NCBI RefSeq assembly: GCF_026151205.1
Contig: NC_087076.1
Location: 11,198,902-11,262,901, forward strand
Direction of reading: 5' to 3'
DNA: 64,000 bases
DNA from: Bolinopsis microptera
Lineage: Eukaryota; Ctenophora; Tentaculata; Lobata; Bolinopsidae
Shown: positions 1-64,000 of the stretch, piece after piece
How the letters are laid out: each line of letters opens with the position of its first letter
How positions within the stretch are numbered: position 1 is the stretch's first letter
The notes under the pieces: generated by a model
Told to the model about the DNA's origin: nothing
Databases searched by the model: none
What the model saw: the letters and a program-made list of their open reading frames with translations, nothing else
Program-made: the position numbers and the translations under genes

Positions 1-665
1 AAAAAATAATTGTTTCGTAAAATGAGTTGAAGGATGATGATGAATCACTACACTCGACTATCACGTGATTTGCTTAAAAACGTTTTCTAGATGGCCCTGA
101 GGGACTATTCAAAACCCTAAACCTCTACTCTGAAAACAACCCTAAGCATACACTAAAACCCTGACCATAACGATAAATTACACCAACTTCCTTATATATG
201 GTCATGATCGCAAATAAATCTCTAGGAGAGCATTTTAGCCTTATGTCACCTAGGGTGATTCGAAGCAGCATTCAAAAATATATCCGTTCAGGTTGGTTTC
301 AACTGTCGGGGTCCCTTTTTGAAACATCTCGAAGTTCAAGTGTAGACTGCAGAGTGATTTAGCACGCTTGTGAGTTGAAAGAATAGAGCAGTGGTTCGCT
401 CGAGAACAAAAAGTTCACGTAGGCACGGCCTACGGCCATGCCTTTCTGATCATATTATGAGACCTGGTCGGCACAATGTACTATACGATATTCAACACCC
501 ATCTGATATATAGACCGAACCAAATATTCGATCAAGACGTACTGTGACCCTGCATGGCATGGCCATGATCGGCATACGCTTTGTTAAATTGGCTGGTATA
601 ATATATAATGCATTATCCTATCTGCTGTATTGATCCGACGCAGATAGTAATAGTAATATTGATAT

Positions 666-3198
666 CTAATTTATACAATCTACATTGAGAAATGAATCGG
701 AACTATCACTAACCGATGGGTCGAACGATGTGAATGAGATAGCAGGTTTTAGAAGTTTCACAACACTCCTTATACTCTCGACTATAGTTTGATTCAGGGA
801 GTTGTATCCACTCTGAAATGGAGTTATAATTATACAGGTATTTTAAATAAATTTTTGGGGCCCAATGTAATTGCTCGACTTTTCATCAGGTCTCTCGAGG
901 CCTTTTGTTTGGTTATTTGGGTGTATTGGTGTCCCCTGATTGTTATCATCGCTGTACACTTGTCAAGGCATTTTTTGGTTTCTCTAGTCCATTTTTAGAA
1001 ATTCTATACAACATTGATATTGTAATAAATTCTGATGATAATAATTGAAAGATTTCAATAAAAAAAAAAAGCTATATCTGTACAGTGTAGTACTCCGCTA
1101 ACCTAAGTAAACCGGGATTGACAAGGAGCCAAGATATAAATCAATGATCAGGACTCCTTGAAAAAAAAAATCATTAGAAAACTGCTGTAATTACCTCCAA
1201 AGTGGTACATCTGTCCATTTCTGCTACCCACTCTTTTCTCAACTCATCCAGATCACCACGTTGTCTCGTGTACGTTTCTAGGGTGGACAGTGCAGTGTTT
1301 ACATATATAGATATTATACCATCTACTTAAGTCCGTGGTCTGGAGGAAAGTTAATGGAAGGCCGGTGCGAATAAATGTGACAAAAAGCTAATGAGTTATG
1401 AGCATCATCAAACTTTCTCATAAATAACAATTTTACCAGTAAATTCAACTAGCTTATATATGGGCCTGTGGTGTATGCTAGAGAGAACAATATTCTGAAA
1501 AGAAGGAAACCATAAAATAGAAAAAGGAGCATTCATTAACCTGCCAATTTCTCGTTGTCTCGCGTGAGCGTCTTATTTTCGTACTCTATCCGTGAAATGG
1601 TGTTTATACTCGCGTTTAATGCACTAAAAGGAAAAGTAATGATACAACAAAGCGCTCAATGAATTATTAACTAGCTTGCTTGGGTTGATTAGTTTGAAGA
1701 CAGATTGTTAGAAAATCGCGTCGAAATAAAGATATTATAAATTCAAGATCTAAATCATTGCTAACTTTTGCAGTTCATCAATGTTTTCTTGAAGAGCATT
1801 TCGTTGCTTGGTCTGCTCTTCGATAGCTAGCGTGAGCGTTAAATTCGCTTTCCTGTTATAAATTATTTGTAGAATTAAATGATTATTGTAATGAACTTAT
1901 TTATCGGGTTTTCCCGGTGGCTGGTAGGTAATGCCAAATATGGTATTAAAGTAAGAAAGTTACATCCCCGCGTAGTAAAGGATGATTAGGTTACTGTTAT
2001 CACTTAACCGTGGTCGTGGTGTCTAGGGTTGCAACCTGTAGCTGCAGGTACTTACGTAATATATGACTATATAAGCTCATTCTTTACTTACGACTACGCC
2101 TACTCAATTATTTACGTACTAAACTATTGAGTCTGCCACCAGAGTTATTGAGTGACTTCTACAAGAAATTCTTTCAAATAATGATGATCACGATTTTGAC
2201 TTCTGATTAAACGAAATAAACACTTGATAAAAACTTACTCGGCTCCTTTTAGCTTCTTTTTCAAATCATCGATCTGAAAAATAATAGTTTAGAGTCGACC
2301 AACAAAACATTCTCTGCCTATACACGATAAAAAATACAACAAGGAGACGACCCATTTCAACTACCGGCTACCAGTTACATGATCGAACATACCACATAAA
2401 AAGTATGCCCAGCTACTGCTATCATGGACTTCTTTTTCCCACTTTTTTTGAGAGTCTTCTTTTCGGGAGTATCGGGAAGCCTTGAACGGTTAGAAAGATC
2501 ACCAGAGGACGACATGTTAAAGTTCGATGAACAACCGAACACACACAAGGAAAGAGGCGTGTACTAACAATAAAGCTCAATTATTCTGTTTTTATATTCT
2601 CACTGTAAAATTAGAATTGCATTGTGCAGGCCGGCGGGAGTAGGCGTGTGTCTTCTTTGTAGAGGCTTATGTACTAGATATCACCCCGTGCTTGGCAGAG
2701 TAATTATCTCACTTTTATCTTCAGCCATTGTTTAACGTTACCTTATATATAATGTATTCATGCTATTCGAAACATGAGATCAAACGAAAGAATGTTACAC
2801 ATGCTTAGCACGGAAACAAAAACCACTGTCACCGTGCATTCACTCCACACTTACTGTGACGTATTCATTGATAAAATCTCGAACAATCTTATACCAACCC
2901 TGCAGATTCATTATATTATAGTTTCCAAAACTTTGGGCTCTCTGAATTTGAGTACCAAAAATTTGGGCGGGGGATTTGGACTTTGCTACTAATTAAATTT
3001 ATTTTTGATTAATTTTAATCATGTAAACAATTTGAGCGAGAGGGCCGCCCAAATTTTCGGGAACTAAGGTAGCATACAGGCATAGAACAGTATCAATATT
3101 ACACAAGAAATAACAAGTGAAATAAAAAAGTAGGGGGATGATAATTTACCTCTTGCTTCAAAAGGGTGTCGTCTCGCCGTTGCATGGTTGCACTGCTC
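666..3198 (-). CDS. Host gene C-terminal coiled-coil block, exons 20-25
   Basis: Exons 3150-3198, 2239-2273, 1766-1852, 1541-1623, 1195-1325 and 666-812 keep phase. The peptide is a regular coiled coil (DDTLLKQE, IDDLKKKLKGA, LAIEEQTKQRNALQENIDEL, ISRIEYENKTLTRDNEKLA, LSTLETYTRQRGDLDELRKE). Exon 1195-1325 has a weak acceptor (CTTAAG or GTAG). Exon 666-812 (acceptor TTTCAG, 48 codons, stop TAG) is only a candidate: it is open and in phase, but could be chance, or could splice onward at a GTTAGT inside it. No transmembrane segment occurs, so a KASH tail is either absent or beyond the left edge. Confidence 0.5.
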
Positions 3199-6100
3199 CT
3201 GAAAAAAAAGCACTTTAAACAATTTAAAAGGCTATAAGTTTTGTAATTAAAATGTCTGGAATGTCACTGGACTCGGGGATTTAATACTAATAATCTTTCT
3301 AAATTGAAATTTTGCCTCGAAATAAAGCACTATACATTCGCGTTACACGGTGAAAATCGAGTCAAGGTAACCGTAGAGTATTTGATGAAGTTTCAGGGTA
3401 ATTTTATAGTAAGAAATGAGAATCATTTAGGCTTAGATCATGAGATCACATCTATTATATTACATAGCGACAAAGTTTATTAAATTGCACAAATTTAAGT
3501 GATCGTTGATATTTTGCCCCAGGTCCCCTCGGCCCTCATGTATATACATTGTTGTAGTGAAATAAACAGGCTATAGTGACATATACAGTTTTGCAGTGAA
3601 ATAAACATGCTATATTGAAATATACAGTGTTGTAGTGAAATATACAATGTTAAAGTGAAATATACAGGTTATAGTGAAATATACAGTGTTGTAGTGAAAT
3701 AAACAGGTTATAGTGAAATATACAGTATTGTAGTGAAATAAACAGGTTATAGTGAAATATACAATGTTATAGTGAAATATACAGTGTTGTAGTGAAATAA
3801 ACAGGTTATAGTGAAATATACAGTGCTGTAGTGAAATATACAGTGTTGTAGTGAAATAAACGTAGTGTTATAGTGAAATATACAATGTTAAAGTGAAATA
3901 TATAGTGTTGTAGTGAAATATACAGTGTTAAAGTGAAATATACAGTGTTAAAGTGAAATATACAATGTTAAAGTGAAATATACAGTGTTATAGTGAAATA
4001 TACAATGTTACAGTGAAATATACAGTGTTGTAGTGAAATATACAGTGTTATAGTGAAATATACAGTGTTAAAGTGAAATATACAGTGTTACTCAGTGTAC
4101 CTACCTGGTAGTTCATGGTGTGGTATTTAAGTGATCGTTGATATTTTGCCCCAGGTCCCCTCGGCCCTCATGTATATACATTGTTGTAGTGAAATAAACA
4201 GGCTATAGTGACATATACAGTTTTGCAGTGAAATAAACATGCTATAGTGAAATATACAGTGTTGTAGTGAAATATACAATGTTAAAGTGAAATATACAGG
4301 TTATAGTGAAATATACAGTGTTGTAGTGAAATAAACAGGTTATAGTGAAATATACAGTATTGTAGTGAAATAAACAGGTTATAGTGAAATAAACAATGTT
4401 ATAGTGAAATATACAGTGTTGTAGTGAAATAAACAGGTTATAGTGAAATATACAGTGCTGTAGTGAAATATACAGTGTTGTAGTGAAATATACGTAGTGT
4501 TATAGTGAAATATACAATGTTAAAGTGAAATATATAGTGTTGTAGTGAAATATACAGTGTTAAAGTGAAATATACAGTGTTAAAGTGAAATATACAATGT
4601 TAAAGTGAAATATACAGTGTTATAGTGAAATATACAATGTTAAAGTGAAATATACAGTGTTGTAGTGAAATATACAGTGTTATAGTGAAATATACAGTGT
4701 TAAAGTGAAATATACAGTGTTACTCAGTGTACCTACCTGGTAGTTCATGGTGTGGTATCAGAGAGCATGGTGGGACATGTCACATGATATTTCTAGCTAC
4801 CAACTAATCGGTATTGTAATTATTAGTTATATTACTCATAATTATTAGTTAAATTTACATTCAGACAGGAGGCAATGAACCTGACAAGGAGTCGTCAGTC
4901 AAGGCTAGATTTAAAAACGTTCGCTAAGACGAATATTAAGCAACAGTAGGGCACAACACAAGTAACAATAAGACGTGAACAAAGAGATGGGGCTCAATAG
5001 CGTAGGGCGGTGAAACCAGGAGAAACCACCTTCAACAGACCACTCACACACTAAAACACAATATAACTTAGCTAACATAAAAGAGGTAAAACTGGAGCTA
5101 GATACGTCCGCACCTACAAGCTCGAACAGGAGCTGTACATTCAGTGTACACAGGCCACAGAGGGAAGTATAAAAGCTTGCAGCAATGCAGGGACGCAGGC
5201 CCCTAATGGCGTAATGTTGTAATTACAGGAAGAACCTTGAACGGTGGTCCCCGGGCTCTTCTCAATTATCTGCGGGGCTCCCAATTAGTGGTACACTGAA
5301 TGTACGGACAGTTAGTAGACTAGTCTGTAGAGTCGTTATGGTAACATTACACACAACATTGGCTGCCTACAGTCTACACAGATGCTTAACTTGTTGACGA
5401 GGTTCTGGGTGTGGGAAGGTATAATTGGAGAGCTACCATCCGACCTCTCCTTCAAGATACCTGCTTAATAAGCAGTGCTTATTCGCTAGAAGCAGGGAGA
5501 TCACGTACAGAGGGCTTGGTACTCAAAGGAAAGGGATCGCTGAAACAGAATCTACAACCAACTGATTACGCAAGGAAATAAGTGCTTGTGTTTGAATAGA
5601 GATAAATCTCCAAGATACGATTATGGAGGTGTTGGATTAAGGACTATGGTTATAAATTGACTCTCTTTAATGAATTGTAAATACAAAGTAAAGGCTTACC
5701 GTATTTCTTTGACTTGTTCGTCGTCATCTTCTAGAGACTCCAAAGGAACGTCTTCATTCGGGAGACCAGATTTTACACTTTCAAACGAATCAATACTGGA
5801 AGTGGAACCCGCACATTCTGTGAGTTCCTCAGCTTCAGACGACTCTTTGCCACCGTTCTCATCATCGACTTTAGAATTTTCTGAGCCCTCTGACTGACCG
5901 ATCATCATTTCAGATCGCCGACTTAAAGTTAGATCCAGGCTTCGGGATATTTCACTGTCAGACCACGCTCCTACTTCACCGGGCGATTCCGACCCGGAGT
6001 CTAGTTCTGAGTTTTCAGAAACTGGGGCCTGCTCTTCAACTGCAACAGTAGGTGAGTGTTCTTCTAGAGTAGGTGACTGCTCTACTAGAGTAGGTGACTG

Positions 6101-9100
6101 TTCTACTAGAGTACTAGGTGACTGTTCTACTAGAGTAGGTGACTGTTCTACTAGAGTAGGTGACTGTTCTACTACAGTAGGTGACTGTTCTACTAGAGTA
6201 GGTGACTGTTCTACTAGAGTAGGTGAGTGTTCTTCTAGAGTAGGTGAGTGTTCTTCTAGAGTAGGTGACTGTTCTACTAGAGTAGGTGAGTGTTCTTCTA
6301 GAGTAGGTGACTGTTCTACTAGAGTAGGTGAGTGTTCTTCTAGAGTAGGTGACATTTCTACTAGAGTAGGTAACTGTTCTACTAGAGTAGGTGAGTGTTC
6401 TTCTAGAGTAGGTGACTGTTCTACTAGAGTAGGTGACTGTTCTACTAGAGTAGGTGACGGTTCTACTAGAGTAGGTGACTGTTCTACTAGAGTAGGTGAG
6501 TGTTGTTCTACAGTAGGCGAGTGTTCTTCTAGTACAGTAGGCGAGTGTTCTTCTAGTACAGTAGGTGAGTGTTGTTCTACAGTAGGCGACTGTTCTACTA
6601 GAGTAGGTGAGTGTTCTTCAATAGTAGGTGACTGTTCTTCTAGAGTATGCGAGTGTTTGTCAAGAGACGGTGACTGCTTGGAGATCTGCGAAGAATTATC
6701 TTCATTAGACGGTTGAGATACCATGCTACTATTGCCGTCTGTTCTGGAGTTACACTGAGTGTCTGAAGAAGCCGAGACTTCAGAAGTCAATTCTGAGCCA
6801 GAAGAAATCTCTGTGCCACCAACAGATTCTACAGCTGTTGACAACAATACAGCTACAGCTTCTGGACCTACATCTGGATCAGGTTCTGTATTGAGACAAG
6901 AATCATTGGGATCTGGCGAAGTTACAGTATCCATGACGAAACGTTCAAGTAAGACAGGGAGAAAGCTCAAACCTGGCTACCAAATTACGCAAAGTGACAG
7001 AATTATCCTATTAGGAGAAGGTGTATAGGGTGCGAAAGAGTGATGAATATTCAACCGAAGAACAATTATAGCAGGACTCGATGAGCATGAGGTAGATCTG
7101 AGTAACCGGGCGAAATGCTAATTTAGTAGGATCAGGGGACTGGGAGAGTCAGTGGATCATGCATTTGTATGGAGCAGAGGGGATGAAGTTATAACTTGAC
7201 TTGTTTTAATGAATTGTATTTACACAGTGTAGAGGCTCACCGTAGATCCAGACCTATTTCACTGTCAGATCAGACTTCACCGGGTGATTCCGGAGTTTTC
7301 AGAGACTAGAGTAGGTAACTGTTCTACTAGAGTAGGTGGATGCTCTCCAAGATTTAGTAGGAACTAGGAGAGTTAGTGCTCGGATCACGTATCCGATGAG
7401 TTTTGAAATGGTCATAACTTAGCCATATTTTAACCAATGAACTTGAAACTTTGGGAAACGTTTTCAATTATCAAGCCAAATGTGTGCAAAAAATTTTGAG
7501 TTCTTAGCTTAAAGCGTTCTCATTTTATGAAGACAATAGTGAAAAAGAGGGAGTGTCACACCACGCCCACTGTAATTGGGCGTGGCTTACGAAACTTTCA
7601 GGAAATCTAAGTTTGACCCATATCTATAATCTCTGAAATTTTGGTGCAATTTGGAGACGAATAACGTGAGTTATTAAGAGGTTGCGTGTGGGTAGTCACT
7701 TATGGGCCATTGTAATGCGTTAGCGTAATCAGTTTGACAATTTGACGACACTTTCAGTGACTGCTGTAATCTTACTATACATAAACCATGTACACTGTTC
7801 AGAAACTTCAATTCCCAACTTTATTCATTCATTATTTGATATTCTTCTCAGAAAGAGCAGATTTCGGCCTACCCGTACGGACTACGGGTGTTCTTTATCA
7901 GGGTAAAATCAGTTTCTAGCTTCTTTACAAGACGTCGTATTGTCCTATCAGCAAGTTTACTGAATTTAGAATTGTCCTTCTTCTGCAGCAAACGCCTAGC
8001 ACTTGTCACATTGCCTCCACAAATCCAATAAGTCTTCACAATATCGAGTTTTGTTTCTTTTGTGAACCCCATTATTCTCAAAATTCGAATTTTTGGAACA
8101 GAGCCAAAAAAAATTAACAAAGTTGAATCGCTGGAACAAATGAGCTTAACAAATTAAATTTGAAAGCTTTATGAACTAATGGCAACCGATAATGGGCATT
8201 TTGCTCCTTTATAAAAAATTGTATTGTTTTTTAAAATCAGGACATTATTTTTGAAACACCCTGTATATAAAGCGAGACGATATATATATAGCCTATAGGT
8301 ATATATTATATCCGTACCATTTTACTGACACCACGGCATCAACTTTAACACGACATTCCGCAAAATCCATAAAAGACAAAAAACTGAAATTTTGTTGACT
8401 GGGTCATAATCATATGCCATAATGGCCTTTAAATCAGCATAAAAAAAAAAAAAAATAGACCAAGAAATAAGAATTTAAGTGCCCAAAATTTGACCCCCAA
8501 ATGGTGTTTCTGCTTTGACAATTTGACGACACTTTCAGCGACTGCTGCAATATGGCTAACTTCCACATTATAATATGAACAGTAGCAATAATATGTCCAT
8601 ATTATATGCCTCGATTCTATCTGTTTAACGTGTTATCCCGATTTCTAAAGATTCCACCGAAGGAATTAGTTTAGAAAGTGTTAACACTTACTGTGGGGTG
8701 GAGGGTGGGGTTAATTGAGCACTCTCGTAGACGGTGACCACCTCGTTTCTGAGCTGTGCGTTTGTGCGGGTGATACTGACGATCTCTGCCTTCATTTCCT
8801 CGTACTCCGCCAGTATGTTCTCATAGTCAGAGCGCAGGCACACGTGCTCATCACCCAGCTTCCGGTGTTCAACTGAAAATTAGTATCATACTAAATGCGA
8901 ATAACTAAAAACGAGCGTTCAATTTGAAAGAATGAAGGGAGATTCATCATAACATATATATATATATTATATTAATGTCTGTATGCGTACCTAGCTTCCA
9001 GGCATAACGTCGACGGGCTTTTTCAGAACGCGATTTTGAGGCTATTTTGTCAAGTTTAAGTTGAAGTGGCTGCATAGCAGCATTTAAATTACACTTTCAA

Positions 9101-11016
9101 GACATTCCACTTTAAAATATAACTTAGTCTGTGTTCGTTAGCAACAGCAAGATTTAACTTTAAAATTAAATGATGTTTCATTGAACTATATCAGGAAATA
9201 TCAGCTAAAGCAGAAAAGCTTATAATGTTAATCTGTCTTCTGAATTCTTGTCCGGTTATATTTTAAAGTTGCATTGATCGTAACCACAAAATTCTGTTCT
9301 ATCTCTTATTATTATTACTATTCTTAACTCAAAGTGTTCAATTATCCCATTGATATCAGATAATCGTTCAAATGGAGAGTAATTTACTGTTACGTAATGA
9401 ATAAGAAGCCTTTAAATCTGTTAAAACAGCCAGGTAAAACCAGGAAAGTGCTGGATCTTTAAAAGACTTAAACTAGTTAAAGACATTACTTAAAGTAAAA
9501 GACTTTACTAAAAAATACAAATTTGAATAGTAACTCACCTTTCAGACGCCGGAAGAGATCCACGAGCTGTGCTATCCTGAAAAATATGGTGATGATATCT
9601 GTGATAATAATAATATGAGAATAATAACTTAATAATGTATTCTGAGCTACTGATTTTCAATTAATTGACTATTTGATTTATCTCGCAAGACTAAGAGGTA
9701 ATGACTTATCTTCAGTCATTAGTCATTACACACAGTTTTACAGTATTACCACGTGGTGTAAGTTCACCTGAATTTCACGTCTGTTACAGATGTGTCAATA
9801 ATATCAGCCTCAATCACTGTCGTGAAATATGACATAGAATAGGAGCCCGCCAGTTTGACCAGTACTATATCAGATGGAGGAATGTTTTGATGATCAGTTA
9901 TTAATGCTTTTCAAACAAAGTTACAAAGAAATTCTTCATGTAGTGCATCCTGGGTTTGGACAGGATTTGCCCGCTTAAAATATTTCCACCACGTTACATT
10001 ACATAATTCTCAATAAATGTAATAGATTTGTAGTGTTGTAATTAGTTTATATTAATTCCTGATGCTAACTTAAAACTATAACTATCAATAAACAATATCC
10101 GTAATGTTACAGTGATAGGTTAATCGAATGAGTTCCGTTGTCCATCTTTAAAAGCTTAGAACACATCGAAAGCAATATCCGCATTATAAATCTAAATAGA
10201 CTTATGGATCGAGAAGTCTCATCGTCGCATAATTAGTTAATTGTATCACCATAACCTCGGCATGGACAGACTTGCGAGATTAAATTTCAATCAAGCTCTC
10301 TTGAAGAAGTATACGCATTGAAAGCAGGCGATCAAAGTCATGTAATGAGTCCACTCTTAGGTCCTTTCATTCAGCTAAATTAAGATGCATCACTACATTT
10401 TATTGTTATATTATAGTTATAAATATAATAAGTATTATTATTTCTAAAATATATGATAACAGCTAACCACAGACCACCTCTAGTATGTACATTTGTTACT
10501 TCCAATTACTTTCACGTGGTATTGTTCTGAAAGTTGGCAGCCCCGAACTTTCCAACATGATTTCAGTTAGTGCTAGACTTTTGAGCAAGGACTAAGGTCT
10601 TTCACGTGAAAATGCTAACTATGGTATATTTCTAGCAGAGAACAGTGTATCTTAGAGTTGGGCATTTTATTTATTTAAACGAGTGTTAACATATTTAAAC
10701 CGATAGAGTTTATAGGCATTAGAATCTGTTATTCCAAAAAAATAATAACAAAACAACTTGACAATATTGCTTATAATCTATTGAAGGACTAAAGATCAAG
10801 CACTGATGAAGGATTGAGAGCAGATAAATGTTCAGTTAGTCAAGAAGAGCACAAGTGTTGCGTAATGTCCCGGTATTTACAGTAAGGTATTACAACAAGG
10901 TATCGCCGTGATGTAAGGATACTCAGAGGCTACAATACAGACAACAACTTTGAACTCAACATTCGCTCAATACTTTAAGACAGTTCACCGTCATGTATTG
11001 CATGGATAAAGAGAGA

Positions 11017-11058
<42 letters not shown>

Positions 11059-14000
11059 CAATTAAAGGTTCAAAGTTGCTCTATCGGTCCGATTCCATTA
11101 TATAATTTGTGAGCAACTCAAATTTGCCCAGAGAAATAGGTGAACTCGAGACAATTTCTCTTAGTCAAAATGCGATCGTGAATGTTCCCATCAGCAATGT
11201 AGGCATCAAAAGATTAACTCTGGATTTTGTCCGATTCTTTAATTGGATGATCCGCCTGCTAGACAATGTCTTTATACAAGCAGGACAGTGCAAAACACTG
11301 CAGCGCCACATTACTGCAGAATGCTAGGAACCACACAAAATAAGAAATCTCTAAAGAGCCTGCCACATGACATCCAGGTCAATAATCGATAAAATATACT
11401 GATGTCTGATGCATTAGCATGCACAAAGAAAAACCAGGCTCATATTCTATAAACCAGGAAAAATGGCAGATTACTACTTTCAAGGATTGATCAGAAAGAC
11501 TAACGATTTAAACTGATATAATCTGTATTTTCCCCCTCATTGCCGAAGGCAAAAATATCGTAGGGAATTAGTAATTGGGTTTGGATATATGAGGTGGCCC
11601 AACATCGCAACGGTGAGGACGGAAGTCGGCTCCTTCGCTATAAAGACCACTCCCTTTCTGCGGAGGTGTCTATTTTGCTGCCCGCGACGTCAGTTGTGTT
11701 AATTAATTACACCAGCATGTTTAGTGGTTGAGGACTGTTACACAGGTTTCAAATAGGTTCATTTCACTCGAATTCAGGAATAAACTCATATTTGAACGGA
11801 ATCGACAATGTAAGTGTTATTTTAGTGGAACAAGCCTGATAATCAGCTGATATCTAATGTATCATATCCGGGGTGGCTAAGGTAATCCCTTTATGGTAAC
11901 TCAGATCACTTGTTTGAGGAGTTGCCTTGTATATACATTTATTAATATTATTATAAGCTTGTTGCAATGATAATCACTAGAGCATTGTTGCACCATGGTT
12001 ACCCTCATCGAATTCGGCGATGGATAAATCTAGAATGAAGACCAACATTCCAGCATTCCTGCTGAACATAAAATATAGATTCTTAAGTTTCAGGCCGGGG
12101 ATTTATCATTTGGTGATATCTATCACTGACTAGGTACTGTCGCGCAACTTTTCAAACCTATTTAGTGAATATGTTTTTCCTGGTTTTATTACACGACCCT
12201 ATAATCTATCATATGCTTTAACATACATTTTACGAGCTTGTACCTTACTTAGCTTAGGGTTACTTACACCAACCTCATCAAATACCAGACTACCGGAGCT
12301 AATAATTCTCATTGTTTATGTAGCAAGTCAAAGTCTTAAAACCTTACAATTATTCTTGGTTTAATCATTTTGCGGAATATAAACGATAATTCGCATAATA
12401 TATTAGATAGATAATAAACATAGATAGATATTTACACATCAATTATGTTAGCAGCTAAACTAGCCTCTTACATTATTCAAGTCTTACAATCCAATAATGT
12501 TTCACGATCGACTAACTTGATCTCAGAAAGGTGTTTTGAAGCAGTCATCTGATGTAATGTGTCGGTGAAGAGCTGTCTTTCTGCTCGAGGCTGAAAAAGT
12601 AAAGGTTTTCATTATTAACAGACCCACAAAAAGCGTATGAGCAAGACTCAAGAGAATAATGTTAATGACAAATAAATAGACAAGAATTAAAACAATTCCT
12701 CCAGATTACTAAAAAGCTAAGCTAACCACAAGTTCAGCAGAGACAGTGGGAGGAAGACTGCGAAGCACTCTGTTCAGCTGTTTTGCTGTTGAGGTGATGA
12801 GGTTGCTGAAATCATCCAGCGAATGAGGGGAAGTGAAGGAGTAGAGAAGCACCTCCCCTTCTCCGCCCTCCCCCTCATCGTCTAGGAGCACTGCAATCTG
12901 CTCCTCGCTCAGAAACTGCTCCTGGGAGAAGTCCTCAAACTCTTCTGGCCGGTAAGGATCCTCTTTAAGTTCCTCTTCAGCTGAGTGGTCATCGCCGTTC
13001 GACCTGAAAACAAATTGTCAGTCCAATATCCTTTGTTATTGATAGGCGGCAGAGATGACGTCTTATTAACGGATAAATCTTGAAAAGGATGGCTGCCAGC
13101 CCATTAGGAACCTGTCAATCTAACTGATTATATAAACGTCATACAGTAATTAACATGTAGACTTCAAGTACCGTGTGAATTGGAACTAGCCCAACATTTA
13201 AGATCTGATCTTTGTGGGAACCAGATTAAATAAAAGGGACCTTCTAGATTATAATTTATAAATTCTAATTTCTAATGGTTGGTAACCGGAAATGATTAAA
13301 ACGATATTTTAATTTTCACTAAAACTCCAGAAGAGAAAGTGTCTACTTACTACTGCAGAATAACTGACCTCATATGTTGGGCTGCAGAAAGTTGATTGAC
13401 GTGGCAATCCAACACTTCGTTCTCCTTTTTTAGAAACTGAAAAATACCTTTTTATAAAAATGTTTTCAACATATTTTTGTAACCGAATAAGAGTAAGGAA
13501 ATTGCTCATTTTTGAATCTTTATAAGATGGTTTCCCTCAGACTTTGATTTACGTTCATAATATAACATCATATTTCTATAGCATAAATAAAGAGATAATG
13601 GTATCATTGCCGTCATCGTTTAGGCGATTGTATAGCAAAGTAAAGAGCTAAATATCAAAAAATAAAAAGTTTACTGAACATGTTCATTGATCTTACAAGG
13701 GACTTCCATTTCGAGACCGCTTCGTCGATCAAACTCATTTCCATTATTAAAAAACATGTGATTCACCAGGATGTATTGATCTCCTCTTAACAGAATCTTA
13801 ACTAGATTAAAAGTCAACATGAACTCCAAAGCAATTATTGAACCAAACAATGAACTATTATACCATAAATAGAAGTTGTTTCTTTTCTGAAATTATTTTA
13901 CAGTTATGCCAACATTTCGATAATTTTTTTACAAAACAAAAAAAAGAAAAATGGACTACGTAGACGAATTTGTTACTCAACGAACAAACAAAAAGAAGGA

Positions 14001-17000
14001 CAAAAAACAAAAGCAAAGGTTTCAGATGCCTGTCCACGCCCCACGGCCCACACGCAAAAACTAGAGCGACAGTGACCCATGATACATCACGAACTTTACA
14101 ATGTGGAAGCTGTGCAATTGCAACAATACTCGTTATGGAAACTCTCCCAAGCGGCAGCTTGTCTGGCGTTTTGTGGTACGTGGTTTGTTTCAAACGTAGA
14201 TTGATCTGATGTAAGAAAGCCTCAAACTTTATCGATTGGAAACCAACGGGGTGGGTTCTAAACTGTGAACTTTACAAACGAGTAGGCAAATTTGAAAATT
14301 CTTAATAAAAAGTTCCAAAATTATAAACAGTAAGCATAATAATAGGGTGGTCAAGGCGTCTACAGAAGTATTTGGATTTCAGACACTAAGAATTATAATT
14401 TTACTAATTATACAACAATAGGCATATTAATAGCTAACAATAGATCAAGAGGGTTTGAGAGCAACTCCCCATGCTACAAAGAAACCGTCAACAACTGTTT
14501 ACCACTTTCTTAACACCCAATAAACCCTTTCTCAATAAAATTATTACTTTCATAGCGTTCATAAAGTTGAAGACTAAAGACAGTGAAATAAAAGGGACAG
14601 CAGTAAAACTAACACCAAAGTGTAAACCTGTGACGACCATCAGTCAGCACAGAGTATCACAGGAGAAGTAGCAACAGTACAATAGAGTGATACTCCAGCC
14701 TGTCCAGTCTTAGTAAAGCTCACGATGGAACCAGATGTCTACTACTACAGGGACCTGGGCCAACATATCATTTTCACAAAAGTGCGCCCACACGCACGAC
14801 TCACTCGCTCACACTCTCATGCTATGATAGGTCGATTATAACAGGAGCCTACAGCTGCACACAGTTTGTATCGCCGATAATAAATGGCACACTGGATCAC
14901 ATATATATTATCGTATGAGGTAACTATAACTTTATATTGTAGGGCACAGTCTGCTCTTAACTCCTCAGTAATTGTAATGTATGTGTTATAATGGCGGCCA
15001 GTAGCTATTAATGCGACAATGACCAGACGGTCCCCACAGGTTTAAAGACAAAATAACATTTAGCAGTAACAAACTAAAAGGTTGGTGAGCTATGATTGTG
15101 GGTGCCAACCCGAATCACAGAGCCCATCTTATTGTTTGGTACGACAATGGAAGCAGAGGATTTTCATTTGACAATGCTGATATATCTATATATCATTGCT
15201 ATGTGATCAATTGTACATGCCTGGGAATCTTGTCGTATCGAGCGATAATTATATACCCAGTACTTAAAGTAAGACCGATGCAATGGTTCGTATTGTCAAG
15301 GTATAACTGAGATTAGAAGGTTGCTCAGTGGTGGTATTCGAACGCAGATCTTTGATCCTTAGATAATGATCTGAACAAGGGATTAGACCTAAACTGATCG
15401 TGCAAAATTAATGCAAAATGAGAATTTTGGTATTGGTAAGTAAAAACGACATGGCAAGATCTCCCGCCTTTTATTCGAGAGTTTCTTGGTTCGAATCTCA
15501 TTTCCACCTTACTACGGGAGCTGTTATCTGCCGGGTTGCCTCAGGGGGTAGGGGGTCTTCATGAAAATTTTCTCAAAATCGACTTTTTAGTCGTTTATGA
15601 TAGAAGGGAGTAATATTTATTAGATGCTTTTGATCCCATGGAAAAATATTGTTCCTAGCCGAAATTATCGCTGGTCAAAGGTCAGCGCTTGCAGTGATGC
15701 ACGCCGGTTCATTTTTCGCCAACCGGCGGCGGCGTGCCCAAAATGGCCCGGCGTGGCGGCGTTCGGCGGCGTAGAACATAATTTTGTCAAAATTTAGGTT
15801 TGAATTTCCAGGCCCACAAAAATTGTAACGAAGTGGCCTCATAGCAGCGAGTAGCCCCATAATGCTACCATCAGAAAACTCTAATTTGTACTTTCATGAG
15901 TATAATGACTTTAAGTGTTACAATACCTGGAATCAATGTTATTGTAATGTGACCTAATCACTGTTATTGTAATATTACCTAATTTTGTTAATTCCTGTTA
16001 ATTCCTAATTCCTGTTATGTTTCAATAAATAGGAATGTTCATATTAAACGGCTAAAACAAGAAAAAAGTCTTGATCCTTTTGTTAAAAGAAACATTATTC
16101 AATTTACTCAGTTACATTCAGGGATGACTTCACATTGTCCCAATTATATTTAAAAAAAATCAAATTCTTAACATTGTCGTTGGACAATCATGCAATTTGG
16201 ATCTCCTAGAGTTCAAAATCAACCCCGACTGGCTCCATACTCTTTCTAATTCAGAACTAGTAGCTGCTTTGAAATTTTTTTAAATTTTCAGGCCACGCCG
16301 ACTTGAGAGGTATCGGCGTGGCGGCGTGTGAAAATGTGCCGGCGCGGTGGCGTCCGGCGGCGGCGTGCATCACTGAGCGCTTGTGGTTAATTGTATTGCG
16401 CGAGCGATTTTTGATCGCCCGCCCTGAAAATCGAGTCTAGAAATCTATCTTCTCCTACATTTTTTGAGCCATCAAACATGTTTTAATTCTATTTTGAAAA
16501 TCTTGGACCTCTAAAAATCGTCAAAAAACGAGACCCCCCTACCCCCTTAAGTTGACCCAGCCCAATACAGGGCACAATGATTAAAACAAGTAACTTGCTC
16601 CGCTGGTGCTACAAAACTCTGGACAACTAAACTTGAATTGACTGGTTAAACTGCCTCATCGTATCACAACTATCACAACTATCACAACTATCACAACTAT
16701 CGCAACTATCGCAACTATCGCATGGCCATTTACTGCATCCTTAACCAGTTCACAAAGTTATCTGCATGCCTGATCCGGCTAATCTATCAAAATCTTCTCA
16801 GAGTCTTAGTTAACAAATTACATATATTATGTAATTTACACTTATAATACTCGTTTATATACTAGATCCAGGCACCAATCCATCTCAAGCTGATTAACGT
16901 TTCACAGATTAATGTTTCACAGATTTACTGTCGGATGTATTATCAGATAGTATCTATCAATCCAAATACGATAATAACCATATATATCACCACGTCATGA

Positions 17001-20000
17001 TTAGCAGCAGATCAGATACAGTTGCAGGACCACACGCAAAAACTACGAATTACAGTTGCAAGAGTACACGGCACAGTGATATCAACCTCACGGAGCAAGT
17101 GACACTTATTCGCGGTGTGTGTTACTTTGTACATTACTTTTAAGCTGGATGATCACGAGTTATTCACTTGTGAAACAAAGGATCAGGACATGTCTCAAAA
17201 ATGTCTCGTGTGAATAAAAGTAATTTCATAATTCACTTGGCACGATCCAGCTATAAGGACGAAGTAATGTGAAATCAATAATTTTTAGGAATGAAACATA
17301 AGTTTCAGGATTTGGTGATAAGGTTAACACTCGTGGTCATCACATAACACGCTACAATCAACATATAACATAAGTAAAGCAAGGACTGGTTATTGGTAAC
17401 AGATGATCACCACAGTAAAAGTCACAATGGTGCCCCACTGTGCACAGTGAGTTGCAGACAATCAAATTCCAGGGATAATAGCTTAATAGTGAGAGTAAAA
17501 GTGCGCGCGCCACCACCTACACATTCTATCACAAGTCTAATTACTCTGAGCTTCCAATTAAATACAATATCTGGTGATGATTTCCACACTAGCATCCTAC
17601 CGTCCTACTGCACTCGCCACTCAGTCCTAGTTAGGTGTCAGCACTACACTACATATAAGCATATACCGGCCTACCGTCTCAACAATCGTATTACCAGGCA
17701 CATTGTGTAACACTATAACTATAAGTATAATAGTTGGCAATTCTGTTGGGCAAAAAGTGTATTCACTATAAAAGTTGGCAATATCTTGGCAGTTGGGACA
17801 GTGCAAATCACTCTAAATTAGACCAAAGGTGCATGGGTATGTGGGATTACGGTATGGTTGTCATATTGTTGGTGTGGCGTTCGCAATATTATTCAGTCGC
17901 CTTCTGTATCTACTACAGATTTTCTTTCTGTATATAACTGTACAGTTCCTCTTTTGAAAAGTGCATGTGACAGTAACGTGACAAGGATGCTCTAGAGCCA
18001 GGAGCGACAAATGAGCAATTGTTCTAGACGTGAGGCTTTCTACAGTAAACGGCCCTAGCAAACAGGGGGATGGTTGTTCGTTCGAGTACTATGACGTGGT
18101 TATACAAGTCTGGCAAAACAATTCGTGACCTGCCTATTGGCCGGGTCACACCCAAATCTCCTGCTCCAACTCTTTCGAAGGCTGGTACCCTACTACTACG
18201 TGGCCAGAAGGACATTATTGTAGGAACTCTTAATGTACGAACAATAAGAGAACAATACAAGAGGGATGAGCTTGGTGTGTGCATGAGGGATAGTGGCGTA
18301 CAGATTTTGGGCATTCAGGAGCATCGTGTAGTAAATAGCACTGAAATTGAGTATCAAGATCTCGGCAGCTCTCATCTCATAACTACTTCGGCATGAAGGA
18401 CCAGCAATGGGGCGGCTGCTGGTGGGGTTGGTATTGTCTTGGACAAAAAGACAGTTTTCAACTCATTGATTAGTGTCTATTCGCATGACAGAAGGACGAT
18501 GGTAGCCAACTTTGCAGGGAACCCAGTCACAACTGTTATAGTGACTTATAGCCCGACAGAGGGGGCGACTGTCGAGGAAGCAGAAAACTACTATGACAGC
18601 CTTGGTGGTGCCATCGAGCAGATACCTGCCCACAATTTATTATTCGTTGTAGGAGACCTCAATGCGCATGTCTCATCATCAGGAAACTGGACATCTTTCC
18701 ATAAGGGTCCAGCAAACCGAAATGGTAGACTGCTAGAGGATATGCTGTTGGAGCGACAGCTAGAAATCACAAACACCAGATTTCAGAAGCGAAGATGGAA
18801 ACTCTGGACATATCTTTCAGATATGAGTCAGAGTAAATCTCAAATCGGCTTCATCATTTGCCGGAAGAAATGGCGGATCTCCGTCAAGGATTCCGAAGCA
18901 TATGGTAGTTTCCACAGTATTGGCTCAGATCATAGAGTATTTGTAGCAAGGGTTAAGCTTAGTCTCCGGATGAGCAAAACAGAGAAGAGGGATCCGGTTC
19001 TGGACTGGTCTAAACTTAAAACTGACATCGCTCGTGGTCATCACATATAACATAAGCAAAGCAAGGACTGGTTATTGGTAACAGCTGATCACCACAGTAA
19101 AAGTCACAATGGTGCCCCACTGTGCACAGTGAGTTGCAGACAATCAAATTCCAGGGATAATAGCTTAATAGTGAGAGTAAAAGTGCGCGCGCCACCACCT
19201 ACACATTCTATAACAAGTCTAATTACTCTGAGCTTCCAATTGAATACAATATCTGATGATGAGCTTTACATCTGTTAACTGTTTGTCATTGTTTCTATAC
19301 AAGCTAGGCTACAGTTTTATGAAAGCCGGGAGGGGTATCATTGAGTTCCGTCCTACGAATTTAGCATTTTAATTTAATTATCAAAGACAAAAGAACTTTT
19401 TAGCATTTCGAAAAAAGGATAAATATCTTTTTAAAAATCTAGAGTATGTGGTATGATCACCCGCAGCCACCCATGTCCTTAGCCAGAATAACCGGAATAA
19501 CCATACTCAGAGCAGACATATTTCTGCAAGCACGAATGATAGAATGATCGCCCAACTGCACCACGTACATACTAGTTAAGTTATAAAAATTGCAACTTTA
19601 AAAAGAGCAATCACTGGAAGGTAGAAAGGCCTTTTCAGCATTTCTATTGGTTAATGGTTATCCACGTAGATTGGATGGTGTTGCAGCTATTTGTGAGTGG
19701 TCTCAGCGAATTAACCTGTCGTCTGTAAATGAGCCATGAGGGCAAGCAAATTGAAATAATATGAAGTTGCTGACTTACCGCTATATGCTCCTTTAGTTCT
19801 GCTATCGTCTTCTTGCACTGGAAAGTGTATATATATATTATAATATATAATGATATAATATTATATGAACAATTCTGATGATGAAAATTGAAAGAAAGGT
19901 TGCAGTTACTAGTTTCAGTTTGATTGGCTCTTAAATGCATAGAGCCGAAGATTATTAAGTCAAAACCATTTGACTTAATTTGTTTCATCCATCAGCTCGA

Positions 20001-23000
20001 CAAGTTAAATTTGGGGAGGGACTAAAGGGAGTGATGGTATTATCATCATTTTACCATTCTCGCCCTTCTCTGATGACAGTCTTAGAGAATTTCCGAGATA
20101 AAATTGTCAAGATCTCGCTGAACCACACCCCTCCCCGGCCATTCCTCCGTTTATAATTACAAAAATGTACCCTACCATAAGTGCTTTATAATAATAAAGT
20201 AATAAAAATCTACCTCTAAAATTTGAGAATCGTGGGTGTCCCTCGTAATATACTCATTCTGCAGGGGAGATGCTGGGTTAGTGGATATTTAGTATTTATA
20301 TACGAATATACTGGTTAGATTGGCGGGTTCTTAATGGTCTGACACGGCATCTGGTAGTGGCTGAACATTGAGAACCCGTCGATCTAAACAATTAACCAAT
20401 ATATATATAATATATAATATATAATATACATTACGTCATCGAGTAATTAACATGTACTGTTAGTGTTAGGCGTTAGCTTGCAGCAGCTCGACACCTCCGA
20501 CATTTAAGATCTAATCAATACGAATTGTGCACAACACCGAAGACACTAAATCAAGAAATGCTAACTAGCACTGAGGAGATTGATCTTCAATAGAGTGCGG
20601 TCTATGTGAGGCTATTGTTCTTTAAGTTGGAAACTGGTGGTATCTCAGGAATTTTTGTTTAAATTGTGTAAGACTGTTGTCCCTCAATTCCTCAAATCTC
20701 CTCTGATCTGCAAGTATGTAGAAACAACATAGGTTGCCAATAAATCTACAATTTGTTAATGTTCACTAATTTTCCAATAATGGTTCACAGAGACAGAGTA
20801 TAGAGGGAAACGTAAAAATTAGGAATTTCCCACATTATCCCCACAAGTCTCTTTTATTCCTCAAATCCCCAATTGCTTCCCCGAACCCTTCACTTTAAAA
20901 TGACATATCCTAAATTACACAGGTTTTATTTGAGGAAAAAGAAGCAGCTGCGTCGACGATACATCCAAATGAACTTCAGAAAATATAACATCCTGCAGAC
21001 TGCAGAGATATAAAAACACCAGATTTAACAAACCAGAGTTCCCTGCAAACTAGACAACGTGCGAAAATGAATACTGGAGATATCCCACAAGTCCTGCGAA
21101 TCTGTACCTGTGTTATACAGATTATAGGACCCGATATAGGTTACTGTGAGACAACATATTGAAGTATTAACTATTAATACATCAATAACTTATATCCGAA
21201 CTCTAGGTAAACTAGAAGATACAAGGCTTGTTCCAGGATTTAAGGATATCATATCGATGGAGACTTCGATAAGGCATATCAAGAATGTTTTAATCTATAT
21301 ATATCACAGTCTGCATTTTCACAGGTGTTACAGATCTACTAAAGCTGTGTTACTGTTAGCAACAGCTTACAGGATTTAACCTAGTTGACGTAAAATATTC
21401 ACAATAAGACGCACTGCACATTGCTGGACTATTCTGCTAAAAACCTCGGCCGAAATTTAATTTAAAACCTCATACAAGATCGTAATGAATTATAATAGTT
21501 AAGCTCCCAGCAAGACTGGAGGAGGAGGATGGAGGACCACAATGAACAGCATAATGGACAATGAACATTCATCGCAAGCAAACTAGGTCACACTGAGCCA
21601 CTAGGCACTGAATAGATGGACCTGCACTTATCTCACTTACAGCGGGGGCGGACTCTCCTAAGAATTGCTGCACATGTAATTACGGAGGTAGGAACAGCTT
21701 TACATCGCGGTTGGAGCAATGAGGCCTACTATAGTGAAAAGGGTGACCAAGGAGACATGTCTGTCAACCTTTGTTAAGAGCGCTTCTATTGAGAGTGACA
21801 TAAGTTAGTCGACACTTTACACTTTAGACACATGATCTATAACTTTTAACTAGCTATAATTTAGATAATCGTGAGTCGATACAATTAGCATGATAATGGA
21901 TAATTTAAGCAACTAACCAACTTAGGTTAGATGAGTAACACCCCTGGTACAGTGAGGAGGGGGGGGGGGGGGGGGGGGGGAGAGGAGTGACATTGACTTA
22001 TGAACCGGTCACATATTACGGAAGCCGGAGATTGACATATTCAGAACCCTCTGTCCCTCCCCCTCCCTAAGCTCAAACCATTAGCTATTGTGTTGAAATA
22101 ACAATAGCGAAAGCTTTTACAACCCCTTTTCCCCTAGACTGGTTTACGTAATATTTAAACTGTCCCTAATGGCTATAGTGTCAATAGATAGCATGTATAA
22201 TAACGTCAACATTAACAAGAGTTCCACATTTCCAAAGTTAAAACTTCACCTGCTGAGAGGAGTGTGAACTTGTGTTATCAGTGTCGTTATCAGTGGTGTT
22301 ATCAGTAGACGGGCGATAGGACTTGAAACACGAGTAAATAACGGTAGAGGTTGCCAGGAGTGCAGCTATCAACAGGAGAAAATCGTACATAAGACAGAGG
22401 AAGGGAAAAAAGGTGTAGAGTTACATGGAGGGAGATAGTTACTGAGAAACCTGGGAGCAGGGGGCACACACTCAACCAATTAGCTGCACATCCAACCAGG
22501 ACACCTTTACTCCTAATTTATGTGTCATAATTAGCTGCACATCCAACCAGGACACCTTTACTCCTAATTTATGTGTAATAATTAGCTGCACATCCAACCA
22601 GGACACCTTTACTCCTAACTTATGTGTCATAATTAGCTACACATCCAACCAGGACACCTTTACTCCTAATTTATGTGTCATAATTAGCTGCATCTTGTGG
22701 AGGGTCGGCAGTTTTATGACTTGGTTGGCTTAAAACCCAATCTGGGAGGGCCAGGCGATGATGTACTGTCCATGTCGTACCCAACACAGCACAACAGGAT
22801 AAGTACAGAACCGGAAAAGAAGAGCAGTAATAGTGGCAGTGTTGTCCTTATGTTTCTGGACATGCTAAAGAAGGACACCAGCCTTTCCTGTGTTGAAGAG
22901 ATAAGATCTGTTATGCTTGACCGCGACGTGTGGCGAGGAATTGTAGCTGCTCGGACCAAGAAGCCGACTTAAGTCAGTAAGTCATTAGCTGCACATCCAA

Positions 23001-26000
23001 CCAGGACACCTTTAATCCTAATTTATGTGTCATAATTAGCAGCACATCCAATCAGGACAACTTTACTCCTAATTTATGTGTCATAATTAGCTGCACATCT
23101 AACCAGGACAACTTTACTCCTAATTTATGTGTCATAATTAGCTGCACATCTAACCAGGACAATTTAATCCTAATTTATGTGTCATAGCATAATTAGCTAC
23201 ACATCCAACCAGGACAACTTTACTCCTAATTTATGTGTCATAATTAGCAGCACATCCAACCAGGACAACTTTACTCCTAATTTATGTGTCATAATTAGCT
23301 GCACATCCAACCAGGACACCTTTAGTCCTTTACTCCTGATTAATGTGTCATAATTGTTTGTTTGTTTGTTTGTTTATAGAACCCGTCCCCAATCTCGTAT
23401 CGGAAAATGACTAAACTCAGGTCTGAGTGTGAATACGGGTGGTACCTGCAAGAGTGTTCATTAAGCATTTAGAGTTCTGTAAAACTGCAGTTACAATTGT
23501 GCTAGAGTATTTTTAGTATATACGATTGGTATCAGATATATATCCCTACATGCTTCCAAAATTTGTAAAGCCGTAGTACATACATATCACATTACACCGG
23601 AGCCTACACAGTGCAATCTCCTCCAGTCGATCTGCACCGCATATGTTTATATAATTATAAGCGCGCGGCGCAGACTGGAGGAAACCACACTCTGCAAGTT
23701 CGATCCAGTGCAATGCTACATGTACGTACTACGGCTTCATCTCCAACTTTCTGCACAATGTACTGGAATGATTTGAAGGAAAAGAAAGAACAAAAAAAAG
23801 TAATATATATAAATAAAATCAGCGATTTAATGTTAGCCTTAGGAGGGTAACTTTAATTCCCTGGTTTCTAAAATCAGCTTTAAAAAAAAAATAATAAAGT
23901 ATGTAACGTCGATACCAAACCGATTATTGAGCGATAATAACTGAGTAGTTGATTCCTGGGTTGCGGAGTCATTCAGATGTTCCAGTTTTCGAATGTGGTT
24001 CTTGTTCAGTTCTTGACCAGAAGTGTCTAATGAAGTAAGTCAGACAAGCAAACTCTTCCTTAAATGCTGATATAAGTCGTCTCAATCCCAGAAATTATGA
24101 AGATGACCCAGTGTAAAAGTGCAGAAATCGGCCGAAAATAACAAAGACTAAAAACAGTTAAAAAGTGACAGGATACAAACACAAGGAAAATTAATAACTC
24201 AGAGCGTAATAAGGAATATCTCCAAACGGAGTTTTCTGAGAGGGTGAGAGGTTCTTTAATTAGAGCTAATGATTAAATGAGACCCACTAAAGGTACTAAA
24301 TTAACCGGACTGCTAGCAAGGAATCGAGAATAACTGTAGATTGGAATAAAAATAAAAGCGGAATAAATTTTAAGATAATGAAACAGAAACTGAAAGCTAA
24401 AATATATACCGTTCTAGAATGCCTCCGCAAACAATTGCTCCTTTGTAATGCACACGTGTTAGTAAGTGTAGTAAAAATATAAAAATAATAAAGCTATAAA
24501 AATGAACGGAGCGGTGAAAATCTGAGAGGGTGAGACTGAGAGGTTCTTTAATTAGAGCTAATGATTAAATGAGACCCACTAAAGGTACTAAATTAACCGG
24601 ACTGCTAGCAAGGAATCGAGAATAACTGTAGATTGGAATAAAAATAAAAGCGGAATAAATTTTAAGATAATGAAACAGAAACTGAAAGCTAAAATATATA
24701 CCGTTCTAGAATGCCTCCGCAAACAATTGCTCCTTTGTAATGCACACGTGTTAGTAAGTGTAGTAAAAATATAAAAATAATAAAGCTATAAAAATGAACG
24801 GAGCGGTGAAAATCTGAGAGGGTGAGACTGAGAGGTTCTTTAATTAGAGCTAATGATTAAATGAGACCCACTAAAGGTACTAAATTAACCGGACTGCTAG
24901 CAAGGAATCGAGAATAACTGTAGATTGGAATAAAAATAAAAGCGGAATAAATTTTAAGATAATGAAACAGAAACTGAAAGCTAAAATATATACCGTTCTA
25001 GAATGCCTCCGCAAACAATTGCTCCTTTGTAATGCACACGTGTTAGTAAGTGTAGTAAAAATATAAAAATAATAAAGCTATAAAAATGAACGGAGCGGTG
25101 AAAATCTGAGAGGGTGAGACTGAGAGGTTCTTTAATTAGAGCTAATGATTAAATGAGACCCACTAAAGGTACTAAATTAACCGGACTGCTAGCAAGGAAT
25201 CGAGAATAACTGTAGATTGGAATAAAAATAAAAGCGGAATAAATTTTAAGATAATCCTGTGTGTCATAATTAGCTGCACATCTAACCAGGACACCTTTCT
25301 AATGGTTCACGACAAGCGGACGGAACAATATCAATCGTTCCAGGAAGTGGAAATCAGTACAATTATATATTACAAATACGATGAGCACAGCGAATTACGA
25401 TCTTACAACAGAGATAATACCTTCTAGCACAAATAGGTCATAAAGCATCTCGAGGTCGCATTACAGGCTTTTGAATATTTAATTTCAGTGGTATATACAA
25501 TGCTAATATCGTGAGTACTGACCCACACTTGTCATAAGTACGTGTACATAGGGGGGAAGCCAAGGGGAATTTTGTGCTATTATGTGGGATTTTATTATGG
25601 GGGTTTTCCAAAATCCATTAAGGCATTCCCCAAAATATCACAAAATTCCCCTTCATGGCTTGCCCCCCCCCCCCCTACATATATCTAGTCGGTACACAAA
25701 GGGATCACTCACCGTGTTGGAGGGCAGGTACACGCCGCTAGAATCATCAGACTCATTCAGCACTGCTTCTCTTTTCACCTGAGTCAGTATTAGGTGAATA
25801 CTAGTCGTCTAAATAAGGTAGTCCGACCTAAATGTGAGATATCTTTAAGATTCTGTTCGACCAACCGACTAACGTTATAGTTGAACAAAATATTGTTTTA
25901 GGTCGGGCCCACTTTTTTAACTGCAAGAATCGACGCTAGTTTTCTGGAAGAGATAGATAACAAAATGTTCGCAACCTGGAGTTAATATTTGGTATGTAAT

Positions 26001-29000
26001 TTCAGGTAATAGAATCTCAGGTAATATAACATGTTAGAGACGGGAAGTAAGTATAAGAGATGGAAGTTAAGCTGTTATTGATAAGAGTATCCCATTACAA
26101 GCCCTCACAATATCAGGTTTTGTTTTGCAGCCAGATCGCTTTTAGTTTCCTGCTTGACGGTTGTATCAAACAACCTACACTTTTTATAAACATTTTATTT
26201 ACCCACCAAGCACAAATACTTAATTTGGCTAAATCAGTATCACCAAAGCGTCTTGGTAGCAATTACAAATCAGGCTGTTAAAAAGTTAAAATTTCTCGTC
26301 TCTCCTAGCACAGGATAGAACAATGTGAGAGCCAGTATAAGTAACTAAGAGGCGAGGATGAGCGACGGCATGAAGTTGAGCGGTACTTACAGGACAGCGT
26401 TGTCACGTGGACAAATAGAGCTAGCATGTGCTTTACAACCATTACTTGGCGCTTCCCAATCTGGTTAGAGCTAATTATCACTGTTTTTTTTCTTCCAACC
26501 TTATCAGTTTGTTTTTGATAAAAACTCCCGATGTTTCTGTTTATGCGACCATGAAATGGATGTATCGAAATTTATCCATGAGACGAGATTGATATGGGGA
26601 GGACTAGTACCGGTTTTAATTCACTTAAAAACGTAGTTATTTCAGGTAAAGAGGAGATAAAATCAGTTGTAAAACAAGTTGTTGACCAGCTACTTAACAA
26701 AGATGACTCTAACTTGACTGACTGTGAACCTTTATATGTAGCCCTGAGGATACTCTACAACACTAACGAGTCAGGTCTAGACTCCACCATGAACCTCCTT
26801 CAAGCGGAATTGCTCCTCAGACAAAACCAGCATATCCTGAGTCCAACATCTCTGTCCTTCATCAGAACTGTCCTGTTTACCTCTAAAGATTTCAGCTTGA
26901 GTAGGAGGGTCGGAGGTTTTATCTCCCTCAATCCTACCCTGTTGGATGTTTGTCAGCACATTCCAGATCTGCCGACTACATTCCTCACATTCTTTAATAA
27001 GACGATAGTCGAGAAGGCAGGGCTGGAGGAGGCCTTCCAGTCGACACTGGCGAACTGTTTGAAAAGAATAATGCAGAAAAATAAAGTGTTGAGCACTGAA
27101 GATCTGAAGAAGTACCTGATAAGTGTGGACACAGAACACATGGGTCAGGATGTAAAGGCCTCCCTCCAAAACAGTTTAGTTTACTTTCTGGAGCAACACG
27201 CTAATGAACCACACTCAAAACTTTATCAGCTGTGCCTTGTAAGCCTCTCAGCCTTGGACACTCCTTATCTTCTGGCTGACGCTTTGAAAGAGAAGAGACA
27301 TAACTTAAGGGCGACAACCCATTTAGCTGAGCATCTGAACACTTCCTTCGACCAGTTTGTTGTTTCAGCATTATACGATACTTTGGATAGAGGTAGCAGT
27401 TTTATAGAGGAATTACTGCACTCCGGACTACAACACCTCCAGAGAAGAGAGTACGAGCAGGTGAGGACCATGTTCGGAGACACCCCCCTCAAGATGTTGA
27501 AGCCTCTTCTCCTGGCAATGATCTGGGACGAAGTAGATAACCACCAAGATCAAGCTGTTCTATTGGAGGAGCTGAGTTACAACGCTGCCCCGAATGAGAG
27601 GTTTGTAAGAACAGTATTCAGTAGTGTTAGAGACCAGGTCGAGGTAGGGAAGTGGTGTGAGGAGCATGTTAAGCCTCTCCTCAAGGATTCCTGGAACTCG
27701 GCTGCTGCAGCTACAGTAACGTCCTCACGGTCCATACTCCAAGTTATCCTGCTGCTGAATTGTATCGAGAAACTAGGTCAGGGCAAAGTTCTGGGTCTTA
27801 TGTTCAATGTCAAAGATAAAGACACGACAGATGCAAATGACCTCCCTCTGTCGGATTCCCAAACAATGGACCAAGGAAAGGATATTGTGACCTTTTGCTC
27901 TGCTATGGTGGTGTGTAATGTAGTGCTCTGGTTACAGAAGAAATCAAACAGTGAGGAGGTAGATAGCGGAGAAAATGCTGATGAACTTGATCTCGCAGAG
28001 AAGCACCTCAGTAGGGTGTTTCCTTTGTTCAATAGAGCAGAAGTTCTCAGTACCGCTTTTTCTTCTCTGGTTCATGCACTTAAACAGCCAAAATGTGGAG
28101 TTACTCTAAACGACTGTGAAGTTTTGGTTGACTGGTTCTGCAAACAACTGTCTCAGTTTGAAGAAGATGAAACAGCTCTGTCACTAGGTCATTTTGACAC
28201 CGTCAAAATTTTCCGGGATTTATCTTTCGAGGCGCAGGACCACAGGAGCTTGTATAAACAACTAAAAACTGCAGTAGACGAGGCTAGGTGGAGAGTGGGA
28301 TTATTAAAGACCCTGACGGAAACCAGGAGCAGAAAGAGAAGAGAACTGAAGCGTCTAGCATCCTCTGCTTTACTCTCCTTCATGTGCTCCACACAACAAG
28401 ATCTGATGAGACTGTGCCTCATATCTGAGAACACTGAACGAGCTACTGAGACCCTACATAGGTACGGCATGAAAACAACTCATCTCGCTAAAGTAGTGGA
28501 CTTCCAGAACGATTACAACAAGTGTATAAAGGAGCTGGAGAGGTTTGGAGCGACTATTAAGAAGCAGAAACAAGCAGCCAAACCAACACTGACCATACCT
28601 CAGATCGGGAGTGGGACTCAGAACAAGAGCTCAACTCAAGGCTCTCAATCAGGGAGCAGCAAGGTACGATCTACAAGTATGAGCAGTACCAGCAGTTCCA
28701 TAACCTCGACTATATCGGTAGTGTCACGTGTTCCCAGTATGAGCAGCATGCCGGTAACGCTCAGGAATGTGGCTACTGCTGCTGCTAGGTCTGGGGAGAA
28801 GACAAGAGTTCCTGCTATTGTCAGCAAGTTGATCAGCACTCTTACCATGGACCAGCTGATGATTGAGTGTGAGGCATATGATGTAGATAACGAGACACTG
28901 ATAGCTAGACTTCTGGCGGACATGGCTTGTTCCATCTCTGCTCCTAAATCAGTCGGGCTGCAGCTAATATCACTAGCACTGGACAGAATACAGAACAGTG

Positions 29001-32000
29001 TAGTTCCAGACTCTTTGATCGAGACGTACATGAAGAAATTACATGCTATTTTAAAGATGTTGGATGGTAAACCCTATCCGGGAATAACAGTGGCAACAAG
29101 CTCTCCTAGAGAGTATCTCAATAGCATCTACCCTTGTATATCTCACGACGTGCTGCAGGATCTCCTGGAATTTAACGAGAACCAAGCTGTAGCTTACAGA
29201 GATCTGAAGAATGCCATCAGCGATAAGGGGCCTCTAGACGTGGTGAGGATGGAAGGGGCCCTGGAATGTGCAAAAGACGCGCTGAGTATCAACAACTATA
29301 CAACCTTCCTCTCAACTCATGACAAACACAGGGATTATTTCGAAAGCCTCATATCTTATCTGAAGGGGTACGTAGAAAAGTTCAACTCCTCTCTTGAAGA
29401 CACTCCTCATCAGGTGTACTTTTCTCCCTCTGAAATATTCAGCAAATCTCCGCAATACCACATCGGAGAGCTGATCTTAGAAGAGAACATCCACCCTAAA
29501 ATGTTGTCTGAGGCAGCAGAGTATCTTAGTGTGGACATGTTGCAGCTTGTGGTGATGTCATCTTTCCCACAGGTGTGTCTTGAGGAATCAGCAGATAACT
29601 ACCCTTCCTCCATCACCGTCGACATCCCTGCTCCTGGAGAGGATGATGAAGACAATGTAGCTATTATTCTCAACAAACTTCAAATAATATGCAGCAACCT
29701 ACCTGACCCAAAACTTCTCCCGCTCCATGTCTTAATGACACATCTAGAAAACTGCCAAGTCAGGTACGGTAATGATACTGCACCAGGGTTGGATTTAGTG
29801 AGACTCCTCACCACAAGCATCTCTAGCCATAAACCAATATCCGCCCTCAAACCCTCCAGATTTAAACCTCTACATCTCCTGGGACTGCTACAACAAGACC
29901 AATCAGTAGAGTATAGTGGGGAGAACCTGGAGGATCAAGTTAAGACCGCTTGCAAGTCTTGGTTAGGAACCCACGCTTACATCAACGCCGACAACGAGCT
30001 TCACTTGACACTTCATCCATTAGCTCTGATAGCTACAATAATACTTAAACAGACAAGAAGAGGACAGCGACTCTTGCTGGCGTTCTATAGTTTGTACACT
30101 GAAATAGTTTTCGAGTTCCTGGGAGATGAGATAGAGACCCTGATAGGATGTGTCAGGACTGAAATAGTTGTTCGAGAGGAAGAGGGGGTGTTTTATCTCT
30201 GTTCGCAAGACACCAGAGGTAGAATCAAGATGTTAACATCGTCCTGCTTCAATTTCAAGTCTACCATTAACTGCTCAAAGTGCAAGGATATCGACGAGAA
30301 TCTCCTCTACAGGACTGACTTGAAGCCAATGACATCTGGCTTTGACTTTGTTAGAGGACATAGCGACTGTCTGGCAGCGCTGGGGTACATGTTTAACGCG
30401 CTAGATTCTAAAGAGTTGTACGGAGCAGGAGTGCTAATAGACGACGCCCTCCTAGCGTATCCAGCTTTACAGAAATACGTGGCGCTCAGAGCAGGACCGT
30501 ATATCCAGACAGTGGACACTCAGTTTGTGGACCTGATGAGAAGTTCCTGTCAGAGGAAAGGTTTGCAACAAGATGTGTTAGGATGCCAACTATTCGGGGG
30601 ACCCAACACACGATTCCTCTCTCACCTACTCAGTTGCATGGTGGAGTACAACCTCCAGCTACAAAGACACAACGAGATATACGAGACACTATCTTCTGAA
30701 GCAGCAAGAGAGATATACGGAGACAAGATACCAGATATCATCCTGTTGTTGACTCTGGACAAGAGGGCTCCAGTGGCTCCTAACTTTATATCTCTTCTCC
30801 TCGAGATACAGGATAAACTGCTTGGGTTGGAGTTTGCAAGGGAGAGATACCAAGACTGGCCGGTTAACATAGCTACTGAATGTTTTACCTACTTCAGTGA
30901 GGTACTGGCAGGTGAACCAGACTGCATTTCCATGATATTTTCATGTTTGGAGAGGCTGAGTACAATGGGTCGGATCAGTAAAATCCTTAACTACCTGCAA
31001 ATTAGCCTCAATACTTGTACAAGTATTGAGGAGTTTATAATTAAAAGATCTGAGGATTTCACACAACTGATGACAGCTCACAAGGAGTTTGCATTATGCC
31101 ATAGTGCTATAAAGCTTGGAATTCTAACCGGCGACTACGAGGCAAGATTGCTTGCGGAGCATGTTCTTTTCATGGCAGAGAATGATAATTTCGATACCCT
31201 TGACATTTACAACCTCCTAGAGAACAAGCTGACTTTAGAAGTCTGTAATACGCTTTGCTCCTTGATTCAACAACACACCAACAACCTGAAAATAGTTCTC
31301 CAACTCATTGACATCATTCTTGATAAATTCCAACCACTCTTATCTCGGCAAAAGATGACATCACTCAAGGAGCAACGTCTAGGAGCTCACTGTTACAGAG
31401 AGATCAAATTCCGTAAAGTGGCAAACTATGAGGAGTACAGTCAACTCCTTTTCAAGCCTCTCATTCTCATCGAGCAACTCATTATGAACTTCCAGATCCA
31501 CACTGCCTCCCAGCTAGTAGAGACACACAGCGAACAGTTCATAGAGTGCGATCTCACATCCAGTCTGGACGCTCTTATCAAGCTCTACATCGGCAAATCT
31601 CTCTATTATGAGGGAACTAGAAAAAGCGATACGACTAGTGGATCAACAGCTTACTCAACCATTAGCAGAGCTACAACCATGTCAAGGAAAGCGCCGCTCA
31701 CTGTTTTTAATCCTCCCTTCAAAGGAAGTACCAGTAAAACGAGTAGGGTATCCAGGAAGATATCAAGGGAAGAGCAGCAGTTCCCGATACCAACCTCTCC
31801 TGTGCAATGGGTCGATGATAAGAAAGTAAAGAGGTGTCAAATCTGCAAACTAAAGTTCACCTTCATCGTAAGAAAGCATCACTGCAGATGGTGTGGCCGG
31901 GTTTTGTGTGACAAGTGTGCGCCTACTCGACCTCCAACATCCTACTTTGGGGCGTCTGTACGACTATGTTGGGGCTGCTATGGAGCGGTACAGGAGGGAC

Positions 32001-35000
32001 GTTACTCCGAGGGAGCAGAGGTGGACATGACAGAGGACATCACCACACTTTACAACCCCCCGTTTGAAGTGCTGAGTACTGACGCTGAATACAATCTGGA
32101 CACCAGGGAATCTTATAGCTTCACAACTGCTCCCAGCTCAGAACTCTGCCTCTACTTGTCCCGTATGCTGTCTCAGTCCAGCCCTCCAGGAGACGTTCTA
32201 TTAGCGCTCTGTGAGAATCTTAGTGAGACGATAATGGAATCTATTTCTCTCGAGCCAGATAGAAACTTTAGCCACATATTGGGAGTGTTAGAAAATGTTT
32301 TGAAAGAGGCTAGGAACTGCTTCAGAAGAAGGGGCGTGTCAAACAAAGTAGAAGAGACAAATATTTTCATAGCATACATTCAGATCTGTAGAAGACTTCC
32401 GCTAACCGACCTAGCTATGATGCCTCCAATGAAGAGTCTCCTAAAGTCTGAGACACTACATAACACTTACATGAGTTTGTTGGATAAACAGTACCCGCAG
32501 ATGGCTATTAGTCTCTGTACTACAGCTAGAAGAGACCCACTAGGTCTTTGGAGAAGATGGGGCTTCCAATGTCTGCGATCCGGGGACTATCCAGCAGCAA
32601 GGGATAAGTTAGAAATGTGCTTAAAAAGTAAGCAGTATAACCAGGCTATCCTAGATGAGATTATTCACCATCTTGAGAATTGTTTGCCATCCTTCCTGGC
32701 GGAGACAATCGATTTTGCGGAGCTGGTTGCGGACATAAAGAGAAAATGTAAGAAACAGAGACTCAACTCTTCGCAATTTGACGAATGTGTGTTCTACTTG
32801 TCAACCTACTCCTCACCAGTGCGTCTACTTCAGTTCTTTGTTCGACACAACGCCATAAGTCGTGCTGCCAAGCTGGCCCTCCAGCATGATTACGATATTG
32901 TTTACGAGGGAGTCATTGGGCCCCTAATCAAGACTGGACGACTGTCTGATGTGTTTGACTACATCAACTCAAACAGAGCTGAGATACAGGTCTGGGAGAG
33001 GAAACTAACACACTGCTGTAAACTGCTGAGTGAAAAGGGGGATCTCACCAGTGTCTATTCAGTTCAGTTCTTCCTCAGGGAATATCTCAGTGCGGCTAAA
33101 ACTGCTATTCTCATGCTACGTAATGAGCTGAGTGTCAAAGAGCAGCTCAAGTTTTTATACAAAGCAGAGGACTGCTTCAAGGCATATTTAGAACAGAAGG
33201 AAGGGGACGAGACGACAATACCGGAGATCAACACTCGAATCAGTCACATCCATCTTCAACGGCAAATCTTGGAGTTCCTCAAGTCAAAGCAGATCAAAGA
33301 CAACAACAACAACATCCACATTTTCAGCTCTAAAACAGACAAATCTACAGTGATCAAGATGCTGTACCAGATTGACAGCGTGGAGTGCCTGCCAATAATC
33401 CGGGCTATACGGGACACGTTCTCACGGAGCTACACAGAAACATACCTCCCACTCATCAACATACTTCTCAAAGCTCAGCCTGCTGGAAACATATCCATGT
33501 GGTTCCCAAAGCTCATCAAGCTCCTGGGGGAGGTGCCTGACAGTCAAACTGACGAACTGTTGCTCAGCGTGTGCAATGATTTGAAGGGGGAACAGAAGAG
33601 TTTTGAGAGAATCCTCGCCATTATGAAGGATGATAGAACGAAGATCAAGGCAAACGTAAAAGCGGGGTATTTAAAGAATGCGTACATTCTGGCGGTGAAC
33701 AAGAAGATGAGGGAGGAAATAGTGGAATTAGAAAAGGAGTGTGAGAAACAGGGAGACACACAAGTTAGGGAGTTCTGTAGAAAGTACCTCCAACACAACA
33801 AACCTCCCGCTTAGTGGGAGAACACCACTTATTCGCTGCATTAATTACTCTGTGATGGATGGAAACGAGAATATTTTCAGGGCAATTGAACCGAGCTTGC
33901 ATTATTTTGGACTAGAACGATACTAACGTTTTTTAGAGATGCATTTAAAGGCAGAAAGAATTATAACCTTCTTCAAAAACATTTTATAACTATTCACTCA
34001 TTTTGTACAATTTTTAATTAGATTTAATCGATTGTTGTCATCTTCGACAAGGATTAGTATTTCTATGTTGTAACTTATCGGTGTTTTAATAATATTGAGT
34101 TTTGATATCCAAATTCTGATACACCGCTATATTTATTTGTTTTCAAGCAATTTGCCAGCTCCTTGGGATTAATTTCTTTATTCATAGCGATGACGACAAA
34201 AATTGAAATAATAAATTTTTGCTTTTAAAGCTGCTCCAAATAATAAGGGCTTAAGGAAATTTTGTCTCAACTCTAGTTGCTCATCCTGCGGTAACCTCGC
34301 ATATTGTGCTCACATTAACTAGTTAAAAATGAAAGTCCTTATATTGTGCTAAATTCCAATGGATCAAATTCATTTCAAAATAATGGTAAGAGTAAGACTT
34401 GGAGTGCAGGATGGAAAAAATGTGCAAATTTTTCATCGTTTTGCATCTCAGAGTGGGTAGACAGAGCGCATGAACTAGCCGAGCTCCTGTGCTTAGCTCT
34501 CAAGGTGAGGTAATGAGGTAATTAAAAAAAACAGTCGTTATATAACAAAAAAAGGAGGTGTGGAACATGAGTATCGATCGACAAATTGTCGAATATGCAT
34601 GAGGAGTTGAGGTAGTTCGCGCGCGCGACAGACCGCGTGTTACCTCTGTCACAGAAGATATAAAAAGAGAGCATTTTCATTCTAAATTTTATATCGCGTG
34701 TTCCGTTTATTTACGAAAAAGTGACTACTTCAGAAGGACTTTCGACTAAACTGTTCCAAATAGTAGTTATAGTAGTAGTATTAGATACCATCGTGGAGTA
34801 AATGGTCTCCTGCTCTTTTTCCGCCTCAACATGGCGAAAAAACATGGGCATGCAACCTGCAATGCGACGGTGATCGCAGCCCTTACGGAAGACTAAGAGG
34901 TCTTCATTTTCCTATATTTAATGATACATAACGATAACTTGTAAACCCAAAAAGTTACCAGTATCGTTATGAATCGGTACACTTACTGAGCTTGGTGTTA

Positions 35001-38000
35001 CTTGGCCATGAGGAAAGTTTAGATTGGCTGTAAAAATTTATAGAAAGAAATGTCCTTCGTCACATACAAGTTTAAGTGAATTTCTATATGTGGCAAATTT
35101 GAGACATCGCTTCAAACTTAAGAAAATATCTCCAAATCAGTGAATTCTACGGAACACGGTTGATATTTTTTCGTGTTTGAAGTGTTATCTTAAATTTTAT
35201 ACATAGAAATTAATCCAAACTTGCACAGTATGTCATTCTCAAACAAATCTTATTATCAGGAAAATTTGAGGAAAATGATAAATTCCAGTTTTGAGAAAAT
35301 CGAGTTCCTACTTCCTTGCTAAGGTTTAATGGCTACTTAAGAAAATGCTCGCATTTAATGAAAGGATATATATACATGTATGTAGTTGGCAAAAAAGCCT
35401 TACCCGTGGGAGCTTTTGAGTTTTGAAATAAAGATCGACCTGGTATTTAGGGTTTCAATCAATTCCATCAAGTTATCTAGCTGCAAGCTCTCTTGAACCA
35501 CTTCATTTACCGACGCTTTAAATGATTTGAGAGTGGGACGTTTAAAATGGGGGTTTATCAAATTGGCAACAGCGTGATAACCTGAAGACAAGTAAGGAGC
35601 GAATCCACATCGTCTTTATGATCCTTTAACTGATTTTCCGATTAGACAGGTCAGATATAACATATACATGTATGTTAGTCATAATGAGATTGAAGTTATA
35701 TTATTTAGGAGCCTTGAGATTTAAAATGGAAGATACTTGTTTACTTCACTCTATTATAGGCTTTGTTCGAAACCAACATATAACTATCAAACGCTTTTCC
35801 AAAAGCCTGTTCATCTCTTAACCAAAAGGCCAAGATTCATTGGAAAAAAGAACAATACTTGATTCGTTTACCCCAAGGCTACCTCTAACACCCTACTTTG
35901 GATCTCTTAAGCCGCCCTTTATTAGACTAAATGTGCACCCCTAAGGCCACGCTAATCGCTATATGCATGCCCACTTGCGGCTTGCCTGATGGATTTTTAG
36001 TGCCCCATCGAATTTTCTCCATCACCGATTTCAAGCTTAGAAAGTGAGCATAGATTGTAGATTACACACGATAAAGCGACCTTCTTTCTTAAAAATGGAG
36101 CCTCCTATTATAATGATCCACACAAAGCTATCAAGATCTACAGGATCATGGTCCCACTTATGTGTCTAAACAGCAGTGGCCGGGTTCACTTAAGACGCCA
36201 GAAACGAATATTCACCTGTGATTCAAGCTTTTGTAGGCTGGTCTTGTACAACTTAGCGCATTCTCTCTGAAATGTACAAACCGTGAATGTCGAATCTAAG
36301 ATTTTTTAAACAGATATTGTCATACGAGCTGTTTTATTAAATAGCCGTACCTATAGCAATTTTGACCGTCTAGTAGTGGCGGATATTTAAAGGGTTATGA
36401 AGGTTTCTCAGTTTCTGTAGCCTGAGTATCAAGCTCGATCACAAATTTACTAAAAGTCACGATTTTAGTAAAGACCTTAAAAGCTTTAAGGAAAGGTATC
36501 GTAATCAGTAATGGTATGATACTAATGGGTGTTAGTAGGTTTGCCAATAACCAATATAGCCTCATGAAGTAATTCATCAAAGAAAACATGAGATGTGAGA
36601 GCAAATCACTGCTTGCTAAGATAGGAGTCAGCTTAAGGAGTGTAAAGGAGCCAACTAAAGGAGGATAAAGGAGCAAAAAGGAATAAACTTTAGAAGTGAC
36701 CAGGAGTAAAATTTGTGAGTTTAGGAGTTAACTTCAGTTTAGGAGTTAATTTAAGTTTTGGACAGATTTTAAAATCAGGAGTCAACTTTATCTGTTAAAA
36801 GGAGTTAACTTTTCGAGTGATCAAGAGAGTCGAGAGCTAGCATCATTTTAAGAAATTTAGATAATTAAACGTACGAAATCAGCTGAACTGCCAAAAAAGG
36901 TGAAATGCAACGTACCCATTCGTTTATCTCGCATCTTAGGGTCGATATTTCAGAGTTCTGGTCTTCAACTGAAAGGCACAGATGTTGAAATTTTTAACAG
37001 TGACAGTAACGAAGTACAAATGTAGAAGCATTTTCAGAACGAGTTAGAACGTGTTAATTATTAGAAACTAGCAGGAACCCGTATTACTCTAAAGTGGTGT
37101 CAAGACTCAAGAGACTAAAATAATTATTACCTATTTAATTCGCGTTTTTGACACCACTTGGGGGTCCAAATTTTGGGCACTAAAATAATTATTCCTTGGC
37201 CAATTTTTTATTTTTTCATGCTGATTTGAAAAGCATAAAAGCATTTGACTCAGTCAAAAAAATTTCAGTTGTATATATTTACGGTTTTTGCGGAAAGTTG
37301 CGTTAAAGTTGATGCCGTGGTGTCAGTAAAATGGCACAGATAAATATATATATATTTTTTCGATATTGCAAATTTTTAATAAATCATGTTCAAGGTTGAT
37401 GGTGATAATGGATTAAAGGTACATAATAGACAGAAAATCATACAACATTAGAGAATATGAGCTGTAGAGACAATCTTAAGTCAAGTTAATTCTCAACGGC
37501 TGCGCTTATGGGTGGGTTGTGTTAGATGAATAAAATATAAATCAGAAAGCATACCGAGTATGCCGTTGATTACGACTCAAGCATATCTTAACGTCATCGT
37601 CTGGAACATGGCGAACCAAACAATCTGACTAAACATCTAATAAACTCTGAACGAACAAGCCAAAAAGTCTGACACAAAAACTTGATTGAGACAGAAATTT
37701 TAGCATCCAATTTGAGTCTGTGTTAGGTTTTAATTTCAACACCAAATCAGTTACCCATTGTCTTCATGTTTCTCTTTTTTATAGCGATTGTAAATCTACC
37801 CGTTCATTCGTAGTTAGATGTACCGTAGCTAGGTTATGCATAAATTTCCATTCATTTAATTGTGATGTAGCTTTATATTAAAATTTCAGTTTATTCAATT
37901 TTTCGTTTCGATATCGCAATATTATTTATTATTTTCATGTTTTGTACTTTTGGTAATAATTGGAAATTGAGGTACATCAATAATTAACACCACGTTTTTG

Positions 38001-41000
38001 CAGTGCCCAGTACGACCCAATCAATAATTATTTATTATTTACTAACCAGGTGAGCAAATACTGCTATTATATGATTAACACATTCACAAGGACATGAGTC
38101 TCTCGATGAACCTGCTACACACCACACTAAAGGTCTGGACTCTCCTTTTTCCCCTCCACCCACTCATTGTATCCTCAATATTCATAATATAACGTTGATC
38201 GAAGACAACTAATATAATCATGATCACTTACTTGGGTATGTGAACGACAGCAATTTGATTGATTTTGTATTGAATTTCAAACTGTATCAAATAAGTCTTT
38301 TATAAGTTTGTTCGCAGATTTATAAATCTATGCTGTCATTTGTAGTTATTACCTTGCTAGTTATGAGTAAATTTTTGCCTTCCATCAATTGAGTGCAGCT
38401 TTCAGTTTTAAAATTTTCAGTTTATTCAGATTTTTCGTTTTCGATATTGCAAATTTTTAATAAATCATGTTCAGATTATGGTGATAATGGATGTAAAGGT
38501 ACTTCAACCGAATTAACAATCCAACCGTGTGTATGACGTGTCCCAGTAGCCAATCATAATATATATATATATATCGTCTCGCTTTATATATAGTAAGATA
38601 TAGAGTACTTTTGAATAGTGCATCTTTACCTGCAGTGTCAAGGTCTGACTTCGTCTCGTTGATGCTGAAAGAGAATTAAATGACATAATTAGAAGAGAAA
38701 TCATTACAGACATCATTAGAGAAATAACTGAGCTGTAGAAGACAACTTTAAGTCAAGTTGAACGAGTTCATCAGAAGGCTGCGCTGTTGAGGGGGTTGTG
38801 ACTTAGGTATGAATAATATATTAAGATCAGGAAAGCTAGGAAATAACACGGTAGTGGCCGTTTAATTACAGACTTAAGACTAGTATTTATATAGATCGTC
38901 ATCGTTAAAAGAGTGAACAAGGCTGAACAAACAAGTCTGAACAAACAAGTCTGAACAAACAAGTCTGAACAAACAAGTCTGAACAAACAAGTCTGAACAA
39001 ACAAGTCTGAACAAACAAGATATAATAAATGCCATTCCTACTTTTTGAGTCTGAGTGTTAGGTCTCTAACTTCATCCACCAAATCAGTGTTATAAACCTC
39101 AGCAGTGGAGATCTGCTCCTTCAGTGACTGGTTCTCTTTTTTTAAGGAGTTGTGATCGTACCCGTTCATTGGCGGATAGTCCCTGAAGAGAGGATACACG
39201 TCACTTAGGATATGCAATACTTATCCCATTCAGTTTTTAAATTGTGATGTTTGCTTTATATCTAAATCATGTTTTATTTGTACAATTTATCTCATCTGAT
39301 TTATCCGCACAACTGTTATTTATTATCTTATGCAGTTTTTGTACCTATGGTAACAATAAGTTGGAAAATTTGGGGGACACAAATAATTAAACACACGATT
39401 TACCATTTAGCTGTGCGGCTCAGTAGCGACCAACAAAATCCGAAATAACTGTCACTTGTCAAAACAAATTTACTTCACCTCCAAACCAGAAGTGAAGTCT
39501 ATAATTGTTACTGTAATTATAATATTAACCAAGGTTACCATGGCCATGGTAACATGATTATTGAATAGTAACCATGGTAACAACTCACCATGAGAGAAGA
39601 CTCTCAGTAGTACTACTCTCTATTGTGGTGTTGTCATCACACTCCGTCTCATATGTATCCTGCAAATATTAATAAAATATCACGTGATACCGGTGATAAA
39701 GTACAACTAATATAATATCGTCACTCTCCGTCATGAGGTCAGTGTGACACTGTGACGGCTCACTTTGATTGATTTTGTAGAATTGCACTTTGCAGATCTG
39801 TACAGCTGGCAAGTAAGCGTGTGAATAAGAAGGGGGTTTGGTGCGCACGATCTTAAGTACAAACAACTAATAGCAATGCATACAGCTCTTAATATGGTAT
39901 AATGCAGCAGCTAGCTAAAATGGACAGAACTCAATAAATCTGGACACGTGACTGTGTCACGTGGGGTACTCACGATTTTTGGGGATCTGGAGTACATGTC
40001 CTTACTGAAATGTAACGATTATTAGCGCGAATTGTGAGAGAATCTGATAGTAGTGTGCTGTGTGAATGTAGCTACACTCCTGCGTGTAGGAGTGGAGATA
40101 TCAATATGTGTGTGTGTTGCATCTGTGCATTAGATTAGATTGACATGATGTAGGCACCACAAGCAGCGGGAGGCTGGTTGCCATGGTTACACCTACTCAG
40201 TTGTTATGAAGCTTTATAGTGCGTGGAAAATTTATTCTTCGAAATTATCAGGATGGGAAGTGAGCCAAATTCTACCTGCGCGGGCAGTTTTAAACCTGTA
40301 TTCTGCGAATTTGTGTTGGAAAGTTTCACTTAAGTGACTTAACACAATATCAAGAATGAAAACAAACCTTTGTTCAGACTCGACCCAAACGGAGAACTTT
40401 TCCTGAAACTCAGAGAACTGTAAGCCCTCATTAGAAGCAGCTGGATCCAGACATATTAGTAACCTTCTTAACTGATCATCCGCCTGAAATAAAGTCAAGT
40501 CATTATATTTAACTGTTTCAATCCCTAATTTTAATATTGAGAATGGATGTGTCTTTAAAATAATTGGTGGCTGTGAGCTTCGTGAAGAGTGCCCCAATTG
40601 ATTTTAGCATTTATAATAAAAATAATCCTGGAGTGATAAAAAGTTACAACAAACATATTAATTAGACTGATACATGCAATTTAATCTATCTAGGGGATAA
40701 CTTAAAATTAGGATGAACAAAAAAGGGTTATATCAGAACAGTGACATTGAAGACAAGATGGCACTGTAGTTTAGATTTCAACTGTTTATTGAGAACAGTA
40801 GTCAACATTTCAGGTGCTCCAACAAACAATGTAATAATACCATATTTGGTGGGGCTTTAAATGACAAAATCCTAAAATCATAAAATTAGATTCCTTAAGC
40901 GTTAGACACGAAGTCCGTCATATCACCTTTACGTAGTACTTTTTGTTGCTTGTTACTCACCGCCCTTTGTTCTATTGTTGATTCTTATTTGTGTAGAATT

Positions 41001-44000
41001 GGATATGGCTTTGCTCTCGAACAGCACTAAGGGCAGTTTCTACGGCTCTACGCTTGGTGATGGTGTAACCATAGCAGCGAGTACACCAAAAGAGCTTCCA
41101 TCATGGACAGATTTAACAAAGAAAAGACAAATAACAACACGGATTACTGACCCCCTCTCAGCGTTATCTTGGGACAAGTATGCAAAAAACTTAATGATCA
41201 GATACCTTTCCCAGTTTTTAATCACAGTCAGTTTAGCGTACAGAAGTGTAAAATGTACATGTACAAAAAGTATATCCCGAAATAACATTGCAGATTATCG
41301 TTGAGACTGTTGCTTGATAATGGTACCTACAAAGTTCTGCTAAATGAAGTGTCTGGAGTACTGCTGCAGGGAGAACTTGTGGCTATACTCGGTCCAAGTG
41401 GTGCAGGTTTGGCAGCTTAACACTTTAACCAGGGGCTTATTTTTAACAGATGGAAACATCTTCAGTTTGTTACATCCACTCTCCCAACTTTTAACCTACC
41501 CTGTTTAGGTAAGACGACTTTGTTAGACGCGCTGTTTGGCACGCTGCCAAAGAAAGCCCTTCTCACAGGCAAGATACGAAAGTGGCCGATAGATCGGGAA
41601 CTTGTCCAGGAGATACGGCCTGATTTAGTGTTATCAGGATCAGAGGGGACAAGTGTAGCGTACATTCCTCAGCATGACCTGTTCTATGAGACCCTGACCC
41701 TGCAGGAGCACCTCAACTTTCAAGTAACAATATACAATCATGTTACTCGGTTATATTATCCTGGTCAAACATATTATTATATGATCTGGGGACTTGGAGC
41801 GAGACAATATATTGTGTGGACACCAGGACACGTACAATGTAGTCAGTTGTCAGTACATTTATAGGATAATAGAATATGATGGATATGATCCATTCCGTGT
41901 CTAGCCGAGATCCTATTATAACAGGTTTTAACATCGACACTTACAATTAACACCTCTTAGTGGATGTAACTTAACATGGCCAGTCATTATCCGACCCATA
42001 TTCTCTAGGTTGTACTATGTACTTACTACTTAGTGCAACCAACGGTGCGGACTGCGGGCCCTTCGCGGACAAATATTTATTTGAGCAGTTTTTTATTGTA
42101 AAGTAAGAGTCAGGGGGAAATAATTACATGAAATTTTAAAAAATGTACTTGTAGCAAAACTTAGATTAACCATTACATTACATCTAAAATATAATTATAT
42201 CAAAATTAGAAAACTCAATCGCCCATTTACTTTTAGGGAATTCCATAGTTCCGTAAAGAAAAGTTACTTTTATAGTGTACGTCTGATAAGATATGATTTT
42301 GTGGTGTTTCTGGTGTAAAGCAGCTAGGTTATTAAGTGGCTGTCTGACAGTCGCACAGGGCCGAGTTGGTTCCATCCCTGCTACCATATCTCCAAGATAC
42401 AGAAAATAGCAGTGTTCAATTGTTATAGTCCTGTTGGAATTACAATAACGCGTAACTCTCTGAATATAACATTTTTCCGACCTGATTAACATTTAACAGC
42501 TGGATAGTTATACTGACCACCTGTTTCTTTCCACTTACTTCAATTACACCTCAATTCTTATAACAAACATTATAACCTTCTTAGTTCTAGAGTAAGATTT
42601 ACAGTATTAATTCTATTTTTATCACAAACTAGAGTGTTATATATTATACAGAGTGGTATAGTAGTTTCTCACGTGTACCTGCTAAGTGAGATAAGTGGAC
42701 GGTACCCAACAGAATCGTTCATATTATCTTAATGGTGAAAAAAATATATTTTATTTTATGTTTGATGTAAAAATACAGGTGGAGCTGAGAAAAGGGACAC
42801 GAGATGATAACTTAGTGACAGAAGTAATGTCTCAACTTTCATTGCAACACGCTACTGATACTATTATCTCAAATCTTTCAGGTTAATAGTTCAGAAATAA
42901 CAATCAATATCTTTCTGATCCGCTGAATTCCAGGCTAAGTGCGGTATCAACACAATTTGTAACTTATATGTATAAACCCATTGTCACCTAGTCTACGGAG
43001 AAGCTAAGGATCCATTCGCATTTGATCTATGCGAAATTACACATCTGTGTAATGTCTCCTCGGTCGACTCAGCCGAATGATAGGAAATGTGATTGAGGGT
43101 TAAATGAGGACTGAGGAGGGGCTCTGCCGAAAGATCAAGAATCTTCCTAGGATACCCCTTCAGTACATCTACTTTGTAGTGTAATGTAAATATAGTATTA
43201 TAATATATTATAAATCCTTATAAATAATAAATAAAACTGGTAACAGGAGGCGAGAGAAGACGAGTTTCAGTAGCAACAGAGTTGTTATCAGAACCAACAT
43301 TCCTTTTGTGTGATGAGATAACAACAGGACTAGATATGTTTCAAGCTTTACAACTGGTTAAGTGCTTGAAGGGATTGAGAGCTACTGGAGTGCTCTGTAC
43401 TATTCATCAGCCTCCTACACAGGTAGCCAGTTTGTTGCACCGTGTACTTGATCATAATCCACCGCAGTCATTATACGTTGAATAAAACAGTTATTCCAGA
43501 AAATCCAGAACTAATTCTCTACATCAAGATTTTACAAATTCAGGTAAAACTATAAATGTACAGCACAATGTTTAATTCCCAGGTATTTTCTTTGTTCACA
43601 AGATCCATGTTCCTGGTGGGAGGAAGTCTCAAGTCGGAGGGAACACAGGACCATATTCTAGAGCAGTTTGAAGGGCTGGGATACCCCTGTCCTCCTACTA
43701 ACAATCCTGCAGACTTCGTTATCAGGGTACTGAGTGCTGGTTCTACTACAGAGGTAGGTGGGAACTGTAATGACTTGTCAGTTGTCACGCGGTATATACA
43801 TGATAAGGAGGAAGCGTTATTATAACTAATAGTCATCTTAGTTGTAGTGTAATTCTTGGAATGAACACGTGTATTTTCTGGGTACAGTAGATGACGGCGA
43901 TACAATGCGTATTTTAAGATATTACCATTTGTTGAATTATTAACGAGTACGCCATTATTTGAACCTGACAATATTAAACATCAGCTGGACTGTAGGTCAC

Positions 44001-47000
44001 TGTGGAGATCAAGTTACCTCAGCGATCATGTGTAAATTGAACACATGACCACTGCGAGGTCTCAGTGGTCGCTGTTATATGGATTTCATTAGAGCTGGAC
44101 ACGCTCACCCACAATCACAGAGAGGGAGGGAGTCTCAGTCAATAGTCAATACGAATTATAAGCTCACCTCCGCCTTGTCAAATTTCGTTTTTATTATCAG
44201 AGAACCTGTCAATGGGAGGAATATATGGAGTTTCAATAAAACACTGCCAAGCCATGGTGGAGGTGGCTCTCTCTCTTTTTTTGGTCACGTGACATGACCT
44301 CAAATATCATGCACACTGTCTCAGGATCTGTCATGCTGTGACGTCATTACAATCCCAGCACTACACCCCCATCAAATTAGCTCGAATAAATTAATTAATA
44401 ACTCTCTCTCTCTCTCTCAGCGATCGTACAGAGAGTTTTTGGATAACGTGGAGCAGATGTACAAGCAATCTAAAAGTAGCTATATCTCAGACTTTCTAAT
44501 TGAGGTAGGGAAGCAGGATTGAAAGCATTGTTAATTTGCAACATGTTCTTATTTTGCGACAACCATATATTTAATTTGAAACGAAATTAGTGGTTGGTAA
44601 TAGTTTGAATTATTAATTTGCGGTTGATTATAATATTGAATTATTAATTTGAATAGACTCACAAGTGTCAAACAAAATAAGGTGACAATGTCTGACCATT
44701 ACAATTTTATAACATGTACTTTTAATATTAACTGCCTTTGACCCATACTTTATGACGTTCTAAGAAAGTAATTTTAATGAGTCACACAGAAACCATGATA
44801 AAAGAACCGTAACTCTCATTGGACAAGCTCCGACTTATATTACGTCAGCAGCTATCTTGGACATGTTCTGACTCATTAAAAATAAATGTATCGATAAAAG
44901 TAATATTTTCTGACAGGTGCACGGCAAGACAATGAACAGGGAGCAGCCAGGGAGCGGACGCGGGGAGAGAGTGTCGTACAGTAAGGAGTGGTGGTTATTG
45001 TTAAAACGAACTGCTACCTACACTGCTAGGTTATCTTTAATCTTAGAGTACAGTTAAGATAAATATTTTTAACTGGTATCTACTATCTACTATCTATCTT
45101 TTAGCGTTCAGCTTAGGAAAGTTTTTATGTACATGTATGATGTAGGCTACATTAATATTCATATTGGGGCACCTATGATTCAAATTCTTGAATCTTGATC
45201 CTTATACATATTCAGTTATGGATTGAAGATAAAGCGCTCTAAGCCTGCCGGCACTCGGCAGCTAGGCTATATTTTGTAATAGAATATTTTTCAATTCTTT
45301 TCTTCTTTTGTAGAGTCCTTTACCAAATACGGTCTTCGGATGCATTGAGTGTTAACAAAAGGAAATCACATTTAAATATTTGCCGGTTACACTGAACACA
45401 GGAAGAAACTATGAGCAGGGTGTGCGTGAAAAGTAATCATACCTTTTTTGGAGCACACGCTGGCCGATAGGGCGGATGTAATAGCAACCCTACTAATAGC
45501 AACCCTACTATACGTTAAAACTATCATTCAATGTGCACATTTGAAAATACTTTGTAGGCTGTTTTATGTTTCTCGAACAGTCGGGAGGATCACATGCTAC
45601 TACTCATGTCTGGGATTGGACAAAGAATAACCTGTTATACTGCGTGTGCTGGATCAACCTCTAGCAGCAGCAAGCTACATGATGCTACTAGTTATTTTTG
45701 GTAACTTGCAAAGTAGTGGCGCACAGGCGCAAGGTAATTGGAGCAGCCAGTACGGACTAGAACCGATTACTGAACATAAAACCGAGGTTATCTCATGATT
45801 ACTCATAATCTTACCGGCCAAGCATGGCGGAGCACTTAGAATTTACGTCATCTTATAGAAAAAAATTAATTGTGAGTTTAAATTAGTAACAATCTCCTAA
45901 TTAACTTGGTAATAATCTCAGGGATAAAGTGTACAAACGAGTGAGAGTATTCCAAGTAGTTTTCATCTCCCTGATTCTAGGACTACTCTACTTCAACACT
46001 ACCCCAAACAACGTTCAGAATATCATGGGCAGTCTCTTTTTTCTCCTCATCAACCTCTCCTTCTCAGCTATCTTCGCTACTCTCCAAACCTTCCCAAACG
46101 AGCTCCCTGTTTTCAGGTACTCATAATATAATAATATAACACATAATATAACACATAATATAATGTACGCACTACAACTTTCATAAATGGTAAGAGATCA
46201 TCCACCTAATCTTCAATATTATAGGAGAGAGTATAAGAATGGAGTTGCGAGGATTGGGCCGTATTTTCTGGCTAAAACGCTGGCAGAGTTTCCATTTTAC
46301 CTCATCTACCCGACCATCTACATTATCATTGCTTACTTCCTAGTCGGATATACGGCAACAGCGGTAAGTTTTATTTCCAAATATAATTTTTTGGTTATTG
46401 ATGTGTTTTGTTGTGAATTTTTAAGGCCGGTGAAAACTTTATATTGTAGCTTACTGCAAGATATTAAAAGTGAAATCTTGCAAAATTGAAGCCGACAGAG
46501 ATACCAAAATTAAAAACCGGCCAAGCTGTAGATCTGTATTATCCATCGTAACACAAATATCGGCTGTTGTTCTATTATATTACATAGAGTGGGAGCAAGA
46601 GACCTTGGCCTTTGACATGCTCCTTTAAAGCTGTAGAGAATTCCAAGAAATGCTAGAATTGGAGCGACATACCAAGCTTTTAGTAGCAATTAGCAAGGGA
46701 CTAGACGGGACTACAAAGCAAATTAAAATGCGGCGTCCTTAAAACCCGGGACTGATATAAAATATTAATAGTATTACTTTATATTTTATCAATTTGTGGG
46801 CTATGCAAAAGTTTTACCAGACGAAGATGCATTATGAAAGCAAGCATTTAAAATGCCAGATCATGAAACTCTCAATTTCAGGCAAAGTTCTTCACATTCT
46901 GGTTTGTGATGTTGCTCGTTTACCACACTTCTCTCTCTGTTGGGTACCTCATATCTTCTCTAGCTGCCTCTCCCCAGATTGCTAACGCAATTGGACTACC

Positions 47001-48394
47001 CATCGGAGTTATTTTCTTTCTCTTTGCAGGTTCAGAAACTTCTATATATGGTCAAACGATATAAGCTGATACCTGTTGGACAAAGAAGTGATCATTATCC
47101 AATGCACTTGGTGCCGCATGAAAATGTTTTGTTGTATTCTCTATACAATTATATTGACTCAGTATACATCTCAGGTTATTTCATAACGGTCCCAACGATA
47201 CCCAAATTTCTGAGATGGTTGGTTTACCTTTCCTACATGTACTTCGGGTACCAAGGGATAATGACGAACGAGTTTAAAGGTGTGGTCTTTGAGAATAACT
47301 GTACTGTCAAGTGTTCCAAGTGGAACTCCGGTGACCAGGTAGGCAATGAAATAAGGTTCCATAAATATTGTTTCTCAGAATGAAACATGCTACATATTAC
47401 TACATGAATATTTATTTAAATATTCACGGTTAAAAACTGACGAATACCACGTGTACGTGGTAGATTATTATAACGGCAGTATTCTAACAGGTTCTGGAAG
47501 TGTATGGATTTTCAGGGTCCAACACTCTGCTGATAGACTCAACAGTGTTGCTGTGTTTCCTGCTGGGCTTGCGACTCGCTGGTTATCTAGCTTTATCAAT
47601 CACTACAAAGAAGCGATAAAATTATTGCGCCGCACTCCTCACCTGTTTGATGTCACTTTCTTTGTGTACCCAGTTATTTCGTACGTAAGCAATGATCTCG
47701 GCTGATTTTACCACTCCAGAGCCGTTGCTGCACGCATCAAACACCATGGACGCCACATGGGAGGTGTCCCATTCATCGTAGTTTTGAGTTGTCTGAAACA
47801 CAGCAGATATTATAATATAGTCACATGTGCCGTGAACTACTATTTAAAGTTATAAGCGCAAATTTCGAGATGATTTTGAGTTATGGTGCAAATATGCTTT
47901 CAATTTTAAATTGATATTTCTGATGGTTTAAAATATTTTGTCGATAGTTTTGTCGTTGTAGTATTACTGTTTCGAATTTACACATTTTGATTAACACTAA
48001 TAAAAAATAAATAATGTGCTAAAACTGTGTATTATTGGTTATTGATGACCTATTCTATGTTCTGTACCTTTCTTTAGTACTTTCTAACTGAATAAGAGAT
48101 AACAAACACGAACTACAACAGGGCACTGATAATACCCTATCATTATTGACAAAATAGCTTCCTCTATCTAAAGCTATAATTTATTGAAATCTCTACTTGC
48201 AGCTTTTATGGCCTCCACCCTCCCCTACAGCATCACTTGAGAACTCTTCTTATATAATTGTCTGAATTGAACACCTCTGTAACATTAATAACTATGGCTG
48301 AAATTAAAAAGAAGTACAACTTTAATCAGTAAATACTACCAAACACACGTATTACCTGTGTTTTCGGTGAGCCAATCAAATTTACAGCTTCCAT
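666..48394 (-). CDS. KASH5/IRAG2-like EF-hand coiled-coil protein, proposed 25-exon host gene
   Basis: Proposed exons, 5' to 3': 48356-48394, 47643-47792, 40368-40483, 39974-40004, 39589-39659, 39042-39182, 38630-38664, 36916-36968, 25713-25778, 22250-22321, 20214-20258, 19779-19817, 13369-13436, 12727-13003, 12517-12590, 9539-9576, 8991-9041, 8692-8872, 5700-6965, 3150-3198, 2239-2273, 1766-1852, 1541-1623, 1195-1325, 666-812. Phases agree at every junction (3345 nt, 1114 aa). The start ATG has an in-frame TGA 12 bases upstream. The first 100 residues form a degenerate EF-hand pair followed by coiled coil, the layout of KASH5-type dynein adaptors. Coiled coil resumes after an S-P-T repeat exon. 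Family assignment is from recalled similarity, not a search. Weakest points: the 36916-to-25713 junction across ZFYVE26, the right edge of 5700-6965, the choice at 22250, and the last two exons. It could instead be two or three adjacent genes. No KASH/TM tail was found. Confidence 0.5.
2393..2515 (-). CDS. Candidate alternative first exon giving a short C-terminal isoform
   Basis: An ATG at 2515 opens 41 codons starting MSSSGDLSNRSRLPDTPEKK, followed by a Lys-rich stretch (KKSGKKK), up to a strong GTATGT donor. It ends in phase 0, so it can join exon 2239-2273, which the long transcript also reaches in phase 0 from exon 3150-3198. No acceptor precedes it in a usable position, as expected of a first exon. 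A weaker donor inside (GTAGCT after residue SMIA) would also keep phase. An alternative reading is that this is the true start of a separate gene. Confidence 0.5.
3497..4757. repeat. 19-bp repeat array duplicated as two 632-bp blocks
   Basis: Units of TAGTGAAATATACAGTGTT and variants run through two blocks. Each block starts GATCGTTGATATTTTGCCCC (3501 and 4133) and ends with CTACCTGGTAGTTCATGGTG. The two blocks differ at only a few positions, so the block duplication is recent while the units inside are more diverged. It lies in the host-gene intron between exons 3150-3198 and 5700-6965. Confidence 0.9.
5700..6965 (-). CDS. Host gene large repeat exon: about 28 tandem 7-residue S-P-T units
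   Basis: This is the longest exon of the host gene, about 421 codons. An acidic Ser-rich N-terminal part leads into roughly 28 tandem units alternating EEHSPTL and VEQSPTL, with variants LEEHSPTV, VEQLPTL, VEMSPTL and VEPSPTL, then a second acidic Ser-rich part (SESPGEVGAWSDSEISRSLD). In DNA the unit is 21 bp. Nearly every unit carries an S-P dipeptide, a possible proline-directed kinase site (inference); the prolines exclude coiled coil. The donor is a strong GTAAGC and phase 2 matches the next exon at 3150-3198. The right boundary is uncertain: GAG at 6965 is the only AG I found giving the required phase, and it lacks a good pyrimidine tract. A further small exon may lie between 6965 and 8692. 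Confidence 0.7.
7195..7350 (-). pseudogene. Decayed copy of the end of the S-P-T repeat exon
   Basis: The stretch matches the 3' part of exon 5700-6965 and its downstream intron: two repeat units (PTLVEQLPTLV), then SENSG, then stop codons, with a GGTGAGCC donor and intron bases like those at 5655-5699. It lies only 230 bp upstream of the live exon, so it is a local duplication that has lost its frame. Confidence 0.65.
7869..8275 (-). pseudogene. Decayed Tc1/mariner-like transposase N-terminus (DUF4817-type HTH)
   Basis: From 8120 on the minus strand a helix-turn-helix stretch reads MGFTKETKLDIVKTYWICGG, then NVTSARRLLQKKD, of the kind at the start of DUF4817-type transposases. The frame breaks at SPYG: an in-frame TAG follows, while the next frame continues GRPKSALSEKNIK, so a frameshift is present. 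Just upstream (about 8230-8275) is CAGGGTGTTTCAAAAATAAT on the minus strand, which resembles the terminal repeat of this superfamily. The catalytic domain and the other end are missing. Confidence 0.6.
8692..13436 (-). CDS. Host gene central block, exons 13-18
   Basis: Exons 13369-13436, 12727-13003, 12517-12590, 9539-9576, 8991-9041 and 8692-8872 join in phase 2, 0, 2, 1, 1, 2. The 277-bp exon is acidic (EEFEDFSQEQFLSEEQ) and then has a leucine-rich helical stretch (LDDFSNLITSTAKQLNRVL). The following exons read as one continuous basic-to-acidic helix (SEKARRRYAWKLVEHRKLGD, then DYENILAEYEEMKAEI) and end in a Pro-rich LTPPSTP just before the S-P-T repeat exon. I do not recognise a named domain. 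The acceptor of 8991-9041 was chosen for phase; another in-frame AG lies further upstream. Confidence 0.6.
11011..11059. repeat. (GA)n microsatellite
   Basis: About 49 bases of GA dinucleotides with two GGG interruptions, in a host-gene intron. Confidence 0.95.
15692..16375. mobile_element. Non-autonomous hAT element, 684 bp
   Basis: The ends are inverted, CAGTGATGCACGCCG and CGGCGTGCATCACTG, and flanked by the 8-bp target duplication AGCGCTTG (15684-15691 and 16376-16383), the hAT signature. Both ends are GC-rich with repeated CGGCGGCG and GGCGTGGCGG motifs; the middle is AT-rich with no transposase. The flanks (near 15535-15570 and 16535-16560) share AGGGGGTAGGGGGTCT in opposite orientation, so this element probably jumped into an older inverted-repeat element. 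Confidence 0.85.
16661..16725. repeat. 9-bp tandem repeat (ATCACAACT / ATCGCAACT)
   Basis: About seven units of a nonamer; the last units share an A-to-G change, so they expanded together. Confidence 0.85.
17331..17580 (+). repeat. Direct repeat copy 1 flanking a LINE endonuclease fragment
   Basis: About 230 bp (CTGGTTATTGGTAACAGATG through CTTCCAATTAAATACAATAT) recur at 19032-19261 in the same orientation with only a few differences and a roughly 20-bp insertion near the start of this copy. The two copies bracket the endonuclease fragment at 18070-19050. Confidence 0.85.
18070..19050 (+). pseudogene. LINE endonuclease (EEP) domain fragment, one in-frame stop
   Basis: One frame carries the apurinic-type endonuclease motifs of non-LTR retrotransposons: GTLNVRTIRE, GIQEHR, VVGDLNAH, SQIGFI and SDHRVF. 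It resembles the craniofacial development protein 2-like group of LINE proteins. A TGA at about 18394 interrupts the frame; no reverse transcriptase follows, and a direct repeat replaces it. It sits in a host-gene intron. Confidence 0.8.
19032..19261 (+). repeat. Direct repeat copy 2 flanking a LINE endonuclease fragment
   Basis: Partner of 17331-17580. It begins within the last codons of the endonuclease frame, so the frame ends in repeat-derived residues (ARGHHI). Confidence 0.85.
19779..25778 (-). CDS. Host gene middle block, exons 9-12
   Basis: Exon 25713-25778 (phase 0/0) encodes VKREAVLNESDDSSGVYLPS plus two residues. Exons 20214-20258 (15 codons) and 19779-19817 (13 codons, CKKTIAELKEHIA) have clean acceptors (CTGCAG, TTTCCAG) and donors (GTAGAT, GTAAGT). 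Between them lies the exon at 22250, which can be read as an internal low-complexity exon (22250-22321) or as an alternative first exon. The block continues the coiled coil into exon 13369-13436 (FLKKENEVLDCHVNQL). Introns here hold a 292-bp satellite, a 51-bp repeat and a LINE fragment. Confidence 0.5.
20305..20406. mobile_element. Short foldback (hairpin) element
   Basis: The ends TGGTTAGATTGGCGGGTTCT and GAGAACCCGTCGATCTAAAC are imperfect inverted complements about 100 bp apart, bordered by AT-rich TATA sequence. No coding content. A MITE remnant is likely. Confidence 0.5.
21959..21980. repeat. Poly-G run of about 22 bases
   Basis: An uninterrupted G tract in an otherwise AT-rich intron; the length may be subject to assembly error. 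Confidence 0.9.
22250..22390 (-). CDS. Candidate alternative first exon with a transmembrane segment
   Basis: From ATG 22390 the frame reads MYDFLLLIAALLATSTVIYS and then CFKSYRP followed by a Ser/Thr/Asn/Asp-rich tail ending in a CAG|GTGAAG donor, phase 0, matching exon 20214-20258. This would be an N-terminal signal anchor. The caution is that hydrophobic codons are pyrimidine-rich: the same bases can serve as the polypyrimidine tract of an acceptor ending TTTCAAG at 22322, making 22250-22321 an internal exon that also fits phase 0. Both may occur. The tail repeats DNTTDND-like units. Confidence 0.4.
22479..23352. repeat. 51-bp tandem repeat array interrupted by a LINE tail
   Basis: Units of about 51 bp (AATTAGCTGCACATCCAACC, then AGGACACCTTTACTCCTAAT, then TTATGTGTCAT) occur four times before 22690 and about seven times after 22980. 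A single further unit lies at 25258-25300, beyond the 292-bp satellite. Units differ by a few substitutions. Confidence 0.9.
22697..22972 (+). pseudogene. LINE ORF C-terminal fragment
   Basis: A short open frame ends EIRSVMLDRDVWRGIVAART followed by KKPT and a stop, the usual C-terminus of RTE/CFDP2-like LINE proteins (a D-R-D-x-W-R-x-I/L-V motif near the end). It begins without upstream reverse transcriptase and lies exactly between the two halves of the 51-bp repeat array. Confidence 0.65.
24228..25255. repeat. 292-bp satellite, about 3.5 copies
   Basis: The string GTTCTTTAATTAGAGC recurs at 24251, 24543, 24835 and 25127, exactly 292 bp apart. Copies 2 to 4 look virtually identical; copy 1 differs at its start. 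The array stops mid-unit at about 25255 and is followed at once by a fragment of the 51-bp repeat. It lies in the host-gene intron upstream of ZFYVE26. Confidence 0.95.
26594..33814 (+). CDS. ZFYVE26: ZFYVE26 (spastizin / FYVE-CENT), single-exon
   Basis: One uninterrupted 2406-codon frame; human ZFYVE26 is about 2540 residues in many exons, so this is near full length. A FYVE finger lies at residues 1739-1797 with all hallmarks: WVDD (the WxxD motif), CQIC, RKHHCR, CRWCG, CDKC, and VRLCWGC in place of R-V-C. FYVE fingers bind PI3P on endosomes. Spastizin partners spatacsin and AP-5 in lysosome reformation and works in autophagy and cytokinesis (family knowledge). The remainder is helical repeat-like and Leu-rich, with a Ser-rich low-complexity linker near residues 673-720. 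An in-frame TGA at 26579-26581 supports ATG 26594. It lies inside a host-gene intron on the opposite strand. Absence of introns in an intron-rich neighbourhood suggests retroposition or complete intron loss. No frame damage is visible, so it looks functional. Confidence 0.95.
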   Translation: MGRTSTGFNSLKNVVISGKEEIKSVVKQVVDQLLNKDDSNLTDCEPLYVALRILYNTNESGLDSTMNLLQAELLLRQNQHILSPTSLSFIRTVLFTSKDFSLSRRVGGFISLNPTLLDVCQHIPDLPTTFLTFFNKTIVEKAGLEEAFQSTLANCLKRIMQKNKVLSTEDLKKYLISVDTEHMGQDVKASLQNSLVYFLEQHANEPHSKLYQLCLVSLSALDTPYLLADALKEKRHNLRATTHLAEHLNTSFDQFVVSALYDTLDRGSSFIEELLHSGLQHLQRREYEQVRTMFGDTPLKMLKPLLLAMIWDEVDNHQDQAVLLEELSYNAAPNERFVRTVFSSVRDQVEVGKWCEEHVKPLLKDSWNSAAAATVTSSRSILQVILLLNCIEKLGQGKVLGLMFNVKDKDTTDANDLPLSDSQTMDQGKDIVTFCSAMVVCNVVLWLQKKSNSEEVDSGENADELDLAEKHLSRVFPLFNRAEVLSTAFSSLVHALKQPKCGVTLNDCEVLVDWFCKQLSQFEEDETALSLGHFDTVKIFRDLSFEAQDHRSLYKQLKTAVDEARWRVGLLKTLTETRSRKRRELKRLASSALLSFMCSTQQDLMRLCLISENTERATETLHRYGMKTTHLAKVVDFQNDYNKCIKELERFGATIKKQKQAAKPTLTIPQIGSGTQNKSSTQGSQSGSSKVRSTSMSSTSSSITSTISVVSRVPSMSSMPVTLRNVATAAARSGEKTRVPAIVSKLISTLTMDQLMIECEAYDVDNETLIARLLADMACSISAPKSVGLQLISLALDRIQNSVVPDSLIETYMKKLHAILKMLDGKPYPGITVATSSPREYLNSIYPCISHDVLQDLLEFNENQAVAYRDLKNAISDKGPLDVVRMEGALECAKDALSINNYTTFLSTHDKHRDYFESLISYLKGYVEKFNSSLEDTPHQVYFSPSEIFSKSPQYHIGELILEENIHPKMLSEAAEYLSVDMLQLVVMSSFPQVCLEESADNYPSSITVDIPAPGEDDEDNVAIILNKLQIICSNLPDPKLLPLHVLMTHLENCQVRYGNDTAPGLDLVRLLTTSISSHKPISALKPSRFKPLHLLGLLQQDQSVEYSGENLEDQVKTACKSWLGTHAYINADNELHLTLHPLALIATIILKQTRRGQRLLLAFYSLYTEIVFEFLGDEIETLIGCVRTEIVVREEEGVFYLCSQDTRGRIKMLTSSCFNFKSTINCSKCKDIDENLLYRTDLKPMTSGFDFVRGHSDCLAALGYMFNALDSKELYGAGVLIDDALLAYPALQKYVALRAGPYIQTVDTQFVDLMRSSCQRKGLQQDVLGCQLFGGPNTRFLSHLLSCMVEYNLQLQRHNEIYETLSSEAAREIYGDKIPDIILLLTLDKRAPVAPNFISLLLEIQDKLLGLEFARERYQDWPVNIATECFTYFSEVLAGEPDCISMIFSCLERLSTMGRISKILNYLQISLNTCTSIEEFIIKRSEDFTQLMTAHKEFALCHSAIKLGILTGDYEARLLAEHVLFMAENDNFDTLDIYNLLENKLTLEVCNTLCSLIQQHTNNLKIVLQLIDIILDKFQPLLSRQKMTSLKEQRLGAHCYREIKFRKVANYEEYSQLLFKPLILIEQLIMNFQIHTASQLVETHSEQFIECDLTSSLDALIKLYIGKSLYYEGTRKSDTTSGSTAYSTISRATTMSRKAPLTVFNPPFKGSTSKTSRVSRKISREEQQFPIPTSPVQWVDDKKVKRCQICKLKFTFIVRKHHCRWCGRVLCDKCAPTRPPTSYFGASVRLCWGCYGAVQEGRYSEGAEVDMTEDITTLYNPPFEVLSTDAEYNLDTRESYSFTTAPSSELCLYLSRMLSQSSPPGDVLLALCENLSETIMESISLEPDRNFSHILGVLENVLKEARNCFRRRGVSNKVEETNIFIAYIQICRRLPLTDLAMMPPMKSLLKSETLHNTYMSLLDKQYPQMAISLCTTARRDPLGLWRRWGFQCLRSGDYPAARDKLEMCLKSKQYNQAILDEIIHHLENCLPSFLAETIDFAELVADIKRKCKKQRLNSSQFDECVFYLSTYSSPVRLLQFFVRHNAISRAAKLALQHDYDIVYEGVIGPLIKTGRLSDVFDYINSNRAEIQVWERKLTHCCKLLSEKGDLTSVYSVQFFLREYLSAAKTAILMLRNELSVKEQLKFLYKAEDCFKAYLEQKEGDETTIPEINTRISHIHLQRQILEFLKSKQIKDNNNNIHIFSSKTDKSTVIKMLYQIDSVECLPIIRAIRDTFSRSYTETYLPLINILLKAQPAGNISMWFPKLIKLLGEVPDSQTDELLLSVCNDLKGEQKSFERILAIMKDDRTKIKANVKAGYLKNAYILAVNKKMREEIVELEKECEKQGDTQVREFCRKYLQHNKPPA
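34210..34215 (+). terminator. Polyadenylation signal AATAAA downstream of ZFYVE26
   Basis: A canonical AATAAA lies 396 bases after the ZFYVE26 stop and is followed by a T-rich stretch. It is a reasonable 3' end for the transcript; the intervening sequence is AT-rich with no other gene. Confidence 0.5.
34558..34900 (+). promoter_or_regulatory. Promoter-like stretch with TATA box and a 21-codon frame
   Basis: GATATAAAAAGAG at 34659-34671 looks like a strong TATA box in an otherwise gene-free part of the intron. About 180 bases on, an ATG at 34831 opens 21 codons (MAKKHGHATCNATVIAALTE plus one) to TAA, followed by a small hairpin (GAAGAC/GTCTTC). It could be a solo LTR, an orphan promoter or chance. 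I do not claim a gene. Confidence 0.25.
36916..40004 (-). CDS. Host gene first coiled-coil block (5 exons)
   Basis: Exons 39974-40004, 39589-39659, 39042-39182, 38630-38664 and 36916-36968 have GT/AG boundaries and agree in phase. The translation passes from an acidic S/T-rich linker (residues like TIESSTTESLL) into a heptad-like coiled coil containing SLKKENQSLKEQIS and DLVDEVRDLTLRLKN. The L-x-x-E-N pattern resembles the coiled-coil start that follows the EF-hands in KASH5. The donor of exon 39042-39182 is GTAGGA; reading through it meets a TAG at once, so an unspliced transcript would end there. Confidence 0.6.
37360..38360 (-). pseudogene. Degenerate tandem duplicate of host-gene exons 5 and 6
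   Basis: This block parallels 38430-39860 in order: shared intron sequence (CGATATTGCAAATTTTTAAT), then about 37700-37825 resembling exon 39042-39182, then about 38095-38170 resembling exon 39589-39659, then shared sequence near 38215-38270 and 39695-39780. The exon-like parts carry indels and stops. The counterpart of exon 38630-38664 is missing. Alignment was by eye, so edges are approximate. Confidence 0.6.
38923..39020. repeat. 14-bp tandem repeat (ACAAGTCTGAACAA)
   Basis: About seven near-perfect units immediately next to exon 39042-39182 of the host gene. Confidence 0.9.
39534..39581. promoter_or_regulatory. Palindrome and RFX-like X-box
   Basis: GTTACCATGGCCATGGTAAC (39534-39553) is a perfect 20-nt palindrome. 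GTAACCATGGTAAC (39568-39581) fits the RFX X-box consensus GTNRCC-ATRG-YAAC at every position. A second full match lies on the minus strand at 40177-40190. They are 5' intronic sites of the host gene; RFX binding is inferred, and RFX sites often drive ciliary genes. Confidence 0.35.
40368..48394 (-). CDS. Host gene N-terminal block: start exon and paired EF-hand exons
   Basis: Exon 48356-48394 encodes MEAVNLIGSPKTQ and has a GTAATA donor. Exon 47643-47792 (50 codons, phase 0/0) carries MVFDACSNGSGVVKSAEI, an EF-hand-like helix-loop-helix. Exon 40368-40483 carries LLICLDPAASNEGLQFSEF, a second EF-hand-like unit. The spacing of the two units matches what I recall of the KASH5 N-terminal domain, which binds dynein light intermediate chain. 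Both loops lack the canonical acidic positions 3 and 5, so calcium binding is unlikely (inference). The 7.2-kb intron between exons 2 and 3 contains the whole plus-strand ABCG gene. Confidence 0.65.
41005..47619 (+). CDS. ABCG (White-type) half-transporter
   Basis: Exons 41005-41177, 41294-41406, 41509-41723, 42779-42881, 43247-43422, 43583-43753, 44421-44504, 44917-45029, 45922-46116, 46225-46363, 46882-47029, 47175-47338, 47491-47619 join in phase to 640 aa, the normal ABCG length. The ATP-binding domain comes first: Walker A GPSGAGKTT (91-99), Q-loop PQHDLF (about 150), signature LSGGE (200-204), Walker B FLLCDEITTGLD (220-231), H-loop TIHQPP (His 255), and the ABCG marker NPADFVIRVLS. Six membrane spans follow from about residue 375, with a Cys-containing loop before the last span. 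Half-transporters dimerise to move lipids, sterols or pigment precursors; the substrate cannot be told here. DEITTGLD replaces the usual DEPTSGLD. The gene sits wholly inside a host-gene intron on the other strand. The first exon may extend upstream; ATG 41005 is the likely start. Confidence 0.9.
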
Positions 48395-48925
48395 AGAATT
48401 CTTCAGTCAGCCGAATGTGATGACTTGTGTCTCATCATTATCTAACAAGAATTCATCCTGATTAAAAACATGGATGGTTAATTTATCCAATTAATCAAGT
48501 AAAAAATAATGTGCACCTGGAGAATTTTAGTAGCACTAAAAATTAACACTGTCTTGGATAAATCAAGTCAAAGACCGAATGAGGATAATATACAAAATTA
48601 GCGATTAAAAATGAATGGTTTTACTTAAAACTAAACTAGGTATGAGGCTGAGAAAGTGTGAGATGGAGTATTCTCAAACAGCAAGTGTGCATTTAAGCAG
48701 TGTAGTGACTGTTATTTCCTAGTAAAAAACTTAATTTATAAAAGTAAGTTGCCTTAAAAAAGGCCACCAGATCAGTGTAAATAATTCCAGAAGGTTTGAG
48801 AATATCATTTATAGTTTACAGTGGTCTCAGCTCTGGAGTCTGTAGAGGAAAATGTAAGACTCTATTTCATTTGAGGAGGGCATACAAATTGTGCAATGTC
48901 TGGCTCATTTTTAATGTCATCCGCT

Positions 48926-49173
48926 CAGTGGCCTAACAAAGGGCCCTGCTGACCCCGCTGTGCGAAGGGGCGCCATCGTCGTTTGAATGTGGGACAATCT
49001 TGAAAAACTTAACTGGGGTACTAACAAAACTGTGTGTTTTACTCTAGAAACACACTTTTTATAGATTTTACTGGCGTATCCTCTAGAATCACCTAATTTA
49101 TTCAATTTAAGGGAGGGGTGTCAAAGGGGGAGCTGGGGGGGGGGGGGGGCCAACAGGCAACGTTACGCCACTG
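48926..49173. mobile_element. hAT MITE, 248 bp
   Basis: The ends CAGTGGCCTAAC and CGTTACGCCACTG are flanked by the 8-bp duplication CATCCGCT (48918-48925 and 49174-49181). It belongs to the same family as the element at 56817-57177. A long G tract lies near the right end. Confidence 0.85.
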
Positions 49174-50439
49174 CATCCGCTTGTGCTTGGTCCCAAATAA
49201 AATTGCATAACTACCTCAACAACAACAACAACAACAACAACGATTGATTGCCCCCACGCTGTAAGTCTGTCACTTGATCAGATGCAGCAGAGATAACTAA
49301 ATCTGCCGACACTGACAGGATGGTTCACATTATCGTCGCGCAGCTCCTGAATGAGTTAGAGCCATGAAATTTTGGGAGTTGATTCTGTTTCAGATTCCAT
49401 ATACAAAGCACTACACTTGAACATAGGCATGTGCTCAGCAGCAGCTCTGTCCGCTCTTTAATAAATCCATTAACTTCCCATTATTAAATAAAAATAAATG
49501 CAACAAATGAACATGTTTTTGGAGTTTAATCTGATTTGCCAGTTTGCCTTGGAATTTTAAACACAGATTTTGTTACTGGGTGGTACCCAGCCTGTCATTC
49601 CACCGAATCTCTATTCATCATGTTTATGAACATTATAGCATGGGGTCCCAGGGTATAGATTTTGGAGCATAAAGCTGCGTTTCAAGTCATATGGTCATAT
49701 TATATGGCTAAGACGATTTATTGACAAAAATAATTCGGTCACCTTATTGGGAGACTTTGCAGTTTCAAGTTGAATTGCATACATTTTAAACGACGTAAAT
49801 AGTTTCAATGATATTTGAAACAGATTTACTTTGTCGTTTTTAAAACACTCATTCATCGAAGTTAACATATGCTTGTTCAAATCGTGGGCCAACAATGGTC
49901 AACAAAAAGTTCGTGGATGTTTCTTGAAAAAATCACGTGGTTTCAGCTCAGGCAATTTATTAACAAAAGTTTGAAGTTACTAAATCGCTTTATTGGAATA
50001 CCTTGTCACTTGTAGTTTCAAGTAAAATTATATACATTTTTAAAAGACGTTAACAGTAACAAGTTATAACCATGGTTTTATAGTGATCGGTCGTTTTAGT
50101 TACGACGCGACAGGGATCAAACTCTCAGCCTTAATATAAGGATAATATAAGAATGGTTTAAACAGGCGCTTTTTACCAACTGCACCAAAAAATGTACATT
50201 TATTAATGAATTAATAACATAATTTCCATTTTTGCACAGGAAAAACTTTAAATATGCATGTATGAACATGGACAGCTATTATTTTGTCATTTGTAATAAT
50301 TTTTAACTTCAAACTTAAATTACTCGGGCGCGTGCGCTGATCAGTAAGTAAGGAGCTAAGCTTAAGTCCAATTTAATTTGTTTTTACACAATGCAACACT
50401 AAACAATTGATTGACAACGTCAACCCTTCTAAATTGCGA

Positions 50440-51760
50440 TCGTTGCTTTGCGCAGCAACGATCTAGATGCGGAGCAAAAAATGACAGTTTGCGCGGCGCG
50501 TCGAAGCGGTGACGTCTTCCAAACTAAAAAATAATACAATTTATTGCAAATATAAACTTTGATTGACGATTTCAATTGCTCTGCGAATTAACGCAGATAA
50601 GAGTAACGATCTAGTCATTTACTTTACCTGGGGACCTCAGGCTATCAGAGAGATTAGGCGGAATGACAGGCTGAGCGCGGCCCAGTAAGCTGAGCGCGGC
50701 CCAGTAAGCTGAGCGCGGCCCAGTAACAGTTACTTCGATGCGAAGTAAAAATAATAGTTTGCGCGGCGCGTCAAAGCGGCGAAGTCTTCCAAATATAAAC
50801 TATAAAAATTTATCGACGATCCTGTTACCAATTTGTTTCATTTGCATCATGCTAGCTCCACTGCGATCTCGTTATATTACGAAACGAAGCAAGAGTAATA
50901 ATTTGCTTGGCGGGTCGAAGCGTTATTGGTGACTGGGAAATGGGCGGCGTTCATCTAACAGCTTGTTATTTCGTTTATCATTTATGACACACAGTTTGGG
51001 GTCCCCAAGTAGGTCGAAGCGGCAACGTCCTCCAACATAAATCATAAATACAATGCAATTATTCAATTGGTGTATGAGTTTTATACTGCCAAAGTTTAAA
51101 CTGCGTGCATTTCACATTGTTTTTAATATTTCTGTTTTCTTAGTCATCTAAGTTGTTACCTGGGGAACTCAGGCTATCATGTTCATAAACATAGAGATTA
51201 GGCGGAATGACTTGTCATACGTTGTATGACCCGCCGCGCACGAAGTGCGCGGCTCCCCTGTATCGTCGAAGACGATACAGTATAGTGAAGCGAAAGTGGG
51301 GGTCACCACGTGATACAAGGAATGACAGGCTGAGCGCGACCCAGTAACTAAGTTGCAGTTGTTTCAATGATGCATACATTGTACATATTTAAGCGCGCCG
51401 CTCATGTGCATGTCCAGGAAGTTTCTAAAAATCGAGCGCTTCTATTAGTTCTTCAATTAATTTGTGCTTTACAAGCAAAAAAGTTGACAATTCAACAATT
51501 CAATGATCTGGCGAGTCTGTTTTTAACCTTCTTCTGTGCAGAGAGGCTCTATTCGACTTGATGTAGCAACAATGTTGAACTTGAAATAGCGGTACAATTT
51601 TACACAATAAAATTTATCCGTGCAGACTCCGGCATGTGCCATGCCATGCGTCCCTTGAACTTACTTATCTGGGGACCTCAGGCTATTATATTTATGTTCA
51701 TAATCATAGAATAGAGATTCGGCGGAATGAAAGGCTGAGTGCCGCCCAGTAAGAACTTAC
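50440..51760. repeat. GC-rich module repeats with clustered perfect hairpins
   Basis: A module GGGGACCTCAGGCTAT ... AGATTAGGCGGAATGA ... GCTGAGCGCGGCCCAGTAA occurs near 50630, 51160-51350 (split by hairpins) and 51668-51750. Another motif, GCGGCGCGTCGAAGCGG with a CGTCTTCCAA-like end, occurs near 50490, 50762, 50900 and 51010. Perfect stem-loops lie at 50447-50472, 50730-50748, 51214-51230, 51233-51253 and 51258-51280. No coding frame of note. Confidence 0.7.
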
Positions 51761-53062
51761 AAGTAGTGGACTCACTTTCATTTGTAATAAGAAACAATTT
51801 CGTAAGCTCACCTGGTTCAAATTCTGATACTGCGTTTAAATGAAGATGTGGTTAATGTTTTACCTTTGAAAGACATTTTCTACTCTGCAGATTCCATTGA
51901 CTCGGACAGTAGCTGTTAACGGTTTGCCGTCTCGTTTAATCTATGGAGGCAAGAAAATGGACAAAAAATATGAGACCCCTTTATCAGAAGTCTCTTACAA
52001 CCTCATCCCTGCCCCTATGATGAGTAGATTTGTACATATTGAGAAAAGACAATTTTTTTTTGAGAAAAGACAATTTTATTATTTATCACCAATTCAATAC
52101 ATAATCAATAAATATATATCGGAATAAATTTGATTTAAAATTAAATGAAACAAGTATGCTAGCAGCTAGCGCGCTTGTATTTAATAAATATTCACGCTGT
52201 TAAAAATGGGTCTTACCACACCGCCACTCACATTAGCACAGTTGGTGAACGGACCCAGGCGCTGTTAAGCTTTTATGAGCCCTGGTTGACTGCTGAGAGT
52301 GGCGACGGGTCTGACATTAATTTTATTTTAGTTTTCCCTATATTCCAATAAAATTTTAGTTTTGAGTTAAATGATTTTTATTGTTTATGCGATATTTAAG
52401 TTGAAGCTGCTTGCAATACATTATTGCTTGAAAATTGTTTAAATATGCTCGCTATACGCTTAATTTTTAGATACCGTATGTATATGTACACATCAGCTCA
52501 TAATACTAAATAACAATAATAAATAAATTAAAAGCATGAAGAGGTCCAAAACCAGTTCAAGCATGCGACATCAGGGTGAATACATTGACATCGGAAGCTG
52601 CAAGCTTATTAACGTTTGATTCCACGATGATCCGTTATTATGCAGTCACCTTCAGGCGGTGTCGACGGATCATGCGAAAAGGGTTTTTGACAGGCTGTGC
52701 CCTTACCATAATTAAACTGAACCATTGCCTGGTACGATGTAAACATGAGTGGTGGATAAGAGAGCCGCGCAAGCGCTCGTGCGCGCGCGCATTTGTGTCA
52801 CTCTGACAAATAGCGCTTGAATAATTTAGATACCAAGACGTAAATCGCGCGTTACGTAAAGTATCATTTTTCACTTCGGATAAAGCGAACGGTACACCCG
52901 CATGTAACCTTCTTCAATGGGTTGTGTGCGTGTTTGGTGGAGTGAGTGTATAATGTAATGATTGAATGAATCTTTTTCTTTTGTGGGGTATATGATGTGG
53001 TGATATATGATTTGAGTGACAGGTGTAAAATGTAAAAGATATAAATATAAATGGGGGTCTTT

Positions 53063-53341
53063 TCATAGGAAAGTGTTGAAGTTTAAGTCCTGCCAGTTAA
53101 TATTGTTAGGTTGGTGTTGAGCCTTCATGATAGAATACTTCAATTGGGATTTAATTGAGCCTAGAGAACCTATTTTACCACGTGCATTTGACTGTTCAAG
53201 AAACGTATTCCATAGATTTGCCCCTTTATATGCGAAATTGTGAGATGAGTGTGGTGTCACAAATCTGTCATCTCTGAGCTGAGACTTCTTAAATAGAGAT
53301 TGTTGATATTTCATATACATAATATTGGTAGCAGTGGACAA
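53063..53341 (-). pseudogene. LINE reverse-transcriptase C-terminal fragment
   Basis: The minus-strand frame contains FVTPHSSHNFAYKGANLWNT, then LKYSIMKAQHQ. The pattern of a basic lead, H-F-x-Y-x-G-x-x-L-W-N and a final S-x-K-x-x-L-K is common at the C-terminus of many LINE ORF2 proteins. No upstream domain is found, so it is a truncated remnant. Confidence 0.5.
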
Positions 53342-53912
53342 TTTCTGTTACCTGTGTATTGTGCTCTGCCAATTGCATCACTTGATTTAATTGAATGCAT
53401 GTAAGTAAGTATGTATGATCACAGACAACGGGGAGAATTAGGGTCTAGAAATTTCTTACAATTATGTGTTTTGCGTTCCTAGCGTTTCCTAAAAATTGAA
53501 ATTTTTGTTCAACTTGAGAGAAGTTTATAAGATTTTCCTGGGGAAGTAATGTTTATTTTTTTGATTTAGCATAAGTCTCTTATACTGTCTTTGTGGTGAG
53601 TTATAATTATAGTTGCCTCCATTGTTCAATAACTGGCACTATCCAAGAAGTCTGGCGGAATTCCGCTTGAATATCTTGAAACGGAATTTGGGTAGGATTG
53701 TGGTCAGGGTTATGGTTAAATGGTTTACACAGAATTCCAGTGGTCGGGATTCTTGGATACTGCCACACCTTATAATTGATGTTTGGGCTGTATGTGTATT
53801 TTATTGTTAAGGTAGTCAGTCATCAATACTTAAGTCATCAATTTCTGAAGCTAATAGTGGGAGTTCATTTCCTTCATCTCCTCTGAAATACTAATTTACT
53901 TTAAATGTAGGT

Positions 53913-56900
53913 ATGGAAGCAGAAGATGTAACGCAAAAGATTGGAGTACCCCACCTTACTTTGGAGAACTATGAGTTAGCAGATCCAGACACTAGATATA
54001 TTCTAACTAGCCCTCGATCATTGCAGGCGTGTGATAGGTGTGGCGTCAGGTGAGCCCATTAATGTTAATAAGTACCAATATTTTTCGTAGAATATTTTTC
54101 CTCGTGCCAAATATCATTTTAAATTTTACTTTTACATTTTAAACTCCAATCAGGTGATTCTTTCAATATTTCTTTACAATATAGATGTGGATTCTGGTGG
54201 GGAGGTGAAGCATATTTTTTGATACGTGACTGATATTTAAAAAATCAGCTTAACCAATAAAAACCCTGGATAACTGTCACTAGTATAAACAATATGCTTC
54301 ACCCCCCTATCAAAATCCACATCCGTAGTCGACCTACATAGTACATTATTTAACACATTTATTTTCCCTAAGGCCCATTGAGTTGTTGAGAACACCAGTC
54401 GAAGAGTTCTATAACCGTTACAAAGACAGGGATTACCTCACTCGGAGTGATATTCTCGATGAGTTTCACTTACAGGTACTATCATTTTCTTATCTGTTGA
54501 CCTGTTTTTATTCAAGTTTGAATGGATGAAATATTAATAAGTGTCTCCTAAACATCCGACGTGTTTCATACTGGTTTCATTAGTAACTACATGTAACTTG
54601 TAATTCTACCCTACAGGAGCAAGTAAGACTTGCAAAGTTATCACAAGCACGTGAAGAAAGACAGCGTATTATTTACCTTGATGTGGAGAGTGAGGCTGCT
54701 AAAATACCACGCTATCTTCTTGGCAATGATGTCGAGAGAAGCCGCTCTGCAAGTCCGACTAAGAGGTCTCCTTCGAAAGTTGCGAAGAAAGTAGCTTGGG
54801 ATAGTTCAACTAAAGGAGCTGAGCTAGAACTGAGAACCAGCTTGGAGGTGGCGCCGGATGCTATCGTCTCATCTCCTGTTAAAGCTCAGAAATCATGGGC
54901 AGAGTCACTCAGATCACCAGACTTAATCAGAAGATCTTCAACTCCAATACTTGACAGATCGTGTGATGATTTGTCGGTGATAGGGAGTAGAAATAGGATA
55001 GCACTCCGGAACAAATCAGCTAAACGATCCAAATCCGTTCCGCGAGGTGGTAGAAAGGCGAGTGGGGAACTGGGCAGACTCACATCACAAAGTGAGACAA
55101 GACTGAGCAGCTCGACAGAGCTTAATAGAAGTTATAATAACTTACAGAATGCTCACAAACAGCTTACTGCTAATGTCACTCAACTCGAAGCTGAACTAAA
55201 GGTTCATACTGTTCATAATAGTGTTTATATTTTTAGTTATAAGTATAACTCATTATTTCGCTTGACTTCATAAGCTACACTTGTAGCAATATATACTCGA
55301 CAAGGTTTATTTAGGTTTATTTTAGAGCCTCTATTTATTTTAGTTATAACATTTTTGATATTTGACAGGCACTAAAGATTCAACAGCGCCGAGAGGAGGC
55401 ATTACAGAAAAAGAAGGCTCACGTTGAGGCTTTGAAATTACAGAAACAATCCACCAATGCTTCTCATAGAACAAGACATGCCCGTACTAAACTTAACCAT
55501 GTAAGATTTTTATCTTGCAGATTGAATTTCAGCTGCTATGCACCGGAAAGTTCTGTAAAACGTTCATTTTATGACGGATCAATACACATTGGTCTATATT
55601 TATGTGATACTGAAATTAGGGTTGGTTTTGAAGCTATTTCTGACGCATTTTAAAAACAATTTTAAAAATGTTTTTAAAATAATCTTTATCACATCATCGA
55701 AATGTCATATTGAGGTGGTAATATTCCATGCAGTGAGTAAAATATTAACTTGTTATGTCCCTCTGCTCAGAATCATCATCTTTGAAAATTACGGATACAA
55801 TTTTTTAAAAGATATCTCTGTGGAGCAAAGTCAAAAAGTCGCATTTTCTGTCAATCAAGATTTATTATTTAACCGGCATTTTTTTTCTCAAAGTGTAGCG
55901 ACTATTGTTCATAGAACACGGTACACTACCGTTTCACCTAAGAAATAGCAAATATTCGCTACTTGTCTATTTTCATGGCCAAATCTGTAAGTTTATAAAC
56001 ATTCGTCAACAGTTCTTAAACTCAAGTCTGTGAGATTAAGGTCAGATATAAATAAATAGACTAAATTATAAATTACTCTGACGTCAACTCCCTTTCCTAT
56101 TCTCATTTCTCATACACATTAGTTGAAGCAAATTTTAGAGAAATGCAGGGTATATCAAAATCATATTGCTAATTTGATTTAATTAAGTGGGAGATGTTTT
56201 CAGGCACGACGTATTGACGAAGGAGCGTCCACGTACGCATTGCACCAACTCCATAACATGGAGTCATCACACAGAGCCCACTTGTTGAGAGAGACTCAGG
56301 CTCACATAAACGAACTTAAATCTGAGATAAAGCAACATAAAACCAAGCGTTCAGCTAGAATCATCAAGGTACATCAATATCAAAGCAATTTCTTTGAGCC
56401 TTTTTAATTCACCTGATTCTGACTATCTTTGACAACATTCCCTGAATTCTAATCGGTGTTATAAATTATCTTATCAAAATATTCTTCTCAGGAGAGCAGA
56501 GAAAGTTGGGAACAGTTGGTGAACAAGCGACAATCCCGTGCACTGCAGCGCGCTGATGTAAAGGTACGGCGCCACGTCAGGGACAAAAGTGCTACAGCTC
56601 GGCGCATGCGCTTGGAGAGACAACATGCCCACAACATGAGGATGGTTAAGGAAATGGAGGACCTTCAGTTGCTGCGAAACCTTGATAACATTATCAGCAA
56701 GGTAGATTTATTGAGCTAATTAATATAATTTTTTTATTAATTGATATAATATAATAATTTATCTTTACAAAATGTTTGGTAGCTGCTGATGTTGTTTAGC
56801 GATTAAGTAGCACAGTCAGTGGCGTAACGCTGCCCCGGCCACCCCGGCTACGCCGGGGGGCGCCACCCTCAGGGGGCGCCAAAAAGGCGCCCTTTCTCAA

Positions 56901-57589
56901 CGAAAAGTCGCCCCTAGGTTTTTTCTTGAATTTTATGACCTCTCACTGAAAATAACGCCTTATTGGTGTATTCCCCTGTCCAATTTAGCGCTTAGTCGGT
57001 GTGAAAAAAATTTTTGGGGTCCTTTTTTTGCTCCAGGGGCGCAAAAAAGCTGTAGGGGGCGCCAAAAAAAGGTACCCGACTTTTTTTTTCTTTTTTTTAG
57101 GGGTCAAAAAATTTGGGCGACTTTTTCGAGCCGCCGGGGGGCGCCAAGTTAAATCAGCCACTAACGTTACGCCACTGAGCACAGTAAGAGCTGATAAATG
57201 ATGATATCACCTCCATTCGGCTTTTCAGGACAAAACCTGTTTGTCGTAATTAAATTTAAGAAATTTAAGACAGAAGTAGGGAATAGGTACGATGTTTTTA
57301 TAGGAATATTTTTGTGGACTAATCTGATTTTCTAATTGCACCGTTTTGTTTATTTAGCTTTGTTCCAGGTTGTAGATCTCCCCAATTTCATTACGTTTAC
57401 TGTTTTCAGGACAAGAAAGCGGAATATTTGCAGTCAGAAAAAGAGCGGATGATAAAAAAGTGCCGATCTTCGTCTCAACGATCACGCAGTACCAAGATGC
57501 GCAACTCCAAATCGTTTGACGCAATGAGCCGTGAAGCAGATCTTATGGCACAACTGGAGGCGCGCACCACGGCACCACGTTGGAGATAA
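53913..57589 (+). CDS. CCDC177: CCDC177-like coiled-coil protein
   Basis: Seven coding exons, 53913-54049, 54373-54475, 54617-55201, 55369-55500, 56204-56368, 56492-56701 and 57410-57589, join in phase to 503 aa ending TAA. The N-terminus carries YILTSPRSLQACDRCGVRPI (residues 29-48), which I recognise as the conserved entry block of CCDC177 (a Cys-x-x-Cys after TSPRSL). A basic Ser-rich linker follows (residues 105-255, many S-P and R-S sites), then long Arg/Lys/Glu-rich coiled coil to the end. Human CCDC177 is longer (about 700 aa); function is poorly known. Splice signals are strong (for example TTTTCAG acceptors). The ATG lies two bases after an AG (TTTAAATGTAG), so a 5' untranslated exon probably lies upstream. 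Exon 3 could read on past its GTTCAT donor to a stop at 55273. Confidence 0.85.
54183..54325. mobile_element. Foldback MITE in CCDC177-like intron 1
   Basis: The left end GATGTGGATTCTGGTGGGGA and the right end, read on the other strand, GGATGTGGATTTTGATAGGG, then both GTGAAGCATATT, form an inverted repeat of about 50 bp around a short AT-rich centre. A TA on each side may be the target duplication. Confidence 0.65.
56817..57177. mobile_element. hAT MITE, 361 bp, in CCDC177-like intron 6
   Basis: The ends CAGTGGCGTAACG and CGTTACGCCACTG are perfect inverted repeats flanked by the 8-bp duplication AGCACAGT (56809-56816 and 57178-57185). The interior is rich in GGGGGGCGCC motifs and T/A runs and codes for nothing. 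Perfect ends and target duplication suggest a recent insertion. Confidence 0.9.
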
Positions 57590-60589
57590 GTCAGAAGACG
57601 GTACTTAGTCCGGGGAGGCAATGATGGCTGGTGTTGGGTTATCTAGCTACCCTGAAACAAGGCGGAGCAGGGCTCTCTATTTAATTATAACCAACAGATA
57701 CCCAGCATCATGCAGGCTACTAAACAAACTGAACAAGCTCTATTCAAAGTACCAGTCTCTGAGACGAACGAAATAGTAAATAGTGATATAATCTTACTCT
57801 GATTTGATTGGCCGGAACAGTTAGTGGTTACTCTTCTTGTTAGTACCGTGCAGGGTTGGTGGATTACATTTCACTCCATCGAATTGAACGCGTCATATTC
57901 AGCCACTCTCTGATCTAACTGATAGTTTAATACCAACCCCTCCCTGGTTATTCTGTCGCACTTTTTCTTTGATGTGGGTTGAATTTCGCTTTTAGACTAC
58001 CTACTTAATATTCAAAGTTGAGGTGTGTTTTGGGATTCAAGTCACATATGTGGTTATTTTATGCTTGTTATAATGTGCTTTTGTTCCGGTTATTAGTCTT
58101 TAACCTTGTAAATTTCTCTGTATTATACATATATAAACTCTAAAGTTAATCGTATTACTAAGTGCATAATAAATACGAGGAATATATTCGTTGAAACTTT
58201 ACCTCCATAATACTGGCTAACGTTCTACGTTTGTTCTACACAGTGTACACTGAGAGATACTTTGTATCTTTCCTACCCTTTCCTTAATGTGTGAGCTTAC
58301 ACAATTATTTGAACTCATGTTTTTACATCTCATGTACAGCTCATGTTTTTTTGCAATCTGCATTCTGCACGCTTTCGATATTGTCGAACTATATCAACTA
58401 TGTACTAGTTTGCTTTAAGTCAAGATGGGAATATCTCTGATTTATATCAGTTTTGACTTTATTTTCAGCTTTTCAGATGATAGTGCTATTGTTAAAGTTC
58501 CGTTATGATAGGTATGGGAATTTAAGGTATGGTATCCTAGTTAATGTGAAAAACCTGACGTCATAGATTGTTGCTCAGTTGCATGCTAAAATTCCCATAC
58601 CATAAGCTTGGCATACAGAACTGGATATCTAAAATCGAGTAGGCATGGCAATATCTATTGTTTATTGTTTATCAGACAGATTTATGGTTGTATTATATCA
58701 TGATTATTTATGGCGTTACATGTATCTAATTGTAAATCTATTTATTTTGTAACGTTGCGAGACAGCTTTTGTTTATTTTGTGGTAAGTCTAGTTAAAACT
58801 ACTGATCTACTGTCATATATGTTAAATATAAACCTTCATAATTATTGTGATTATATCAACGTCTCTGGATACCCCGACTAACTTGATATTATCCAGTTTT
58901 GGACAGCTTGTCATCTGTCATCCACCGGTAACGGCGTAACGCTTATATATATAAGCTCGTCACTATCTAAGCAATAAGCATAAACCCTGTTCTAAGTTTT
59001 TGCCTCGAATGTCAACTTTTTCAAATACTTTCAAATCATTACTTATGAGATCAGTATAATAGTAATGCTATCGATTGATTATCTGATTGTTGATGTTGAA
59101 AATGTTGAGATGTTTCCCTGGCAGCTTGAAACTATTTTAAGAGTTATTTATTATTTTATTTATGCAGCTTCTCTTAGTATTAACTTTTTGTAACTTGGCC
59201 TGGTAAAAAATACTTGATTCTGCAAATGTTTAACGTGCATAAAACTAGTCCGAAAGTGATTTATTGTGACATGTGTCATGCAGTTTTTGTCGATGTCATG
59301 GCAGCCGCATGTTTAAACAACATGCACTCTCAAACTTGCACTATTCATTGTTATGGTGCCAATGATGCGGACATTGATGATTGACTACATTCTATTCAAC
59401 TATTACAAAAGAATGTTCACGTTAGCTGTGTAAATATAAAGAGTACAATTTTCTACGAAAATATACAGAAAAGTAAAAGTTTAACTGTATCGTAATAGCG
59501 TAAGTGTGAGCTGTCTTCGATCAATGAATAAGCAGGATTATATCTACAGTTTAGAAAAAAAGCCATTTGTTTAGTTAAATTATAACATACTCTTCGAGTA
59601 ATCAAAATAAAAATGAAATTTTCTTACCTCGACTTACGTGTCACATGGGGGGCCCTCTCGTGTAGGAGTAACTTGAGCAAATTGTATCTATTCGGTAACC
59701 ATTCGTATTACACAAGGTTGGAGCAGTGCCCCGTATCTATTCGGTTATCATTCTAATTACACCACGTTGGAGCAGTGCTAAAACTAACAAAAGGGGAAAA
59801 AAGGGAACAAAGAAATTGAGGGGAAGGGAGAAATCGTATTATCCACATGAGATATTTGTTGTTGAAAATGCCCAATTAAATTTACTGCACAATTATTTAC
59901 CGAAATGAAACAATTTCACAGTTAGTAAACCATTAACTTTTTTGTTGTAAACTTGTGTTTGCCAGTTAAATGAAACCAATACTTACTCTTTAGTAGGTAA
60001 TCGCCCCGCCCTATTCGATGATAATCACAGAAATTAAGGTTAATTGGCGGAACATTAGGCGTTAATTAGGTTGTGATCAAAACAGTCTAATACTAAAGTA
60101 GCCTACCTTTATAGATGGTCTTATAAAGTCGATCACGTGTCTTTCCTTCCAAGTTATTTCCAGCCAATTGTGCTATTTGAAGGGAATCAGCAAGTATTGT
60201 TACCAAACTACGGGTATATTACGTGACATCTTATTGTTGTCGTTTTGTGGTTATTTATTTTCTCTTTTTTGTCAACTAGGTACTTGTTTTTAATTCTTAC
60301 TTGTTGTATTTCTTATCATTTAGTGATCCCAGAAATTGGTCAAATGTATGTGTATATAAATAATAAATGTTGTAATTTGCATTAAAAACTAATATATATT
60401 TGTTACTATAATCATACATTAATTTCTCTGTATATTTGATAGACCACGATCGTACATAAATCATATAAATGTATAGCTTAGCATGATATTTGCAGTAGTT
60501 GTAATATTAAATAGTAAGGCTCGTTAAACTATTCTAGGATAGTATGGTACACGATATATACTAGGGTAGTATTCAACCCTAGCCTTCTC
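57590..60589. other. Intergenic between the CCDC177-like gene and FDPS
   Basis: The first 600 bases are probably the CCDC177-like 3' UTR. The rest is AT-rich without convincing open frames, RNA genes or transposon ends. The FDPS promoter should lie in the last few hundred bases; no clear element was seen. Confidence 0.5.
58168..58173 (+). terminator. Polyadenylation signal downstream of the CCDC177-like gene
   Basis: AATAAA occurs about 580 bases after the stop codon in AT-rich sequence without another gene. It is the first good signal I saw in this 3' region. Confidence 0.4.
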
Positions 60590-62742
60590 ATGGCAATACG
60601 GAGACTAACACTGCCCACTAGTAGTAGATTTTACCACCTTGCTGCACGACCCTGTACCAGACGACATCCTACTCTCATACCTGGACAAACTAGACCCTAC
60701 CACCTGACTGAAAACTCTCTGGAATTTGAACATACCATGGCGCAACGTGAGGCATTTATCAGTAAATATGGGGACGTTATTCAACCTTTATTACAGGTAA
60801 TTTGAAATTTAACAGAAGGTTCTAGTAATAATAGCAGTTTTACAAGCACTCCTTTTACTAACTGTGTGTGCCAGAATTTAAATTTGTCCCAATTTCTTCT
60901 AGGGCCCTAAAATTACTCCTGTGATGACAAGTTTACATATTTAAAATCCGTCAGATAATTCCAGCTTTGACAAAATGACCCGTGTTACGTTTGGTAACAC
61001 AATATCATCCCTGTCTTATCCCAGAAAAGTGATCCAGGTTTAGCACCGGTGACTGCGCGACTACAAGAGATACTACAGTACAACACAGTGGGCGGTAAAC
61101 TGAACCGAGGGTGTGCAGTAGTGCACACTGCACAGTTACTGGGATATTCTAACACATTCCACGCTACTGTACTCGGCTGGTGTGTGGAGATTCTTCAGGT
61201 TCGAGCGCATTTCTACCTATCTTTACTCTTTAGCTTATTTATTAGATAATTTTGTTGGTTATCAATGCTGTCTGTGGATATACTGGATATCTTGCTAGTG
61301 ATACAATTCTTTTCCAGTAAAAATATATTGTTTTGTTGTTTAGGGGTTTCTGTTGGTAGCTGATGATATAATGGATAACTCTGAGATGAGGCGGGGGAAA
61401 GAGTGCTGGTATAAGCGTGTTGGTATGACAGCTATTAACGACTCTTTCCTGCTGGAATCCTGTGTCTTTGAGTTACTTAAAACTCATCTCGGCTCAGAAA
61501 AATGCTACGTCAAATGTTTGGAATTGTTTCTTGATGTGACGAGAAAAACAGAATTTGGACAAGCACTAGACTTGGAGGTAGAGTCGTTGGATTACAGCGA
61601 GTATTCCATGGAGAGATACGATTCCATCGTCATCTACAAAACTGCGTACTATTCATTCTACCTGCCGGTCGCTCTGGCGATGCACCTCACTGGAAGAGAT
61701 TCGGATTTAGAGCTGGAGAGTGCGAGAAAAATTCTGATAAAGATTGGACACTACTTTCAGGTAATATAGAAATTTCAGTATTTTAAATTTTCCCTTCGGT
61801 AAATTCTGCCTTATTTGAATTTAATACACTGTCGTTGCAGTAAGATAGCTGAAAATATTTGCACATATGACAGACTGTCGAGTGTCTATCTTTCCAGAAT
61901 TTGCAACTTTAGAACCTTATCACAATATTACTCCTTATCAGGTACAAGACGACTATTTAGATTGTTACGGTGATCCCAGTGTTATCGGTAAAGTTGGAAC
62001 TGACATACAAGAAAGGAAATGCTCGTGGCTATTTCTGAATGCTGTAGAATTAGGTAAGTTTTTTTGGTTGGTAAATGTGAACACATTGTTTGGCTTGTTG
62101 TTTGGCTCATTAAAATTCCCAGACAGCTTGATTTTCGGCCTGTCTAAATGGAACAATTTAGTCGAGAATCCCTTTTTTGACAGTTACCTACAGTATTTTT
62201 TGTAGCGCGCCAAATTCTTTCTTTTAGCACTTATGCGCTCTGTGGTCAATTAACTCGAGCGCGCAATTCAATTATGAAGTGCGAGCGCCGAATTCAACTT
62301 CGATGATCGAGTTAAAAACTTTTTAGGGCACACTTTGCATGAGCCCTATCATAAGTGATGATTCAGGTTGCAGGTAGTATGCATGGTTAATAGCTACCCG
62401 CGAAAACATTCATTCTAACTGTACGAAGCACAATATCTGTCAGGAGCTGCTCAATAAATATATTTCAAATGCAATTATCTCCGGTATGACCATGACATGT
62501 TTTATCTTTCAGCGACAGAAGAAGACAAAGAAGAGTTGTTCCGGAGCTATGGCAAAGAAGATGAAGAGAGTGTCAGCATAGTTAAACTTCTTTACCTCAA
62601 ATATGGACTGAGGAGAAAGTACCTAGAGTACAGTGCTACAACTTATGCTTCTATTTGCTCCGATATAGACAATAATAAGTCTGGACTGCCTGTGCAAATC
62701 TTTCAAGATTTTCTTGATAAAATACACAAGCGCAGCAAATGA
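60590..62742 (+). CDS. FDPS: Farnesyl diphosphate synthase, with mitochondrial-type leader
   Basis: Five exons, 60590-60796, 61025-61198, 61344-61760, 61942-62053, 62513-62742, join to 379 aa. It makes FPP from IPP and DMAPP/GPP in the mevalonate pathway. The first aspartate-rich motif is DDIMD (134-138) and the second DDYLD (269-273). [14 protein letters not shown] follows the second motif, [11 protein letters not shown] precedes it, and the C-terminus ends IHKRSK, all as in animal FPPS. The leader (residues 1-49) is Arg-rich with no acidic residue until residue 41 ([20 protein letters not shown]), typical of a mitochondrial presequence. An internal Met at 60737 (MAQREAF) would give the cytosolic form. 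Residues -5/-4 before DDIMD are Phe-Leu instead of Phe-Phe. Exon 4 would read to a stop if its GTAAGT donor were not used. Confidence 0.95.
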
Positions 62743-64000
62743 TTACGTCTATTGCTCTTTCTTGCTTAAAATTATCTTGCCCTAAATTTATAAGTGTCTT
62801 AGTTTTTAAGGGTTTAATTAATTTTTGGGAATTTGCTTTCTATTTTGTTTGTTTTCAATTCCGTTTGATATATATTTTAGCTACGATTATATGTTTTACC
62901 TACAGCTTTCATTGAAACTGAATTAACTGTCTGAATTAACTTCTGATTTGATATTGATTTCTTGAAATTTCCTTAGAGAATGTTATTTTCATTTTAATCA
63001 TTCGCATATGTTTGCATAGTGCTTCATCAATCATCACCTATGATTTCAACGCATAAGATTTCAATGCATTTTACTAAATCGGGATTGTTCACGTTAATGA
63101 CAGCATTAGCTCAGTGATAGGGTTGGTTGATAAAAAATAGTGGGGAGGTTGTCCCACGTCACGAGACTTAAAAGAAGTAGTCACGTGGGCAATCGGAACA
63201 TTAGAACATTTGAATTAAATTTGAAACATTACAGAATGCAGAAATGTTGTACAAATCGCTCGAACACACACACTCGGATGTCAGCTGTATTATTTTCTGA
63301 CGCGTACCGTGACGTAGATTAACCAGCCCTGAGCTCGTATCAAAGTTGAGACACAGTTAATAAACTGCGGAGTGACTAAAATGCTATACAGCAAAAACAG
63401 AACTCTCCAACCAAACACTCCACCTACTGCTCTACTGATCCTAACCACCCTAACAACTCTCTAGCTCTCTCTTCACCCTCATTCCCTCACTCCTCTTGGT
63501 GCACAAAACCATTCTAACCTATGTATGTCCCCCCTACGGGTTCCACAAGCCCAACGGTACATAGTTAGACGAAAAACAGAGAAGCCTTGATTGCCAGATC
63601 AAGGACTGCATCAGTAGCAGCGAAATACGGATATACCTTCTCCCTTACAGTCAGTGAGCTGACAACTATCTGACTGTGTCTTTTAGGCCTTGCCACACCA
63701 CCTTCGCTATTGCATCCGCTCGCCCGTATTCACTGACACATGCCACACCTGGATTTAGTATGAAGATGTACGCATATTCACCCAAGATGCGGAGATGCCT
63801 CAGTTTAGCGAGTTGAGATACAACAGCAAAACTCACAGGAGCATGGATCAGAATCATCAGTTACCAACCTGACACCGTTTCGGGGCTTTAATCGCAATAC
63901 GGTTTCCTGTCAGGCGCCCCAGCAGTCCACCCTTGAACCACCATCTGATCCGAGAGTCACTTGAGGAGACCCGTTAGAGCTCGCAATTGGCGACGAGATA
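62743..64000. other. Downstream of FDPS; possible LTR-like edge at the window end
   Basis: FDPS 3' UTR, then sequence of higher GC from about 63360. The last bases include AATTGGCGACGAG, which resembles the primer-binding-site region after the LTR of some gypsy-type elements. Without the rest of the element this stays a hint. No gene is supported. Confidence 0.25.

What the first reader, a model, noticed from the sequence alone, without database searches (positions are those of the whole stretch)
666..48394. One minus-strand gene of about 48 kb hosting two unrelated plus-strand genes
Twenty-five splice-bounded coiled-coil exons keep phase across the whole left three-quarters of the window. 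The ABCG gene lies in one intron and ZFYVE26 in another, both on the opposite strand. Phase agreement at 24 junctions is far beyond chance for the set, though the single junction over ZFYVE26 has a one-in-three chance of fitting by accident.
Basis: partly seen in the sequence, partly recalled or inferred. Interest (0 to 1): 0.75.

Follow-up and report, generated by a model that had tools for sequence, protein, structure and literature searches.

The report
Long antisense gene hosting two genes
In what is probably a comb-jelly genome, a long, intron-rich gene for a coiled-coil membrane-anchored protein carries two unrelated genes on the opposite strand in its introns; this arrangement is common in animals, but here the host gene probably runs past the window edge and its full length still needs RNA proof.

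Summary
Partly confirmed. A minus-strand exon chain with consistent phase is really there (chain score 86.7 against 14.4 on the plus strand; without tandem repeats 74.5 against 14.4, and at most -0.2 in 40 simulations). The ABCG coding sequence (41005-47619) lies between two of its exons, and the single-exon ZFYVE26 gene (26594-33814) between two others.

Corrections. (1) The chain probably does not end at 666: exon 812-714 has an in-frame donor and ten more exons lead to a stop at window coordinate -4956, outside the window. (2) Exon 36266-36216 was missed, so the jump over ZFYVE26 starts at 36216. (3) The ABCG stop lies 24 bp from host exon 2 and its first AATAAA beyond that exon, so its 3' UTR probably overlaps the exon antisense. 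(4) The host's C-terminal part matches Pfam MRVI1 (IRAG1/LRMP family) above cut-off in three of six constructs and ends in one transmembrane tail.

One continuous 53-kb transcript is possible but unproven: an in-phase ATG exon at 6934 could mark a separate or alternative IRAG-like gene, and several joining exons were placed by eye. The genome looks like a lobate ctenophore; 2357 nested intronic genes are published for another ctenophore (PMC8527503, passages). New member of a known kind; modest interest.

The parts
47643..48394 (-). Host exons 1-2: 48394-48356 (ATG, weak) and 47792-47643 (EF-hand-like half, by eye)
   Evidence: exon 2 total 13.3, null 0.017 per 10 kb; exon 1 not scored there
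40368..40483 (-). Host exon 3 (second EF-hand-like half, by eye), next exon after ABCG
   Evidence: total 10.4, null 0.067 per 10 kb
36216..40004 (-).
25713..25778 (-). Probable host exon beyond ZFYVE26, phase 0/0 (VKREAVLNESDDSSGVYLPSNT); left out of the 31-exon model but compatible with it
   Evidence: total 9.5, null 0.1 per 10 kb
19779..19817 (-). Host exon 10 (CKKTIAELKEHIA), phase 0/0
8692..13436 (-). Host exons 11-15: 13436-13369 (weak), 13003-12727, 12590-12517, 9576-9539, 8872-8692
   Evidence: the program also proposed 12058-12003 and, at one penalty, an 8742 end, which I dropped
5700..6934 (-). In-phase exon beginning ATG (MDTVTSPDP...) with about 28 seven-residue repeats; likely first exon of an alternative or separate transcript that joins exon 3198
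714..3198 (-). Host exons 16-21: 3198-3150, 2273-2239, 1852-1766, 1623-1541, 1277-1195, 812-714 (the last by eye); exons continue outside the window (L006) to -4956
41005..47619 (+). Guest 1: ABCG-type half transporter, multi-exon; last exon from about 47488 (by eye) to 47619; nearest AATAAA at 47999
26594..33814 (+). Guest 2: ZFYVE26 (spastizin) as a single exon of 2406 codons; AATAAA at 34210; only full match found in this genome

Best explanation
A minus-strand gene with many small exons encodes a long coiled-coil protein whose C-terminal part belongs to the IRAG1/LRMP (MRVI1) family and ends in one transmembrane segment plus a 36-residue tail, so it is probably a tail-anchored protein of the ER or outer nuclear membrane. 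Its intron 2 holds the whole coding sequence of a plus-strand ABCG transporter and a later intron holds the plus-strand, intronless ZFYVE26 gene. The three are transcribed separately and the host introns are spliced out with the guests. The ABCG 3' UTR probably overlaps host exon 2 antisense, so some mutual interference is possible. Shown by sequence: exon chain, phases, domains of all three. Inferred: that the exons on the two sides of ZFYVE26, and those upstream and downstream of 7 kb, are on one transcript; membrane location; interference.
For: Chain score far above the plus strand and simulations. Phase agreement 13 of 13 (single-open-frame pairs) and 27 of 30. A 1119-residue reading frame over 31 exons with one stop, at the end, and its strongest hydrophobic stretch at 1065-1083. 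MRVI1 over the curated cut-off of 27.0 bits in 3 of 6 constructs that held the region (28.7; 28.2 and 28.0); 0 of 4 reversed or shuffled controls. No good terminal exon between 36216 and ZFYVE26. Exons beyond ZFYVE26 in matching phase (25778, 19817). Guests: FYVE 7.9e-17 and TPR_ZFYVE26 4.9e-15; ABC_tran 1.1e-6 and ABC2_membrane 2.5e-26. AATAAA 380, 396 and 630 nt after the ABCG, ZFYVE26 and host (-4956) stops, none of AATAAA/ATTAAA within 700 nt of the rival stops 22714, 8688, 666.
Against: No RNA data. The join over ZFYVE26 and the join 8692->3198 each fit phase with a one-in-three chance. MRVI1: one 172-residue fragment stays below cut-off (25.6 bits), the full 1119 residues list no MRVI1, and a C-part without exons -2037 and -3064 lists nothing. 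Exons 812-714, -555, -857, -2037 and -3064 were placed by eye; the program's best chain instead goes from 1766 straight to -1472, also in phase, and when allowed down to -30000 it runs on past -4956 into a neighbouring gene. An ATG exon at 6934 joins the same acceptor. The polyA argument is mild: by base composition I estimate about 1.2 such hexamers per 700 nt, so none is expected in nearly 3 of 10 stretches. The EF-hand reading has no database support.
Confidence: 0.48

Rival explanations
1. Two neighbouring minus-strand genes: an upstream coiled-coil gene (48.4 kb to about 8.7 kb) that hosts ABCG and ZFYVE26, and a separate IRAG/LRMP-like gene that starts at 6934 (MDTVTSP...) and ends at -4956. 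The two may share exons by alternative promoters.
For: In-phase ATG exon 6934-5700 with a good donor (3.7) joins 3198; an AG lies 38 nt upstream of its ATG; disordered N-terminus, coiled coil and C-terminal anchor is the described IRAG2 layout (PMC10298018, passages). A mobile-element piece (DUF4817) lies between 8692 and 6934.
Against: The upstream gene then lacks an end: 8872 ends in a full donor gtaagt in phase 2, which fits 3198; no AATAAA/ATTAAA within 700 nt of the read-through stop at 8688.
Confidence: 0.27
2. The EF-hand/coiled-coil block (48.4-36.2 kb) ends just beyond ZFYVE26 with a transmembrane exon at 22887-22714, as a short KASH5-like gene, and a different gene begins at 22.4 or 13.4 kb. 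Both guests stay nested in the first gene.
For: 25778 (0/0) and 22887 fit in phase and give a hydrophobic stretch (19-mer mean 2.65) and a short tail; an ATG exists at 22390 and at the end of exon 13436.
Against: Exon 22887, scored as an internal exon to 22781, is at chance level (0.6 per 10 kb); 9 of 347 ORFs of 50 residues or more in the window reach 2.4; no Pfam or PDB match; no polyA hexamer within 700 nt.
Confidence: 0.09
3. The exons on the two sides of ZFYVE26 belong to different genes, so ZFYVE26 lies between genes and only ABCG is nested.
For: Phase 0 on both sides fits by chance in one case of three; long introns produced by leader mapping were excluded as artefacts in the Hormiphora analysis (PMC8527503, passages).
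Against: No acceptable terminal exon for the left block in the 2.4 kb before ZFYVE26 and no ATG in frame in exons 25778 or 19817.
Confidence: 0.15

Closest known systems
Nested intronic genes of the ctenophore Hormiphora californensis (PMC8527503)
   Same: Genes inside introns of a host; 2357 such genes in 1654 hosts, 12.24% of exonic bases (passages)
   Different: That annotation rests on Iso-Seq; here only sequence. ABCG here probably runs over a host exon with its 3' UTR
IRAG1 / IRAG2 (LRMP, JAW1, KASH6), Pfam MRVI1
   Same: MRVI1 segment over cut-off in three of six constructs, coiled coil, one C-terminal TM anchor and short tail
   Different: Longer (1119 residues if one gene), with a possible EF-hand head and many more coiled-coil exons upstream; the tail has no PDB hit at E 10, although a SUN1-KASH6 structure is published (PMC10827754, passages)
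KASH5 (CCDC155)
   Same: Possible N-terminal EF-hand pair (by eye), coiled coil, TM tail
   Different: KASH_CCD stays far below its cut-off (21.1 against 43.3 bits); the genome scan with it lists 38 matches, none in this locus, best 32.4 bits; alignment with recalled human KASH5 not significant (best E 0.20)
Nested Drosophila genes on opposite strands (Henikoff 1986; seen only as a reference-list entry)
   Same: Opposite-strand gene within a gene
   Different: One guest, proven by transcripts (recalled)

Membership tests
Nested intronic gene (PMC8527503 definition) | Guest transcript within one intron of the host: ZFYVE26 | tested here: inconclusive
   CDS 26594-33814 and AATAAA at 34210 lie between exons 36216 and 25778; depends on the unproven join
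Nested intronic gene (PMC8527503 definition) | Guest transcript within one intron of the host: ABCG | tested here: inconclusive
   CDS inside intron 2, but the stop is 24 bp from exon 2 and the first AATAAA (47999) lies beyond that exon
IRAG/LRMP (MRVI1) family | Pfam MRVI1 over curated cut-off | tested here: met
   28.7, 28.2, 28.0 bits against 27.0 in three of six constructs; 25.6 in a fragment; not listed for two. The matched exons lie outside the window
IRAG/LRMP (MRVI1) family | C-terminal TM anchor | tested here: met
   Strongest hydrophobic 19-mer of the model at 1065-1083 (2.93), 36 residues from the end; the 12 best 19-mers all overlap it
IRAG/LRMP (MRVI1) family | Binding to IP3 receptor or SUN proteins | not testable with these tools
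   Tail has no PDB match at E 10
KASH5 | KASH_CCD over cut-off | tested here: not met
   21.1 bits against 43.3; unspecific in this genome
KASH5 | N-terminal EF-hand pair | tested here: inconclusive
   By eye only; no EF-hand family or EF-hand structure listed
ZFYVE26 (spastizin) | FYVE and ZFYVE26 TPR domain | tested here: met
   7.9e-17 and 4.9e-15
ABCG half transporter | ABC domain before ABC2 membrane domain | tested here: met
   ABC_tran 1.1e-6 and ABC2_membrane 2.5e-26 on two joined fragments, in that order by coordinate

The most novel reading that the evidence does not exclude
The whole chain is one 53-kb gene whose protein joins a KASH5-like EF-hand and coiled-coil head (a dynein-adaptor head in mammals, PMC10071310, passages) to an IRAG/LRMP body and tail anchor. 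If so, KASH5 and the IRAG/LRMP proteins may have split from one ancestral outer-nuclear-membrane/ER adaptor, kept whole in a ctenophore.
Probability: 0.15. Interest if true: 0.5.

Novelty: new member of a known kind. Interest (0 to 1): 0.28.

Why it matters
It is another host of opposite-strand guests, here with a probable antisense overlap between the ABCG 3' UTR and a host exon. More useful is the identification of the host: an IRAG/LRMP-type tail-anchored protein in a probable ctenophore, which would push this family back towards the base of animals and, if the head belongs to it, bear on the origin of KASH proteins.

Tried and rejected
Self-training of the exon model on 184 kb drifted towards antisense and repeats and was not used; two earlier runs of that script failed, as did (name clash, rerun) and the last loop (only the 40 simulations at penalty -7 ran). 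Program exons that I dropped: 60733, 54746, 12058, 9598 (replaced by 9576), 7995, the 22450/22365 pieces and, before masking, antisense ORFs inside ZFYVE26. CpG profile across the window showed no clear gene borders. KASH_CCD as a marker was dropped because it rings on many coiled coils. MRVI1 searched by six frames over the genome gave nothing; a domain cut by introns can be missed, so no conclusion. Paralogue of the host: 14 of 14 listed matches lie in this locus (query was an earlier 618-residue model). Retroposition marks of ZFYVE26: best flank repeat 11 bp, one run of 8 A far downstream; not supported, not excluded. The Hormiphora leader sequence is not enriched here (22 matches with 3 mismatches against 24 for the reversed control). 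Heptad register over ZFYVE26 was looked at by eye only and is not used. Structure prediction was not used, because a spliced protein is not a letter-for-letter reading of the window.

The ctenophore assignment is an inference: five Wnt loci among 17 matches, 18 innexin matches, 22 of 22 pattern hits on contigs numbered 13 or lower (but a KASH_CCD hit lies on C50), 264.65 Mb and GC 38.6% in 184 kb. Bolinopsis microptera has 265 Mb, 13 chromosomes, GC 38.5% but 346 scaffolds against 232 contigs here (PMC11797021, table in passages). No call names the organism.

Full report
What was claimed. A 48-kb minus-strand gene from 48394 to 666, with ABCG in one intron and ZFYVE26 in another, both on the plus strand.

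The guests. ZFYVE26 is one open frame of 2410 codons, 26582-33814; from its first ATG at 26594 it has FYVE (7.9e-17) and TPR_ZFYVE26 (4.9e-15). It is the only full match listed in the genome; the other 10 of 11 listed matches cover the FYVE finger only. The ABCG gene is multi-exon, from 41005 (predicted ATG) to the stop at 47619; its last exon was read by eye in the frames. Two joined fragments hit ABC_tran and ABC2_membrane.

The host exons in the window. I wrote an exon-chain search that uses generic splice matrices and codon usage from ZFYVE26 only, so it was not trained on the host. It gave back the chain. With the guests removed, the minus strand scores 86.7 and the plus strand 14.4. Leaving out two tandem-repeat stretches the values are 74.5 and 14.4, and 40 simulations of that repeat-free DNA reach at most -0.2. 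Single exons were scored against simulated DNA: 25 of 34 listed lie at or below 0.6 chance segments per 10 kb. The other nine are 40004, 39797, 22390 (no acceptor), 13436, 12058, 812, -857, -2037 and -3064; those of them that I keep rest on phase and neighbours. Exons 1 and 31 were not scored there. The exon 1 start is weak: masked runs began at 60733 instead.

The host probably does not stop at 666. With 60 kb of flank on each side, the best chain ran past the window edge and ended at -4956 when the search was limited to -12000; limited to -30000 it ran on into a neighbouring gene. That chain skips from 1766 to -1472, in phase. Reading the sequence, I placed further exons that fit in phase: 812-714 with an in-frame donor, -555, -857, -2037 and -3064; 1623 and 1277 come from the window-limited runs. 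The ten exons outside the window begin at -555, -857, -1472, -1759, -2037, -2317, -2624, -3064, -3709 and -4692, with the stop at -4956 (window coordinate = L006 position minus 10000; C5:11193945). The model has 31 exons, 1119 residues and one stop (one search had one wrong border). Phase: 13 of 13 and 27 of 30. The three misses involve exons 1 and 4, both weak.

What the host is. The C-part with the window's last exons scores 28.7 bits to MRVI1 (cut-off 27.0), 118 residues on 118 profile positions; two other constructs give 28.2 and 28.0, and 0 of 4 reversed or shuffled controls match MRVI1. Against this: a 172-residue fragment alone scores 25.6, below the cut-off; the full 1119 residues list no MRVI1; a C-part that lacked exons -2037 and -3064 listed no family. 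So 3 of 6 constructs pass. The strongest hydrophobic segment is at 1065-1083. IRAG2/LRMP is described as a type II membrane protein with a disordered N-terminus, a coiled coil and a C-terminal anchor (PMC10298018, passages). So the C-part is most likely an IRAG/LRMP-type tail-anchored protein. The N-terminal part looks to me like KASH5 (EF-hand pair, coiled coil), but KASH_CCD is below its cut-off and unspecific, and a BLASTP with recalled human KASH5 is not significant.

One gene or more. For a jump over ZFYVE26: no good terminal exon in the 2.4 kb before it; the exon at 36266-36216; exons 25778 and 19817 beyond it in phase 0 with no ATG. Against: the chance of a phase fit is one in three. 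For a join 8692->3198: same phase 2, full donor. Against: exon 6934-5700 begins with ATG, ends in phase 2 and joins the same acceptor, so an IRAG-like gene or alternative promoter may start there; a DUF4817 mobile-element piece lies in between. Rival ends at 22714, 8688 and 666 lack AATAAA/ATTAAA within 700 nt, while the ABCG, ZFYVE26 and -4956 stops have AATAAA at 380, 396 and 630 nt; this is mild evidence.

ABCG and host exon 2. The ABCG stop ends at 47619, the host exon 2 edge is 47643, and the first AATAAA is at 47999. The ABCG mRNA therefore probably covers exon 2 (47643-47792) antisense and ends before exon 1. This is inference from the signal alone.

Organism and what is known. In the ctenophore Hormiphora 2357 nested intronic genes in 1654 hosts are published, and spliced leaders sit on 56% of Iso-Seq reads (PMC8527503, passages). 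The arrangement is thus ordinary for such a genome. Library searches for an intronless ZFYVE26 (no paper), KASH5 with invertebrate terms (one unrelated paper), KASH5/LRMP with cnidarian or ctenophore terms (two papers, not opened) and MRVI1/LRMP with EF-hand or invertebrate terms (no paper) showed, judged from the listings, no paper on this host gene; the library holds only open-licence papers.

Verdict.

Noticed in passing
26582-33814 (+): ZFYVE26, a gene of 2406 codons, has no intron although its neighbours have many; it may be a retrocopy that replaced the original, but no A tail or clear target duplication was seen.
   Followed up: partly
L006 5841-5970 (window -4159 to -4030), minus strand: An in-phase alternative last exon (RQNPDSSRKQ...LMLDFD*) without a TM segment, which would give a soluble form of the host protein.
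   Followed up: no
5700-6934 (-): About 28 copies of a 21-bp repeat (6047-6647) encode SPTLVEQ-like heptapeptides in an ATG-led exon; the repeat is also open on the plus strand.
   Followed up: partly
7870-8061 (-): Mobile-element piece with a DUF4817 helix-turn-helix (1.3e-5).
   Followed up: partly
18049-19050 (+): Open frames that look to me like a LINE endonuclease fragment (recalled); a 57-residue piece had no Pfam hit at E 0.01.
   Followed up: no
22478-22692, 22984-23329 and near 25.3 kb: A 51-bp repeat (AATTAGCTGCACATCC...) around the 22.7-22.9 kb hydrophobic ORF, with a piece near 25.3 kb seen by eye; also a 292-bp repeat in 3.5 nearly identical copies at 24245-25255.
   Followed up: no
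3542-4722: 20-bp tandem repeat in 58.7 copies between host exons.
   Followed up: no
53911-57589 (+) and 60590-62742 (+): Two further plus-strand genes: one with DUF4659 (2.4e-7) and a polyprenyl synthetase (1.7e-39), probably farnesyl diphosphate synthase.
   Followed up: partly
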